The notes under the pieces: generated by a model
What the model was told of the DNA's origin: nothing
Databases searched by the model: none
Seen by the model: the letters and a program-made list of their open reading frames with translations, nothing else
Translations under genes and position numbers: made by a program
Origin: Symbiodinium sp. CCMP2592
Lineage: Eukaryota; Sar; Dinophyceae; Suessiales; Symbiodiniaceae
Reading direction: 5' to 3'
DNA length: 64,000 nucleotides
NCBI GenBank assembly: GCA_905221615.1
Contig: CAJNDT010000335.1
Span: forward strand, 715,864 to 779,863
Shown: positions 1 through 64,000 of the stretch, piece by piece
How positions within the stretch are numbered: position 1 is the first letter of the stretch
Layout: the number at the start of each line of letters is the position of its first letter

Positions 1-690
1 AATTTCAAAAGTTTTTTCCCTTTTTAAATCAATAGAAATTCAAAAATATTAAATTTTTTAAGTTTTTGAATTCAACATGACAATTTCAAAATTTCAACAT
101 TATTGGATTTCTATTGATTCAAAAAGGGATAAAATTTGAATTTTTAAAATTTTGAATTTTTGAAATCAAGATTTCAAAATTTTCAAAGATTCAAAAATAT
201 TGAAAGTTCTCCGGACCTTGGAACTCCAAATTTTTGAACTCCCAAATTCAAAATTTCAAAAATTCAAAATTCAAAACTTTTCGCCTTTTTAAATCAATAG
301 AAATTCAAAAATTGTGAATTTTTGAATTTTTGACTTCAAAATTTCAATATTTTCAAAATTGCAAAATTATTGAATTTCTATTGATTCAAAAGGTTTTTTT
401 TTTAATTTTTGAAATTTTGAATTTTGGAATTCAAGATTTCAAAATTTTCAAAAATTTGGAAATTTCTCCAGACCTTGGAAATCCAAATGATTGAATTTAA
501 AAAATCAAAATTTCAAAATTTCAAAAATTCAGAACTTTTTTCCAATTTAAATCATTAGAAATTCAATAATATGTTGAATTTTTGAATTCAAGTTGAAATC
601 CTATTGATTTAAAAGGGGCAAAAGTTTGGAATTTTTGAATTTAAAATTTCAATAATTTCAATAATTCTGAAATTTCTCCTGACCTTGGAA
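1..690. repeat. AT-rich tandem repeat, about three units, open at left edge
   Basis: Almost entirely A/T, built from variants of AATTTCAAAATTT. Three units are marked by the only GC-richer motif, GACCTTGG, at about 214, 471 and 681, so the unit is about 257 then 210 bp. Each unit also holds an inverted pair, AAATCAATAGAAATTC and its complement (GAATTTCTATTGATT), near 27/107, 290/373 and 547/594. Each unit could therefore fold back on itself. The repeat starts before the window. It stops sharply at about 690-700, where a completely different GA-rich repeat begins. There is no coding potential. Confidence 0.85.
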
Positions 691-1392
691 TTCAAATTTA
701 ACACATAACGCAAACGAATGGAGGAGCACAGAGGAAAGCAGGAGAAACGGAGAGGGGAGGAGAGTTACCTTTTGGCTCTCCGCTTGTCACTTGTCTTCTC
801 CCTTTTCTCATTACAGTCGGTACCCTCCGTGTGCCTCCTCCCACGTAAGTCGTGTCAAGCGAAGGGGAGCAGAGGCACCCACTCTGGTTTCCTCTTCCCC
901 TTTCTTTATTAGACTCCTTGTTGCCAGTAATGGAGAAGAAAAACAAATAGTTCGACACAGAGACTCGAAGTACGAATGAAGGAGAAGCGAGAAGAGTGAG
1001 ACCAAGGGTATGGAAAGGCCAACACAGTTTGCCAACAGATGAGGAGCAGATGATCCCACCCTGATTTTTCCTTTCCCGAGTTCATTCCTTCGATTCCCTT
1101 CTCCCTTCTGCCGTCAAACTTTTTATGGATGAGGGAGGAGAAGAGATGAGGAGTGTAACATGGAGCACAGGTGCTGTACCCCGCTGCCAACCATTGCACA
1201 AAACAAAAAGCAAAGAAGGAGAGGTAACATAGACTTTCTGGGTAATCGGGTTATCATTGTGCTCGGTCTTCTCTTTGTGTCTTCTTGTATCTTACTGTAA
1301 AATAAGTGCAGGAAAGCAGTGGAGTCGACTCGTTTTCTTCTAACGCCTTCCATGTTCCGTCCATTTGTGCTGGCTGACAAGAAATACCAAGG

Positions 1393-1395
<3 letters not shown>

Positions 1396-1460
<65 letters not shown>
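1396..1460 (+). repeat. (GA)n microsatellite
   Basis: Uninterrupted GA dinucleotides, about 32 copies, inside macro unit 1. The equivalent tract in units 2 and 3 (3378-3422, 5146-5182) is shorter and interrupted. Confidence 0.97.
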
Positions 1461-1462
<2 letters not shown>

Positions 1463-1699
1463 TGAAGTGAAGAAGAAGAAGAAGCGAGTAGAGTATTAAC
1501 GAAGGTACCGGAAGGTGCACGGACATCTTCCTCCAACCATGAATTTCGTTTTTCAATCAAGGAACGAGTTTGCTCTTAGAAGGATAGTTCCACTTTGTAT
1601 TATAAGAGCAAGCTTGCTGAGGTCGAAGTTGACATATTGCCCATTGCTCTTTTCCTCGGTTACCCTTGCGAGCCTTGTCGTGTAAAGCAACCGAAAGGC

Positions 1700-1837
<138 letters not shown>

Positions 1838-2197
1838 AACGAAGAAGGAGCGACAAAAGTAAGAACGAAGGTGCGATGAGGCACAGCACATCTCCCCTTC
1901 ACTTTGCAATTGGTTTCCCAAAGAAGGGGAGAGTTTCGTCCTAGAAGGATAGTTCCACTTTGTATTGTCAGAGCAAGCTTGCTGATGCCAACGTTGGTGA
2001 CGGAACTGCACGGCGGGCATGGCCACCACTCTGATTGCATCTTCCCCATCGCTCCTTTTAAGTAGCCACTGTGTTCGATCTTTTTTGCATCTCCCGTGTG
2101 AGTTCAATGCAGCAAAGCAGCGGAGCCGACTTTTTTTGAAATCTCTTTCCTCTGCCCATTCGCCTTCCATTCGCACTAGTTTACAAGAAACAGACAG

Positions 2198-2342
<145 letters not shown>

Positions 2343-3377
2343 GACAAAGATGAAATGAAGAAGAAGCAAAAAGAGCAAGAACGAAGGTACTGAAAGGGAT
2401 ACGGCCATCTCTCCCTCACCCGGTAGTTCGTTTCCCAAAGAAGGCCGGAGTTTCCTCTTGGAAGGATGGTTCCACTTTGTATTATAAGAGCAAGCTTGTT
2501 GATGACTACATTGACTATCCCCACGGCCCTTTACTTCGATTACCTGGCGGCCCTTGCCGTGTAGCAACGGAAGGACAGAGAGGCTTTGATTTATAGAGCA
2601 CAAACAAATGAGGAAAAGGATCAAGATGACTTTCCCTTGTCGCTTCCCCTCTCCTGATCATCGTCAGGAGGCGTGTTATGTGTTCTCCTTCATGTCACAC
2701 ATTTCTGGTAACCGAAACACATAACGCAAACGAATGGAGGAGCACAGAGGAAAGCAGGAGAAACGGAGAGGGGAGGAGGGTTACCTTTTGGCTCTCCGCT
2801 TGTCACTTGTCTTCTCCCTTTTCTCATTACAATCGGTAAGTCGTGTCAAGCGAAGGGGAGCAGAGGAACCCACTCTGGTTTCCTCTTCCCCTTTCATTAT
2901 TAAACTCCTTGTTACCAGTAATGGAGAAGAAAAACAAATAGTTCGACACAGAGACTCGAAGTACGAATGAAGGAGAAGCGAGAAGAGTGAGACCAAGGGT
3001 ATGGAAAGGCCAAACACAGTTTGCCAACAGATGAGGAGCAGATGATCCCACCCTGATTTTCCTTTCCCGAGTTCATTCCTTCGATTCCCTTCTCCCATCT
3101 GCCGTCAATTTTTTTCATGGATGCGGGAGGAGAAGAGAAGAGGAGTGTAACATGGAGCACAGGTGCTGTACCCCGCTGCGAACCATTGCACAACACAAAG
3201 AGCAAAGAAGGAGAAGTAACATAGACTTTTTGGGTAATAGGGTTATCATTGTGCTCGGTCTTCTCTTTGTGTCTTCTTGTAAGTTAAGTGCAGGAAAGCA
3301 GTGGAGTCGACTCGTTTGCTTCTAAGGCTATCCATGTTCCGTCCATTTGTGCTGGCTGACAAGAAATACCAAGGTGC

Positions 3378-3391
3378 AGAGAGGGAGAGGC

Positions 3392-3428
<37 letters not shown>

Positions 3429-3440
3429 GTGTGTGTGAGA
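3378..3440 (+). repeat. (GA)n plus (TG)n composite microsatellite
   Basis: GA tract followed by TTTGTGTGTGTGAG. The same composite lies at 5146-5205 in unit 3, with a longer TG run there. Confidence 0.93.
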
Positions 3441-3709
3441 GTGAGAGTAAAGGCATGACAAAACGAGATGAAGAAGAATCGAAAATAAACTAGAAGAGGG
3501 AGAGCGAAGATACTGAAAGGGATAGGGGCATCGCCCTTCACCCCGTTCCGTTTCTCGAAGACAAGGAGACTTCTTTCTAGAAGGATAGTTCCACTTTGTG
3601 GTATAAGAGCAAGCTAAGTGCAGGGGAGTCGGGGAACTGACTGTTGTTCTTCTTCCCGCTTTCCATTTGCCTTCCAGCTGCACTGGTTAACAAGAAACAG
3701 AAAGGTCAC

Positions 3710-3717
3710 CGAGAGAG

Positions 3718-3760
<43 letters not shown>

Positions 3761-3768
3761 GTGAGATA
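3710..3768 (+). repeat. (GA)n microsatellite
   Basis: About 25 GA copies ending in GTGAGTGAGA, inside unit 2. Confidence 0.93.
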
Positions 3769-4002
3769 TGAAGTGAACAAGAAGAAGCGAGTAGAGTAAT
3801 AACGAAGGTACCGGAAGGTGCACTGACATCTTCCTTCAACCATGTATTTCGTTTTTCAATCAAGGAACGCGTTTGCTCTTAGAAGGATAGTTCCGCTTTG
3901 TATTATAAGAGCAAGCTTGCTGAGGTCAAAGTTGACATATTGCCCATTGCTCTTTTCCTCGACTACCCTTGCGAGCCTTGTCGTGTAAAGCAACCGAAAG
4001 GC

Positions 4003-4037
<35 letters not shown>

Positions 4038-4082
4038 CAGAGACAGACAGAGAGAGGGGGAGGAGAGAGGGAGGGAGAGAGA
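4003..4082 (+). repeat. (GA)/(GACAGA) microsatellite
   Basis: Mixed GA, GACAGA and GGGA units. This is the degenerate counterpart of the pure 1700-1835 tract. Confidence 0.9.
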
Positions 4083-4459
4083 CAAAGATGAAATGAAGAA
4101 GAAGCAAAAAGAGCAGGAACGAAGGTACTGAAAGGGATACGACCATCTCTCCCTCACCCGGTAGTTCGTTTCTCAAAGAAGGCTGGAGTTTCCTCTTGGA
4201 AGGATGGTTCCACTTTGTATTATAAGAGCAAGCTTGTTGATGACTACATTGACTACATCTTCCCCACGGCCCTTTACTTCGATTACCTGGCGGCCCTTGC
4301 CGTGTAGCAACGGAAGGACAGAGAGGCTTTGATTTATAGAGCACAAACAAATGAGGAAAAGGATCAAGATGACTTTCCCTTGTCGCTTCCCCTCTCCTGA
4401 TCCTCGTCAGGAGGCGTGTTATGTGTTCTCCTTTGTGTCACACATTTCTGGTAACCGAA

Positions 4460-5329
4460 ACACATAACGCAAACGAATGGAGGAGCACAGAGGAAAGCAG
4501 GAGAAACGGAGAGGGGAGGAGGGTTACCTTTTGGCTCTCCGCTTGTCACTTGTCTTCTCCCTTTTCTCATTACAGTCGGTACCCTCCGTGTGCCTCCTCC
4601 CATGTAAGTCGTGTCAAGCGAAGGGGAGCAGAGGAACCCACTCTGGTGTCCTCTTCCCCTTTCTTTTTTAGACTCCTTGCTACCAGTAATGGAGAAGAAA
4701 AACAAATAGTTCGACACAGAGACTCGAAGTACGAATGAAGGAGAAGCGAGAAGAGTGAGACCAAGGGTATGGAAAGGCCAAACACAGTTTGCCAACAGAT
4801 GAGGAGCAGATGATCCCACCCTGATTTTCCTTTCCCGAGTTCATTCCTTCGATTCCCTTCTCCCATCCGCCGTCAAACTTTTCATGGATGAGGGAGGAGA
4901 AAAGATGAGGAGTGTAACATGGAGCACAGGTGCTGTGCCCCCCTGCGAACCATTGCACAACACAAAGAGCAAAGAAGGAGAAGCAACATAGACTTTTTGG
5001 GTAATAGGGTTATCATTGTGCTCGGTCTTCTCTTTGTGTCTTCTTGTAAGTTAAGTGCAGGAAAGCAGTGGAGTCGACTCGTTTGCTTCTAACGCTATCC
5101 ATGTTCCGTCCATTTGTGCTGGCTGACAAGAAATACCAAGGTGCAGAGAGGGAGAGGCAGAGAAAGAGAGAGAGAGAGAGAGTTTGTGTGTGTGTGTGTG
5201 AGAGTGAGAGTAAAGGCATGACAAAACGAGATGAAGAAGAATCGAAAATAAACTAGAAGAGGGAGAGCGAAGATACTGAAAGGGATAGGGGCATCGCCCT
5301 TCACCCCGTTCCGTTTCTCGAAAACAAGG
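4460..5329. repeat. Macro tandem repeat unit 3, truncated at right
   Basis: Begins with the common start motif at 4460 and follows units 1 and 2 to CTCGAAAACAAGG (5329), where similarity to unit 2 ends in mid-unit. Everything to the right is unrelated heptad-rich DNA, so 5329 is a real junction. It could be a rearrangement breakpoint, the edge of an insertion, or an assembly join. Confidence 0.82.
5146..5208 (+). repeat. (GA)n plus (TG)n composite microsatellite
   Basis: Unit 3 counterpart of the tract at 3378-3440, with a longer TG portion and shorter GA portion. Confidence 0.93.
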
Positions 5330-5685
5330 TGTTTGAAAGTGCGCAACAGAAGATGTGAGCTTTCAGTGCTCGCACAGACACAAACCACCTGACACTCCAA
5401 CACATGTAGATGTAGCTAAAGTTTAGAATGACATTGCATTGTGGAATGGATATATGACACTTGAGTTGAGTGTGCGGATTACGTGCATACGTGTCTCATG
5501 CTTTGTTAAGCAAGCACTATCCCCAAATAAACCCTAAAGGTCCTTGCCACAAAGCCCTAAACGGACCCTAAACCCTAAACCTTTAGCCCCCTGGGAAAAG
5601 AACTTGGCTCGGGTTCAGAACCTAAGGGTTGGCCTCGTCCCGCAAGGTCTCGGCCTGATGTAACCTAAGGGTTCCTTTAAAGGGG
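5330..5685. other. Junction region, then first telomere-like heptads
   Basis: From 5330 to about 5515 the sequence is low-repeat and has no convincing open frame. From about 5525 CCCTAAA-type words appear (CCCTAAACCCTAAACC near 5570), beginning the heptad mosaic that fills the rest of the window. Confidence 0.6.
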
Positions 5686-5722
5686 GTCTATAAGGGTTAG
5701 TATAATACTAACCCTTATAGAC
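5686..5722. repeat. Perfect 37-bp palindrome
   Basis: Two exact 18-base arms (GTCTATAAGGGTTAGTAT and its complement) flank a single central A. The arms contain AAGGGTTAG, close to the telomere-like heptad. It sits immediately left of a cluster of three MITE-like elements, and may itself be a collapsed element in which two identical termini meet. Confidence 0.9.
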
Positions 5723-5754
5723 TATAAGGGTAACATACTAATTTATAATAGGGC

Positions 5755-5824
5755 TTTGCGAAAAAAATAGGGGTACCTTATTTAGGGGTCCTTATAATCA
5801 GGATCTTACTATTTAGGTTACTAC
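5755..5824 (+). mobile_element. MITE-like element, family B, right-truncated
   Basis: Matches the left two thirds of the family B copies at 11249 and 13195: AAAATAGGGGTACCTTATTT, then GGGGTCCTTATAATCAGGATC, then ACTATTTAGG. The right terminal inverted repeat is missing; the sequence runs straight into a family M element. Confidence 0.7.
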
Positions 5825-5921
5825 TATACTGAACTTAGAACCCTAGCAAAAGTTTTAATTTTAGCTGTTTCTTAGGGATTATAATAACCAAAAACTATAT
5901 AAAACATCAAGTACCCCTAAG
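5825..5921 (+). mobile_element. MITE-like element, family M
   Basis: Shares CTGAACTTAGAACCCTAGCA and TTTAATTTTAGCTGT with 15323-15393. Shares ATTATAATAACCAAAAA and AAGTACCCCTAAG with 14006-14108. The ends are a weak inverted pair (CTTAG/CTAAG). AT-rich and non-coding. Confidence 0.65.
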
Positions 5922-5923
5922 TT

Positions 5924-6031
5924 AATGTAGGAACCTGATTAAAAAAGTTTGGGCCTTCATTAGGGTTCCTTATATGAGTCCTACTATTTTGGGGTTATAG
6001 GCCCAGGGTTTCTTAATCAGGTTCAAACATT
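5924..6031 (+). mobile_element. MITE-like element, family L (108 bp)
   Basis: Terminal inverted repeats AATGTAGGAACCTGATTAA and TTAATCAGGTTCAAACATT, each extending inward to TTTGGGCC/GGCCCAGGG. A second full copy lies at 40936-41047 with the same interior (CCTTATATGAGTCCTACTATTT against CCTTTTATGAATCCTACTATTT). It abuts the family M element on its left. Confidence 0.85.
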
Positions 6032-6300
6032 AGGAGCGTTCATAAATTTAGAGTTTGGGGGAGTTCGGGCTTTAGGGGCTTGGGGTTTAGTGGGACTGGG
6101 GCTTGGGGTATATGACAATGATGCAATGTTATCCAGGCTGAGTTTATGCATCTGCCTTGTTGTGAAAGCTCCTTAAGCTCTCTGTCACAACCCTCGTCGC
6201 GACATGAAGCCTCAGCTCAACCCATAATAGAGGTATGCGTATGGGTATGGGTTTAGGTTTAGGTTGAGATATATGTATATGCATATGTGAACACATATCT
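6032..6300. other. Heptad-derived, gene-free sequence
   Basis: Decayed TTTAGGG words around 6055-6110 (GGCTTTAGGGGCTTGGGG) and 6243-6262, with unremarkable sequence between. No supported gene. Confidence 0.55.
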
Positions 6301-6307
6301 ACATGTG

Positions 6308-6342
<35 letters not shown>

Positions 6343-6358
6343 GTCTATGTATATGTAT
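6300..6358. repeat. (TA)n / TATG microsatellite
   Basis: Alternating TATATA with ATACAT and ATGTAT interruptions. Confidence 0.93.
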
Positions 6359-6469
6359 GCTTATCAACTATAAATTAGGAGCAGTAGCAATCCAAGCTTC
6401 GAACACACTCGAGTTTCGGTACATGCTGAATCAGACTGTGCTGTGGCAAACATGTGGTCGTCGCTGTCC

Positions 6470-6504
6470 TTCTCTCTCTCTCTCTCTCTCTCTCTCCCTT
6501 TCTG

Positions 6505-6582
<78 letters not shown>

Positions 6583-6600
6583 CCTGTCTCTCTGTCTCCT
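6470..6600 (-). repeat. (CT)n microsatellite, opposite strand sense to the 1.4-5.2 kb GA tracts
   Basis: About 130 bp of CT dinucleotides with CCCTTTCTG and CTGTCTC interruptions. This is (GA)n read on the minus strand. It lies outside the macro repeat and its flanks do not match that repeat. Confidence 0.95.
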
Positions 6601-6675
6601 GGTCGCCGCACCGAATATGGATACACCTATTGTGATCTAAACTTCTCCATAATTAGCAGTATCTAGGTGCGTAAA

Positions 6676-6716
6676 AGTATATATGTATATGTATATGTAA
6701 ATGTATATGTATGTAA
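6676..6716. repeat. (TATATG)n microsatellite
   Basis: About six TATATG/TAAATG units. The same hexamer class expands strongly at 51127-51310. Confidence 0.88.
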
Positions 6717-6719
6717 CAG

Positions 6720-7650
6720 GCATATTGTCTAACGACTTCGGTTCTTCCTCAGCATCTTCAGCCCGGATAACAAAAACAGAATAATAACCACAGAGATCCA
6801 TAATAACAAAAGAAGAAGAACAATAATTCCTCAAATATGCACTCACCAGTTCTCCAAACCGCAGCAAATCCATAAACTAAGTTCTTCAACCTTGATATAT
6901 TCCATGAGACATACTACTCTGAATCCTCATAACACCTGAACTCTTAAATAAGAACAATAAGCCAACATCCAAAACTGAAGTGGGCAAGGTCGCTTGATGC
7001 GACTTCCGGTGCTGGCACCTGGGTTTGGGGCTTAGGGTTAAGTCTGCAGCACATTAGATATCTTCTGTTGTCACGAGCTATTGTAAGTCCTGATCCGTTT
7101 TGCTGCTTTAGCAAGTTCGACCTGCATTTCACTGGTGACTTCTTTACAAGTTGTGCTGTTGCACCTCTCCATGTCGTCGGCTTGCTTAAAACCTCCTGTG
7201 CACGATCAGTGTGAATATGCCTGCTCGGGAAAATCCTTCCAGGAAGGCTCACAACCCAACTTTATGCAGATGCGTGTGGCGACACGAAGAAGATGCCGCA
7301 GAGAGCGCTATCACATAGCGATGGGCTCATATCAAGAGCCCAGAAGCTCCAACCCTAAAACCGTAGTAGAACCATGAAGCCCTAGAGCCCGAAACCCGAG
7401 AACCATGAATCCCCATATCCTCCAACACAGGTCTGTGGCACCTAGGGGGCATTGGGGCATAAATTTCCGGGGTGTGGGTTTGGAGTTTGGGCCTATGGGG
7501 CTTGGAACTGTTACTGTCCCTGGTACCCAATGGTTACCCCACCTGAAGCTAAAACTCTCCCAGCAGCCTTGTATCGGAGTGTATTTCCCCCTTGAAGCCT
7601 TGAACTATGAGCCTAAACCCTGAACCCGAATGAGTTCTGCGGCAAGCCCC
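6720..7650. other. Mixed sequence with weak heptads; no supported gene
   Basis: 6720-7000 and 7060-7320 are fairly complex DNA with few heptads. The longest frames (102 residues on the minus strand ending at 6944, 80 residues on the plus strand from 7135) have no recognisable motif. Heptad-like words reappear at 7020 and after 7340. I cannot support a gene. Confidence 0.5.
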
Positions 7651-7671
7651 AAGGTTAAGGATTTAAACCCA

Positions 7672-7760
7672 TATAAGCCCAAACCCTAAACCCACATAAT
7701 CCTGAACCCTGAACCCTAAACCCTTTCCCCACGCAGCCCCAAACCCGAAACCACAAACTC
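7672..7760 (-). repeat. Telomere-like CCCTAAA array, degenerate
   Basis: AAACCCTAAACC and GAACCCTGAACCC heptads interleaved with ACATAATCC variants. Moderate order. Confidence 0.75.
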
Positions 7761-7975
7761 TAAGGCTCTGAAGCATCCGAGGCACCGCAGAGTGGCAAGC
7801 CACCGCAATCGACCCGCAGCAAGAAGGGCGAGCTCGGCAACACTTGGGCCTTATTTGGGGATGTTTCAAAGCAGCAGCCAGGATCTAGGGTTTCTAGAAG
7901 TTGTATAGGGTTTGGGTCGCTAAGTATTGACCGAAGCGTTTCGATCCAAAGTTTGGAACGAAAGTTTTGTGAGAA

Positions 7976-8062
7976 AGCTGTGGCAGGGAGCTGGGGGCTG
8001 GGGGCTGTGGGGGGCTGGGCTGGGTCTGGGATTGGCTGGATGCCGCTGGGCTGGGTCGTGAG
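7976..8062 (+). repeat. GGGCT/GGGGGCTG low-complexity G-rich tract
   Basis: Runs of GCTGGGGGCTGGGGGCTGTG followed by GGGCTGGGCTGGGTC. Its complement class, CCCAGCCCAGCC, appears at 9653-9722, 1.7 kb away in opposite sense. Confidence 0.85.
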
Positions 8063-8150
8063 AACATACAAGTTCTGTTTGTCTTCGTCTTTGAGATTTC
8101 ATGTAGGGTTAATAATCATATACTTGCCCACATAATAACCTACAAAACTA

Positions 8151-8207
8151 CAATACTAAACCCTGAACCCTAAACTAAACCCTAAAGCCCTAAACCCTAA
8201 AACCCTA
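8151..8207 (-). repeat. Telomere-like CCCTAAA array
   Basis: About eight near-consensus CCCTAAA/CCCTGAA heptads, with slips such as AAACTAAACCC. Confidence 0.9.
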
Positions 8208-8304
8208 ACTATTCGGTCGTTTGGACCCTTGGGAATGTAGGCCAGTGAATGACAAGGCAACCTAGACGTCGGCGTACCTTCTTGAAGAGGGGTACAGGAC
8301 GCTA

Positions 8305-8393
8305 ATCCCTAAACCTCAAACCCCAAACCCGAAACCCTAATCCCTAAACCATGAACCCAAAACCCTGAAACCGAAACCCTAAACCCAAAAGCT
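8305..8393 (-). repeat. Telomere-like CCCTAAA array, variant heptads
   Basis: CCCTAAA mixed with CCTCAAA, CCCGAAA, CCATGAA and CCAAAAC variants. It reads into the trinucleotide tract at 8406. Confidence 0.85.
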
Positions 8394-8405
8394 TTCGCTG
8401 GTGAG

Positions 8406-8500
8406 TCCTCCTACTCCTTCCCCTCCTCCTCCTCCTCCTCCTCTTCTTCCTCCTCCTCCTGCTCATCCTCATCTTCCTCCAGCTGCTCCTCCTCCTCCTG
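8406..8500 (+). repeat. (TCC)n trinucleotide tract
   Basis: CTCCTCCTCCTCCTCC with CTT, TCA and CTG interruptions. On the minus strand it reads as Arg-Arg or Glu-Glu runs, explaining the spurious 107-residue frame there. Confidence 0.92.
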
Positions 8501-8597
8501 GTTCTTACGAAATACTGAACCCTAAACTCTAAAAACCCAGTGAACCCCCGAAAGGTGGAGCAGGGAATCAGGATGATTAGTTGAGGGAGTCCCGCTA

Positions 8598-8697
8598 CTT
8601 TACCCAGTTGCGCCATAGTAGTTCCTTTTTGGGGTTGATATTTCGAATCCTGGAAGGTAATCCCCAAACGGAACTAATATGGGGCCTATGGCTAGCT
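8598..8697 (-). mobile_element. MITE-like element, family Q
   Basis: Terminal inverted pair CGCCATAGTAGTTCC...GGAACTAATATGGGGCCTATGG. Matches the copy at 11566-11669: both contain TAGTTCCTTTTTGGGGTT or its near complement, and GGTAATCCCCAA or its complement. The two copies are in opposite orientation. Confidence 0.75.
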
Positions 8698-8757
8698 ACA
8701 GGCACCGGTTTACAATCTTCCAACTTCTGGCTTCTACTGTGGTAAACCCTACAAAAC

Positions 8758-8845
8758 ACCAAGAGCCCAAAGCCCCAAAACCCTAAACTGCATAAACGCC
8801 AGGAGATTACCTCCTAAACCCAAAACCCTAAACCCTTTAAGGCAC
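8758..8845 (-). repeat. Telomere-like CCCTAAA words
   Basis: CCCCAAAACCCTAAACTGC and CCCAAAACCCTAAACCCTTTAA, separated by non-heptad sequence. Short and degenerate. Confidence 0.75.
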
Positions 8846-8962
8846 AGACATAGGTGCTCGAGCAAAAGATGTCGGTACATGCCTGAGTCTGGAAGAAGAT
8901 GGCCTTGGCTTTCACACCAGGAGTGTTTTAATACAGGGGCCTTAATAATTAGAAGAAGGGTT

Positions 8963-9082
8963 CCTTTAAAGGGGATCTATTGCTGTACTGGTGCTATAGT
9001 ATAGGTATCTGAAAAATTTGAGTAGGGTTCCTTTAAAGGGGTCCTGCAAAGTGCTACTATTGGGGCGATTCTAGGGATTTAG
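8963..9082 (+). mobile_element. Left extension of family A element
   Basis: Contains AGGGTTCCTTTAAAGGGG twice (8966, 9024), then GTGCTACTATTGGGG and GGGATTTAGTATA, running directly into the family A copy at 9083. The same ordered blocks precede or abut family A material at 62918 and 37362, and in reverse at 53979. Family A may therefore be one end of a longer, about 200-220 bp element. Confidence 0.6.
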
Positions 9083-9185
9083 TATAGCGCCCTTGATAAT
9101 TAGAATAGGGTTTGGGGGCCCATGAAAGTATAATTATAAGAAGGAACCACCAACATAGTGTCGGTAAATTGATTTGGCCCCTGTA
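9083..9185 (+). mobile_element. MITE-like element, family A
   Basis: Ends TATAGCGCCCTTGATAATTA and GATTTGGCCCCTGTA form the inverted pair. The interior carries the family marks TTAGAATAGGGTTTGGGGGCC, a run ending ATTATAAGAAGGAACC, and ATAGTGTCGGTAA. Possible TA target duplication. Confidence 0.85.
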
Positions 9186-9650
9186 CTAGGGTTCAGGGAT
9201 GGGAGCCAAACGACAATCGGGACCTTTTGAGAGCATAACCCAGAATCAGAACTACCGCAAAGTTTCAGAATCTACAAATTCCAGAGCCGAGCCTACATCA
9301 AATCCGCAAAGAAAGCAAACGCAGGGAGGCGCAAGACAATGTAGGTTCAAGTGGGCTGCAAGTTAACACAGCGCCCCTTAGAGTTCGAATTGGGTTGTAT
9401 GGGCTATTCTAATAACAAGTTCTTACTATTGGGAAAAATATGCCGCGGTGCGTAAAGTATACCTGGCTACTAAAAACTACAAAATTACTATATTAGCCAC
9501 AAGATAGTGCGCCCAATTTTCGGGCCCCCTAGATTAGTAGTTAGAATTAAGAAGAACCCTAAGCCCCTAAACCCTCGAGAAAGAAACAAATGGAAATTGC
9601 TTGTCATTACGTATCATTGTTTACGGAGAACCCCGTAAACCGTCAATTTC
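9186..9650. other. Low-repeat sequence; no supported gene
   Basis: Few heptads, no open frame of note. Contains CTATTCTAATAACAAGTTC and GGGCCCCCTAGATTAGTAG words reminiscent of family A, too decayed to call. Confidence 0.45.
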
Positions 9651-9652
9651 CC

Positions 9653-9722
9653 AGCCCAGCCCAGCCACCCCCCAAGCCCAACCAGCCCAGCCCCCCAGCC
9701 CAGCCCAGCCCAGCCGTCCCAT
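9653..9722 (+). repeat. (CCCAG)n pentamer tract
   Basis: CAGCCCAGCCCAGCC pattern, interrupted by CACCCCCCAAGCCCAACC. C-rich strand of the tract class seen at 7976-8062. Confidence 0.9.
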
Positions 9723-9732
9723 CCCACCCCCG

Positions 9733-9832
9733 ATTATAGAACCCTCTTATAAAACCCCATCATAGAATCCTAGTATCGAACCCTGTTATAGATCCCGATT
9801 GTAAACCCCTTATAGAACCCGAATATAAAACC
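9733..9832 (+). repeat. About 17-bp degenerate tandem repeat
   Basis: Six or more units of the form ATTATAGAACCCTCTTATAA with an alternating AACCC core (ATAGAACCC, TATAAAACCC, TATCGAACCC, TATAGATCCC). It appears derived from heptads with an inserted TATA. Confidence 0.8.
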
Positions 9833-9919
9833 CAACCCTTCAGCCCTCACAGCCATCCCACCGCAGCCCCCAGACCGAGCTCCCCGACCCGACCCAATGG
9901 CTGCACAAACTCCTTCGCG

Positions 9920-10035
9920 AGATGGGGATTGGGGCTTTAGAGTTTCGGGTTTTAGGGTTTCGCGTTTAGGGTTCAGGGCTTTAGGGTTCAGGTTTAGGGT
10001 TTGGGGCTTAGGGGTTTGGGGTTTAGGGCGCAGGT
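9920..10035 (+). repeat. Telomere-like TTTAGGG array, degenerate
   Basis: GGGTTTTAGGGTTTCGCG, then TTTAGGGTTCAGGGC, then TTAGGGTTTGGGGC. G-rich strand is plus. The 65-residue plus frame here (Gly-Phe-Arg-Val repeats) is the heptad translated. Confidence 0.85.
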
Positions 10036-10221
10036 GTGCTGTAGGGACCCAAGTAATTGGAAAATGGTCTGACGTATATGTATTTGCAGCATAATTCTAG
10101 CAGGAACCCCGAGGCGAGAAGATTACCAATTATTATGACTCCTCTATTTGGGGGAAGGTGTAGCTTTTTATTCTTCAGGTGTAGGGTGTAGGATGCAGCG
10201 CGCAGTACAGAGTTTAATCAA

Positions 10222-10322
10222 GAGGCCTTACAGCAACTAGGATCGTGTTTCGAGGAAAAGAACCGCTCTGTTAAGGAGCCCTAGTTACAAGCAATAAGAT
10301 TCGTATACGTTTTGGCCCCTGT
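10222..10322 (-). mobile_element. Decayed family A element (weak)
   Basis: Starts GAGGCCTTACAGC and ends TTTTGGCCCCTGTA, with AAGGAGCCCTAG and CAATAAGATTCGTATA inside. Shares only end and centre marks of family A. Confidence 0.35.
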
Positions 10323-10807
10323 ATTCCGACATGAACCCTTTACGGTGGCCTTGTTTGAAAGATCTATGCAGCGAAGAGATGTATCACAGTCGGGTCTGGA
10401 AGAGACCAATTTCCCTGGCATGGGTTTCAGGTTTGGGTTGAGGCGTAGGATTTAAGGTTGAGGGTTCAACCGTCAAAAGGACAGATCTTGGAGTATCCAG
10501 GGTATCTTGGTTTCCAAACGGACTCCCAAGCCACAGCTCGAGATTTATAGCATGTTTGCATTCAGGGCTCGGTTAGGGCTTTTGAGCCGTTTTTCAAGCA
10601 AGTTGTGCCACCACTGTTTATAAACCCTAAACCCGAAATCGTCAACTCCTACACCCTCTAAACTTCTGAAGTCCTGACTGAAACCTAACCTCCCCCTTTT
10701 TGGAATGTTAGGATAGTATGAGCTTGTGAGCCTGGGCAGAGCTGCATTCCGTAGAATCTGCATCGGCGCCATCAACATGAGGACAAAGGCACCTTCGCGT
10801 TTTTTAC

Positions 10808-10975
10808 AAGCAGGGTTTAGGGCTTAGCGTTTAGGGTTTAGGCATTAGGGTTTAGGCATTAATTAGGGATTAGGGTTTAGGAATTAGGGTTCAAGGTTTG
10901 GGAATTAAGGTTTGGGAATTAGGGTTTAGGGTTTAGGAATTACGATTTAGGAATTAGGTTGTAGGAATTTGGGCT
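10808..10975 (+). repeat. Telomere-like array with GAATTAGG variant
   Basis: TTTAGGG heptads alternate with GAATTAGGG or GCATTAGGG to give a rough 14- to 15-bp higher-order unit repeated eight or more times. G-rich strand is plus. Confidence 0.88.
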
Positions 10976-11225
10976 TAGAAGAACTAGAATAGGATTTGGG
11001 GTGCGCTGATGAAGACAGGCGTGGCAAGAACTGGAATGGGCCAATGGGATTCAGTATAGATTTGAAGCGGACGACTATAATCGGACACTACCCAAATTAA
11101 ACCGTTAGAGAACCTACAGTGTATAATTTATAGGGACATTATTGAAAAACCTTACAAGATTGGAATTGTAGCTTAACTTTAAGTTGGGGTTTTCGACGGC
11201 TCTACCTGTACAGTATAAAAAGAAA
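10976..11225. other. Low-repeat AT-leaning sequence
   Basis: No heptads, no supported frame. Nothing recognisable. Confidence 0.4.
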
Positions 11226-11371
11226 AGGCTTGAAGGGGTTCGGTACTTATATGGGAGTTTCTGAAAATTTGGGGTACCTTTTTGGGGGTCCTTATAAATG
11301 GATCCTACTATTTAGGGTACTATATTAGGGTGCCCTATTTTCGGAAACTCCCATATAGGTACTTCAAGCCT
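11226..11371. mobile_element. Family B element inside a longer inverted repeat
   Basis: The family B element (11249-11356) is bounded by ATATGGGAGTTTCTGAAAA and TTTTCGGAAACTCCCATAT. Outside it the inverted repeat continues as AGGCTTGAAG...GGTACTT on the left and AGGTACTTCAAGCCT on the right. The outer arms are therefore part of this copy or of a host element. Confidence 0.85.
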
Positions 11372-11565
11372 CAGTATATGATTACTACTATGACAATACA
11401 GAGTCATGGGGCCAAAGGTCACCGTTAAAGCCTTTTTCGTATATACTACAGAGGTTATTGGAGCCTAAGCGAGAGCCAATGTTTCGGGATGCTAAGGGTT
11501 TCCAGGCTTCATGGATTTTTGGATTAGGGGGCCGGCTTAAGATGATTCCCCGTCAAGCGGTCTCC

Positions 11566-11669
11566 CTACCCATAGGCCCCATGGTAGTTCCTTTTGGGGA
11601 TTACCTTATAGGATTCTAAATATGAACCCCAAAAAGGAACTACCATGCGGCCTATTGGTAGTACTACCC
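11566..11669 (+). mobile_element. MITE-like element, family Q (104 bp)
   Basis: Inverted ends CATAGGCCCCATGGTAGTTCC and GGAACTACCATGCGGCCTAT. The interior has GGGGATTACCTTATAGGATTC and ATATGAACCCC. Reverse-oriented copy at 8598. Confidence 0.85.
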
Positions 11670-12120
11670 AGGAGTTCAGAGGCCAGGCTCGGGATGGGCC
11701 ACTTTTCTTGGAACAGGCTTTGCTCGGCGATCGCCTTCGATCGGCGCAACTCCAGCTCCCAAGCCAATGTAGGGGCCTTTGGGAACTCGAACGAGTTTTG
11801 GTGGTCTAGTGTATCAGAATTGCAGTTTAGCGATGAAGAGTGGCAGCCAGTTGCTGTCGTGGTGCCCCCTTAAACTCAAAACTCCGCATCTCGTCTGAAA
11901 GCCTTCTTCGCTGAACCTAGACACCTCTCGAAAAACCTCCCCCCTTATCCCCTAAACCCTAAACTCACTAAGCCCTAAACCACTGACAACCTCCCCTCAT
12001 CCCCCTCCCCGCTTCTCAGGGCAACACGTTTGGACGCTGAAGGCTTCCAGGTTTGCTAAAGCCGTCAAGGAGTACTCTCGGCCTTTCAAAGGTCAAGGAG
12101 TTCAGGTGATGGCTCTGAAT
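11670..12120. other. Mixed sequence with an 83-residue frame and heptads
   Basis: 11622-11873 plus is open but begins inside the family Q element and shows no motif, so I do not call it a gene. CCCTAAA words occur at 11950-11985. Confidence 0.45.
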
Positions 12121-12124
12121 AGGA

Positions 12125-12180
12125 ATTTGGGGTTCAGGGCTCGGGGATTTGGGTTTAGGGGTTTGGGGTTTAGGGTTCCG
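12125..12180 (+). repeat. Telomere-like TTTAGGG array, short
   Basis: TTTGGGGTTCAGGGCTCGG, then GGGTTTAGGGGTTTGGGG. Confidence 0.8.
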
Positions 12181-12230
12181 GAGTTTCTAAGGCATTTTAG
12201 CAACTTGGGCTTCTCTGAAGCATTATACCC

Positions 12231-12331
12231 AAGGGTAAAAGGAGGGACCCTGAATAAGGACCCCTAGGTATACACCAGTATATACCCATTATATAGCCCA
12301 TTATAGGCTAAGGGTCCCTCCTTTTCCCCTT
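12231..12331. mobile_element. MITE-like element, family J (101 bp)
   Basis: Inverted ends AAGGGTAAAAGGAGGGACCC and GGGTCCCTCCTTTTCCCCTT around an AT-rich centre with three TATACC/TATAGCCC words. Single copy seen in the window. Confidence 0.85.
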
Positions 12332-12339
12332 AGAATCAT

Positions 12340-12905
12340 TTTAGGGTTCATTGCCAACGGTCCAAGTACCTGTAAGTACCTGGTAAGCATATGCCCGCCC
12401 CAAACACGAAGGTACACTGTTTGTATACCAACCCCGAGTACCGCATCCTTGGTTACTTTGGACCGCTGGTGGAAACCTTCAGCTGGCGGATGACCTACTC
12501 GGAAAAGAAACCCGAAAGTAAGGAACAGAGCAGCGCACAGCTTCCAAGGCAATTGCATGCTGCACAGTGCGAAGCAATTGCGACATGATCTACCAAACAA
12601 ACTTGCGAGACGCTCTGCGGACATCGAATCAGAAGTGCTTTCGATCGTGCGGCCTTGGCTGCCCAGGGCAGGTGCAATGGAAGACGTCTCAATAGGAGCG
12701 AGAGGCAGAAGATCGCGTGCACTGGCATTGCCACCTGCCGTTTCGTGCAGAACGGATCCATAAACCCAATATCGGGTGTGGCGTTGCGAATTGTGGAGAC
12801 TGTCGTGGGAAACTGGGCTGTGAAACTCCAAATCCTGCAAAAACCTATCACCGCTAGCCCCCGAGTACAATACAGAGTGGCTGTAAACAGGACCAACATC
12901 TAAAC
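12340..12905. other. Heptad-free island, possible exon remnant
   Basis: More than 500 bp without telomere-like words or microsatellites, and unusually open in several frames: minus 12301-12870 (189 residues), minus 12495-12899 (134) and plus 12655-12903 (82). The 189-residue minus frame runs into the family J element at its C-terminus, so that end is not a native protein. None of the translations shows a family motif I recognise. It may be an old exon, a decayed transposon body or just GC-balanced unique DNA. Confidence 0.35.
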
Positions 12906-13194
12906 GCTAAGCGCTAGACCCCACCTATGACTGAATTACCCCCAACCCCCACCATAGCCGAATCCGCGCAAAATTTCCGAGCCTCGACGAAGAGTTTTGA
13001 ATCTCGCAATTCGACTCAGTCTTTGAACCCTCTGAACATGAAATTCTTGATGTCCTCATGTCAGCCAAGCCCAAATATCTCACAAAAACCCCCGACCATA
13101 TAAACGATTCAGTCTCCGTTAGCTAAACATCCAGAACCAAGGTCCGAGAACACTCCGCCTCAAAGCCTGCAATCCCAAACCCCCAAACCCCTAC

Positions 13195-13303
13195 ATATGG
13201 GGGTTTCCAAAAATAGGGGTACCTTATTTGGGGGTCCTTATAATCAGGATCCTATTATTTAGGGTACCATATTAGGGTCCCCTATTTTCGGAAACTCCCA
13301 TAT
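13195..13303 (+). mobile_element. MITE-like element, family B, complete (109 bp)
   Basis: Ends ATATGGGGGTTTCCAAAAAT and ATTTTCGGAAACTCCCATAT. The interior GGGGTACCTTATTTGGGGGT and CCTATTATTTAGGGTACC matches the copies at 11249 and 5755. Best-preserved member. Confidence 0.9.
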
Positions 13304-13800
13304 CTAGCCGCCGATCTCTCTGTCTCTCGGACCCTCTCTCTATCTCTATCTTTCGTCTCCATCTGTGATCGGGCTCCTGAGAAGCTTATTTAGAACGGGT
13401 CCAAGAGACCCAACATTCGCCGTGCAACAGAACTTGCTTAACGATCGAATAACCCTTACATCGTATAGAGGGCTCTGCATGTGATACTATACCCTGTGCA
13501 TTATATGGAACATGAGCCCTGCACCGCCCGGCTCTAATGCCAACCATTTGCTGGAGCTTTGGAGGTCTCAGTGTCTCTCTATCACCGAACCTTGAACCTA
13601 AAATCCCGAAAACCCTTGCGAGGCAGATGCAAAACCACAAACCTCAAAAACAATCTAAGCCCTCAGAAGAGATCGTTGTAAACCAAAGGACTCGGCCCAA
13701 CAGAGAACCCAAAAAAGCCCGGAAACCCCACCGTCATCTGCGCCACAAGCCCAAAGGATTGCCTGGGCATCAAGTCAAAAGGCTGCCACGGTTTAAATTT
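13304..13800. other. Low-heptad stretch; no supported gene
   Basis: Begins with a short TCTCTGTCTCTC run. The 84- and 90-residue frames on opposite strands overlap each other and have no motif. Confidence 0.4.
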
Positions 13801-13832
13801 AGGGCTTAGGGTTCAGGGTTTAGGGTTTAGGG
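13800..13832 (+). repeat. Telomere-like TTTAGGG array
   Basis: Four near-consensus heptads (TTAGGGCTTAGGGTTCAGGG). Confidence 0.9.
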
Positions 13833-14005
13833 GTGCTAAACATCGCGAAAAAGGCCTCAACAATTGGAATAGGCTTTGGGGGTATGCATAAATATGTGTA
13901 AGGCTAGACTATACGAGAGAGTATCAGTGTTAAGGGTGCTTCTTCGATGTCTAGGCTTCAGGTATTAAGGTTGTAAGGCCTAGTTTCTGGTCCTGGTTTA
14001 TGGGC

Positions 14006-14108
14006 TTAGGTATAACTATATAGGTAGCAAAAATAATAATTTTAGCTTTTTCCTGGGAATTATAATAATAACCAAAAATCAAAAGTTATTTCGAAGTACC
14101 CCTAAGAT
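14006..14108 (+). mobile_element. MITE-like element, family M
   Basis: TTTTAGCTTTTTCCTGGGAA, ATTATAATAATAACCAAAAA and AAGTACCCCTAAG align with 5825-5921. Ends CTTAGG/CCTAAG. A G-run tract (GGGGGGTTGGGGGGGAGGG, about 14162) follows. Confidence 0.7.
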
Positions 14109-14109
14109 A

Positions 14110-14700
14110 ACGTAGGGCTTCGGAATGATCGAGTTTAGGGTTTGATCCGGAAGAGGACGATGGGGGGTTGGGGGGGAGGGCGGGGGTGCAGGGCTTTTGG
14201 AGATTTTGTCTTGCCGGGGTCTCTTTGGTATAGCGCCTTTCAGATTCTATGTATAAGGTCTTTGTGAAGGTTTTCATTTGGAAGGCTCGTGACTAGAGGG
14301 GCCTCAATGTTCTGGAAACTCTCTCTCTCTTGGTGCTCGAACCCAGCTGCTATGTTGGGCTTGCGGGTTTTCTGTGTAGATGTCATCGGCTTAGCCTTTG
14401 AAGAATTAAGCGATTTTGTATAGGCTCTAATCAGGGCTCGATCAGGGTTCGGTGAGGGTTCATAAGGCTTCCGAAGCACTCCATCGACGGTGGCCGCACG
14501 TGGGCCAAACTGGAGTCCTAAGATGCAGTTAGAAACTTATCTATATAGGGTTTGGGCCTGCACCTGAACCCTGAACCCTTAACCCTATCAGCCCTAAACC
14601 CGAGCTCGCAAAGTGTGGAATACTAGCTCAATTGTTGGGTTTTACCGCGGTTTGTCGGGAATGACGGCTATGAGCAAGAGGCCAAACAGGATTCCAAAGG
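14110..14700. other. Mixed sequence with G-tract and weak heptads
   Basis: Contains a G-rich run at about 14160-14190 with potential for G-quadruplex formation, and CCCTGAACCC heptads at 14565-14600. Open frames are short. Confidence 0.45.
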
Positions 14701-14707
14701 GTTCTCA

Positions 14708-14799
14708 TATAGGGGCCTTACTTTTGCAGGGCTTCCTTTGTTATTGCTACAGCATCATGGGCCCCAAAAACCCTATTCCTATTATTCTGCGAGAGCCAT
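14708..14799 (-). mobile_element. MITE-like element, family A, one end decayed
   Basis: Carries CATCATGGGCCCCAAAAACC and CTATTCCTATTATT, the reverse complement of the family core, and an ATATAGGGGCCTTA end. Confidence 0.65.
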
Positions 14800-15322
14800 G
14801 ATAACGGGTTGAGGGATGTTCAACAGGCCCGGTACTCACACAAGAGCAATAAAGCCCAAACTTTCCTTCTTAAGACCGTACGGGTTCCTTCCCTTTTGGG
14901 GGTTCTTTCTTTCAAGGATTCCTCCGAAAGGGGGTTTCGGTGCCCGGTGCGCCCCTAGACTTCGAATGTCACATTGAATTCGGTATGTAGGCTGTCTTGT
15001 TTCCTCACTATAGGACTTCTGCCCCAAAACTACAGGGCCCCAACACTCACATAGCTTGTTGAGAAAGACAGTCGAGGTGCTAGGCTGCAGTTCAGTGTGG
15101 AGGTAGGTTGAAGCCATTTCGGGATCGCCATGTTCTGCACTTTTAGACGTCAGGGGTCCCATGACGGCTGTTTGCGCAGGTTCGGACAAAACTCACGGCT
15201 TTGGGTTAAGGATGGGTTGTGGGAAACCAATTTAAGTCAGAACCGTTCATCCTTGCAGATCACGCTGTATGGTTCAACCAGCTGGGGGAAGTTTCAAACT
15301 TGAACTTCTAGCCGATACATCG
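14800..15322. other. Low-heptad sequence
   Basis: A 117-residue minus frame (14836-15189) is open but without motifs. Nothing else stands out. Confidence 0.4.
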
Positions 15323-15393
15323 CTATACTGAACTTAGAACCCTAGCAAAAACTTTAATTTTAGCTGTAAAAACTATTTCTAAGTTCCCCTAAG
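15323..15393 (+). mobile_element. MITE-like element, family M, internally shortened
   Basis: CTATACTGAACTTAGAACCC and TTTAATTTTAGCTGT match 5825 closely; about 25 bp of the interior are missing before the CCCCTAAG end. Confidence 0.75.
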
Positions 15394-15522
15394 ATCGGAG
15401 ATGCTTTCCCAGAGCTGGGTTATTTTCCACTCGCAGCTGGGCAGTCGAGCTTGAATTCTCCAGAATTGCTGAAGGGCCCACTACGTGGAATATACTAAAC
15501 ACTGGGTACCCCATCAACCCTA

Positions 15523-15602
15523 AGGGTTCATGTGCCCAAAGAGTATTATACAGTATATACTTTGGCCTTAAAGTACTCCCTATATAGGTACATTGGCCTA
15601 AA

Positions 15603-15634
<32 letters not shown>

Positions 15635-15654
15635 TATTTGGGTACGTGGACCCT
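15523..15654. mobile_element. Inverted-repeat element (family N) with a (TA)n core
   Basis: Outer ends AGGGTTCATGTGCCCAAAGA and its partner CTATTTGGGTACGTGGACCCT. Between them is a TACTTTGGCC / TTGGCCTAAAGTATA pair and a (TA)n run from 15604 to 15632. The TA microsatellite has probably grown from the TATA-rich centre of the element. A possible decayed relative is at 23247-23320. Confidence 0.7.
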
Positions 15655-16359
15655 TTGTAGGGGGAACCATAAGCCCCAGACCATAAAACCTGAGTCCTAT
15701 GGACCCCCAGCCCTCAAATCTTAACCCTAAGCCCGGACTCAGCTTAAATCCCCCCTCAGAGGGGATTACTCTCTCGGCCTAAAGTAGCTCGGAATTTAGG
15801 TTTCACGGATAAGGCCAGGTCCGGCCTGCGCTATCCGATTCCATTGATCCTCTTGCTGAAATCCTGGGACCTAGGCTGCGGAATCGCCCTAAACCCTGGC
15901 TCGATAATAAACCTTGAACCCTAAACTGTGAAGCTTAAAGATTACAGGGTTTGAAGCCTCGCTCGCTGGATCGCAGCCAAAGTTGCGGGCGGTGTTCGTA
16001 TCGGCGACGAGCTCCATCCTCAGACTGTTACTAAACCCTAAACCCCTAAACCCTTAAAGGTTTAGGCTTCAGGGCTTCGGGTCTACGAGCCCCAGACCCT
16101 AAGCTCTACCAACTCAAGACCCTGATTCAGGGTTGAGATCTTGACCTAGATCCTCACTTGCATTTCCTTTGTGGCTGCCTGATTTCCTTCTGAAAAGATC
16201 GTGGCCACAAAAATGGTTAAGTAAAACCATGAGCTATGCCGGAGGCACTGCGACTTGTAAATCCGCAGCTATTGGTCCTACTTTTCGCGGTTTTGAAGGG
16301 CGCGCAGACGATAAGAAACTGATGACGGGAGGCTCCTGCTTGGGTTTAGGAGATAAAAG
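15655..16359. other. Heptad-mosaic sequence
   Basis: Scattered CCCTAAA words (15720, 15890-15930, 16030-16055) among complex DNA. Frames short, none supported. Confidence 0.5.
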
Positions 16360-16433
16360 GTTCAGGGTTTAGGGTTTAGGGTTTAGGGTTCAGGGTTTAG
16401 GGTTCAGGGTTTAGGGTTTAGGGTTTAGGGTTG
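16360..16433 (+). repeat. Near-perfect TTTAGGG/TTCAGGG array
   Basis: Ten consecutive heptads, all TTTAGGG or TTCAGGG. This is one of the cleanest interstitial telomere-like arrays in the window, with the G-rich strand on plus. Confidence 0.95.
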
Positions 16434-16534
16434 GGGTGTACCGAAACCTGCCAAAGTAGGTAAAAAAATGGCCCGATACCCATAAAGGGCAATGATTTTA
16501 CATACGTTGGGGGTCCAGGTAGGGGTCGGGTGGT

Positions 16535-16620
16535 TTAGTGGTTTAGGGTTTATGGGTTTGGGGCTTCGGGTTCAAGCTTTAGGATGTAAGGGTTTAAGGT
16601 ATAATGTTTAGGGAGCCCCT
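16535..16620 (+). repeat. Degenerate TTTAGGG array
   Basis: GTTTAGGGTTTATGGGTTTGG, then TTCGGGTTCAAGC and variants. Confidence 0.75.
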
Positions 16621-17500
16621 CGGATACCCAATGAGAGCAACAGTCTTATTGAACCATTTGGGTTTATTGTTTGATCATACCCTGCATGCCTGGGCTCTAT
16701 GGATCACCCAGGATGTACTGTGCGGTACGAAGGCGTGCATCGAGTGCTGCTCACTACTGTCGGGGTGTAGCCGGTTCCGCTGTTTGGGACTTGGGGCCTT
16801 CATAGCCTTCATATCTAGAATACAAGAACTTGGGGGTTACCGTAGACTTTCTTGGGAACGAGAAAATGCCCTTCCTGTGCTGGTGTCTAGGGCCTTCGAA
16901 GGATGAACTCAGGTAGTTGTAGAGCTTTCAGGGTTTTGGGCATTTCGGGGCTTCAGCATGTTGAGGACTGTTTGTTTCAGGACAGCGCACCCTACATCCT
17001 CAAACCCTGACTGCGAACCTGAGTCCGAAATGCGAACCCTTGACCTCAAACAGCCTCGTAACCGAGCTGACATCTCGGTCCTGAGACCCAGATCTTTAAG
17101 CCGCAGAATACCTGTCAGAAAATCTCTCACATTCCATTTGCCAGTGACTTTGCCGGACTCCCGGGCTTCCAAGCTGAGGATTTAATTTAAGGTTTAGAAC
17201 TTAATGTAACTTAATTATATGCTGGGTTCTGAAACCCGGCACCCTAGGTCGACAACCAAAACCGTTCCCCCCAAAGAAAGGGCCCCTTCGAACAAGAAGC
17301 GCATCGACTCGGACCGTGCAGCTGGAAGAGGGCGCTGCTGTGTCCGGGTACACGAAGCCTCTAGGAGTTGCGCTGGTGGCTTACAACCTGAGGGCTTAAC
17401 ATCTCAAATCCTAAACTTTGAACCCTAAAGCCTGAACCCCAAATTCTAATCAAACATTTATCTAACTCTAGACCCTGAACCCCAAACCCTAAACACCTTC
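16621..17500. other. Mostly heptad-poor sequence; no supported gene
   Basis: Open plus frame of 100 residues (16604-16906) and overlapping opposite frames at 16909-17185, without recognisable motifs. CCCTAAA words return after 17400. Confidence 0.4.
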
Positions 17501-17514
17501 CTCAGACCTCTATT

Positions 17515-17760
17515 CGCAGCAGCACAAGATACCTTAAAGGACTCCTCGAAGGAATCTAAAAGGCCTCTGTAAGGGGATGAAGGCAAAATTATACCTTTGA
17601 CGATAATCGGAATCCCTAACATGATTCAAGGTACCTTCCTTAATCCCTTATAGAACTCTACCTTCCTTAATCCCTTTTAGCCTTATCGAACTCTTATAGA
17701 TCCCTTTAAGCAGCCCACCAAGGATTCCTTTGAGGGGTTTTGGAGTCCCTGGGTTACCGG
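17515..17760. repeat. Cluster of CCTTNNAGG-type words (family G/P-like debris)
   Basis: Repeated CTTCCTTAATCCCTTATAGA / CCTTCCTTAATCCCTTTTAG words and CCCTAACATGATTCAAGG, which resembles the core of family G (CCCTAATATGATTTAAGG at 29293 and 29701). Probably nested, decayed elements. Confidence 0.5.
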
Positions 17761-17880
17761 ACAAAATAGGGACCCAGAAAAGGACCTAAACAAAAAACAT
17801 AAGGCTGGGATATCCCAGAATCCCCTCTTTAATTAAGCCATGAATTAAGAAGATAGGGATATCCCACCCGAAAGTTTATG

Positions 17881-17991
17881 TTTGGGTGCTTCTTTGTCTC
17901 CTGAAATTAGGGTAACTATACTTATAACCCCAATTAAGGTACTTATAACCTTACTTACTAAGTCCCATTTGGGTGCTTCTTTGGCTCCTGA
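17881..17991 (+). repeat. 24-bp direct repeat flanking a family K-like core
   Basis: The word starting TTTGGGTGCTTCTTTG and ending CTCCTGA occurs at 17881-17904 and 17968-17991 with one mismatch. The 63 bp between them (CTTATAACCCCAATTAAGG, TTACTTACTAAGTCCC) matches the right half of the family K element at 19395. Confidence 0.8.
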
Positions 17992-18084
17992 TTCAAAAAG
18001 GCGGGTCAAGGCACTCTGGCTCAGCCGGGAGATCGGCGTGACGCAGCGTGGATCGCAGACTCAAGGAATGAGACTGCTGTAACA

Positions 18085-18184
18085 GAGGGGCCTTATCTTT
18101 TTGGAATAGGGTTTCGGGCCCATAATACGATACTGAAAAGAAGGTACCCTGAAAATCGTATTGGTTTTATTTAGGCCCCGATAT
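18085..18184 (+). mobile_element. MITE-like element, family A
   Basis: AGAGGGGCCTTATCTTTTTG end, GGAATAGGGTTTCGGGCCCA core-left, GAAGGTACCC, ATCGTATTGG, and TTTAGGCCCCGATA end. Confidence 0.75.
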
Positions 18185-18600
18185 TACAATCTGCGTGGCG
18201 GCTTCCGTGGCGGCTTGGTATATCTCGCAAGCTCTCTTCCGTCATGCTTCGATATTCAACCTCGGTCCGAACATCATCAGGACGTCCTGCTGAGCGTCAC
18301 GCGGACTGCAAGCCCAGCGACGTCCAGTCGCTGCAGACCCCTCAGACGTGTCTGCGAATAAGGGATTCAACGCACGTGGCAGGGGTTGTGACGGCCGTGT
18401 CGGTCATGTATACAAGTACTCAAAAAGCTCTCCCCCTAAACCCTAAACCGTCTCGAGGCAGGATGGCCTATACCGCTTGGGCTTGGGAGGCTCGCTCCCC
18501 TGAAATTCCAGAGGAGAACCCCAAAACGGGGTAGCCCCCAACCTTGAAGCCTGCAAACCCTACTTTACCCAAAGCCCAAACCGTTCAGAATAGTAGGTTA
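18185..18600. other. Heptad-poor, no supported gene
   Basis: Overlapping plus frames 18161-18361 and 18244-18534 lack motifs; the first starts inside a family A element. Two CCCTAAA heptads at 18434-18448. Confidence 0.4.
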
Positions 18601-18639
18601 TCACGCTTTAATTAACAACTCTATATAACAGTAGAATAT

Positions 18640-18712
18640 ACGGTATAGCCCTCAAAACAGTAGGACATTCCCTTTACTCACAAGGTATAGCCCGCAATAC
18701 AGTAGCCCAAAC
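18640..18712 (+). repeat. About 50-bp tandem duplication
   Basis: GGTATAGCCCTCAAAACAGTAGG (about 18632) and GGTATAGCCCGCAATACAGTAG (about 18685) are near copies, preceded by related AACAGTAGAATATACGG. Confidence 0.65.
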
Positions 18713-18943
18713 CCTGCAGAAAAGGAGTATATGGCACCCTCAACCGAAGCCCGAAACGCCTAAACCCCAAACCTAAACCCGAAACCCTAATGCTAAGAAC
18801 AGTAGGGCATTAGACATCGGAGCCACAGGAATGTTGTCATGGCCACGAGGGTCTGGAGATGCGAACGTCACTAGGAGCCCAGATGCTTTTAAGCGCTGAG
18901 GACTTGGCCCTGGGTCCCCTTGGACAAACCCCCAATAACTGAT

Positions 18944-19036
18944 AATAGTAATAATAACAATAATAATAATACTAACAATAATAATAACAATAATAATAAT
19001 AATAACAATAATAATATTAATATATATATATATATA
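18944..19036. repeat. (AAT)n/(AAC) then (TA)n microsatellite
   Basis: About 25 AAT, ACA and ATA trinucleotides, ending in (TA)9. Confidence 0.93.
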
Positions 19037-19394
19037 ACTGCATATGATCTATAGTATGCTAATTCTGACGAGGTTAGCGCCCAGCTGCCGAAAGCTGAGA
19101 CAAAACCCTAAACCCTAGCCCCTAAACTCCAAACTATACCCTGAACCCAGACATGCGATCCAGAAACCCCGAACTTGAGCCCTGAAGCTCATCCGAGCCT
19201 TATCCTCCGAAACCTTAATGTACCTTCACATTACTGAATCCTTACTGTCTCACAGATCCCTTCAGAGCCTCCTGAACCGCTAAGAAACTTCTCACCAAAC
19301 CCATCTGAAACCCTATAAAGACTTATGGAGCTCTTATATAAAATCATCCTAGACCCGATTTATAGGTTCTACTAGACTCTAGAGCCTCAACCCT
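19037..19394. other. Heptad-mosaic sequence
   Basis: AAACCCTAAACCCTAGCCCC near 19105. Otherwise degenerate and gene-free. Confidence 0.5.
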
Positions 19395-19532
19395 GTACTT
19401 GGAGGGTCGGGGGACTTAGTAACTGGTTATTGTCGGGACTTAAAAGTACCACAACCCCAATTAGGGTCCCTTTTAGGGTACTTATAAGTCTACTTACTAC
19501 CTACTTACTAAGTCCGCCGACCCTCCAAGTAC
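19395..19532. mobile_element. MITE-like element, family K (138 bp), long inverted ends
   Basis: GTACTTGGAGGGTCGGGGGA plus CTTAGTAA on the left; TTACTAAG plus TCCGCCGACCCTCCAAGTAC on the right. That is 28-base arms with one mismatch. The interior has ACCCCAATTAGGG, TAGGGTACTTATAAG and a TACTTACTACC repeat. Confidence 0.88.
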
Positions 19533-20370
19533 GAACACGTTAGAGCACCCAACGGAGCCTCGCGGAACCTGCAACCCCTGCTCTGAGCCTCGGGCATCTC
19601 CAAGGAAACTCCTCAAGGCTCTTGGTGCGGATGTTATGTTTTTTTTTTTAGGTGCTCTTTTCCGCCAGATGGTACATTTTATAGGGTTTAGGGTTTAAGG
19701 TTTACCTAGACCCCCCAAGTACCCTGTCGTATCTTCTGCCAACCGTGCGTAGCTCGGACGATGCCGATCGGCAGGAAGTGGCCATGATCTTACATCGAAG
19801 ACCTCCTCGAAAAGATTTCCTTCTGCGCCGCAGTCTGCAAGGACTTCATGCTGCCCATATGCTCGACGACAGGACCGCCAGAGCAAGTACACCGCTATTG
19901 AGGGCCACAAGGCCATAAGGACTCTGTTAAAGGGCCCTTGAGGGTTCCTGGTAAGGACTAGGGTTTAGGAGTTCAGGGTCCGAGGAATGAAAGTCCTCAA
20001 GGCAGGGTGATGTAGGGGCCGTAAGAATTAGACCAAGGTTTCTATAAGGTTCCTGTTACTTGGTTTTCTGTGGCTTCTAAGAGGATTTGATGTAGAGGCC
20101 AGAGTACTGGGAACAGGGCTTTACAAACCTGAAACAAAACCCTATAAAACCCCAAAGGGGAACCACCCAGCTAGCCCCCTCAAAAAATACCAAACCCCAT
20201 GAACCCTCATTAATCTCTAATTCTCACCCCTAAACCCTAACCCCTTCTAATCAACAAACAACCAAAAAGGTCTCTCTGAAGTAAGCACTGGTTCCTCCAT
20301 GCAGCGATCGTCTCCACAATTCCTTCGGGCACCCCGCACGCGGAGCTCCTGAGATGCCAAGATTGGATTT
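19533..20370. other. Mixed sequence, decayed family A words
   Basis: 20012-20070 (GATGTAGGGGCCGTAAGAATTAG, then TATAAGGTTCCTGTTACT) resembles family A with its left extension, and 20090-20120 repeats GATGTAGAGGCC. The 73-residue minus frame 19695-19916 shows no motif. Confidence 0.4.
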
Positions 20371-20640
20371 AGGGTTTAGGGCTTTGAGGTTTAGGGTTCT
20401 GGCAGTGATCGCGGTCGTGGTGGCAGCAGTAGCACTGCCAAGCCCGACACCCGAAACCGGTAAACAGCAATTCGCCTAACCCTCAACCAAAACTCCTAAA
20501 CCCTAACTCCCTAAACGACGTAAACCCTAAACCCTCAACCAAAACGCCTAAACCCTAAACCCCTAAACGACGTACACCCCAAACTCTAAACCAAAACTCC
20601 TAAACCCTAAACCCCTAAACGTAAACCGTAAACTCCCCAA
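20371..20640. repeat. Telomere-like block with strand switch
   Basis: TTTAGGG words at 20368-20400 (G-rich plus) give way to a CCCTAAAC array at 20475-20635 (G-rich minus). The latter has an internal 44- to 66-bp repeat of the type CCTAAACGACGTAAACCC / CAACCAAAACTCCTAAACCC, seen three times. Confidence 0.85.
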
Positions 20641-21180
20641 GATCAACTAAATGAGTCCGGATGGCGAACGGTACGGGGAGGAAGGAACTCGTGCTGCCGG
20701 AAAAGCTCCCGTCGGAAGAATAGCACAGCCGATACGCGCCTCAACGGCAGGTGTTTTGCTTGTTTCTGTTGCTCCTTTTTCCTCCTACTCAGCTACAGTC
20801 AGAAGGCCCCAGAGGCCAAGGGCAGGTGTTTAGGGTTTAGGGTTTGGGCTTCGATATAGAGGCCTACGAATACTTTGGCACAGGGTTTCCCAGCTTCTGA
20901 GGGGTTTAGGGATCTGAAAATTGAGGCTGGGGGGGGGGGGGTCAGGCTTCTGACTTTTTGTTGCGGGTCTTATGTTTGTTGGGCTTAAGGGGTGTTAATG
21001 ATTTAGGGGTTTAGGGATTTAGGAATTCAGGGTTATAGGGGTTTAGGCATTTGGGGTTTGACAAAAATGGTTTTAAGGTTTTGGAGGTCTAAAGTCAAAG
21101 TTCATTGGTTTTTGCGGGTCACCGAAATATTCGTCCGACCATACGAAACCTCCCCATGAAACCAGGCCCTCCACTCGGAA
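20641..21180. other. Mixed sequence and TTTAGGG words
   Basis: TTTAGGGTTTAGGGTTTGGG at 20829 and a degenerate G-rich stretch 20995-21060. A G homopolymer of 12 lies at 20930-20941. Confidence 0.6.
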
Positions 21181-22030
21181 ACCGCAATGTCAAGAAGCTG
21201 AATTCAAGGTGCCTCAGCTCTTTGCGTACAAGTGTTTATTTCCTGTGCTTCTGGCGTGCCTGTGTGTGTGTGTGAATGCGTCTGTTGACCTTGTGGGAAG
21301 GGGGTGGGGAGGCGGCATTGGCGAGCTAGCTAAGCTAAGGGCCACAAAGGCTGCACCGCGAGTACTGAACCTCAAGCTCATCACAGCACCAATGAATGAA
21401 TATTGCAGTAGGCACGGGAATGCAGAGCTAACCGCAAGCACTGAGATGTAAACCCAATCAAATGGTCAGACTGCTGCATCCGTCATATGGACACCTTGAC
21501 TCAATAAATCTCCAATGCCAAGACCTGAGACCCAAAGCTCCTAAACCACAATAATCCCTGAAATCAAACCCGACACGCTGGATCCCGAAGAAGGAAAAGC
21601 CTGCAACCCTAGTCCGTAAATTCTTGCAGCGCGAATACCTGAACCAAGCCCTAGACACCTAAACCTGCGCACCTCATCGCCTCAAACCGGAAACCCTCGC
21701 ACAGCCCAAAACCTGGAACCGCAAATCCTGACAACACCCAAACAAACTTCTTAGCAACCCCACAGAACCTTTTCAATAACCCTAGATCCTGACAAATTCT
21801 GTAGTTGCAAACGTCTATTCCACATGATCCTAGGTCCCTAACCCTGCAACCACAACTCCAGATGCAAAGCCCTCCACCCAAAACCCCTAATCCTATGAAC
21901 CTCAAGGCTAAAGCCACCCAAACCCGAAGTCCTAAACCCAAACCCCGAAAGTCAAAGACCTCCCTTATAGTAGTCCTCATACTCCTTCCCCGACTCTTCC
22001 TTAAGCACCAGTACAATAGAAACCCAAAAG
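21181..22030. other. Complex sequence, then C-rich degenerate heptads
   Basis: 21200-21450 is open on both strands (80 and 75 residues), without motif. 21520-22020 is densely CCTAAAC/CCCNAAAC-like but so decayed that a 130-residue minus frame of Gly-Leu-Gly-Phe type stays open through it. Confidence 0.45.
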
Positions 22031-22120
22031 CTTGAAACCCCATAGCCCCAAAACCTTAAGAGTAATGTATAGGGAATGCCAGCTCTAATTGTCCTTGATC
22101 CGGTTTCCAACGTTTTGAAG
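22031..22120 (-). mobile_element. MITE-like element, family O
   Basis: CTTGAAACCCCATAGCC, AAGAGTAATGTATAGGGAAT, CCAGCTCTAATTGTCC and CCGGTTTCCAACGTTTTGAA. Shares TAATGTATAGGGAATNCCAG with 59171 and AGGGAATCCCAGCACTA with 49474. Confidence 0.75.
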
Positions 22121-22224
22121 TCTACCATAAGTCTTCGGTGCCTCCGAGCATGAAGCTGATCCCCGAAACCGGTGACCTCGGTAAGCTCTGGCGGCCAGGG
22201 CTCGTCAGGGTTCAGGGTATGAAG

Positions 22225-22320
22225 TGTGGTTTAGGGTTTGGGGATGTTTGGGGTTTGAAACACGAGTAAGGCTTACAGGGTTTAGGGTTTGAGGTTGGGG
22301 GTGAGGTTTAGGGTTTTTCA
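22225..22320 (+). repeat. Degenerate TTTAGGG array
   Basis: GGTTTAGGGTTTGGGGATG and CAGGGTTTAGGGTTTGAGG, interrupted. Confidence 0.8.
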
Positions 22321-22647
22321 AGAGGCGCATATTGGGTCATAGGACTTGGATGCTAGTGCTGTAGATAAGGCAGACTGTACTTAGAGTCTCAGAGCTCAAA
22401 TTGCGGCACCTATAACCTCACTTACCAAGTATCATGATGCTCTAAATAGGGCTTGGAACGGACGAAAAAAGAGTCTTAGAGGCTCTATTGGGTTTTTTAG
22501 GGATTCCGGGATGATGGCGTGAAAGGCTGTAGGGTCCGGGTTAAGGGTCAAAGGTTAAAGCTCGGGCCGGGAGTTTAAGTCGCACTTTGATAGTTTTGCT
22601 AAGGCTTCATGATTCAGGACTTCGGGATTCCCTTGAAGTGTCTCACG

Positions 22648-22704
22648 CACCCCCTAAACCCTAAACCCCTAAACCCTAAACCCGAAACCCTAAACCCTAT
22701 ACCC
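22648..22704 (-). repeat. CCCTAAA array
   Basis: Seven or eight heptads with CCCCTAAA octamer slips. Confidence 0.93.
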
Positions 22705-22781
22705 ACCATGATGGGTCACGACAGTCAGAACGCTTGGGTGGACGTAGTTGAAACTTCATGCGCGAGGATTTCAGCCCGGCT

Positions 22782-22885
22782 TACGGTTGATTACATAAGT
22801 CCTGCATCACCCATAATAAGGAATATGCCTAACTCCCATAGTCGAAGGTCATTAAGCTAATGCAGGATCTATATCATCAGCCGTA
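22782..22885. mobile_element. MITE-like element, family D (104 bp)
   Basis: Ends TACGGTTGATTACATAAGTCC and ATATCATCAGCCGTA with TCCTGCATCACC/TAATGCAGGAT just inside. Matches 32898-33002 and 45556-45623. Bounded by TA on both sides, compatible with a TA target. Confidence 0.88.
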
Positions 22886-23021
22886 TTTTGGTCTGTCTAT
22901 GTCTGTCTATGGGCACCTTTAACGAGGCTCCTGCAATGGCAAACCACTAGGATGCGAACGCAGGTGGCCTTATTTCTGACATTGCAACTCCTTCTCCTGC
23001 TCCTACTCCTAGGAGGAACTC

Positions 23022-23093
23022 AACCCTAAACCCTGGACCCTAAACCCTAAACCCTGATGCCCTAAACCCTGAACCCTAAACCCTAAACCCCAC
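23022..23093 (-). repeat. CCCTAAA array
   Basis: Eight or more heptads, CCCTAAA with CCCTGGA and CCCTGAA variants. Confidence 0.92.
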
Positions 23094-23179
23094 TCGAGAT
23101 GCTAGCATTACCAGGTCTCCGCCGTCGACGGCCAGCGTCAGGGCCTGCGCTAGCGGCTCCAGGGTCCAAGACCTAGCCC

Positions 23180-23230
23180 TGAAGGTTTAGGGCCTAGAGC
23201 TTGGGGTTTAGGGCTTAGGGTTTCGGGCGT
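23180..23230 (+). repeat. TTTAGGG array, degenerate
   Basis: GGTTTAGGGCCTAGAGC, TTGGGGTTTAGGGCTTAGGG. Opposite strand sense to the array 90 bp earlier. Confidence 0.8.
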
Positions 23231-23400
23231 ACCCAAATAGTCTAGACTTTGTAGGCAAAGTATACATAGCGACTACTTTAATGCCAAAGTATACACTGTT
23301 TGTGTACGTTTAAAGTAAGTAGCAATACTTCAACCCACCTCAACAAGTCGAACATGGCATTGAGGTTCCAAGAGCAATGTAAAATGTCTACGAGCCGGTC
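23231..23400. other. TATACTTTG-type inverted words
   Basis: GGCAAAGTATACATAGC and GCCAAAGTATACACTG recur 40 bp apart. Resembles the inner words of the element at 15523. Confidence 0.4.
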
Positions 23401-23945
23401 TATCTGTCTTCCTCTACGTCTGTAGGTATATATATGCATGTGTACACACCGCTTTGTCTACGTATACTGCATGTGTATATGTATGGACATGTGTGTATGT
23501 GTGTATGTATACATGTCCAAATAGATAGAAAGACGGATGGCGGGATGGATGCATGGATGGATAGATAAACAGACAGATGGGCAGATAGATTGATAGGTAG
23601 ATAGACACACACACACATGCATAGATAGATAGATATCATGGATAGATACTGCAAGATAAATAAAGAGAGAGAAAGAGACGTCGATAAACAGACAGATACA
23701 CAGACTTTGAAAGGCAGGTAGATAGCTATCTAGATAGAATGATAGGTAGATAGAGATAGATGGATGGATGGATAAACTCCTGGATAAACACGTAGATGGC
23801 CAGAAAGATAGATCGATAGACGGATGGATAGACAGAAAGATAGATGGATGGATAGATCGACAGAAAGCTAGATAGGTAGGTAGGTAGGTAGGTAGAGAGT
23901 TAGGTAGGTAGATGGATACGTAGGTGGATTGGTAGCTGGACAAGT
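23400..23945. repeat. Degenerate GATA/GATG/GACA tetranucleotide block (about 545 bp)
   Basis: Almost continuous GATAGATA, GATGGATG, CAGACAGA and GGTAGGTA words. Read on the minus strand it gives long Ser-Ile-Tyr-Leu open frames (161, 84 and 66 residues), which are artefacts. Confidence 0.95.
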
Positions 23946-24500
23946 AGATAGCAGATAGCGACTTGGTGTAGATTGAACGACAGTATTACGCAGCCCCGGG
24001 AGCACCGGAGCTAGACGGAACATCAAATCAACTAATCTCAACAGCTCCCATCCCCTGAACCGTACACACAAAATAACTAAACACCCCAGATGCTAATCTT
24101 CAAAAACCACAACTCAGAGCCCTTGTCCGGAAACTCCTACACCCCAAACCCAGTCCTACATGAAACCCCATAACCCCAAGTTATCGAAAGTAAACAGCAC
24201 ATCCTGGACCCCCAGATCAAGCAGCTGAACCTGAAACCTGAAGCCTACAATCCTGAGGCCCCACAATCTAACTAGTAGCTGTGCCTGTGAAGCGAATCCG
24301 CGACCTTTCCGAAGCTTGATTTGCGTTTCTTTAGGGTTCTGTAGGTTTAAGCAGTCGGGCTTTGCGGGTTTTACGGTCTGCAGTTTGCCAGGGTTTAGAG
24401 CAACAGTTAGTCTAAAGTTCGCGAAGTTGAGGGCTTTGGCTTGAAGGTAGGGTAGCTTCCAGAGGGGATTAGTAGACGGTTTGTAGGAAGAGCGAGGTCG
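23946..24500. other. Degenerate C-rich heptads and complex DNA
   Basis: Variants of CCCCAAACCC and CTGAAACC through 24270, then TTTAGGG-sense words. No supported gene. Confidence 0.45.
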
Positions 24501-24511
24501 AGGATCTAGGC

Positions 24512-25195
24512 TTGCTGATTCAAGCAGTAGGCTTGATTAGGGCAAAAGGCTTGGAACTGAAGGGCCTGTCAAGCGGACGGCTCCTGAGGATTATTCTGCA
24601 CAGAACATGTTCGGGGCAATCGTTGAGCACCAGGTTCGGTGCTAACAAACGAGGAGTCAGCAAAGGGCAACAAGCGCCAGCCCCCAGATTAAAGCCTCCT
24701 GCCGTGTTTTACATCCACAAAGAAAACAACAGCCTTCGGATGGCCGAAAGGCAGTTCCCTAAACCTCAACAGCCTAAACCCCCGAAGCCCCACGCCCTTC
24801 GCCGCAGCGCCAATTCCTTCCCGAAATGCCCGAATCCCGAACACACTCCTGCAAAATCCGAAAAAAACAACAAAAACAAAGAACCTGGTGCACCCGATAA
24901 AGCTGCTCATCAACCCCTTTGTGAAACCACCACAAACCCCTTATGCAACTGGAAACAACGAACTTGGAATCCTCCTACAAAACCAAGCTGTAAAACCAGT
25001 ATAAAATTCGAACAAAGCCGCACGCAAGAGACACCAACTTATCAGGCACTAGTGCCTCCTGCGAGGCCGGTGCACCCGCCGTTGCCCGGCGTGGCGCCGG
25101 CCTCCATCGCTGTAGGATTTAAGGGTGTAGAGCTTTCAAACATTGAAGGCGTCGATGGGACAATAAGGGTTCCTCAAGGATGTATGCCAACTTAA
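24512..25195 (+). other. Long open frame of doubtful meaning
   Basis: 227 residues open from ATG 24512, rich in Pro, Lys and Asn, and passing through decayed CCCTAAA words (CAACAGCCTAAACCCCCG near 24768). No domain, signal peptide or membrane segment is visible, and the C-terminal part is Pro/Ala-rich low complexity. Decayed CCCTAAA in a frame without TAA stays open by chance, so I rate this as probably non-coding, though the 24880-25090 part is heptad-free. Confidence 0.2.
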
Positions 25196-26600
25196 AGAGT
25201 CGAATAGGGCTCGGAAGGCTGAGATTGTGGATCCATGAATTTTTAAGCCTGCGTTTAGGGTTTAAGGGACAAGGGTATGAGGGCTTAGGTCTTAACATGC
25301 TAAGGGCTTGGAGTTTAGACGCTCATAATTTAGATCCTAAGCCCTCAAAACCAACCAGCCTCGACCCTAAACCCTTCTGTATTGCACCCCAAGTTCCAAA
25401 GCCCTGAACCTCCAAATCCAAGGCGCTGAAGCCAAAATCCACGAACACAGTGCCTAAACTCCACAAAAGTTATTTCAACGAAAACAAACACTCCCCACCT
25501 CCCCTTCACAAAGGAACTGAACCTTAACACCCTAAATCCTGAATCGCAAAGACCTGAAACAACACCTTAAGCCTCAAAACAGTTACTAACAATCCCTATC
25601 CCACCGGCGCAACGCGCAGGGCTGCGAGACCATCCAAAGAGCTTGCGAAGGAGCTGGAAGCCGAAGAGATTCGTAGCCTCGGCTTCTGTAAATATAGAAT
25701 TTTCAGGGGCCGTAGTTATAGGCTGTTCAGAGGTTTCCAGAGGTTTTCTGTGCTTTAGCAGGTTGTAGAGGGTTTTATGTTGTTTTTTAAGGTATAGGGT
25801 CAAGGTTTCACGCTTTCTCTAAGGCTCTGAGGCTCGAAGGGCCTTAATAAATATCAAGATCGCCGCCATAATCCCATTAAGGTAGGAGGGGTCTGTTTAT
25901 CAAGGGTCTGCTTGGTTTTGGGGGTACATGATTGAGGAATCCGATGTCATGGCTCGGGCTCTACTTCGGGCGGATTCAGGCTACGTTTAAGGCAACATTA
26001 TGTAGAGGCCTTCAGAACCAAAAGAATCGACTTTGCGGTCATATGATGGTATGCTTTCTTGGGGGTCGTGCCAAGATATGATTACGAATGGTGCAGATCT
26101 CCAACAACAAACACGACTTATTGAACGCCTAAACAACACCATCGACTGTGAGGCCCCGGAAATCTGGAATCTAGACTCTAGACATCACCCTATCCTGGGA
26201 AGTCTGTGTGCTTATGCGGCAGCATGGGTTGTGGGTAATAGTAGGGGTCCGAAAACATTGCAATAGGGTTACGGTTAACCTTTTAAAACAGAGTTGCACT
26301 AAGGAGTCCGCAGAAGTAATATTAGGAATTAATCAGGCTTCTATATTAGGGTTGAGGGTTGAGGGCTTGAGGGTCCAAGGACAGGGAGGCCGTCGGCGCG
26401 CAGCATCCCGTTTGCTGATGTCAGGGATGCTGCTCTGGTTGCTAAGATTCTAGTGTTCACTTGTGATAAATCTCTCAGGCTAGGAAAACTACGAGACAGC
26501 AGAAACAAACAAAGGTGTTCAGGGTTTGGGTTTATGGAGCAGAGCGAACACTCTGCGTCTGGTTGTTAAGCATGTGTGATCTCATTTTTGTAGTCTTAAC
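25196..26600. other. Heptad-mosaic sequence, no supported gene
   Basis: TTTAGGGTTTAAGGG near 25254, CCCTAAAC words 25300-25560, and a run of heptad-poor DNA 25600-26330. 26240-26345 contains faint family A end words (TTCTATATTAGG). Confidence 0.45.
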
Positions 26601-27345
26601 TTCATTGGCGAAACTGGCCATTCCCTACACTTCTGACCTCCCATTTGCAACTACTCAACGGAGAAAAGCCTGTTCCGTACGGGTAAAACGTTAGTGCAGG
26701 GTGCAGCAAGGTTGTTTGCACCGAGGTAACCCATGACCCAATTACCGATAGCAACTCTCTGGGACTCAGCGCGGTTGCAGCTTTCCCAGACAATGCGTGC
26801 TCTGGATATGACTGATAGTCCGTTATACCCAGTGGCAAACTTTGCCATCTTCACACCTCACCAGCGTCGAGCGTTCCTTGACGGTATTGTCTCCACTATG
26901 CAACTGGACGCATGCTCCTCTATTGCACGCTGCACAAGAGTCAGGGGTCTTTGTCCAGCCGCAGAGAGATGGTGCAGTTTGTCGTAGGTGCTTTCTGCAC
27001 GCACCTTCCAAAGCGAAACCTCTGGCACAAGCCGAGCTTTTCCACCGTCAGAAGCATTGATGTAGATGTCCTGTTAGGGTTAAGTGTTTGGGATTGGAGA
27101 GTAAGGGGTTTCTACGGAGTCTTCAATCAGAACTCCACATTTCTCATGATCGTGAGCCAGCATTTGCACACAAATGTTCCTGCTCTTCAATCCGATCCGC
27201 GAATGCTCCCGCTAGCCCTCACAGGTCTGAACCCTTAAAAATCGTGAGGCGCTTTTTTGCCAACACATCCCGAAATCAGTGGCTTGGGCACTGCATGATG
27301 CGGGGCATAACGTTTCAGCATGTCGGCCCGCAGCCCAAAACCTAA
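26600..27345. other. Heptad-free island, possible exon remnant
   Basis: About 740 bp of complex, GC-balanced DNA with open stretches on both strands (plus 26912-27238, 108 residues; plus 26733-26987, 84; minus 26602-26838, 78; minus 26823-27011, 62). No frame dominates and no motif is recognised. Contrast with the heptad mosaic on either side is clear. Confidence 0.35.
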
Positions 27346-27674
27346 AACTATTCAGCTTGAAGCATAAAAACATAAAACCTTAAAAACTCTACACCTCAAA
27401 AGCCCTGAACCCTCAGAAACGTGAAACGTTCATGAATGACCCCTTAAGCTTGAGGCCCTAAACCCTGCACCAAACGCGTTGAAACCCTAAAGCCCCGAGT
27501 GGAGCTTCGAACGCCTACAACCGGAACCAGACCCCAACCATTCACCCACTCGACTTCCAGTTCGGCCCCCGATCTCTTGGAAAGCTGTCCTTTTCTCGGT
27601 GCTGAGTAATCATTGGGATGCATCATAAAGAATTTGCCTGCCTACTCAAGGCAACTTGGCAACTATGGGCTATG
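27346..27674 (-). repeat. Degenerate CCCTAAA words
   Basis: CTAAAACTATTC, CCTTAAAAACTC, CCCTAAACCCTGCACC and similar up to about 27500, then unremarkable DNA. Confidence 0.5.
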
Positions 27675-27780
27675 TTAGAAGCTGCCCCCACCCTGTAATA
27701 GTGACTATAAGGATTATATTAGGGCCCTATTATATATCCTATTATACCACTATTACAGGGTGGAGTGGGGCCCGTTCTAA
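27675..27780. mobile_element. MITE-like element, family F (106 bp)
   Basis: Left end TTAGAAGCTGCCCCCACC plus CTGTAATAGTG; right end CACTATTACAG plus GGTGGAGTGGGGCCCGTTCTAA. The arms differ at about four positions. The centre carries a second small inverted pair (AGGATATATA-type words around GGGCCC). Confidence 0.88.
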
Positions 27781-27843
27781 GAGAGAGAGAGAGAGAGAGA
27801 GATAGATAGATATATATATATATATATATATTTTTTTTTTTTA
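27781..27843. repeat. (GA)n-(GATA)n-(TA)n-(T)n composite microsatellite
   Basis: Eleven GA, three GATA, about ten TA and twelve T in direct succession, exactly filling the gap between two MITE-like elements. Confidence 0.95.
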
Positions 27844-27948
27844 GGTACGGCCCCCATACAGTAAGAGTCTATAACAGGGCTAGTATTAATGTCCGAATAG
27901 AACTATACTATGAATATTATTCAACTATTCCTGAGTGGGGGCCGTACC
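27844..27948. mobile_element. MITE-like element, family E (105 bp)
   Basis: Perfect 13-base inverted ends GGTACGGCCCCCA and TGGGGGCCGTACC. The AT-rich interior carries partly complementary words (GTCCGAATAG, CTATACTATG). Confidence 0.9.
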
Positions 27949-28025
27949 CAAGATACATAGCTTAGACCAAGGTCCTCCATTTTTGGTTGGCAAATAAATT
28001 GTTCACACCACAATCGACGTGCTTT

Positions 28026-28052
28026 TTTTTTGTGTGTGTGTGTGTGCGTGTG
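28026..28052. repeat. T8 plus (TG)n microsatellite
   Basis: TTTTTTTTTGTGTGTGTGTG with one GCG interruption. Confidence 0.9.
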
Positions 28053-28181
28053 TTTACATGTGAGAGCAGATTAGTGGTGCCGTTTAGCCACCCTCATACA
28101 ACTATTCTAAAGCCTCTGCACACACTTGTGAACCCACAAAATCTGCAGCCGCAAGCCCTAGACTAGATCAACAATAAAATC

Positions 28182-28378
28182 CCAAAACCCTAAACCCCCG
28201 AAAAAATCCGAACCCCAAACCCCCACAGCCCAAAACCCCAAAACCGTTAAAACGCAAAAACCCCAAAACCCTATACCCTAAACCCTAAACCCCCAAAACC
28301 CTAAAACCGTCAACCCCAAAACCCTACAACCCCGAAGCTCCAAAACCAAAAGAAAACCGAAATCCCAAACCTATACCT
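28182..28378 (-). repeat. CCCTAAA array with CCCCAAAA variants
   Basis: About 25 heptad-like units; consensus AAACCCTAAACCCC and frequent CCCCAAAACCC and AAACCGTAAA variants. C-rich strand is plus. Confidence 0.9.
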
Positions 28379-28512
28379 TATAGATCCCTTCTAGAACCCT
28401 TCTAGAACTTGATCAGCGTGGCCAGTTTTGCAGGAAAGCTGCGCTGCGAACGTCTCCCCTGCCAGGACATTCAGGGCCTGGAGCTGCCAGCCGGGGTTCA
28501 GAGTTGCGCCTT

Positions 28513-28876
28513 TAGGATGCTTAGGGTTGAGGGTTTAGGGCTGAGGGTTGAGAGTTTAGGGTTTAGGATTTAGGGTTTACGGTTTTGAGGTCTAGGGTTT
28601 AGGGGTTTAGTGTTGAAGATTTATAGGTGTTTAGGTTTTACGGTTTAGGTCTAAGGCTTAGGGTTTTAAGGTTTATGGTTTAGGGGTGTTGGGGCTTAGG
28701 GAGAAATCCTTAAGGGTGCTTAGAGTTTAGGGTTTATAGGGTTTATAGACGTAGAGAGTTCAAGGGTTTGGGGTTCATAGGGGTTTGGGTGTAGTTTTAT
28801 GGATTAGGGTAGCGGCTCTGGGTTTAGGGTTTCGAGTTTATAGGGGTTTAGGTGTAGGTTTATGGTTTAGGGTAAA
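28513..28876 (+). repeat. TTTAGGG array, degenerate, opposite sense to 28182-28378
   Basis: About 40 heptad-like units with TTTATGG, TTTATAGG, TTGAGGG and TTTACGG variants; an internal repeat TTATAGGGGTTTNGGTGTAG appears twice (28767, 28838). With the previous array it makes a large imperfect inverted repeat. Confidence 0.9.
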
Positions 28877-29239
28877 TATTCGTGATGAACTTTGAAAAGC
28901 CCTCAGAAGTTTGTAGGGTCTGTATGGGGTGTTGCTAGGGCTCGAAATTGTAAGTTGTTTCGCCACTACGGATTTTGTTTGTGGGGATTGTTGAATCAGG
29001 GCAGTTATCGCCGTTCGCAGCTTGAAAAAGATTCTGTATTTCCTCTTTCCAAGAACTTGATTCACCAGCCACTAAATCCAAAGATCAGCCTCAAGCCCAC
29101 ACTCCAAACCCGAAACCCTTAACCCAAACGCTGCTCGGGTCCTGCAGTGGACCTGTCAGACTGATGTTGTCCAGTGTGAAGGTCAAGTCCGCTGCGTCGG
29201 GAAGGACGTTGGTGATGTCGGCCTTGCCGGACTAACGGA
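28877..29239. other. Complex sequence, no supported gene
   Basis: Plus 28892-29122 (76 residues) and minus 28838-29065 (75) overlap and lack motifs. Confidence 0.4.
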
Positions 29240-29345
29240 CCCAGAGCCTCCAATATCCCTTAATTAAGGAATAGAACAAATTACAGTAGGATCCCTAATA
29301 TGATTTAAGGAGTATTCCTCAATGACGGGGTATTGGAGTCTCTGT
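29240..29345 (+). mobile_element. MITE-like element, family G
   Basis: Ends CCCAGAGCCTCCAATATCCC and GGGTATTGGAGTCTCTG; inside, TTAATTAAGGAATA and CCCTAATATGATTTAAGGAG. Copy at 29644, decayed relative at 61936. Confidence 0.9.
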
Positions 29346-29485
29346 GTAGGGGCCTCAGTGATGAGAATAGGCCTTGGGGTGTTCCTTATTATACCTACAG
29401 TAAAATTGTGTACATACCTATATATGGTCCTGTGTGGCCCGACTATAATAAGGGTACCCTTGTTCCGACTATTCGGTTTTAATAA
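29346..29485. mobile_element. Decayed family A-like words around an inner inverted pair
   Basis: GTAGGGGCCTCAGTGATGAG and AATAGGCCTTGGGGTGTTCC look like the left half of family A, followed by TTATTATACC/ACTATAATAAGGGTACCC. It directly abuts the family G copy, so the elements are nested or adjacent. Confidence 0.5.
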
Positions 29486-29643
29486 GGGGACCCAAGAATA
29501 CTCGCAAGAAGGTGCACGTGCGGCTTCGGCATTCCACATGGCCCCGCACGCATTGTACAGTATCTGCTACGCATCTTATAACCAAAGCTCCGAGGCTCGC
29601 TTGAACAAAGCTCCAGCGTGCTGTGCATTACCTCGAGGATGCA

Positions 29644-29753
29644 CCCAAAGCCTCCAGTATCCCTTAATTGTAAGGAATATACCTTAAAATATAGCAGGAT
29701 CCCTAATATGATTTAAGGAGTATTCCTTAATTAAGGGGTATTGGAGTCTCTGG
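29644..29753 (+). mobile_element. MITE-like element, family G, second copy (110 bp)
   Basis: CCCAAAGCCTCCAGTATCCC and GGGGTATTGGAGTCTCTGGG ends; interior GGATCCCTAATATGATTTAA is identical to the first copy. 404 bp start to start. Confidence 0.92.
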
Positions 29754-30045
29754 GATGCACAGCTGCGTCTTGCAGCGGCAGGGCCGCCAAAGAAATCGAA
29801 GGAGCGGATCAGCCTGCGAATTTCCCTCTCCTCTGCTCCCGAGCGCTCACGCGCTGGCGCCGGCGCAGGTGCACAGATTTGAAGATGCAGAGATAAAGGT
29901 ATCGAATGATATATAGGTACAGATACTATTTCGATGTAAATATAGATAGAGGTCACAGTCCTTGCGAACTTCCGCTTTCCTCTCTGATCAGGCTTGTTTC
30001 ACTTTAATTATTGCAAGTAGCATGGCTGCGCCCGACTTGGACACA
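29754..30045. other. Complex GC-rich then AT-rich sequence
   Basis: 29760-29880 is GC-rich without heptads; from 29885 it grades into GATA-like words. Confidence 0.45.
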
Positions 30046-30061
30046 TTGCCACGAAAGCGAA

Positions 30062-30275
30062 AGCGATAGATAGAGGTGCATACGGATACAGATATAGATT
30101 TACATGTAGATTCGATATAGACTTAGAAACAGATTTCGAGATTTCATATAGATCTGGATATGAATCTCGATTTTGACTTAGATATAGATTCCGGTATATG
30201 GATACAAATTTGGATACAGGCACTAGACGTAGGCATAGATATAGACACAGATACAGATACTACTCAGGAAACTAG
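30062..30275. repeat. Degenerate GATATAGA/GATACAGA block
   Basis: Hexamer-like AGATATAGATTT, GATACAGATA, TTTAGATATAGA words. Read on minus gives Ser-Tyr-Asp type frames (artefact). Confidence 0.88.
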
Positions 30276-30583
30276 ATTTGGAAGATGTCGGGTTGAGGGG
30301 TCCAGTGGATTGGATTTACAGATTTCGGGATTAGGGCTTATAAGGGTTTAGGGATCAAGGTTTATCGGTTTGGGGGGTGGTTCAGGGGCTTTAGGGGGCT
30401 GGGTTTAGAGGCTTGCATTTAGGAGTTTAGGGTTTAGGAACAAGTTGGAGGGCTTCACCATGTCTTGGTTTTACGAGGCGCACTTACGGGGTTTCATCGG
30501 CAGCAAGAAGAGTTCATGGCCCTGTAGATTTCAATCGCTTCGATGGGATCCATACACGATTCCAGAAGGCATTCACCCACGGG

Positions 30584-30652
30584 GTAACCCTAAACCCTAA
30601 GCCCCTAAAACCTAAACTTTAAACCCTAAACCCTAAACCCCTAAACCCGAAT
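30584..30652 (-). repeat. CCCTAAA array
   Basis: AACCCTAAACCCTAAGCCCC and following; about eight heptads. Confidence 0.92.
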
Positions 30653-30737
30653 ATTACAGTGGAGGGCCTAGTGTTTGATCTGAAGCTCCAGGTCTCCCAA
30701 AACTCAAAACCCTGAATCCTCCACCCCTAAACCGTAA

Positions 30738-30815
30738 ACTCAAGAACCTGAACCCTAAACCCCAAACCCAACCCTAAACCCCAAACCCAACCCTAAACCC
30801 CAAACCTTAATGCTA
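30738..30815 (-). repeat. CCCTAAACCCCAAACCCAA higher-order repeat
   Basis: The 20-bp unit CCCTAAACCCCAAACCCAAC repeats about three and a half times, a clean higher-order form of the heptad. Confidence 0.93.
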
Positions 30816-30904
30816 AAGCCGCCTGCAAAATCCGCCCTGCCGGATCGCCCCAAGCTTGGCCCAGCAGAAGTCCTGTAAAAAGGGGGGTGGGCGGGTTGAG
30901 AGTT

Positions 30905-31141
30905 GGGTGGCTTCGGGGTTTAGGGTTTCGTTTAGGGTTTAGGCTTTAGAGTGTAGTTTAGGGTTTAGGGACTCGAGTGAAGTGTAGGGTTGAGGGTTTA
31001 GGGTGTAGTTTCGGGTTTAGGCTTTAGGGTCTCTGGGGGCTGAGGGTTCTAGAGGCTGTTGTGGGGACGGAGGTTCGAGGCTAAAGTTTAGGGTTTAGGG
31101 TTTAGGGTTTAAGGGTTTAGGGTTTAGGGTTTAGGGTTTAG
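30905..31141 (+). repeat. TTTAGGG arrays, clean at right end
   Basis: TTTAGGGTTTCGTTTAGGG and variants with GTGTAG at 30905-31025, then eight or nine consecutive near-perfect TTTAGGG heptads at 31087-31141. Inverted relative to 30584-30815. Confidence 0.94.
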
Positions 31142-32339
31142 GATCATGGCTGCTCTGCTCAAGGCTGAAGCTGTGACCACGATGGGCTGTACGACTGTAC
31201 ATGCTGACCATCATGGACGTGATTGGTGTCATGACCAGTACCGTAATGGCCCCAAACCTCTATTATTCTGGTAGTTCCGATGGTTTGGGGCTAGGGTAGT
31301 GTGGCGACTGACTGAGCTTCTGCTGGGCCCCCACAGCACCCATAGTGCTGGTCTGAGGGTTGTTGATCCGTCCTTCGTCAGAAAATCCTTTAACCCCAAA
31401 CCCGAACCGTAGCTGTAATGAGACAGCGGCGGATGCCAGGAATTGGGAGCTGCAGAACTGCTGCCCAGTGCATCGTGCAAGGAATCTTCGTTCCCCACAG
31501 CCCGCCTAACAAATCTCTAAAAGCAACCGGCTCCCGAGATTCAAAGCAGATCGTCTGACTGGGATTGTCGACAAATTGCAGGTCTGGATGCAAGTGCTGC
31601 AGGCATGCTTGCGGCCCAGAGAATGAGATTGCAGCTTAAGCGCCCTTATAACCTCCTTGAGCTTTAGCATCCGGAAATGAAACATAATTCACCCTTTAGA
31701 GTTCCCTTATCAGAAAAATGAAACAGAATTCAAAATCCTAAGAGCACCAAGGGTGGGGTTCGGGGTCGGGCAACAAGGCTTGGAGTGAAGGCTTTGTCTG
31801 CATCTTCGAGCCTGCGGCTTTTCGGGTTTCGCTTCGTTTTGCGTTTCTTGTGGCTTTGGGCTTTGAAGGCTTAAAGGATTTAGGGGGCTTCTAGTTCTTG
31901 AGGTTTGGTGTTCATGTTTGTGTTTGTGTCCGCGTCTGCACTGATACTGAGGCCGACATTCATGTCGTTTCCTCATTACCAGAGCAGGGCCTATACTCTC
32001 AACAAACCCTCCTAGCCCCAATCGTCAAACAGAAATGAAACTTGTGCGAGACCACTCCTAGCCACTCTGCTAGGAAGACCCCAGACAGCCAAAGACCACA
32101 AACCTGCAAAGCCTGCAACCCAAAACTGGCAACCTTCAAACTCTACAACTCTACAACTTATGAAACCCCTGAACCCTCTGGACCCCAAACTCCAGCACTG
32201 AAAATCCCCAACCCACCAAACCAGACACCTTAAATACTTACTCCCGAAGTTCCAAACTTCAATCCGACACATGCTGCACCGATGCCAAACCCTGACCCCG
32301 CCCCCTAACGATTCCAAACTCAAAACGCGACACCTCTAG
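31142..32339. other. Mostly heptad-free stretch; no supported gene
   Basis: Complex DNA with short frames on both strands (minus 31229-31498, 89 residues; minus 31710-32021, 103; minus 32012-32323, 103). The last passes through decayed CCCTAAA-like words (32060-32300). A family A-like fragment GGCCCCAAACCTCTATTATTC lies at 31248. Motif-free. Confidence 0.4.
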
Positions 32340-32412
32340 TATAGGGGCCTTCTTAGGTAGCCGTTATACTACAATTAAAATAAGGAGCCCCCAAAATATG
32401 TAGGCCGCTATG
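32340..32412 (+). mobile_element. MITE-like element, family A, internally deleted
   Basis: TATAGGGGCCTTCTTAGG end, CGTTATACTACAATTAAAA, TAAGGAGCCCCCAAAATATG, TAGGCCGCTATG end. About 30 bp of the left interior are gone. Confidence 0.8.
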
Positions 32413-32897
32413 TCTATGTTACAACCCAAGCCTGCGAAGAGAAAGCGCCGAGGCATCCGAGCCAATCACATCGGCCACGGCACCGCACCTTCGAGGGATT
32501 AGGGCGTGAGGCTTCGGGTTTAGAGCTCAGGGTTCAGGGTTTACGATTCAGAATTTTAGAGCTTTTCGCAGTCGGGGAGGAGGCATGTAGAGTTAGGGCT
32601 TAGGGTTTAGGGCTTAATCCGAAGTCCGACACTTTATACAGGGGTTGACGTGGTTTAGGATGCAGGGTCTAACCCCCAAGTCCTAAAGTATACAAAAGCT
32701 AATACTCCTCAGTCCTAAACCCTCGTCGAAGCCCTAAGCACTACTCTGTGTATCTTAAAGGGTTCGGGGCTTCGGGAAGCCGGTGCCCGTGATCTTTGGA
32801 TCCCATTTTTCCACACCGCGTCTATGCTCGCCATCCTAAGAGCCCATGTCGGCCTATACAGCATTTAGCTTGGCCATACAAGTGGCTCCTACTGACC
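32413..32897. other. Mosaic of heptad words and complex DNA
   Basis: TTTAGGG words at 32515-32545 and 32598-32615; CCCTAAAC at 32707. No gene. Confidence 0.5.
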
Positions 32898-33002
32898 TAC
32901 TGTTGATGGTATAAATCCTGCATTACCTTAAGGACCCTTGACTATGGGAATTGTGGTATATTCCTTATTATGGGCAATGCAGGATTTATATCATCAACCG
33001 TA
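32898..33002. mobile_element. MITE-like element, family D (105 bp)
   Basis: Ends TACTGTTGATGGTATAAATCC and ATATCATCAACCGTA with CTGCATTACC/GGCAATGCAG inside. The middle TATGGGAATTGTGGTATATT and CCTTATTATGGG are shared with 45556. Confidence 0.9.
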
Positions 33003-33403
33003 TGTAGGCAATGCAGGGTCAAAGTATACAGTATATAAGTACATGGACCCTTAATCAAGGTAGAAGTACGCTCATGGGCCACGATAGCCCCAGCTGAAGA
33101 ATTTCTGCATAAGAAGTTCGGTTCTGGCAAGTTCATTAACAACTAAAGTCTTCATACAGATGGACATACAGTGAATGGTAAGCTTTTCGTGGCTATGGTA
33201 ACCAATTTCTAGTTCATGGTTGGGCAAGGATTCAAAATTTACATTTCTATTCCATATTGGGCTTAAGTACCCATAAAAATTTAAAATGTTACCCAACTAT
33301 GACAAAGATCTCGAAGTTCCTAGCCGGTAGCAGAGCTCCTATCTGTGGCTTCGCGTGTGCGGGGATGCAGGGTTTCATGGCCTGGGTGCTCTCTTACGGA
33401 GAC

Positions 33404-33562
33404 TCTAAACCCTAAACACCTAAACCCCTAAACCCCTAAACCCCAAACCCCTAAACCCACAACCCTAAACCCCTAAAACCCTAAACCCCTAAACCCTAAA
33501 CCCCTAAACCCCTAAACCTTAAAACCCCTAAACCATAAACCCTAAGCCCTAAACCCTTAAAC
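33404..33562 (-). repeat. CCCTAAA/CCCCTAAA array
   Basis: About 20 units, many of them octamers CCCCTAAA, so it slips between 7 and 8 bp. One of the denser arrays. Confidence 0.95.
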
Positions 33563-34335
33563 CGCATCTGCTCAAGTTCATCTCTCCAAGTAGCTCAAAG
33601 CCCGAAGGGCACAGCTGTTCAAACATCCAAGCGGTCAGCATTTAGGGTTAGCTAAGGGGAGTGCAATCCTCAGTGCTGCCCCCTTTTTCCCAACGAGAAC
33701 ATAAAGCCATATGGTGTAAAATTGTATGATATAAGACAATGATCCTATCGTAAACCCTCAGAGGCTCAAATCCCATGCGAACCTAGACTGCGTCAGACTC
33801 CGGAGGCTCAAACCCTCCACCGAAGGCAAAGCAAGGTAAGTGCTCTTTTATCTTTAATGTGTAACGCCAAGGTGAGACAAACCATGACGATCATCACGAG
33901 GTCACCCTCCATGCCAAGGCCCATCACCAGTACCCAACGACGAAACACACCGAAGTCAGACTCATGGCAAGCGACCCGACAGCGGTGTAGGCACTCTTTA
34001 GGGTTTAGGGTTTGGGCAAAAGCCAGACCCTGCAGAAAACCGGAGCCCTCAACATCCCAAAACCCTGCAATCCCGAAGTATCACTCGCCCGACAGCGATA
34101 CCCCGATATCTAAAGTCTGCAAGCCTGGACGACCCTGAACCCTGTTCCAGTCTATTGTTCCCGTGGTTAGGATCAAACGTTCATAGCCTAAACCCTAACC
34201 ACTAAACCCCGAAACCGCTAAACCCCAAACCCTAAACGCCTACAAAGCCGTATGCCTGCACCGGACGTCAGCGAGCGAAGCGCGAGTCCGCCGCAGCTGC
34301 TCCATCGGAGGTTACAGCTTCGTTTGTTTTAGGCT
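33563..34335. other. Mixed sequence; short heptad words
   Basis: Two TTTAGGG heptads at 33998 and CCCTAAACC words at 34188-34240. Plus 33857-34138 (93 residues) has no motif. Confidence 0.45.
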
Positions 34336-35035
34336 TACTGCGTGCAGGGTTTAGCGGGTCTGGGGGGTGTAGGTTTGGGGTTTCGGGGTTTAGGGTTGGG
34401 AGATTTACGGATACGAGTTCAAGGGATTTGCTGTGACATATAGGCTTCAGGAGTCCGAATTCTGGATGAGCTAGTTTGAGGGTTTAGGTCTCTGGGCTTT
34501 GAAGCCTGCTGCTGAAACAAGCGCATGTGCTGGCTTCGATCGCACATGTTCGCAGCAATGCACATCATGCTGAACCCGACCGCGCACTACCCACACCTAC
34601 TCTTTGGCAGGGCGCCTACTACAGATTCTGGTTTAGGGTTTAAACACAAAACCTATATAAAATTTGGCTTCGGTAGTTTATGGCAGGCTCTCAAGCAGTC
34701 GCTTACCTGTGCCTGTGAGGGGTGCTTGCCCAGGGAACTTTATGTTGGGGCTTACGGTTTATAGTGTTTAGGAGATTAAAGCGTTGTTTCACAATCTTCA
34801 ACCAGTCTCTAAAAGGTTCTACAGGGTTGTATATAAGAGCGTGAACTTGCAAGTGGTTTACAGGTTTGGTTAATACGGGCTGGCTTTCCAGGACGGGTTC
34901 GGACGGAGTAGCTCAGGCTCGTGTTCTAGGTAGTCAGTCACCTAAACCCATTACGGCCACTTAGACCGTTGATCTATCCACTACGTAACCCAACGAAACC
35001 AACCGAAACTCTCAAAACCCTTCGTCGCCACCACC
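34336..35035. other. TTTAGGG-sense mosaic and complex DNA
   Basis: GGGTTTAGCGGGTC, GTTTCGGGGTTTAGGG to about 34405, then heptad-poor DNA. Nothing supported. Confidence 0.45.
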
Positions 35036-35037
35036 TC

Positions 35038-35180
35038 TACGGTACTTCTACTGCACTACTACTAAATTACCGCACCATGGTACTTGAGTACCATTGTACT
35101 TACTCATTGCTGTACCATTGCTCTCAATACTAGACTAGTGCACACCTCTAATTGTACAACTCTAATTTACTACTGTACTA
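35038..35180. repeat. Degenerate (TAC)n/(ACT)n-like block
   Basis: Frequent GGTACTT, GTACTAC, ACTACTACT words with CCATGGTAC and GAGTACC pairs. Low complexity rather than a clean microsatellite. Confidence 0.65.
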
Positions 35181-36600
35181 CAGTAGTTTATTCTGTTTGG
35201 TGTATTTCCACTACAGCTTGCCTTAGGAACGAATCTGTTTGGTGAGCACTTGGCAATCATGTCATTGGGCCGCCCGGAATTGGTTGGGGGGGGGCGATCC
35301 AAAAGCCGTCTAGAGCCAGGGTATGTCCACAGGCAGCATGTGTGAGCCAACATACCGAAGTAGTACCAGCCCACCCAGAGGCCTCGAAAGTAATTAAGCA
35401 CTATTGGCTATTGGGTCAGATGGCTCTAAACTCTGAACCTTAAACCATAAGCCTCAACAGCAACGCTGTATTGGATTTAGGGTCAGTTTTCCTCCAACCC
35501 TCATGGCGCCCCTAGACCCTGAATCCAAATCCTAGCCTCAGCCTGGACTCCAGCGCACTAGTCCCAAACCCTAAATCCTACATCCTCAACCCCATAGGTT
35601 AGGGTTGCAGGGCTAAGGATTTAGAGTTTCTGGCAGTTTAGGGTTGAGGTTTGAAGTTGAGACCACAAGCTTTCTCTCGCGATTGCTGGTCACTTGCGCG
35701 CATTTTTCCACCAATATCGGCACTACGGTCAGCGAGGTCAACTCAAAGGCTCTTGTTGTTGATGTAGTCGGTTTAGGGTTTTAGGGGTTTAGGGCTTGGG
35801 GCTTGGGGGCCACGATACGTAGGGGCTTTGGGGTCTAGCATACCGTACTTGATGTAATAACGAACCCCAAAACAGTGCTGTTGAGAAAGATGCAGAAAAG
35901 GTACAAACATAAGCCCCGGTTGGCTGATCTGAAGATAAACTTATGTATGTTTGATGGTACGGTTCATTCGTATATCGAAAGCTACAGAGGCATGATAAGG
36001 GGTGCTGTTTGAAGAATCAGTTCAACCTCTATAGTAGTGTGTGATATACAATAACCTAGTCGTAGGCTTCAGGGTTATGACTTGCCCAAAGGCTCCGAAG
36101 TCCTCATAAGCCCTAACCCCTATGTCCACAGCACCTGAACGGAGTCACGGGAGCCGTTAAACGTTGAGGCTGAGGGTTTAGGGATTATAGGGCGTACGGT
36201 TTAGGGCATAGGGCTAGCGCGGAGTGCCCGCAGACAAGTGACATCAGCTTCAAGGCTTCGGAAAAGTCAACCCTAGTTACGCCGTTAGCCCAACACACCT
36301 GACATACATCGCTGATGCATACAGCCGCCTTCCGAAACAACGATAAGCAACAGGTCTGGCAAAATTGAGGCCGACAGAAAAAAGTCACCTCTTAACCAGA
36401 GACCTGAACGAAAACCTTATCTTCGAACCCTTTCAGAAGCTCTTACGAAATCCTACTTTGAAACCCTTTAATGTGGGCTCCGGAGCCCTACACCTGCGAG
36501 CTTGTGTGCAAATGGCAGCTGTCTCCGTCCCAGGAAACCGATGAGTTTAGTTTAATATAGTGACATCCCCAAACCCGCAGCCCCAACACCAAAAAAGGTG
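35181..36600. other. Mixed sequence, no supported gene
   Basis: Short heptad words near 35400-35660, 35772-35790 (TTTAGGGTTTTAGGGGTTTA) and 36170-36215. 35810-35880 contains GTAGGGGCTTTGGGG, TAATAACGAACCCC, possibly a decayed family A. All frames under 85 residues and motif-free. Confidence 0.4.
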
Positions 36601-36740
36601 GATGCATAGATAGATCGATAGGCACACAAACAGAAAGACAGATAGATAAGTTAGACGTGGGTATAGACGAAGATATAGACATATAGGTAAAGACGACATC
36701 TAGAGTTATGGAGATATGGGTACAGATATACATGTAAATT
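36601..36740. repeat. Degenerate GATA-type block
   Basis: GATAGATCGATAGG, CAGACAGATAGATAAG, GATATAGACATATAGG words. Confidence 0.8.
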
Positions 36741-37361
36741 TACACACATCTAGAAACGTGGTTTGGAGCTTATTGGAACATCGAAGAGCTCACCTTCATT
36801 GCGGTGCCCTGACTTCTATCATTACTCAGTGTAAGTCTTCCTCAACCTGAACGCCAAGCGTTAAATCTTCGGGCTGAGGCTTCGTAGGGCCTGGATGTGA
36901 AAGGCGACACCCGAAAACCTGAACCCTAAGCCCTGTCCTCTAAACCTTCAGACACAGCTGCCAGCGTCTTCGAACGTTGGATGTTGGGAAGATCTGGGTA
37001 TTTCTCCGATCGAGTTGCAAGCCTGAACGGAGGACTTCTTACTTGTTTAGAGTTTCGGGTTTGAGGCATAGCACCTACCTTAAGCTACCACAACGTACCG
37101 ACGTTGTAGGTTCTTCTGTCGAACCTCTACTGTAATGTACAGCGACCCTATGCAGAAAAGCGTAGGTTATGGTAGGTCCCGCTCGAATGACCCTAAACCC
37201 AGTAACCTAGACCCTAAACCTTAAACCCTAAACCCTAAACCTTCCGATCATAATGAGGTTGCCTGCTTGAGAAACACCCAGCAAGGCTGCGCCCCCCAGC
37301 AGCAGACCCGAAAGCGACTTTCAGCACCGGCTCATGTGTGTGATTTCAGTAGAGTTCCTTC
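36741..37361. other. Mixed sequence with a short CCCTAAA array
   Basis: Five CCCTAAA heptads at 37198-37240. An imperfect inverted pair CACCTACCTTAAGC / GGTTATGGTAGGTCC spans 37070-37178, faintly like family I. Confidence 0.5.
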
Positions 37362-37475
37362 GAAAGGGCTCCTTTACTGTTTCAAGGGGTCCTATAACGC
37401 GGGATAGAGTTTCATATAAGGGCTTAGCATAGGGTCCTTCATGATTAGAATAGGTTTGGGGAGGAGTAAAGCAGG
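37362..37475 (+). mobile_element. Left extension plus partial family A element
   Basis: GAGTTCCTTCGAAAGGGCTCC, TTTCAAGGGGTCCTATAA, GCATAGGGTCCTTCATGATTA and GAATAGGTTTGGGGAGG reproduce the order seen at 8963-9120. The right half is lost. Confidence 0.6.
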
Positions 37476-37628
37476 AACCGATTACAAATTGTTCCGACTC
37501 ATATGTTGTTCTACTATACCGCGATTGTAGCATGTGGTTTTCTGGCGACCATTGACACATCAGAGGCGCTCTGCTGAACTCCTTTATACGACTGAGGCTG
37601 CTTTAAACCCCTTCTACCATCTCCCTAA

Positions 37629-37736
37629 TATAGGGGCCTTTATTAATTAGAATAGGGTTGTGGGGCCCATTATACTGTAGTAAATTATCATAACGAACCC
37701 CCAAAATAGTATAGGTAATTATTTAAGCCCTTGTAT
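37629..37736 (+). mobile_element. MITE-like element, family A
   Basis: TATAGGGGCCTTTATTAATTA, GAATAGGGTTGTGGGGCCC, TATCATAACGAACCCCC, AATAGTATAGGTAATTATTT, AAGCCCTTGTATT. Confidence 0.9.
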
Positions 37737-38720
37737 TGAACCTTCAACCCGGGACTTCGACCCCTAAGATAAGCCTATATTTTGTGATCTTCCTGCTGCT
37801 AGCAACTACACGGCGGCTCCTTCATACAACCTCGAGGTTCAGGGTCTAGGGTTTAGGGATCTCAGGGTCAAGGGTTTCCGGATTTTTGGGTTAGGGTTTC
37901 GCGGCTAGCTGCGGCAAGGGAATCACGTCGCAATGGGCTGCAGCTGATCTGAGGATCTGAGGGTTTAGGGTTTAGGGTCCGCTTAACTCTGCTGCTGGGT
38001 CACTCTCCCTTCCGCCATGGGCAGATCATGCACGACCCAGCTTCTTCAAAACCTGAAGCCGGGCTCGTGGGGCGGAGCGGGGGAGGGGTCGTCGTCGGCA
38101 ACCACAGAACTCGATGAGGGCTGGACCCGAAACCCAACTGATACCTTGGTCTGTGGAACTCGAACATACAGTAGCACCTTGAAACATAACGGGATTAACA
38201 CTAAATCGAAACTCCCTGAACTCCACTCACCCCGAACACTAAACTGTGGAAGCCTAGATTTGGATTACGGAGACATGGCTAGCATTGAACTTTGGATCTT
38301 AGGTTTTAGAGGGGTTAAGGTGTAGCGGTTTGGGCTTCAAGCGTTCAAGCCAGGGATTCCCAAAACCCTAGACCCGAAACCCTAAAGTAGGGGTTTGGGG
38401 CTCAAGTCGGGGATTCCGGGGGCTGTTGTCTGCAACTCCGTAAGCCTAAACCCCAAGAGCAGGTCCGAAGCCCAGAACCCAATCTGAATCCAGCACTAAG
38501 TCATAAACCTTAAACCCTGAAACCGAAGTCTTAAATCAGAAACCCTATTGGAAGGATCCCAGTACCTAATTGTCATATACTGACAGAAATACAAAGCTGC
38601 ACAACTACTGCTCAAGTACACACTTTAGTGCTAAGCCCGGCGATGTGCACGAAGATCACAAAACAGGCCTCATCTAGCTGCTGCTCCTTCTTCCGCATAT
38701 CCCTGGCAAGGGCTTGGAGC
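37737..38720. other. Mosaic; no supported gene
   Basis: TTTAGGG words at 37830-37870 and 37960-37980. Plus 38017-38325 (102 residues) and minus 38026-38226 (66) oppose each other, motif-free. Family A-like CCCTATTGGAAGG at 38543 too weak to call. Confidence 0.4.
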
Positions 38721-38800
38721 TGTAGGTTAGGGGTTTAAGGTTTAGTGGTTTAGCGGCTTAGGGTTTAGTTTAATTAGGGATTTCGGGTTTTAGGTTTCTT
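38721..38800 (+). repeat. Degenerate TTTAGGG array
   Basis: GGGGTTTAAGGTTTAGTGG, TTAGGGTTTAGTTTAATTAGG. Confidence 0.75.
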
Positions 38801-39545
38801 GGGTTTCATGGTTGGACAAGGGTTCCATAGGAGTTCTTTTCGGTTCCATAGACGCTGTAGAACCGTTCCATAGGGGATTTAGAAGGAACCAACAATGGTT
38901 CTGTAAAGCTTCTATGAGCGCCCCACAAGGGTGTTAATTAATGTGTTCTGCAAGGACGCATCGTGAAACTAGGCCAATCATGAGACACTAATCTCGAATG
39001 TATTCCGAATCCCTTTGGTTTATCCTTCGCAGAGCATGAAAGGGAGAGATGTTGGGATCGCGGATTGGGGCTTGCGGGTTTAGGCTTAGCGACTTAAGGT
39101 TCTTGAGGGCTTGCGAAGTCTGTCGCCCAGGGGCGTCTGCCTTCAAGAGCAACGCCAATAGTGCCATTGTTACCGGGAGCAGAAGTCAGCACGCCGCATA
39201 ATTGACCAGATACAGCAGGGCTGCGTTGAATCAGGGGTTGACCCCTTGCAAGACGTTTTGGGATTTCATGGAGCCACGGGTGGCTTGGAGTCTCAGAAAC
39301 AAAGAACCCTAAAACAGAACCGCGACTACAAGTTAGAATCATTTCTACCCTCAGCCGTCTAACCCCAAACTACACCCCAAGCTACAAACCCTGAAGGGTT
39401 CCTTTAGGGGCTCCTTTAAGGAACACTTACAGGCTCCCTCAAGGGCTCCTTTGAGGAATTTTGGTGAGTTTAGGCCTCAGCTGCCACTCCTGCTGCGCCG
39501 AGGGGCCGTGCTGGAGCTCCTGTGGCAGAAAAGCTGCAAACATCC
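38801..39545. other. GGTTCCATAG words, then mixed DNA
   Basis: GGTTCCATAG-type word at 38829, 38851, 38873 (every 22 bp) and its reverse-sense partners GGAACC and GGTTCTGTAAAGC; resembles a decayed inverted-repeat element of about 100 bp (38828-38930). The rest is unremarkable. Confidence 0.45.
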
Positions 39546-39897
39546 TTGAAAGGGTTTAGGGTTTAGGGTTTTGGGTTTATGGTTGCAAACATCCTTCAAC
39601 CGGTTTGGGGTTTATGGTTGGGGCTTAGGGTTAAGGGTTTGGGGATTTAGGGTTTATGGTTGCAAACATCCCAGGACCATCCTTCTACCCTCAAATAGGG
39701 GTATATTATGGTCCCAAACAAGGGGCATGTAGGGTCTAATAGAGGGTAGACTTAGGGTCTAGGTCCTTCAACCGGTTTAGGGTTTATGGTTGGGGCTTAG
39801 GGTCTAGGGTTTGGGGGTTTAGGGTTTAGGCTCTGGGGTTTAGGGTTTAGGGTCTCGGGTTTAGGAGTTTATGGTTTAGGGTTTATGGTTGGGGACC
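39546..39897 (+). repeat. TTTAGGG array with two duplicated sub-blocks
   Basis: GCAAACATCCTTCAACCGG at about 39585, and GTCCTTCAACCGGTTTAGGG at about 39763, are each followed by TTTATGGTTGGGGCTTAGGGT. In between lies a short inverted pair CTACCCTCAAATAGGGG / ATAGAGGGTAG (39693-39749). The final 39790-39897 is heptads only. Confidence 0.88.
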
Positions 39898-40055
39898 TAG
39901 TCACGCTTTACGGGTTTGGGCTTTTGTCTTTATCATAAGGGCTTTCTTTCACAAATCTGAACTGGTATTTATATCGCATTTTAATAAGGACCATAAGGGG
40001 TCATTATTGCTCATATTTCCGACCCTATACAAAACCACACCAAATCCGAAATCCT

Positions 40056-40275
40056 TTGCGAGCCACCGCCGCCGCCACCACCCCTCCTGCTCCTGCTCCT
40101 ACTCTTACTCCGACTCCTACTCCGGCTCCTGCTCTTACGCTCGTACTCCTACTGCGGCTACGGCGACGACTTCGACTACGACGACGACTACCACCACAGC
40201 TACGACTGCGGCAGCGACAGCGACTATACGGCAACGACTAGAACTAGCGCTACGGCTGAGCGTGCGACTACGAAT
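40056..40275 (+). repeat. Degenerate trinucleotide block (CTC/CTA/CGA/GCN)
   Basis: CCGCCGCCACC, CTCCTGCTCCTGCTCC, CGACTACGACGACGACTACC and GCGGCAGCGACAGCG words with 3-bp periodicity over about 210 bp. All three plus frames and one minus frame stay open. Compositionally it could encode a Ser/Tyr/Thr- or Arg-rich tract, but no gene context supports that. Confidence 0.8.
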
Positions 40276-40935
40276 GATATTTAAACACGGTAAGAAAGAA
40301 GGACGCTGATAGCAATATCAACAAAAACTGCTACGACCACCATCATGCTAGAACCAACAGTAACGGTCGACGTCGTGGGGTGTGGAACTAGGACAGTGAG
40401 AATGAAAGGTAGCCTAGTCCGAGGGTCCTTCTCGAGCATGGCACAGGTTTCAGCCAGGTGCTGCTTGGTCCTGGAGTAGTCTGTGGGTTTAGGGCTTCTG
40501 CGCTTAATTCGGCACATGCAGACCGTATTGTCGCCACGGGCAGATAGGGCGATAACACTGCAAATGCCCACAAACAATCTTCGGAATAGTCTGTTGCCGG
40601 CTTTGTAGGAGCCCACCAGGTGCGTGCCTTTACGGTCGATTAGTGGAGACCTGAAGAGTTCCGTTGAGCATGCGCGAAGTGTCCAGGGAACTGGTAAGCC
40701 GTGCCCGAAACCACCCCATAACTGATGTTGAAATTCAATTCTAAATCTTGAACCCTAAAAGCGCTAAATACTAGACCCCAATAACCCGAAATTCTATAAA
40801 CCCAAAGCCCCAACCCCCAAACGCAAAACCCTGATCCCAGTCCCTTCGAGCTTGGAAATGTCGCCATCTGTCAGCTGTGCAGGTGCCTTCTGCACCTTTG
40901 CAATGTCCCAAAGGGCCAATAATGACTTTGGGTTT
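40276..40935. other. Mixed sequence; no supported gene
   Basis: Minus 40281-40616 (111 residues) is open but motif-free. CCCTAAA-like words at 40750-40835. Confidence 0.4.
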
Positions 40936-41047
40936 AATGTAGGGACCTGATTATATAAGAAACCTTGGGCCTTTTTTCGGGCTCCTTTTATGAATCCTAC
41001 TATTTGGAGGTCATAGGCCCAGGGTTTCTTAATCAGGTTCCTACATT
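40936..41047 (+). mobile_element. MITE-like element, family L, complete (112 bp)
   Basis: Ends AATGTAGGGACCTGATTATA and TTAATCAGGTTCCTACATT, inner GAAACCTTGGGCC / GGCCCAGGGTTTC. Partner of 5924-6031. Confidence 0.93.
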
Positions 41048-41430
41048 ACCCTAAACCCCGAGCCCGACAACCTTAATCCTAAGCCGAAAACCTACAAACT
41101 CCCAAACCCTAAACTCCTAAAACCGAAAGGGGCTGCTGTAAGAGGCTGAGGTCTTTGGCGGCTTTGGTGCTGATGGTTGTAGCCTCCGGGTTTCAGAAGT
41201 CTTGGGGATGTAAAATTTGTTTTTTTCAGCACCTTTTTTCCGCCTGCCTATTGGGTTTTAAGGTTTAAGGTTGTGGGGTTTAGAGCCAACTTTTGCGCTT
41301 CAGAAAGCTCCAGCTTTTGGGTATTAAGGGTTTTCGGTTTAGCGTTGAAGGGTTTGGGGTTCCAAGCTCGGGGTTGGGGACTTTGGGATTAGGGGCTCAG
41401 AGTTCAAAACTGTGGATTCCGGCGCTGCTC
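41048..41430. other. Degenerate heptads, both senses
   Basis: CCCTAAAC words to 41120, then GGGTTTTAAGGTTTAAGG and following after 41250. No gene. Confidence 0.5.
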
Positions 41431-41453
41431 CGAATTAGGATTCCTTTAAGTCA

Positions 41454-41587
41454 TAAGGACCCTTACGCGGGTAGGGGGGAAGGGGATAGGGGGGCCTCAA
41501 TACCTGTAGTGAGGACTTAATAAGGCCTATTTAAGGAAGTATAGTCCCCTATCCACATCCCCCCTACCCCCCCCCCCTAAGGGTCCC
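41454..41587. mobile_element. MITE-like element, family H (about 134 bp)
   Basis: AAGGACCCTTACGCGGGTAGG and GGGGAAGGGGATAGGGG on the left pair with CCCCTATCCACATCCCCCC, CTACCCCCCCCC and TAAGGGTCCCT on the right. Poly-C/G runs in the arms differ in length. Single copy seen. Confidence 0.85.
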
Positions 41588-41711
41588 TATAGGATTCAAG
41601 TCCTTTCGAAGTCAGTACTGAAAGCCGAAAGCCATCTTTCCTGAGGCAGAGAGGCTCTCATAACTGCTCGGAGATTCGCTGGTGGCCAGCAGCCTAGACC
41701 CGAAACTCTAA

Positions 41712-41925
41712 AGCCTGAATAAACCCTAAACCCTACACCCCACACCCTAAATCCTAAACCCTACACCCTAAACCCTACACCCTAAACCCTACACCCTAAA
41801 CCCTAAAGTCCTAAACCCTACACCCTAAACCCTACACCCTAAACCCTACACCCTAAACCCTAAAATCCTAAACCCTACACCCTAAACCCTACACCCTAAA
41901 CCCTAAAATCCTAAACCCTACACCC
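41712..41925 (-). repeat. CCCTAAACCCTACA 14-mer higher-order array
   Basis: About 15 copies of a 14-bp dimer in which CCCTAAA alternates with CCCTACA. Four times the register is broken by CCTAAAATCC or CCTAAAGTCC, giving a longer unit of about 40-55 bp. Much more regular than the other arrays. Confidence 0.95.
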
Positions 41926-42047
41926 AGAAGCCTCCAACCCTCCCCTGAGCCCGCTAAGTAGGTGACCGTGTCCAAGCAAGAGCCGAACAAATCTGCGGCC
42001 TCTGGCCGTAGACACCGAGACTGAACAAGTTTCTATAGAGCTCTATG

Positions 42048-42140
42048 AGGATCGGTTTAGGGTGGAGGGTTCAAGGCCTAGAAGCGAGGGTTTAGGGTGT
42101 AGGAATTCGGGGTTTAGTGTCTAGAAGTGGCGGGTTTGGG
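42048..42140 (+). repeat. Degenerate TTTAGGG words
   Basis: GGTTTAGGGTGGAGGG, GAGGGTTTAGGGTGTAGG, GGGGTTTAGTGTCTAG. G-rich strand plus, opposite to the array 120 bp earlier, and it preserves the GTGTAGG (CCTACAC) partner heptad. Confidence 0.8.
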
Positions 42141-42620
42141 GTGTAGGAGCTATAGGGGCCAGGGTTCAGGAAAGGATCTGAAGATTTCATTCCGGAGTTC
42201 TGGGTTGTATTTTTGGACTCGGCATGGTCCTTTTCCTTGGCTTTTGGGTTTAGGTGCCTCAGCAGTTGAAACTTCGCTTGGTATGTGTTCTACTATAACA
42301 TTATGGACTATATGGGAACACGAACACGGTGACAGTGCGATCGATAATACTCTGAACAAGACACAGGAGTCACACCTGGACTCTGAACCTGAAACCTAAA
42401 GCGCGAAACCCCAAGAGTAGGGTCAAGCCTCGAGCTTTTGGTATATGGTACATGGTAAATATGGTATTTCTGGCATATATGGGTATAAACGGTATAAATG
42501 CTCGAAGATGACAGAAACCTGGGCCGAATCTCCTCCCTAGTCCCGAGGCAATGGTCTCTAAACCCTCGACCCTTACGCCTTAAACCCCCGACCACTAAAC
42601 TTTGCCCGAAACGCCAAACC
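42141..42620. other. Mixed sequence with GGTATA words
   Basis: GGTATATGGTACATGGTAAATATGGTA-type repetition at 42440-42500. Frames under 100 residues, motif-free. Confidence 0.45.
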
Positions 42621-42668
42621 GTAAACCTAAACCCTAACCCTATCCCTAAACCCTACACCCTAAACTTG
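42621..42668 (-). repeat. CCCTAAA array
   Basis: AACCTAAACCCTAACCC, TATCCCTAAACCCTACACCC. Confidence 0.85.
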
Positions 42669-43470
42669 AATCTGTCATGTTCGAAGACCTGAGCAAAACC
42701 CAGGAACTTCATGCAGACATGGCATGTCCACTGACACCTTCAAGGACTGCGCACACGTGCACAACACCAAATACGATCCCTCAGAGTTGCTTGATATTGC
42801 AACGTATTAGACTATATATCCTAAAACCCTCCTCGAACGACTAATGACTGATGAGTAGAAAAACAGTGATCAAATGCCACACACACACACACGAAACGTG
42901 ATAAAGACCTAACAGGGCCAACCTGGGTTTGCGAAGTGTCTGGACGCTGCATCCACTGGAAGAGGTCCGACAGAGCCTCAGCAACTCACGCAGATCTCAC
43001 TGTTGCTGCAATGATGCTTCAAGTCTCAACGCGTCGGCATAGGATATGAAACGTTGTTCAACCAAGTGCTGAGCGAGGCTACAGATTTGCTTTGTCACAT
43101 GCTTCACTGTGCACTGTAATTACACATCCACGCGCAATGTATACAAGGAATCGAATCCAAAACCTTCCAGTTAGCACTCTGCGTGCTGCTTCCCAGCTTT
43201 GCAACTCCTAATTAATATTGACACCGTCAGATCTGTAAACACCACCAACCTATTCTACAACAAGCCCTGAGGCCCAACCCCCACCTAAGCTGCCTCAGGC
43301 TACATCCGCTTCCGACATCTTCACACAGCTTGTGAGTGTAGGGCTTAAGGCAGGGGCCTGGGGCCTGAGCAGGTGCAGTGAGAAGGAGGGCTTTGGAACT
43401 TGAAGTCCAAACCACCATGGAGTGGGCGACGCATAGGGAGGACAGGCTGCGATTGGAGCTTGGACATAAT
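42669..43470. other. Heptad-free, complex DNA; no supported gene
   Basis: About 800 bp with a (CA)8 run at 42880 and no long frame. Nothing recognised. Confidence 0.4.
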
Positions 43471-43572
43471 ATAGGGGCCGAAAAAAATTAGAATACGGTT
43501 TTGGTGCCCATCATACTATGATTATAATAAGGAACCCACCAAAATAGTTTTGGTAATTATTTAGGCCCCTAT
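43471..43572 (+). mobile_element. MITE-like element, family A (102 bp), near-complete
   Basis: ATAGGGGCCG and ATTTAGGCCCCTAT ends; AATTAGAATACGGTTTTGG, ATGATTATAATAAGGAACCC, CAAAATAGTTTTGGTAATTA interior. Confidence 0.92.
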
Positions 43573-45525
43573 CGCAACTTGTGGGATCTTGCCGAGCCCA
43601 ATCTGATCTGCTGGCGGGTCGGTTGCAAGCTGTACCCTGGGCCCTGACAGGGGGCACTGCTCCGAAAACCCTCCTATCCTTGTGCCGGCGAGCTTCCTGT
43701 TTGTTGACGCTATTTTTACACGCTTTGTTGGGAGGAAGTGCCTAAACCCCAAAAGGTGAAAGGTTCCCCTCCAAAGCAAATTTCTGAACACTTATACACA
43801 TCCCCAAGGCCAACCCAGTAGTGTTCGAGCCCTCCGTCCGGGTCGGCTACGGCTATATCGCAGCCGTCAATCTTGGCATTGTAGTGTGTGCACATCCTCA
43901 GCGCGCCATCAACCCTCAACCACAAAGGACTAAGGCTAAGGAGTCGATGGTCTAAAGCGGTCCATCAGTCATGTCGAAGACACCTTGAAATCTCATCGAT
44001 GTGCCATCTGAACAACCAGCAAGACTATGACCGAACTGCCTTAGAACAATCGAGAGCTAATTTGGAGGAGGCTAACCCTAAACTCTGCAGATGTTTGCAG
44101 CTTTTGCGGGGTTACCTTGCGAGGTCTTGACGGGCTTAGGGTTTCCGCGCGGCTTAGGTTTCAGGGGTGTTGTGGGGGCTTTAGGATGGGAGCCCTCCGG
44201 CGTGTTGCCGTATCTCTACCCCTACATTCGGGCCCAGAGTTCAGTAGTTAGGGCAGTTCGGCAAGTACCCAGCAGAATCATCAACGTTTCGTCATGACGA
44301 GCTGGTGTCTGTCTTGTTCGGAGGCCCATCTAGGACAAAGGAGAAGAAGCCCCAGCAAGGAGAGTTGACAAGTCCGGAATCGTAGAGCCGGTTTGGGACA
44401 TGCCACCCTACTTGGATATTCACGCACAAAACCTCACGACCTGCCTCCAGGGCTCGCAATCCTAGGATGGAGCCTGAAAAACGAGGCAGCAACGATGATA
44501 GCTCCAAATCTTGGTACATCTCGCCTTTCCAGGCAGCCAAGATGTTTGGCTCTGCGTCGCGTGCTGGGTGCCGCTACAAAGAAGACTCCTAAACCCCTAC
44601 GACACAGCTGCAAGCCCAGATTAAAACCCTTCAGCACCAAACCCTGACTCCTAAAGCCGTGAACCCCAAGAAGACTGACCCACAATCTCCGAAATCTCAC
44701 TATCTCCGAAGCCCGTGAAGCTCACATCAAATCCGCACACCCGATCACTATAAGCTCCGTGGACCCAAAATTTGCATAATGGTTTAACAACCCCCTCTTG
44801 TGGCTTCAACTGTCTACTGTGTTGAGGGCTACCCCTATCATTATAAGTCTGTAGGGTTTGGAGTTACGGTGGCAGGCTACGTCTGCACTCTAAGGAGAAC
44901 CCGGAAGGCAGTCTCGAGGGCGCTGCTGCCGAAGATTTTCCTGCAACTGAACCTGGCTGGAGGCCCAAGGCGTCCAAACCCCAGGAGTTTCGTGTTGAGG
45001 ACTTCGGGTTTCGGGTTTATAAACCCCGGCATGACTTGGAACACCCAACTTTGCTGAAGCTCAAACCCGAAACATGAATCCAAGCCTGCATCCGTGACCG
45101 TGCACCTTGAGCCCCAAAGCATGAACTGACAGCCCCAAATCCTGGGCCCTAAAGCCTCATCAATCTCCGAAAGCGTGAAGTTAAGAGGTCTAAATCCGGA
45201 ACAGCCCCTGAGTCCTAGACCATACATCTCAAAAGCTTGCATGCAAAAGACCCTAGACCCCGACCCCTAAGCCCTTCTTTCACCTTGATAACCCCAAAGC
45301 CGCAACCCATAAACACAACTCTACTGTACCATACCCCTCAACCCTGCTCTTTTTGGAGGACATGCCCCTGCATGAAATCCCAATCCCTATATATTCCCTC
45401 AACCCTAAACCCCATAATACCTAAACCCTACATACCCTGCAGGCCCCTCTTCGCCCTAACCAGTGTGGCGGGTGCGCCAGCTCCGGCTGCCCCGCAGCGA
45501 TTCGGCCGCTCCTACCAGCAGGTAC
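43573..45525. other. Mostly complex DNA; no supported gene
   Basis: About 1.9 kb with few heptads before 45060. Short frames on both strands (minus 44877-45242, 121 residues; minus 44434-44700, 88; plus 44393-44647, 84; plus 45237-45542, 101) overlap and show no motif. 45060-45440 is decayed CCCTAAA-sense. Confidence 0.4.
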
Positions 45526-45531
45526 TACGGT

Positions 45532-45552
45532 TTAGGGTTTAGGGTTTAGGGT
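45532..45552 (+). repeat. Three TTTAGGG heptads
   Basis: Perfect GGTTTAGGG triplet directly next to a truncated family D element. Confidence 0.9.
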
Positions 45553-45555
45553 AAG

Positions 45556-45623
45556 AAGGAATATATGGGAATTATGGTATATTCCTTGTTATGGGTAATG
45601 CAGGATTTATATCATCAGCCGTA
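45556..45623 (+). mobile_element. MITE-like element, family D, left-truncated
   Basis: TATATGGGAATTATGGTATA, TTCCTTGTTATGGGTAATGC, AGGATTTATATCATCAGCC, GTA. Left terminal repeat missing; the break is at the telomere-like triplet. Confidence 0.85.
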
Positions 45624-45811
45624 CAAGGGTGCCCATTCGGGTTTCCCTACGCGTACGGCTCGCTTAAGCGCATAGGGCTGAGGGCTTAGAGTCTGAAAGT
45701 GGTACTATAAAGGCTAAGGGCTTCGGGACCAGCATCTTTAGAATAGGCTTCGGGGTGTATCGGTTAGTCGGTGATTCTTAGGGCTTGGGAGGTATATGTC
45801 ATAAGGCTCCG

Positions 45812-45855
45812 CAGTTTAGGGTTTAGGGGTTTAGGGGCTTAGAGTTTAGGGCATA
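45812..45855 (+). repeat. TTTAGGG array, short
   Basis: CAGTTTAGGGTTTAGGGGTT, TAGGGGCTTAGAGTTTAGGG. Confidence 0.85.
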
Positions 45856-45954
45856 TGTTGGTTTTGGTTGCTGTAGGTGGCGCTTTGGATGGAGGGCGCC
45901 AGGCCTCGGGAGTTCTACGAGGTTTTTCGGATGCATGTCCCGATATGACGGTTG

Positions 45955-46088
45955 GGTTTAGGGTTTTAGGGTTTAAGGTTTAGGGTTTAGGGCTTATACG
46001 GCTTGGGGTTTAGGGTTTAAGGTGTAGGGCTTAGGGCTAATATGGTTTTGGGTTTAGGGCTTATATGGTTTTGGGTTTAGGGCTTAGC
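45955..46088 (+). repeat. TTTAGGG array with TTATATGGTTTTGGG variant
   Basis: About 17 heptad-like units. The 24-bp block around GGGCTTATATGGTTTTGGG is duplicated at about 46030 and 46055. Confidence 0.9.
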
Positions 46089-46970
46089 AGGAGCAGTACA
46101 ACCGTTCGGCTTGACCTTCGTAGCGATGAGGCAATAGCAGAAGCGATCAATCAGGTAGAACTGGTGGTAGTAAAAAGAAACCCCTCAACCCGAAAACCCT
46201 AAAATAGTGTAATCTCGTAGCGAAGAGTTTCATCTCGGAGGATGCATTCGGTGGGCCCGGAGAACGAATTTGGAAGCTCCCGGAGCAAGCCTACCGATGA
46301 CTGAGGGTATAGGGTTTAGGGTTACCATAATGAATTACACCCTGCCTGGAAGTAGTGACCACGTAGGGTGCACCAGCAGCTGCCAGCTCGTATCTCGGCA
46401 TTCGAGGGTTGGCAAACTGTCTGAGGTTCGGGAGAGTTTACTCAAAAGGTTTTACAAATGTGTGGGAACCGGACTTCAATAGCGCGCAATCCAGGTTTTT
46501 TGCTGCGTGCCAGAAAGACGTCACGGACTTGATGTGGTAGCTTTCGAACGCGCTAAACCCTCATATTCTTGAGCCTACAGGCTCTCAACCCCCCTTATTG
46601 GAGGCCCGATAAAGCAAAACGTGCTTCACGGCACCCCCAAACCCAGAAGCGCTAGACCCTAAAAAACACATAGTTTTACCCAAACCCGAAACTAAACCTA
46701 AACCGCACCATACGGTAAACCGCTGAAGGAGCCCTTGAAGGACCGCTCCCAACAGCCCCGAACCGTGAACCCGAACCGAACACCCTAAACCTAGAACCTT
46801 GAACCCTACACCCTCAACCTAAACCCTAAATCCTAAGCGATATAAATCCTAAACCCTGTAAAGTCCTGAAGACTAAAACCGTACAGCCCACACCCTGAGC
46901 CCGTGTGTCTTCTTTTCGGTCGTCGCCCCTGGCAGCGAGCCATCCAACTCGGCGATCTTTCCTGTGTGGG
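46089..46970. other. Mixed; C-rich degenerate heptads 46590-46890
   Basis: CCCTAAAAAACAC, ACCTAAACCG, CCCTACACCCTCAACC and similar. No supported gene. Confidence 0.5.
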
Positions 46971-46974
46971 TTTG

Positions 46975-47080
46975 GAGGGGTTTGGTGCTTAGGGCTTAGG
47001 GCTTAGGGTTGTGGGATTGGAGCTTTGAACCTAGGGTGAGAGCTCATGCTCCTAGGGCTTAGGTTTAAGGTTGGGGGTCT
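46975..47080 (+). repeat. Degenerate TTAGGG words
   Basis: GGTGCTTAGGGCTTAGGGC, TTAGGGTTGTGGG. Strand sense reversed relative to the preceding block. Confidence 0.75.
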
Positions 47081-47294
47081 TGTTCAGTTGGTGTTCAGGA
47101 TAATTCGCGTTTACCACTTAAAGGTGGGGGTTGAGGGCTTCTCATCCCAAATTCACTCATTTTGATCTTGACCCCCCAAAACTGCAAACCCCACCCCCTA
47201 ATCCATCCGTCTCCAGACCTCCTATGAACAAGCACCATAACACCTTCAAGACCCTAGAGCAAACACCCGAAACCCGTACAGATATGACTTGGAC

Positions 47295-47655
47295 TTGAAG
47301 TAAGGACACATGCGGAAACCCTTAGAGGAACCCTTGTAGTAACGCTTATAGAACCCTTCAAAAAGCCCTTCTAGTAACCTAATGGACGCCTCCAAGGGCC
47401 CTCACAGTCACAGGAACCCTTCGAGGAAGCCTTCAAGGAACCCGAAAAGAAACCCGCATACGAACCCTCATCCTTGAAGGGTACAAGGCATTCAAAGAAC
47501 TACCCTTATAGTAAACCCGTTTAGATCCCTTGAAGGAACCCTGAAAAAGGACCCTGATTTAGAGAACTACCCTTATATAGTATCCTTACAGAAGCCCTTT
47601 TAGATCCCTTTAAGGAGTTAAGGAGTTAAAAGGGACCCTAATTTAAGGACCCACC
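47295..47655 (-). repeat. CCCTTNTAG / AGGAACCCTT word cluster (family P)
   Basis: Dense AACCCTTGTAGTAACGC, AACCCTTATAGAACCC, AAGGAACCCGAAAAG words. 47515-47655 ends GATCCCTTTAAGG...GGGACCCTAATTTAAGG, matching 61765-61830 (GATCCCTTCAAGGAACCC and CGACCCTAATTTAGCG). Looks like repeated insertion or tandem growth of a short element. Confidence 0.6.
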
Positions 47656-48540
47656 CATCCTCGCATCCAAGGGGCTCAGAAGCGCGGACCAGTCGATAGA
47701 GAGCCCCGGAGCAGGCGAAGGAAGAGGAGCCAGCTCCTTTTGGGTAGTTTCGGGGCCTTAAAAATTAGACTGAATTGCTTTAAACGGGTCCTTTTGAGGG
47801 CTACTATAAGGGGTCTATAATAGGGGTCAATGATATAGGGTCTGCAAATTAGTGTTCTGGGTCAAGGGTGGTGTAGGGGTTCCACAAGAGGGCGCTATTC
47901 AGGGCTTCTGTTTTGATTTTCGAAGCGTTCAGTAAAGGGGTGCTATTAGGGGGCATGTTGCGGGTTCTGCACTAAACCCTGGGGTCCTATGTGTCTTAAC
48001 GAAGTGGTTTTGCTGGTCCTCAAGGCAGCCCAGCTTGCGCTCAAGCCCAGTTTCGACGTTTGCGGTCGAGAGATTGGGGTTTAAGTTTCGGGTTTGTGGG
48101 ACTTGGGGAGTTGAGGGTTTAGGTTCAGGGCTCTGTGGATCTTAGGTTCTCCGACGGCACTTTGCTTTTCCTGGTCCGTGGAGAGCGGGTATTCAACCGG
48201 CCCCTTGCTCCGAAAGCGGTAGTCGTCTGTCTTTGCGTCATGGCGCGAGGGTTGTGAATGGTAAGTTAGGCTATGACTTGACCCCTTCTGATGTATAACC
48301 GGCAAAACAGCAGGTAATTGGAACCACGGGTCAAGGCTGAAGCCTGAACCCTAAAGCCTAAAGCCTAAAACCTAAGCCGATTCATAGGGTCGCACCCAAG
48401 AAGGCTTCTGGAAAGTCCCTGCGAAGCCCCCAAGGCCCCTCAGACATAAAGTTGAGGGCTTTGGGGCCTAGCGGTTTAGGGGTTTTAAGGTTTTTTTGCT
48501 TAAAGTTATGTCGACGGCCTTCTTTGTGCGCCTGCCCGAG
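47656..48540. other. Mixed sequence with decayed family A words
   Basis: 47755-47845 (GGGGCCTTAAAAATTAGAC, GGGTCCTTTTGAGGGCTACT) resembles family A plus its extension. Minus 48081-48305 (74 residues) motif-free. Confidence 0.4.
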
Positions 48541-48545
48541 TCGGC

Positions 48546-48650
48546 TCCTAGGGTTTAGGGGTTAGGGGTTTTAGAGATTTAGGGTTTAGGGGTTTAGGGT
48601 TTAGGGTTTAGGGTGTAGGGGATTTAGGGTTTAAGGCTTTGGGGTTTGGG
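48546..48650 (+). repeat. TTTAGGG array
   Basis: About 13 units, TTTAGGG with GGTTTAGGGG octamers and GTGTAGGG variant. Confidence 0.93.
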
Positions 48651-49473
48651 CGTTTATAGGGCCGTGATTCGGAGCGCTTGCGGCACCGCAGATCTCTCGC
48701 CTGCCCGCTTCGGTGCCTTCGCCCTTCAGTTTAGAACTTGAGGGTATGAGGATGTTTTGGCTTGGCATAGACTGATCCACTTTGGGCAGGTAGTAGAGTC
48801 AACTGCGTAACGATATATGTCGGCTAGGTTGGGAAGTTAAAGAAGCCATGCGCACACGCCACAAGCAGTAAACCGCAAAACATAACAAAGCTCCAGACTC
48901 AAATCCATTCTGCCAACTCCTCAACTCCTGGAGTTAGGTAAACTCTGGCCTTAGGTGTTAAAACCCTACTTCTAAAAAACGCAACCTTAGTCCGGACAGG
49001 CGACATCCTAACCCCCTCCAAGATCTCCTCCTCGCCATCACCATCCACTTCAGCTGCCGTGTTCTCTCCTGCCAACTCTCCCTTAAAACCTCATGAAGCT
49101 ATGGAAGCCCCCATGAAGCCCTATAACCCCCCTATAAAAGGCTATGGAAACCAACACAAACCTGCAAAACCCTCCTGATATCCTCCCAGAAAGCCTTTCC
49201 ACACGGCTGTAATAGCACCCATAAAACCTGGCAAGTGTGCCCTAAACCTGAAACCCTCAAAGCTGTCGGGTTTAGGCTGGGGGTTAGGCTGTTGAGTTTA
49301 GGGGCTTTGGGGTTAGCATGCTGAGTTTTCTTTGTGACTCTTTTCTCCCAGATTCGCAAAGGGTAGTTTTGGGTTTATGTAAGCTCGAGATTTAAGATAG
49401 GAGCCCTACAATCCCGAAACCTTTCATACAATCTTGTTGGCAAGCTCCAGGCCTCAAAGTTCTAAAGTAGAAG
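48651..49473. other. Heptad-poor sequence; no supported gene
   Basis: Short CCATGAAGCCCTATAACCC-type words at 49090-49140. No long frame. Confidence 0.4.
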
Positions 49474-49566
49474 CCAGAAAGTCGGAACATCATTATCCTT
49501 ATGCCCTTAAAGGTCAAATGCAGGGAATCCCAGCACTAAGCATCCTAATCCCACGTTCCAACTTTG
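49474..49566 (+). mobile_element. MITE-like element, family O (third copy)
   Basis: GAAAGTCGGAACATCATTAT, GGTCAAATGCAGGGAATCCC, AGCACTAAGCATCCTAATCC, ACGTTCCAACTTT. Inverted ends GAAAGTCGGAA / TTCCAACTTT. Confidence 0.65.
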
Positions 49567-50130
49567 GGGGTTAACCATAAGGCCATAAGGCAGACCCTGC
49601 TGAGCTGCCTTGAAGATTTGCAAGCTTCGCGGATGGCACTTTCCTGCACGCATCAAACACAACTGACGGTTTCAGGTAATGCTCCTACGGCACCCCGAAG
49701 CTCCAAAGGCATGATGCTAACCGATGTCGGAACACCTTGTTCTACGCTAACAGGCTGTTCGGACCTTCGCAGGTTGATCGAGGAACTATGGCCTAACTCT
49801 ACATATTTGCATGTGGTATACACATCAGCCAATAACATTCAAATCGCGTGCATGGATTACTGCAACTATTACCATCATGAGTCTTGTTGTTTTTCCTTGT
49901 CAGTATTGTATTTTGAAGTTGCCGCTGCTGATTTGTATATGTGCCTTTGCCCGCATTCATCCTACTAACTGTATCTTCAAATCATCTACCATCACTGAAG
50001 TTGCTTCGTGTGTCTTCTTCCTGTTGCCTCAATTCATATCCATATTGTGACGCTTGCTTGTTGTGCTGCTGAATACATCGTTTCTTCCATCACTTCCCCC
50101 CACACTCCGCAACTGTCAACGCTAAATGCT
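49567..50130. other. Heptad-free island, possible exon remnant
   Basis: About 560 bp of complex DNA. The longest frame is plus 49564-49968 (134 residues, Cys/Tyr-rich, hydrophobic near its C-terminus), beginning at the edge of a family O element. No recognisable motif; an overlapping plus frame (49811-50050) is also open. Could be a decayed coding region, but not demonstrable. Confidence 0.3.
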
Positions 50131-51045
50131 ACAAGCCCGGACCCCAAAAAGCTAAAGACCTCAACCCCCAAACCCTAAAGCTCTCAAAACATAGCCGAGC
50201 TGCAGCGCAGGTGCCACGGCTCCCCGGCGGCCACCGTGACGGCCGAGGAGAACACTGGGGCCCTCCAACGGACCCGGTACCTTTCAAGAGGAGTTTTGGA
50301 CTATGATGAAGTTATTCCCAAAACACCACGCTTATTGTGGCTCCAGAGACCTGATTCCTTAATGGTCATGTAGATGGACGCTCTTAGGGCTGAGGAGTTC
50401 AAGGGTTTGGAGGTCTAGGGATTGGGTTTTGAGCTTCGGGGCCTACGGATGGCTTAGGTCAAGAGTTTCGGTGTAAGGGCTGAGGCTTGGAACATCTTCT
50501 CGGGCTACACTGCAGGGCGACTTCATAGGTTTATCATGAGCTTTGCAAGGCTGTTAGGGTGTCAGACTTGGCGGCTTTAAGGTTTGGGGCTTTGGGCATG
50601 GACTTACGGGCTCAGAGATCAGGGGTTTAAAGTTCCAAGGATTTTAGGGGCGTAGCGTTTCGCCGTTCAGAGTAAGTGCGGAGAGGTTTTAACTGAATCT
50701 CTGGGAAATGAAGGCAAGCGAGAGAGCAGAGAAATGCACACTGTTGATAAAATGAAGGGTGTCGGTTTTGCTTCTTTAATTCGCCCATCTCTGGCTCGGT
50801 TGATTTAAACAAAGCACCTAATCCATTCCAATTTCGTTTGCTGTTTAAATACCCAGTCATCTGCTCACAGAAGACTCACTTCATCTCTTTTGGGGCCCTG
50901 GGGACTTAGGAATCTTACGCCTGAGATGAAGCACTTGAAGGGTTGTTCAGGTCTTACGGTCTTAGAGGGTCTTGTAAGTGCCACTATTGGGGTTTAGAAG
51001 GTACTTATTAACTTTACCGGATTCAGAGGTTCAAGAGGCTTTTTG
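50131..51045. other. Mixed sequence; no supported gene
   Basis: Weak heptads in G sense (50395-50470, 50570-50620). Minus 50627-50860 (77 residues) motif-free. GTAAGTGCCACTATTGGGG at 50971 echoes the family A extension. Confidence 0.4.
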
Positions 51046-51126
51046 AATCAACGTTGCTCGGCAGGGCTTAGTGTTCTGGGAGTTAGGTTTTGGGTTTCAG
51101 GCACACAAGCGGCTCGTAGTTCCTTG

Positions 51127-51185
51127 GTGCGTATACATATACATAAAAATATAGTATACATATACATATACATATACATATACAC

Positions 51186-51264
<79 letters not shown>

Positions 51265-51312
51265 ATATACATATACATTCACAAAGAATACATATATACA
51301 TACATATATACA
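51127..51312. repeat. (ATACAT)n microsatellite
   Basis: About 25 copies of TATACA with rare interruptions (ACACAT, ATAATA), ending in a GAATACATATATAC stretch. Tyr-Ile/Met-Tyr open frames on both strands are artefacts. Confidence 0.97.
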
Positions 51313-51443
51313 TATGGATAGATGGATAGATAGATACGTAGATAGCCCAGATGGACAGATAGATAACAGCTTAAGAAAGATAGGCAGACAGATAGATACA
51401 CCTTAGATTGATTGTTAGCTTAGACAGACAGATAGATAGATAA
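51313..51443. repeat. GATA/CAGA tetranucleotide block
   Basis: GGATAGATGGATAGATAG, GGACAGATAGATAAC, CAGACAGATAGATAG. Directly follows the ATACAT tract. Confidence 0.92.
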
Positions 51444-52060
51444 TTGAGGTCCCCAGAACCCATTTCGAATTGTAGAGGCTCTTACATCTGGAGAATTCTG
51501 TTGGGATTCGCGGAAGCAGTAGTGTTATACCGCAAGCTTCCATTCCGTGGAGTATGATGTCGCGCACACGCGTCGTGCTCCCAAGTGACTCCAATACTCA
51601 GATGACACGACCTATGCAGGGGTTTGGGGCGCTTCGGTTTTTGTGTTTGCATGCTTTCTGCATTCATGAACGTATCGATGGCCTATCGGATGTGGATGGA
51701 TAAGAGGACTTCTGCTGCAGCCCTTTCGGGTTCGCTTTGCACGCAACTTTCCCTGCATTCGCAGAAAAGCGTTCATCTCGAGCGACGGCAACTCTGCATC
51801 ATCAAGTCACCCGCCGCAGCGGAGCCTAAAACCTAAGACAAGCTGCACCCTAAACCCTAAACCCGGTCCGCCTCGACTTAGGCGGACTGGAATGCCGAGG
51901 GAGTATTACTAGTACTTACTCCCGAGCTGCCTAGGCCACTTACACGTAACGTTGAATTTGAAACCGGCTGGATCTAAAACTCTAACACGAACGCCAAATC
52001 TCTTCCACATGGTGGCTCTCCTATAAGTATTTAGTAATAACCCCAAACCCTAGAAATAGG
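51444..52060. other. Heptad-poor, complex sequence
   Basis: Two CCCTAAA heptads at 51847-51865; otherwise no repeat. Plus 51624-51836 (70 residues) motif-free. Confidence 0.4.
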
Positions 52061-52063
52061 ACC

Positions 52064-52372
52064 GGTAGAGTTTGTTTCAAAGTTTGGACCAAAGTTTGGA
52101 GTCAGAGTTTGGAATCAGAGTTGGGCGCCACTGTCCGGAGTTTGCGCTCAACTTTGAGGCTAAAGCTGGAGTTTGGGGCCAGAGTCTGGAGTCTGGGTCA
52201 GAGTTTGGGTCAGATTTTAGGGTCAAACACTGGAGTCTGGGTCAGAGTTTGGGGTCAGAGTCATGGAGTCTGTGTCCGAATTCGGGTCAGAATTCGGGGT
52301 TAGAGTTTGGAGTCTGGGTCCGAGGTCTGGGTCAGAGTTTGGGACCAGATTCTGGAGTTTGGAGTCCGAGTC
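52064..52372 (+). repeat. GAGTTTGGGGTCA minisatellite
   Basis: About 24 degenerate 12- to 14-bp units (GAGTTTGGAGTCA, GAGTCTGGGTCA, GAATTCGGGTCA, GAGTTTGGGACCA). A different G-rich repeat from TTTAGGG. All plus frames stay nearly open through it. Confidence 0.93.
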
Positions 52373-53590
52373 CCCAGGCCACACCCTGACATCGGTCGGA
52401 TCGAAACGCTCTCTGGGCGAAGAAGCCCACGTCTCAAAGCCAGAGGAGTTTTCTACCGACTTTCTCACCGATAGACGCCAACGTTAGCTAGTCAGTTCGA
52501 ACCATATGCTCGGGTGGCTCTTTGCTTCCCCTGACACGGTCAAGGTACTAAGCTCCACCGCCGCGACAAGGCGACCACCCACCGTGAAGAAAAGACTGCG
52601 CGTATGTAGGGCGGCACGCCCCGCCCCGTTGACGACGTGTGGGAAGAGTCCCCAAGCCTGACAGGACATGCTCTGCGTCATTTTACAGCGGGCATTACTT
52701 GCTCAAGCGATGCAGCTCAATTCTTTTATCAGCAGCAACGCTGCGCTCCAGACCTGCATTGTTACTGCGTGCGGTCGAAGTCCAGGGTCTGCTGCAGTCC
52801 TAACTCGTTCGCCAAAGGACTCCTCTCAGCCGACACCGTTGCCACCAACCCCTTGCCGGATGACTCGCAGCTGCTTCCTGCCGCAGGCAGTCTGGAAGCC
52901 TTACGGACCGTGTCGCTCAGAGGCGGCACGTCATTCCTTTTGCGAAAGCTGTCTGCGGCAGCACTGGCAGTTTTTAGGGCTTCGCGTGCCGCAGCCAGCC
53001 GCTCCTTCGCGGCTTTGCGGAGAGTGCGCTGCTCTGCCGTCATACCTTTTTTGCCACGCGGAGCTCTGGCTTCATAGGCCTTCTCCGCAGCATGCGACCT
53101 CCTCCTGCGCCGTCTGCAGGGTTGTTCCGTCGGAGGGAGGCCGGGAGCCGCTGCTGCGTACACGTGCTGCCCGTCCGGTCACCTCTTGTCGCACGACCTC
53201 AATCGCTTTTCCTTCCGCACAGGTCGTGAGCCCACACTTGCCATGTCGCTCCCTACTCTTCTTCGCCGCTCTACAGTTTGCAAAATGCCTTCTGTGGGAG
53301 TGCTTCACTGTGAATACCGTCCTCCTACGACAACAGTTACCATTGTGTTACAACAGTACCACTCAAAACACTCAAATTCAGTAGCAGTCAATAACTACAC
53401 AGGAAACTAGTCCCTCTGGATTTAAGTTTGGTCCTGACTGCACTCATGCACAACAGACGGCAGGTGTGGATTCTGCGACCCGCAGCCGCAAGCAAACCGT
53501 TAGCTTGGAGTTGAAAATTTCCCGTCCACCCCACCATCCATTCCACCCGCCTAAAGCTTATGAGCTGGGTGGTCTGGGGTGGGGCTGACA
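52373..53590. other. GC-rich heptad-free island
   Basis: About 1.2 kb without telomere-like words, microsatellites or MITE-like elements, bounded on the left by the minisatellite and on the right by a small hairpin at 53600. It is GC-richer than its neighbours and open over hundreds of bases on both strands. It is the best place in the window for a gene or transposon body. Confidence 0.5.
52762..53163 (-). CDS. Possible exon: basic, Ala/Arg/Lys-rich protein fragment
   Basis: 133 residues open from ATG 53163 to a TAA at 52762. The N-terminal third has a six-Arg run (about residues 19-24) that could act as a nuclear-localisation or nucleic-acid-binding patch, followed by a KKG motif (residues 38-40). 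Residues about 43-75 are Ala/Arg/Lys/Glu-rich with heptad-like spacing, so a coiled-coil or long helix is plausible. The C-terminus is Ser/Gly-rich. I recognise no family. The composition (charged, few Cys or Trp) looks more protein-like than the 238-residue plus frame over the same DNA (52668-53384), which is Cys-, Ser- and Pro-rich as expected for an antisense shadow. A second minus frame (53308-53072) overlaps its start in another phase. No obvious promoter, splice sites or homologue can be shown, so it may equally be chance. Confidence 0.25.
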   Translation of the reverse strand: MYAAAAPGLPPTEQPCRRRRRRSHAAEKAYEARAPRGKKGMTAEQRTLRKAAKERLAAAREALKTASAAADSFRKRNDVPPLSDTVRKASRLPAAGSSCESSGKGLVATVSAERSPLANELGLQQTLDFDRTQ

Positions 53591-53599
53591 CGAACGTTC

Positions 53600-53636
53600 T
53601 GCGTGTGTGTTGCTGCTATTACCCAACACACACGCA
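53600..53636. repeat. Perfect hairpin, 13-base arms
   Basis: TGCGTGTGTGTTG and CAACACACACGCA separated by 11 bases; the pairing extends imperfectly outward through GTTC/GTGAAC. Transcribed from either strand it would form a short stem-loop. Confidence 0.88.
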
Positions 53637-53739
53637 GTGAACTAATCGTAAACCCTATATCCTCAACCCTCACGGCGCCTTCTCCGCCCCCCCGAACAGA
53701 CTCTGAAAGCCTCCCCCAAAGAAGCCCTAGACCCAACAG

Positions 53740-53760
53740 CCAGGTTTAGGGTTTAGGGTT
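53740..53760 (+). repeat. TTTAGGG triplet
   Basis: GGTTTAGGGTTTAGGGTTGAG. Followed 50 bp later by CCCTAAACCCTGAAGC in the opposite sense. Confidence 0.85.
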
Positions 53761-53878
53761 GAGTTAACAGTTAACACCTTAGGGGCCTAAAGGCATCAAC
53801 ATCCAAAATCAAGCCTGAAACCCTAAACCCTGAAGCTCTAGGCCCTAAATCCTGAGGATCCATCAGCAGCCCTCGAAA

Positions 53879-53978
53879 ATAGGGCCTAAGTAATTACCAA
53901 TACTATGTTGGGGGTTCCTCTTTAGAAATGTGGTATCATGGGCCCCAAGACTCTATTCTAATTATTAAGGCTCCTATG
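53879..53978 (-). mobile_element. MITE-like element, family A, reverse orientation
   Basis: ATAGGGCCTAAGTAATTACC, AATACTATGTTGGGGGTTCC, TATCATGGGCCCCAAGACTC, TATTCTAATTATTAAGGCTCC. Reads as the complement of 37629-37736. Confidence 0.9.
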
Positions 53979-54060
53979 CTAAATCCCTCAAAAAGCCCTT
54001 GTAGTACCAGTAGCCTCATAGACCCCTACCAAGGAGCCTTACTCTAATTGTTAAGGCCCC
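53979..54060 (-). mobile_element. Family A left extension plus a second partial family A end
   Basis: GCTAAATCCCTCAAAAAGCCC, GTAGTACCAGTAG, AGACCCCTACCAAGGAGCC is the reverse of the extension block, then CTCTAATTGTTAAGGCCCC starts another copy's end and TACACTAAATCC closes it. A tandem pair of partial elements. Confidence 0.65.
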
Positions 54061-54370
54061 TATAATACACTAAATCCATGACAGCGACCCCTCTTTTGAT
54101 CCAAACCATCCGACGCGCCTCGGCCCACTTGCCCACTCGTTCAAGGAATCCCTGCATCAGGGCCTTGGAAGCTTTTGAAGTCTTATACAATAGAGCTGCG
54201 TATGTTATACAAATGCATGTGTCTTGCATTTGGCATCATTTAGCAGTATTGCGGACTTGTTAGCACCGTTTTAGTCACTACTGGAGCACTATTGAGCACT
54301 GTCTTGGCGCCATCAAGCACAGCTTTAAGACAAGAAGGCGTCCATTATACTTTCTGTAGCATGTTGATGT
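54061..54370. other. Complex sequence; no supported gene
   Basis: Opposed 61-residue frames on each strand between 54044 and 54263, no motif. Confidence 0.35.
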
Positions 54371-54371
54371 A

Positions 54372-54535
54372 AATGGGATAGATAGGCAGATAGGCAATTA
54401 GACAGACAGAAATGTATGTACAAGTTCAACAGGGTAGCCAATAGACAGCCAGACAGATAGTTAGGTAGATTAGTAGATAGATAAGCGCATGGTTGCATAG
54501 GTCGATGGGAATAGAAGGACGGACGGATATATCAA
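54372..54535. repeat. Degenerate GATA/GACA block
   Basis: GATAGATAGGCAGATAGGC, CAGCCAGACAGATAG, AGATAGATAAGCGC words. Confidence 0.85.
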
Positions 54536-55300
54536 TAGCTGCATGTGTGTATGCTATATCTATGTTTAAAACATCGTTAAAATGTGTATATATCATGTTT
54601 TGTGTTTTGCAAACCCCATGCCGAAACATCTTTGTCGGGTAACATGTTGTATTTTGCATGAAAAAATGTCCAAAAAACCAAGACATTTTGACGTGTGAAA
54701 ATTGCGAAAGCAGGCTTTGAGCACTCCGAACCGGATGTAGGGTTCAGGGCTAAGGGCTCTGGGTTGCATTCCTGAGCCTGTGGTCGTAGACTCTATTCCC
54801 CAAACAGGATTATACTACCAACAACATCCCGTTACAGTCCTTGTGAAGGTTCACTATAATCTACCCCAAAGGCAAAGCCCTGTTCCCACCCAAAACAACT
54901 TGATATGGCTAGAAAAGATTCCATGAAACTAAAACTACTACATGTTCATGTATGACACCTCTTACGAGCTTTGCTTTGATGGCACGTGTAGTTTGCCTCT
55001 TACGAGCCTTGCTTTGATGCCATGTGTAGTTTTGCTTGTGTCCAGCGACCACGAGTTTTCAATGGCTAACTTTGGGTTTATGTTTGTATTCGTATAGGGC
55101 ACCAGCAACGTGAAATCCACACTGTTACAACGTTACAACTGACATCTACGACATCGCATGACATCCATCAAGAAGGATTGTTAGCAGCACAGGGAATCAT
55201 ATTACCACTCAGCAGCTGCTCTGTGACAGGTTTAGGCTAGAGGTGAACTCAGCAGCTAAGCGCACTAGTCGCTAGTCATAATGCCAGCACTAGCAGCAAC
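54536..55300. other. Complex sequence with one local duplication
   Basis: Heptad-free apart from GGGTTCAGGGCTAAGGG at 54741. Holds the duplication at 54959-55034. No long frame. Confidence 0.4.
54959..55034 (+). repeat. 39-bp tandem duplication
   Basis: CCTCTTACGAGCTTTGCTTTG with TGGCACGTGTAGTTTG at 54958, repeated as CCTCTTACGAGCCTTGCTTTG with TGCCATGTGTAGTTTTG at 54996. Three differences. Confidence 0.93.
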
Positions 55301-55352
55301 AATTCGCAGAATGCTGAACCCTAAGCCCCAAGCCCTTAAACCCCAAACCCTC
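55300..55352 (-). repeat. CCCTAAA-like words
   Basis: GAACCCTAAGCCCCAAGCCC, TTAAACCCCAAACCCTC. Degenerate. Confidence 0.75.
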
Positions 55353-56165
55353 AACCTTCATGCGTTGAGAAATCGCTGCATGCAGCACCCAGGAGGGAAA
55401 CCTCAGAGCTTGAAGACTAGCAGACACAAACCACATTCACAGAACAAGATTTCTTTAAGGGTGAGGAAAGGGGTACCAGAAGGGTTCAAGAAAGGCTTAG
55501 CGGGGGGGTCAGCATGCTTAATGACTAGCATAGACTACAAGGGGATCCCGGTACCGCTTATTCCTACCCCTGAACGCGAGACTGCAATGCATTAGAGGGA
55601 TGATGTGCGCAGATCTCGACATGCGACGCTAAATCCAACCCTGCCAAGAAAGTTGACTCCTCCATACGGAAACCATCGAACATCTGAAACATCTGAAGAG
55701 ACCGTGGTGCATTCCGTGGCGTCGCCTGAAAAGGCACAAGCACCTGGGATGCTCGGTGTAACAGCTGCAGCACAGCATTGGATGAAGACTTCTGGAAAAA
55801 AGCTCACAACAGCAAGAAGCACGAGACCTACTTATCTTTAGCATCCCATTTTCAATTGGGTCCGAGACAATAAGAGACCCCAAAATACACCCCAAGTTTT
55901 GTGATCCTTGCTTCAACCCAGCCGCATCCTGGTAGCCTGCAGACAGCGCCTTCACAGCAACGTGGCGCAAGGTTGCCTGCACACGGTTCACAGAACGCAG
56001 GCCATCGTTTCTGCCATGCTTTGGGCTGACAGCGCTGGCAGGATTGACAGTCTAGAGTTTGAAGCCAAGGTTAAGGATTGAGGTTGACAAAACTGAGAGC
56101 CTTTTCCAAATCCTGGCGAGGGCCCCTCCCGCATCCCTGGTCCGTAGTATATGACCCCCACGATG
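55353..56165. other. Heptad-free island; no supported gene
   Basis: About 800 bp with frames on both strands (plus 55281-55595, 104 residues, starting in heptads; minus 55629-55991, 120; minus 55988-56311, 107, running into a family A element). No motif. Composition is ordinary. Confidence 0.35.
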
Positions 56166-56275
56166 TATAGGGGCCTGAATAATCGCAGTGGGGTTTTGGG
56201 GTAGACCGGTAGACTGTACCATAGTTGCAATAAGGAGCCCACAAAGTGGTACAGCCTATTATTTCGGCCCCTATA
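56166..56275 (+). mobile_element. MITE-like element, family A (110 bp)
   Basis: TATAGGGGCCTGAATAATCG and ATTATTTCGGCCCCTATA ends; GGGGTTTTGGGGTAGACCGG, TAGTTGCAATAAGGAGCCC, AAGTGGTACAGCC interior. The perfect 10-base terminal pair TATAGGGGCC/GGCCCCTATA fits a TA target. Confidence 0.9.
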
Positions 56276-56340
56276 TCCGGCACCGGAACGCAAGATCCAG
56301 GCTTTTCCCAAGCTTCAGGTCTATATGGGTGGTTGTCAAA

Positions 56341-56412
56341 ATTATGGTCCCTTTTTTGGGCACCCTAAATATTAAGTGCCGTATTATATTAAAGCCCGAA
56401 GAGGGACCCTAA
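56341..56412. repeat. Short inverted-repeat element (about 72 bp)
   Basis: ATTATGGTCCCTTTTTTGGGC on the left and AAGAGGGACCCTAAT on the right. Family not clear. Confidence 0.6.
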
Positions 56413-56499
56413 TGTGTAGTTGGGGCCTGGCCCTGGAAACTTTAACATGGCAGAACTCACGGGGCCTCTGTAAATCTCGCTAATTTGGGCTTAAGGGGA

Positions 56500-56596
56500 T
56501 GTAAGGGGTTTAGGGTTTAGGGGTTTAGGGGTTTAGGGTTTATGGGTTTAGAGTTTATGGGTTTGGGGTTTAGGGGTTTAGGGTTTGGCGTTTAGG
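56500..56596 (+). repeat. TTTAGGG array
   Basis: About 13 units, many of them GGTTTAGGGG octamers, with TTTATGGG variants. Confidence 0.94.
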
Positions 56597-57900
56597 TGCG
56601 TCTGTAACGATCCTACACGAACAGGGCCCTCGCAGCTCGAAGCCTACGGCTTGAAGCCTGCTCTGGCCATGATGCCCACCACTCGAACACGGACGCCTTT
56701 TAGACTTAGGGTGGGTTCGGGGTATGCTAGAGCATGTCATATTGGGACTCTAAGGGGATATTGGATTATTGGATACTATTTCCTCATCATTCAGACCTCT
56801 ATAGCAGAATCGTAAATGCGAAGGGCTTAGGGCATACGGGCATCTCAAGGACCCAACAATGTCCTAGAAAACCGGTGGCGAAGCTTGCATGAACAAGCCA
56901 GAGCCTGCAGATTCCCATCAGCATAAACTCGCTGGTCTACTTTTGACTGCCGGGTGCCCACACAAGTAGAAATCATATTTGGGGTAAAGTCCGTTGTAAA
57001 CATGCAGACACCCTCAAGCACAAGGAGAAATGTTATAAGGTATGTAGGCGTACAGTTCAGCGTTCAGCCTCCTCCACGCCACGATGTAAGACCCGGCAGC
57101 TCATGCACAAACACCTCTGGCGATGCTGCTCTGTCTCGGATCTGGCTGGATCTACGTTCTTTGCGGTATGGATCATCGAAACTAGCGGTATGGTTCGGGT
57201 CCCTTGCAACTTCAAGGTCTTTGCTAGGGCATTGTCGAGCCTCGCAGCATGCGCCTCGCAGCATGTCGGACTAGGCCTTAGGGTGAAATTTCTGGTTCAG
57301 CCTTTTCTAGACCCTTTCCAGAACCGTAATGTAAACCCTATATGACCCCTATTACAAGCCTAAAGAAAGAGGCTTCAGACGCAGACCCTGTAGAACCTTC
57401 TATAAGCGCTATATCACCCTGAAACTGCCTAAACGAAAAGGCTTCCAAGAGTTGGACCAACCTTGATCAGAAACACTACACTCAAACCTTTCACCCAAGA
57501 CTGCGGAGCCCGAAACCTGAAACCCCGTAACAGGGAGTACGAGTACGCCGAGAAACTGGTTGATTAGAGGCTTGAAACGGAAGCAAAGTCCAAACAACCT
57601 GAAAAAGATACGAACCTAGACCCTAAATCCCTAAACCCCTAAAACCTCTTCTATTCTAAGCACTGCACACAGAGGGACCCCAAGCTCTCCAAGCTCTCCA
57701 GTCTAAACTCCAAAGCCCTCCACTTCTTAAGCTCTCCACGCTAAACTCCTAAGCCCCCACCTTCTTAAACCCTCAACCCTAAGCCACTAAATGATCCTAG
57801 AACCTATGTGAGGTGGAGGCACTGCACCACCACAGCTTCCGCCAGATCTGCGCAGAAGGCGCAGCATACCAGGCCATAGTCTCCGAAGCGATCCTTCTCT
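56597..57900. other. Heptad-poor sequence; no supported gene
   Basis: Plus 56954-57274 (106 residues) and minus 57064-57264 (66) oppose; no motif. 57290-57420 has degenerate CCCTATATGACCCC words, 57660-57790 has CTCTCCAAGCTCTCCA and CTAAACTCC words in loose repeat. Confidence 0.4.
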
Positions 57901-57918
57901 TAGAGATTCGGTTCAGGG

Positions 57919-58017
57919 CCTACCTTAAGCCGGAATAACCTGCCTTTTTAGGGTTCCTTATTATGATTTCCTTATATAGGTCCTTAAAACGGGTAGGTTA
58001 TTCCGGCTTAAGGTAGG
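57919..58017. mobile_element. MITE-like element, family I (99 bp), longest near-perfect arms
   Basis: CCTACCTTAAGCCGGAATAA plus CCTGCC on the left, GGTAGG plus TTATTCCGGCTTAAGGTAGG on the right: 26-base arms with one mismatch. The interior has AGGGTTCCTTATTATG and TTATATAGGTCC. A partial relative lies at 62255-62290. Confidence 0.92.
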
Positions 58018-58099
58018 GTTTAGGGCTTTCGGATGTAGATGCATTTTTGTTGTCTTCGAGCTTAGACCCTGTCTTCTGAAGCTTTGGTTCAGGTTCTTT

Positions 58100-58290
58100 C
58101 ATTGAAGTGTGTACCCTGCTATCTTCATGTGCCTCTAGCAACGCCACCACCCGCTCACCAGCGCCTCCGCTACTACCACCACGACGGCTCCTTTCACCAC
58201 ACCGACGACCGCGAGCGCGACCACACGACGACCACGACTCGACCATGATGTCGCCGCCGAAAACAACGGCGATGCCGAATTGCACACAAA
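58100..58290 (+). repeat. Degenerate (CNN)n trinucleotide block
   Basis: GCCACCACCCGC, CTACTACCACCACGACGGC, CGACGACCGCGAGCGCGACC, CGACGACCACGACTCG. Second such block after 40056-40275; open in opposing frames (111 residues plus, 103 minus), which I regard as compositional. Confidence 0.75.
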
Positions 58291-58980
58291 AGCAAAAACT
58301 GCCCCTCAAACTCCGAAGGACACTTTCTCAAAACTTGGGTTATCTCGGCTCTTTAGTGAAGCTCGCAAAATCTATAACCCCACAACTGTCCTTGGCCTTT
58401 CTTGGCATCCTCGGGTTGAGGGTTCAGAACCCTAAAGCCTAGACTAGCCTAGACCTCTTTAGCCGATCAAGTCCTAGGACGAAGGCCCCATCTCTACAAG
58501 CGCCCAAACTCTCAACCCCAAAGCCCTCCTTCCCGCGAATCATAAATAACATTAGGGTTCCCATGGGTTCCCGTTTCTTTTGTAGCCCTTAACGGAGCCC
58601 GTAAAGGAACACTCCGCCAACCGTGCATTCCAAATCCTCAAAATCAGAACGGAGGCAGGTGGCTGACACCCATGTGGCGAGAATCCACTGTCCATCACCT
58701 TCTGGCTCTGTGTGTTTAGGGCCTGGGATACCTGTGATACTAGGACCAGTCATAGCGTGCTGAAAGGAAGAACCTATGAGGCAGCAGGGCTGCCTGTGTA
58801 GATCCTCCCTTCCGGTCCAATATGGTTCGGGAGCTGAGCATTGGGGGATAGAGTGCCTAAAGTGCGCAGCTGCTGGGTGCGATTCCGAGATCCTAAACCC
58901 CATACCCCGAATCCTATCCTGACGATCTGCACTGCTCCCAGCAAAATCCCGGACTTTGGATTCAGGTTTTGACTGTTTGA
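58291..58980. other. Mixed sequence; no supported gene
   Basis: Minus 58589-58903 (104 residues) is open and heptad-free except at its edges, with no motif seen. Confidence 0.35.
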
Positions 58981-58987
58981 AAAAATC

Positions 58988-59022
58988 CTTAAACCCTAAA
59001 CCCTACACCCTAAAACCTAAGC
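58988..59022 (-). repeat. CCCTAAA array, short
   Basis: TTAAACCCTAAACCCTACACC, CTAAAACCTAAGC. Confidence 0.88.
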
Positions 59023-59170
59023 TTCAGGGCTTCAGGGGTCCAACAACGACGAGGGCCTGCCAGCCAGTCGGCCACGGCCGTCTCCGATGCGAGACGAAGC
59101 TGCGTCGAGTTCATCCTTCGGCACTGTTTTGGTGCAAGGGTTGAAGGTTGAGGGTTTACGGTAGAAGCCC

Positions 59171-59262
59171 GAAAGTTGGAAACCCCGTAGCCTCAATCCT
59201 TACGAGTAATGTATAGGGAATCCCAGCACTATTTGGCCTTAACCCGGTTTCCAACTTTATGG
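59171..59262 (+). mobile_element. MITE-like element, family O (about 92 bp)
   Basis: GAAAGTTGGAAACCCCGTAG and CCCGGTTTCCAACTTT ends form a near-perfect inverted pair; interior GAGTAATGTATAGGGAATCC and CAGCACTATTTGGCC. Confidence 0.85.
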
Positions 59263-60540
59263 GGTTTACTGTAGGGCTCAGGATTTAGGATTGTCTGGGG
59301 TTAGAGTTAGAGGGTTGAGGGTTTATGGTTGAGGGTTTCGAATGTGCTTAATTAGAGTTTTGGGAGTTGGGGTTAGGGCTCTCAGTCTCTAGACAGATGT
59401 CTTCCACTTATAAGACTGTATGGCTTGACATCAGGACTTCTATACAAGACTGATACTATGATTCTGACTTGTTTGCCCTGTTCTATATACAAACACGCTC
59501 AGCAAATGCCTCCATACAATTCCCACAGAACTCGGCATACACCGAATGAAAAACAAGAAGTTCCATGATCCTGCAAGTAAACTACCCACCAAACCTCCGC
59601 AGCTTGAAGCCCTAAAGAGCCACTACGTTCAACCTCAATTTCGACGTTCTCTCGCTTCTTACAGTGTGAGGGAACGCTTGGGGCTTAAACGGCTTCATCA
59701 AGCTCCGTACGTCATGGTCAAACGCTTCCAAACTGGCAATCCCAAATCCTAAACAAGAAGCCCGAATTCTCTCAGCCCCAATCCTCAGTACCATCAACAG
59801 CGACATAAAGCTCGATAGAGATCGCGGCTATAACTAGAGTATGCTCTTCTTTTGCAAGTCTGGCTAGTAACACTTTTCGTCAGGGTTCCTGAATATGAGT
59901 GTACTATAATTCGCCCAAGCCGACCCTGTTCAAACCATTAAGGTGCCTCACAGCTCCCTAACTACCTAGCTACAGGCCTTCGAGAAAGCTTTGTAGAACT
60001 CTATACAGGAACGGGACCCCCTATACAAGCCCTAGTCTATGGTTTAAGGCCCCTATATTGCCATAGCCGGGTCACTGATTCGTGCGTTGGCTGAGCTGGC
60101 TAACGCGAACCTCGCCGCACGGTTTGCTGAAAGTGCAGCGGAGCCCTAAACCCTCGGGCTTTCGGTACGTTTTAACCGCCGTAACCCTCAACCCTAACCC
60201 TCAACGCTAAACCGTACATGTTAAATTCTAAACCGTCAGCCTACAGCCCGACCGTAAACCTAGGGAGGAGAGCTCAGTCAGGGTTCTGAGCCCACCTCAG
60301 AAAAAATCAGAGCAACAAGACCTCATGTCTCCGACACACACACACACACATTGCTAGAAACGTTCTCTTTAGGACATATAGGGTTTAGGGTATATCTCTG
60401 AGGGGTTAAGATTGAAGACCATGGAGTCTTTCTCTCGACCCGCTGACTCCTCACGTCACCAACCTGAATCCCATCGTACTGAATGCAAGCAAGAAGGCTT
60501 AAACACATGAAAGCAATCACCCCATCAATCCGTCTCTCAA
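59263..60540. other. Mixed sequence with occasional heptads; no supported gene
   Basis: Degenerate G-sense words 59290-59370, CCCTAAC words 60180-60215, a (CA)9 run at 60334-60352. Frames below 70 residues. Confidence 0.4.
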
Positions 60541-60550
60541 ATTTCCAACT

Positions 60551-60664
60551 ACCTCAACCCTAAACCCTACATACCGGAGCCCTTAAATGCACCCAAAGCT
60601 CCCATGCCAAAACCCCAAACCCTAAACCCTACATACCTAAGCCCTTAAATGCACCCAAAAACAA
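60551..60664 (-). repeat. CCCTAAA words with a 64-bp tandem duplication
   Basis: CCCTAAACCCTACATACC and GCCCTTAAATGCACCCAAA occur at about 60555-60598 and again at 60618-60660. Confidence 0.88.
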
Positions 60665-60749
60665 AACCGCAAACCGCCCAAACCTGAGCTCCCGGCCAAT
60701 TCTGTACCAGTCGGGGCACGCACTTCGATACGAAGCTGGCAAGCCACGG

Positions 60750-60768
60750 TTTAGGGTTTAGGGTTCGT
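60750..60768 (+). repeat. TTTAGGG words
   Basis: GGTTTAGGGTTTAGGGTTCG. It lies 23 bp left of a family B element. Confidence 0.85.
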
Positions 60769-60790
60769 TTGGGCTTTGGGCTAAGCTTCA

Positions 60791-60901
60791 CATGGGGGTT
60801 TCCGAAAATATGGGACCCTGAAACAAGAAACTCTAACTAGTAGGATCCTCATTATAAGGACCCCAAAATAGGGTAGCCCTAATTCTGGGAAACTCCCATA
60901 T
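60791..60901. mobile_element. MITE-like element, family B, diverged interior (111 bp)
   Basis: CATGGGGGTTTCCGAAAATA and CTGGGAAACTCCCATAT ends match 13195; the interior holds TAGGATCCTCATTATAAGG and ACCCCAAAATAGGGTAGCCC in complementary order, so it is the reverse orientation. Confidence 0.88.
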
Positions 60902-61730
60902 TGTAACCATTGAAGCAACCTGTATAAAAGCCTTGTAATGAACCCTCATATAGTCAGTCAGTAGCATTTGCAGAACCTTTTTCATGACCCGCGTAGAACG
61001 CTTGCAGAACCACTTTTGGACTTGTAGCCCTACGGGTTTCGGCAGTCCCTGCTCTTGGTTTGGGCACCTAACAAATCGACCCTGGACCCGGAGAGTAGCA
61101 AACCCTTATGGTTTTGCAGGCGTGCGTGGTGGGCTCGCGCGCAAGCGCTTAAAAAGGCAGGTAGAGGTTCAGAGTTTGGGGTTTAGATTTTGTTGATCCC
61201 CCATCTTCCCACCAACGCCCTCCGGTCACGACCGTGGAGTTCCAAGGATTATGCAGACCTTTGACTGGTTCCATATTTGATGGGGTTTTGGATTTAGTAG
61301 GGTCTCGGCTTGAAGCAGCGGCAAGTAGCAACAACACCTGCGTGATTACCAAGTTCACAGGAACAGTCGTAGAAACAGCAGTAGCAATAAGCGACAGCCA
61401 AAAATCCAAGACATCCTAGATCCTAAGCCAAACACCCTGAAACTCCACTAAACATCTCCATCAACGCTGAGAGCCGCGGATGAAGAATTACTTAGATAGA
61501 AAAGTTACACTGTAAGTCAACTAATGACTAAATTGGGTCGTAATACCACCCCATAAACCCGAAGGGCCCTATAAACCCGAAACTCTGAACCCTAAAACCC
61601 TATCAACCTGGAAAAGCCCAAAACAAACCCGCTTTCTTCAGCGCACTTGGATAATTCTCGAATTAAAGTTCCTTCCTAATTCCCCCGAAATAATACGGCA
61701 CCCTTACAACAGGTACCTAAAAGGGGCACA
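60902..61730. other. Complex sequence; no supported gene
   Basis: Opposed frames at 61149-61409 (minus, 86 residues) and 61234-61419 (plus, 61). Degenerate CCCGAAACTC words after 61555. Confidence 0.4.
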
Positions 61731-61739
61731 AAAAACAAA

Positions 61740-61835
61740 AAAAACTTATAGCCTCCTTACGGAAAACCTTTAGAAACGCTTATAGATCCCTTCAAGGAAC
61801 CCAAACAGGCGACCCTAATTTAGCGATCTACCCCA
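61740..61835 (-). repeat. Family P-like element
   Basis: CTTATAGCCTCCTTACGG, GAAACGCTTATAGATCCCTTC, AAGGAACCCAAACAGG, CGACCCTAATTTAGCGATC correspond to the right part of 47515-47655. Confidence 0.6.
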
Positions 61836-61935
61836 CCTGTAGGTTGGCCAGGAAGTTCGACGAGTCCGTGGCTGCTCGTCGCGCCGCCTGCGACCGTGAT
61901 CGTGATGCCAACAAAGGGCTCACGGCTGTTAGGGT

Positions 61936-62029
61936 CCCAGAGAGCCCAAATACCCCATAATTAAGGAATATACATTAAATTATGAGGGGCGTCGTCATAT
62001 AATGATTTCAGGGAGATTGGGCTCTCGGG
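61936..62029. mobile_element. MITE-like element, family G relative (94 bp)
   Basis: CCCAGAGAGCCCAAATACCCC and ATTGGGCTCTCGGG ends, inner CATAATTAAGGAATATAC and AAATTATGAGGGG. Same order of marks as 29240 and 29644 but clearly diverged. Confidence 0.8.
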
Positions 62030-62620
62030 GGTTGAAGGGCTTGTAGAGATTATAGGGCTTATAGAGTCCCAGGTTGAGGGTTTAGGGTCACCACGGGGTA
62101 TGGGGCTTTTAGGGCTTGAGGTTTCGGGCTTAGGATTTTATTTTGGTTCAGGGTTTCGAGGTGGTTTGAGGTTTCGGATTTCGGGCTTGGGGTGTGCTTA
62201 ACCGCAGTGAACATCAACAAAAACTGCAAATTCAAAAAACCTGCCTCAACAACTTACCTTTTTAAGGACCTATATAAGGACATCACGGTACGGAGCCCTA
62301 AACAGTCAGGCTCTTCAGGGTCGGGAAGACCATAGCCATAATCTCCAGGGCCTTGCGCTGCGCCGCTTCCCGGTACCTGAGCCGATGAGGCACAAACCCT
62401 GAACCCGAAAAAACTCTAAATGAGGAAACTAAGAGCGAGTGGGAAGAGTAGTATGTAGCCAGCAGGTACGGCTGAGGTTAGCTGATGGGCGGCTGGCGAG
62501 CTAGAAGCTTGACGTTTCAGGTTTCGGGTTTGGGTGTCATTAGGGTTTGGGGTTGAGGTTTGAGCGAAAGCTGCAGCACACTCTCCTTAACCGCTACGCA
62601 GAAAACTAGTAAACAACCAC
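62030..62620. other. G-sense degenerate heptads, then mixed DNA
   Basis: GAGGTTTCGGGC, GTTCAGGGTTTCGAGG words to 62190. 62255-62290 (AACTTACCTTTTTAAGGACC, TATATAAGGACATC) is a fragment like family I. No gene. Confidence 0.5.
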
Positions 62621-62626
62621 AGCGCC

Positions 62627-62828
62627 CCAAACCCTAAGCCCTAAACCCTAAGCACAAAGCCCTAAACCCTAAACCCTAAGCCCTAAACCCTAAACCCTAA
62701 ACCCAAAGCCCTGAACCCTAAACCTAAAGCCCTAATTAAACCCTAAACCCCAAGCCCAAATCCCCGAGGCCTAAACCCTAAGCCCCAAACCCTAAACCCC
62801 TAACCTAAACCCTAAACCCTAAACCCCC
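62627..62828 (-). repeat. CCCTAAA/CCCTAAG array, one of the longest
   Basis: About 27 heptad-like units over 200 bp: CCCTAAGCCCTAAACCCTAA with CACAAAGC and CCTAATTAAAC interruptions. C-rich strand is plus. Confidence 0.95.
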
Positions 62829-62917
62829 AAGCACAATGTCCCAGGCACATCTGTGTGCGCCGGGCATCTTCGACGGTGCGTGAACCACTCCAAAGGTCCA
62901 GAGCCCAGTGGCCTCTG

Positions 62918-63006
62918 GGGTTCCTTTAAGGGTTCATGTTAAGGGGGTCTCTGAGGATTACTATCAATGGGGGTTCCTTTCAAAAGGGCCGATTATGGGA
63001 TTTAGT
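62918..63006 (+). mobile_element. Family A left extension
   Basis: GGGGTTCCTTTAAGGGTTC, GGGGGTCTCTGAGGATTACT, GGGGGTTCCTTTCAAAAGGG, GGGATTTAGTATA in the same order as 8963-9082, joined directly to the next element. Confidence 0.65.
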
Positions 63007-63108
63007 ATATGGGCTTGTCAATACTATTTCGGGGGGGGTCCTTTTCGTTTATGTTGTATAATGTATAATCGGCCCCCAACCCCTATTCTAATTATTCAGG
63101 CCCCTATA
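63007..63108 (-). mobile_element. MITE-like element, family A (102 bp), reverse core
   Basis: TATATGGGCTTGTCAATACT, ATTTCGGGGGGGGTCC, TATAATCGGCCCCCAACCCC, TATTCTAATTATTCAGGCCCC, TATA. Core orientation is opposite to the copy at 9083, though the same extension precedes both. Confidence 0.88.
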
Positions 63109-63603
63109 GTACGCTTGTCTTTGGAAGGATTTCCTCTTTTCTTCACATACTCCTGTGGTCGATGGTGCTTGTTGTTGTTGCTGCTGCTTCGACATAATTC
63201 ACCGGTTTTGCTCATATTGTACTTTGGGTTGTTGGTTTTATGATGGGGTCAGGGCTCGAAAGCTCTGTGGCCTTTTGCTGCTGGTGTTAAAAGGGCCAAG
63301 ACGGCTGTACAGTTTATAGTTTCGGGCTGGTTTGCTAGTTCCAGCTCCGTAAAGATTAGGATATTGGGGTGCGGCGCTTAGGATCTAGGCATCAACAAAG
63401 GTTCAGGTTTAGGACTTAAGAGACAGGCGTTCGATCCTTCGGCTGCCCTTCATTGATTACTACAAAAATTCTAAACCCTGAAACCCAGAAACTCAAAACT
63501 CTAGAACCGGGAAGTCCCAAGGAACCCTCAACCTTATGGAACCTTTACAGAGCTTGAACCCAGACAGCCGATTCCTCGATACCTGAATCCTCGATACCTT
63601 AAA
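63109..63603. other. Complex sequence; no supported gene
   Basis: GTTGTTGTTGCTGCTGCTTC trinucleotide patch at about 63170. The 111-residue plus frame 62908-63243 runs through the family A element, so it is not a native gene. Confidence 0.4.
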
Positions 63604-63672
63604 TGCTACAGGGTTTAGGGTTTACTTTGGGGCTTGGGGCTTAGGGCTTATAGAGTTTAGGGTTAAGGGTTC
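63604..63672 (+). repeat. Degenerate TTTAGGG array
   Basis: TACAGGGTTTAGGGTTTAC, GGGGCTTGGGGCTTAGGGC, GAGTTTAGGGTTAAGGGTTC. Confidence 0.85.
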
Positions 63673-64000
63673 AGGGGTCCAGAGTCCCCTGCTCTGCAAC
63701 TACCTCTTTCGGGCTTTAGAAAACAGAGTGCCCTCCTAGGTCCCCAGACTAGACCTTACCAAAAAGAGATGCTGAGGCTTGACATTTTTGCCACCGGCTA
63801 GAACCTAACCCAAGAACCTAAACCAACCCTAAATCCTAAACCTTAATCGAAACCCCAAACCCTTCTTTGCCACGGGGCTTCGGAGCATTCGGCAGCTCGC
63901 TGCTGCGTCGCTTGGTACGAGGATGGTTAGCACCTCGAGGATTGGACTCACAGGGTCTATGTTTAGGGCTGAGTGCCGAGAGTGTAGGGCTTGGGGCTCA
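63673..64000. other. Mixed sequence to right edge
   Basis: CCCTAAATCCTAAACC words at 63824-63860, G-sense words at 63958-63985. No gene seen. Confidence 0.5.

What the first reader, a model, noticed from the sequence alone, without database searches (positions are those of the whole stretch)
5755..63108. About fifteen inverted-repeat families, many about 100-112 bp
Families A, B, D, E, F, G, I, J, L and Q have unrelated ends yet nearly the same total length (99-112 bp in complete copies); O, K and H fall at about 92, 138 and 134 bp. Most have an AT-rich centre with ATAATAAGG/CCTTATTAT-like words, TATAGG or GGTCCTTATA. A shared size and architecture across different termini suggests a common constraint, such as one transposase packaging length, a hairpin RNA precursor or a replication hairpin. 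This is my best candidate for an undescribed system here.
Basis: partly seen in the sequence, partly recalled or inferred. Interest (0 to 1): 0.75.

Follow-up and report, generated by a model that had tools for sequence, protein, structure and literature searches.

The report
Many hairpin transposon families, about 100 bp
The repeats are miniature, non-coding jumping genes shaped like near-perfect hairpins, belonging to many separate families in a large eukaryotic genome; this is a known kind of element at high density, and one family favours telomere-like sequence as its landing site.

Summary
The repeats are real. A strict hairpin scan finds 13 in 58.7 kb of window against 0 in each of 5 shuffles, and 35 in 60 kb of similar sequence on the same contig. 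My models place 44 copies of 18 families in the window, 6.7% of those 58.7 kb. The genome is a 1.1 Gb eukaryote, probably a dinoflagellate (not proven).

Six families were followed genome-wide (606 to 3,600 unconfirmed first-look candidates each, the best 40 scored). In 20 fetched copies per family the commonest body length is 90, 98, 101, 104, 109 or 132 bp, with little spread. TA flanks both sides in most copies of five families. Direct, non-palindromic pairs in F2, F6 and F12, and 14 of 20 exact 2-bp repeats in F4 (2.7 expected), show a 2-bp target duplication; gapless empty sites in older elements agree.

Stem changes break pairs (189 cells) far more often than they compensate (3), so RNA-hairpin selection is not supported. 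These are MITEs. Targets and lengths differ between families, so one shared machine is unlikely. The mobilising transposase was not identified.

The parts
11252..11353 (+). family F2 element (TGGGAGTTTC...GAAACTCCCA), flanked by TA/TA in a TATA target
   Evidence: genome-wide search
13198..13300 (+). family F2 element, TA/TA
5755..5824 (+). family F2, partial copy
60793..60898 (-). family F2 element, diverged copy
19398..19529 (+). family F12 element (CTTGGAGGGTC...GACCCTCCAAG), 132 bp body, TA/TA
57923..58013 (+). family F7 element (CCTTAAGCCGG...CCGGCTTAAGG), TA/TA in telomere-like sequence
62243..62319 (-). family F7, partial copy
29644..29754 (+). family F4 element (CCCAAAG...CTCTGGG), near-complete palindrome; flanked by ATGCA/ATGCA
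29240..29344 (+). family F4 element
61936..62025 (+). family F4, partial copy
32900..33000 (+). family F5 element (CTGTTGATG...CATCAACCG), 101 bp, TA/TA
22784..22882 (-). family F5 element
45564..45621 (+). family F5, partial copy
37631..37731 (+). family F6 element (TAGGGGCC...GGCCCCTA class)
43472..43570 (+). family F6 element
53882..53976 (-). family F6 element
9086..9181 (+). family F6 element
18086..18180 (+). family F6 element, diverged
56168..56272 (+). family F6 element, diverged
63016..63106 (-). family F6 element, diverged
11566..11661 (+). family F1 element (CTACCCATAGG...CCTATTGGTAG)
8603..8694 (-). family F1 element
40936..41047 (+). family F3 element (TAATGTAGG...CCTACATTA)
5924..6031 (+). 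family F3 element
12231..12330 (+). family F11 hairpin; F11-type sequence is a landing site of two F7 copies elsewhere
41453..41590 (+). family F10 hairpin, 138 bp
27688..27763 (+). family F9 hairpin, 76 bp (a relative lies at L068:3973-4046)
15523..15654 (+). family F26 hairpin, 132 bp; a relative at L005:8688-8873 matches the interrupted site of F2 copy L038
59172..59257 (+). family F8 repeat

Best explanation
The repeats are MITEs: non-coding, hairpin-shaped, non-autonomous terminal-inverted-repeat DNA transposons, mostly 65-140 bp, in about 18 families in this window and about 30 (my division) in the 164 kb of contig examined. Shown here: shared ends, near-constant length within each of six families, dispersal, nested insertion with gapless empty sites, and a 2-bp target duplication (direct evidence in F2, F4, F12, one copy of F6, and one empty site for F7; F5 is only consistent with it). 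TA is the usual target in five families, while F4 takes other dinucleotides. Inferred: DDE transposases encoded elsewhere bind the paired ends, cut the element out and paste it into a 2-bp staggered target, with several transposases or specificities serving different families. Tc1/mariner/IS630, or another group with 2-bp staggers, is the likeliest source. Each family's length is that of the short derivative which amplified; the similar sizes would reflect the lower limit of what can be mobilised, not one shared gauge.
For: Non-random: 13 hairpins vs 0 in 5 shuffles; 35 in 60 kb elsewhere on the contig. Dispersed: first-look candidates 3600 (F2), 606 (F12), 1870 (F7), 2752 (F4), 2475 (F6), 1949 (F5), unconfirmed apart from the 40 scored for each. 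Length in 20 copies each: F7 89-91, F5 101-102, F2 102-105, F4 109 (20 of 20), F12 131-134, F6 97-107. Flanks: TA/TA in 19 of 20 (F7), 18 (F12), 19 (F2), 16 (F5), 13 (F6), 1 (F4). TA is its own reverse complement, so the exceptions decide: direct pairs CA/CA in F12, GA/GA in F2 (and CA/CA in a local F2 copy), TG/TG in F6; in F4 14 of 20 direct pairs (AA 5, AT 4, CA 2, CT, TT, TA) against 2.7 expected between copies. Empty sites: joined flanks of F12 copy L052 align without gap over 71 nt to an intact F5 element; F12 L048 (75 nt, in F14), F7 L080 (52 nt, 12 of them past the junction, in F11), F2 L031 (45 nt, in F4) and F2 L032 (55 nt) also without gap. TA-target-type transposase genes exist in the genome (PF13358 10 matches; PF03184 150 scored of 218).
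Against: No partner transposase was identified. Of 16 transposase loci fetched (6 of 10 DDE_3, 10 of 150 DDE_1), only L068 has MITE ends on both sides of the gene remnant, and there the pieces look like one F28-type MITE interrupted by the remnant; the other 15 have none around the gene. In the five TA families the within-copy match of flanks does not exceed, or barely exceeds, the between-copy match (e.g. F7 19 vs 19.0, F5 16 vs 16.2), since nearly all are TA; F5 has four one-sided exceptions and no direct one, F6 five one-sided and one with neither. F4 does not require TA, which is unusual for Tc1/mariner. F2 and F6 have extra palindromic flanks, so their exact ends are less certain. Scored copies were the best matches, which overstates length uniformity and recency. 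PF01359 could not be searched.
Confidence: 0.92

Rival explanations
1. All families are moved by one transposase or process with a fixed packaging length of about 100-112 bp.
For: Lengths cluster around 90-115 bp; a 2-bp duplication fits all six families tested; some families with unrelated ends share central words.
Against: Commonest lengths are 90, 98, 101, 104, 109 and 132 bp by family; hairpins of 67, 76, 79, 82, 128, 129 and 138 bp occur. Targets differ: F7 at CCCTA/TAGGG in 15 of 18 distinct sites vs 13.3% of TA sites, F2 0 of 21; F2 TATA-adjacent 18 of 21 vs 21% (categories chosen after seeing the sites, background from C335 only); F4 not TA-bound.
Confidence: 0.06
2. The hairpins are genes or precursors for structured or small RNAs, kept by selection on the fold.
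For: Consensus folds are very stable and often nearly complete, e.g. F4 with 51 pairs in 109 nt; in F5, F6 and F12 paired sites change less than unpaired ones.
Against: Across 5050 pair cells in 6 families, 189 single changes break a pair, 85 keep it by G-U, and 3 double changes compensate; in F2, F4 and F7 paired and unpaired sites change at like rates. No Rfam family reaches its gathering score in the window. Dispersed insertion with target duplication is a transposon trait.
Confidence: 0.03
3. The elements are the intergenic face of introners, i.e. TIR transposons that create introns in dinoflagellates.
For: Introners with inverted repeats and short direct repeats are reported from Amoebophrya (PMC7789003, passages read) and large introner families from Polarella (PMC11453091, passages read).
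Against: Copies lie mainly in GC-48% telomere-like sequence (85 in 60 kb, where many exemplars were taken) and hardly in GC-54%, gene-like loci (3 in 40 kb). No gene models or transcripts were available, so splicing was not tested.
Confidence: 0.05
4. F4 and perhaps others belong to a different superfamily (CMC/Plavaka or an ISL2EU-like group) than the TA families.
For: F4 duplicates dinucleotides other than TA in 13 of 20 copies, mostly AT-rich. Published groups with 2-bp duplications include ISL2EU (AT within A|AT|T), CMC (2-4 bp) and PlavakaA (2 bp) (PMC4482050 and PMC12730594, passages read).
Against: F4 ends CCCAGAG..CTCTGGG resemble those of F1, whose flanks are TA in 5 of 9 motif hits, from three elements. 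PF13359 (Harbinger-type DDE) has no match in the genome. Plavaka and CACTA models were not searched.
Confidence: 0.35
5. The Rep-plus-DDE_3 element seen at L063-L068 is the partner of F12/F28-type MITEs, and L068 is a decayed copy that carries its cargo between MITE ends.
For: F12/F28-type ends at L068:2249 and 3438 bracket a transposase remnant; the L064 gene carries a Tc3-type HTH and DDE_3.
Against: The two outer pieces (93 and 40 bp) together make about one MITE, and the remnant lies between its own repeated stretches with 23-bp inverted ends; the related loci L063-L067 lack such ends. A nested insertion explains this more simply.
Confidence: 0.05

Closest known systems
Stowaway-type and other Tc1/mariner MITEs (traits recalled, from no call)
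   Same: Short, non-coding, hairpin-forming, TA duplication, many copies, nested insertions.
   Different: Ends here are not the recalled Stowaway CTCCCTCC; many unrelated ends; arms often run nearly to the centre; F4 does not need TA; partner transposase unknown.
ERIC/RUP-like bacterial repeats (RU-1 of 127 bp and RU-3 of 103 bp seen in the search listing of PMC2759123; TA duplication and the IS630 link are recalled)
   Same: About 100-130 bp, dispersed, MITE-like; near-complete palindromes (recalled).
   Different: Eukaryotic genome, many families; sequence relation not tested.
Introner elements of dinoflagellates (PMC7789003, PMC11453091, PMC9860276; passages read)
   Same: Many families with inverted repeats and short direct repeats, in a kind of genome that this one probably is.
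   Different: Introners sit in genes as introns; these lie mainly in non-genic telomere-like sequence.
PIF/Harbinger (Tourist) MITEs
   Same: AT-rich targets, hairpins.
   Different: 3-bp duplication not seen at the element borders (0-1 of 20 per family); no PF13359 match.

Membership tests
MITE (non-autonomous TIR DNA transposon) | Terminal inverted repeats shared by the copies of a family | tested here: met
   (20 fetched copies per family, six families)
MITE (non-autonomous TIR DNA transposon) | Target site duplication of fixed length | tested here: met
   2 bp: direct non-TA pairs in F2, F6, F12 and 13 of 20 in F4, 14 vs 2.7 expected in F4, gapless empty sites for F12, F2, F7; F5 only consistent
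MITE (non-autonomous TIR DNA transposon) | High copy number, short and homogeneous length, no room for a transposase gene | tested here: met
   606-3600 first-look candidates, 40 scored per family; bodies 89-134 bp
MITE (non-autonomous TIR DNA transposon) | An autonomous element with matching ends in the genome | tested here: inconclusive
   16 transposase loci: 15 without MITE ends around the gene, L068 with F28-type ends around a remnant, most simply a nested insertion
Tc1/mariner/IS630 superfamily | TA target duplication | tested here: inconclusive
   usual in F2, F5, F6, F7, F12; TA/TA in only 1 of 20 F4 copies
Tc1/mariner/IS630 superfamily | DD34E-type transposase that moves the elements | tested here: inconclusive
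   DDE_3 with Tc3 HTH present (DD34E spacing counted by eye), not linked to the MITEs
PIF/Harbinger | 3-bp duplication and DDE_Tnp_4 transposase | tested here: not met
   3-bp direct pairs at the border 0-1 of 20 in each family; a small off-border excess in F4 (3 of 20 vs 0.5 at offset 1); PF13359 0 matches
Introner | Copies exactly fill spliced introns | not testable with these tools
   no transcripts or gene models; distribution argues against
Structured RNA gene | Compensatory substitutions in the stem | tested here: not met
   3 compensated vs 189 broken cells of 5050

The most novel reading that the evidence does not exclude
In this genome many transposase lineages, not one, have independently produced near-complete hairpin elements of about 65-140 bp, implying a size or fold limit set by the host nucleus or by a snap-back step that keeps the two arms alike. 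Consistent with this, F2 and an F13 copy (L004) differ at 5 of the first 17 bases with all five mirrored in both arms, while single copies mostly change one arm only. One lineage (F7) has a preference for CCCTA/TAGGG, so that telomere-like DNA became its landing pad.
Probability: 0.15. Interest if true: 0.65.

Novelty: new member of a known kind. Interest (0 to 1): 0.4.

Why it matters
The elements make up part of the repeat texture in non-genic sequence of this genome (6.7% of the 58.7 kb modelled), give ordered layers of insertion through nesting, and offer a natural experiment on target choice: families of similar architecture that differ in TA stringency and flanking preference, one of them for telomere-like repeats. 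For annotation they are a caution that stable hairpins here are transposons, not RNA genes.

Tried and rejected
One packaging length: rejected on family lengths and target preferences. RNA hairpin selection: not supported. Copied target palindromes: for F2, complementarity of left and right flanks within copies is about that between copies (1.54 vs 1.42 of 2, 2.58 vs 2.47 of 6, 1.42 vs 1.53 of 6), so a target consensus explains the symmetric flanks. Autonomous partner among DDE_3 loci (L063-L068) and DDE_1 loci (L069-L078): none with MITE ends around an intact gene; L068 is the one exception with ends around a remnant. PF13359: no match. Pfam scans of 10 of the 23 window frames of 130 aa or more: nothing over a curated cut-off. 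In one search the F14a comparison was sliced one base off; I dropped it; the other F12/F14 pairs gave 3 mirrored and 0 not, and 2 and 1. Copy w60780 was not parsed and is not among its 24. For target statistics F12 sites L047 (CA/CA) and the duplicate L050, F2 sites L035, L003_8238 and L005_1204, and F7 duplicates L089 and L092 were left out; the two categories were chosen after seeing the sites, so the p-values are descriptive. Copies studied are 20 of the 40 best-scoring per family. F26 carries an AT tract that also matches simple AT repeats. Organism: RF01960 and PF02429 did not complete; PF01359 likewise.
Full report
Setting. The window is C335:715864-779863 of a 1.098 Gb, 5383-contig assembly. 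Ten of its 23 longer frames were scanned and gave nothing over a Pfam cut-off; no Rfam family reaches its gathering score. It is 48% GC and carries about 4.6 CCCTAAA/TTTAGGG words per kb; four other stretches of the contig are 54-55% GC and nearly free of such words, and one of them encodes RCC1 repeats. A dinoflagellate is likely from genome size, TTTAGGG-type repeats (dinoflagellate telomeres, PMC11453091, passage) and RCC1 genes (recalled), but no marker search was answered, so this stays an inference.

Observation. A strict hairpin scan gives 13 hits in 58.7 kb of window against none in five shuffles, 35 in 60 kb of similar loci, 0 in 40 kb of GC-rich loci and 0 in 100 kb of a bacterial contig. 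Self-comparison shows recurrent families; 13 of 14 window queries have relatives in other C335 loci. Thirty models, partly single copies from these very loci, mark 44 copies of 18 families in the window, 85 copies in the 60 kb of GC-48% loci and 3 in the 40 kb of GC-54% loci.

Copies across the genome. First-look candidates number 3600 (F2), 606 (F12), 1870 (F7), 2752 (F4), 2475 (F6) and 1949 (F5); only the best 40 were scored for each, so true copy numbers are not known. I fetched 20 copies per family with flanks. Bodies: F7 89-91, F5 101-102, F2 102-105, F4 109 in 20 of 20, F12 131-134, F6 97-107 bp. Mean difference from consensus: F7 0.8%, F12 2.1%, F5 3.4%, F4 3.5%, F2 3.6%, F6 6.4%; among these best-matching copies F7 looks the most recent.

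Target duplication. TA lies on both sides in 19 of 20 (F7), 18 (F12), 19 (F2), 16 (F5), 13 (F6) and 1 (F4). As TA is palindromic this alone could be the tip of an inverted repeat, and in the TA families pairing flanks of different copies matches as often (F7 19 vs 19.0, F5 16 vs 16.2) or nearly so (F2 20 vs 18.0, F12 19 vs 17.1, F6 14 vs 11.7). The exceptions help: CA/CA (F12), GA/GA (F2), TG/TG (F6) and CA/CA in a local F2 copy are direct, not inverted. Other exceptions are one-sided: four in F5, five in F6, one each in F7 and F12. In F4, 14 of 20 copies carry an identical dinucleotide on both sides against 2.7 expected; at that border no 3-, 4- or 6-bp pair and one 5-bp pair occur. Joined flanks of 25 of 120 copies match a held locus across the junction; some of these are telomere-like or weak matches, but several lie inside other families: F12 L052 in F5 (71 nt, no gap), F12 L048 in F14 (75, no gap), F7 L080 in F11 (52, no gap, 12 past the junction), F2 L031 in F4 (45, no gap), F7 L098 in F11 (with gaps) and F2 L038 in an F26 relative (one gap). 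No convincing empty site was found for F4, F5 or F6.

Target choice. Among distinct sites, F7 lies at CCCTA or TAGGG in 15 of 18, against 1095 of 8207 (13.3%) TA sites in C335 GC-48% loci (p 4e-11); F12 in 7 of 18 (p 0.006); F2 in 0 of 21. F2 lies next to another TA in 18 of 21 against 21%. The categories were chosen after seeing the sites and the background comes from one contig, so the p-values are descriptive; the contrast between F7 and F2 does not depend on the background. The families differ in specificity, which speaks against one machine for all.

Structure. Consensus folds pair much of each element (F4: 51 pairs in 109 nt; F6: 32 in 98). Between copies, 189 of 5050 pair cells are broken by one-sided change, 85 are kept by G-U, 3 are compensated and 2 are broken by double change. 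In F5, F6 and F12 paired sites change less than unpaired ones (0.029 vs 0.055, 0.053 vs 0.085, 0.013 vs 0.042), which may reflect constraint at the ends, recency or alignment; in F2, F4 and F7 the rates are alike. Between F2 and F13, 5 of the first 17 bases differ and all are mirrored in both arms for the L004 copy; for the L006 copy 3 are mirrored and 4 are not. Mirrored change between families with one-sided decay between copies is what masters selected for two like ends, followed by neutral copies, would give.

Shared centres. 18 of 378 family pairs exceed the 99% level of shuffled pairs (about 4 expected) and 6 the 99.9% level (0.4 expected). The top pairs include families with similar ends, but a good part of the 18 have unrelated ends, such as F6/F7 with 17 identical central bases, F2/F3 and F3/F7.

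Partner. DDE_3 matches number 10. Of three frames scanned, one is a 390-aa frame with HTH_Tnp_Tc3_2 and DDE_3, one a 683-aa frame with DDE_3 over its cut-off and weaker, below-cut-off matches to the Tc3 HTH, DnaJ, the geminivirus Rep catalytic domain and an AAA domain, and one gave no hit. DDE_1 gave 150 scored matches of 218 candidates, many in tandem. Of 16 loci fetched, 15 have no MITE ends around the gene. In L068, F12/F28-type ends at 2249 and 3438 bracket a transposase remnant; the outer pieces, 93 and 40 bp, add up to about one MITE and the remnant lies between its own repeats, so nested insertion is the simplest reading. PF13359 gives none.

Mechanism. Shown: dispersed, nested insertion of elements with paired ends and, in most families tested, a 2-bp duplication. 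Inferred: cut-and-paste by DDE transposases acting in trans on deletion derivatives. The superfamily is not settled: TA families fit Tc1/mariner/IS630, but other groups with TA or 2-bp duplications are in print (PMC12730594, PMC4482050, passages read), and F4 fits Tc1/mariner poorly.

Literature. Searches for MITEs with Symbiodinium (4 papers), dinoflagellate with MITE, Tc1 and TIR (none), and Symbiodiniaceae with terminal inverted repeat and transposon (2 papers) listed no title that describes such families; the library lacks most subscription journals, so this is no proof of absence.

Noticed in passing
L065:536-2584 (also L063, L064, L066-L068; three matches about 3.56 kb apart on C2846): An open frame with a DDE_3 transposase domain and below-cut-off matches to DnaJ, a geminivirus-type Rep catalytic domain and a Tc3-type HTH; three related loci (L064, L065, L068) carry a stretch of about 250 bp, repeated in L065 and L068. 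Possibly a Rep-plus-transposase mobile element of viral ancestry. Described only.
   Followed up: partly
L068:2249-3438: F12/F28-type MITE ends on both sides of a remnant of that transposase; probably one MITE interrupted by it.
   Followed up: partly
G000 C1430, C1739, C5152, C2496 and others: 150 scored DDE_1 (pogo-type) matches, many in tandem arrays, with open frames of 96-627 aa; perhaps host genes derived from transposases.
   Followed up: partly
window, mostly after 5300: Degenerate TTTAGGG/CCCTAAA words throughout GC-48% sequence, about 4.6 per kb, nearly absent from GC-54% stretches of the same contig.
   Followed up: partly
L149; also L101, L062 and L057: An F5 copy is flanked by an 18-bp exact direct repeat, an F4 copy by a near-identical one of about 19 bp, and F12 copies have repeats near their flanks, as if some insertions sit in locally duplicated targets.
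   Followed up: no
window 1-5300: A different region with GA-rich tracts, long repeated stretches and an AAATTTTTGAA-type array at its start.
   Followed up: no
G000:C5051: A 2.96 Mb contig, 53-58% GC in ten samples, with the same Y1_Tnp match near both ends: apparently a bacterial chromosome in the assembly.
   Followed up: no
window 5846-5921, 14027-14106, 15345-15367; L006:9125-9201: A further repeat (F3b, GCAAAAGTTTTAATTTTAGCT...) without clear inverted ends.
   Followed up: no
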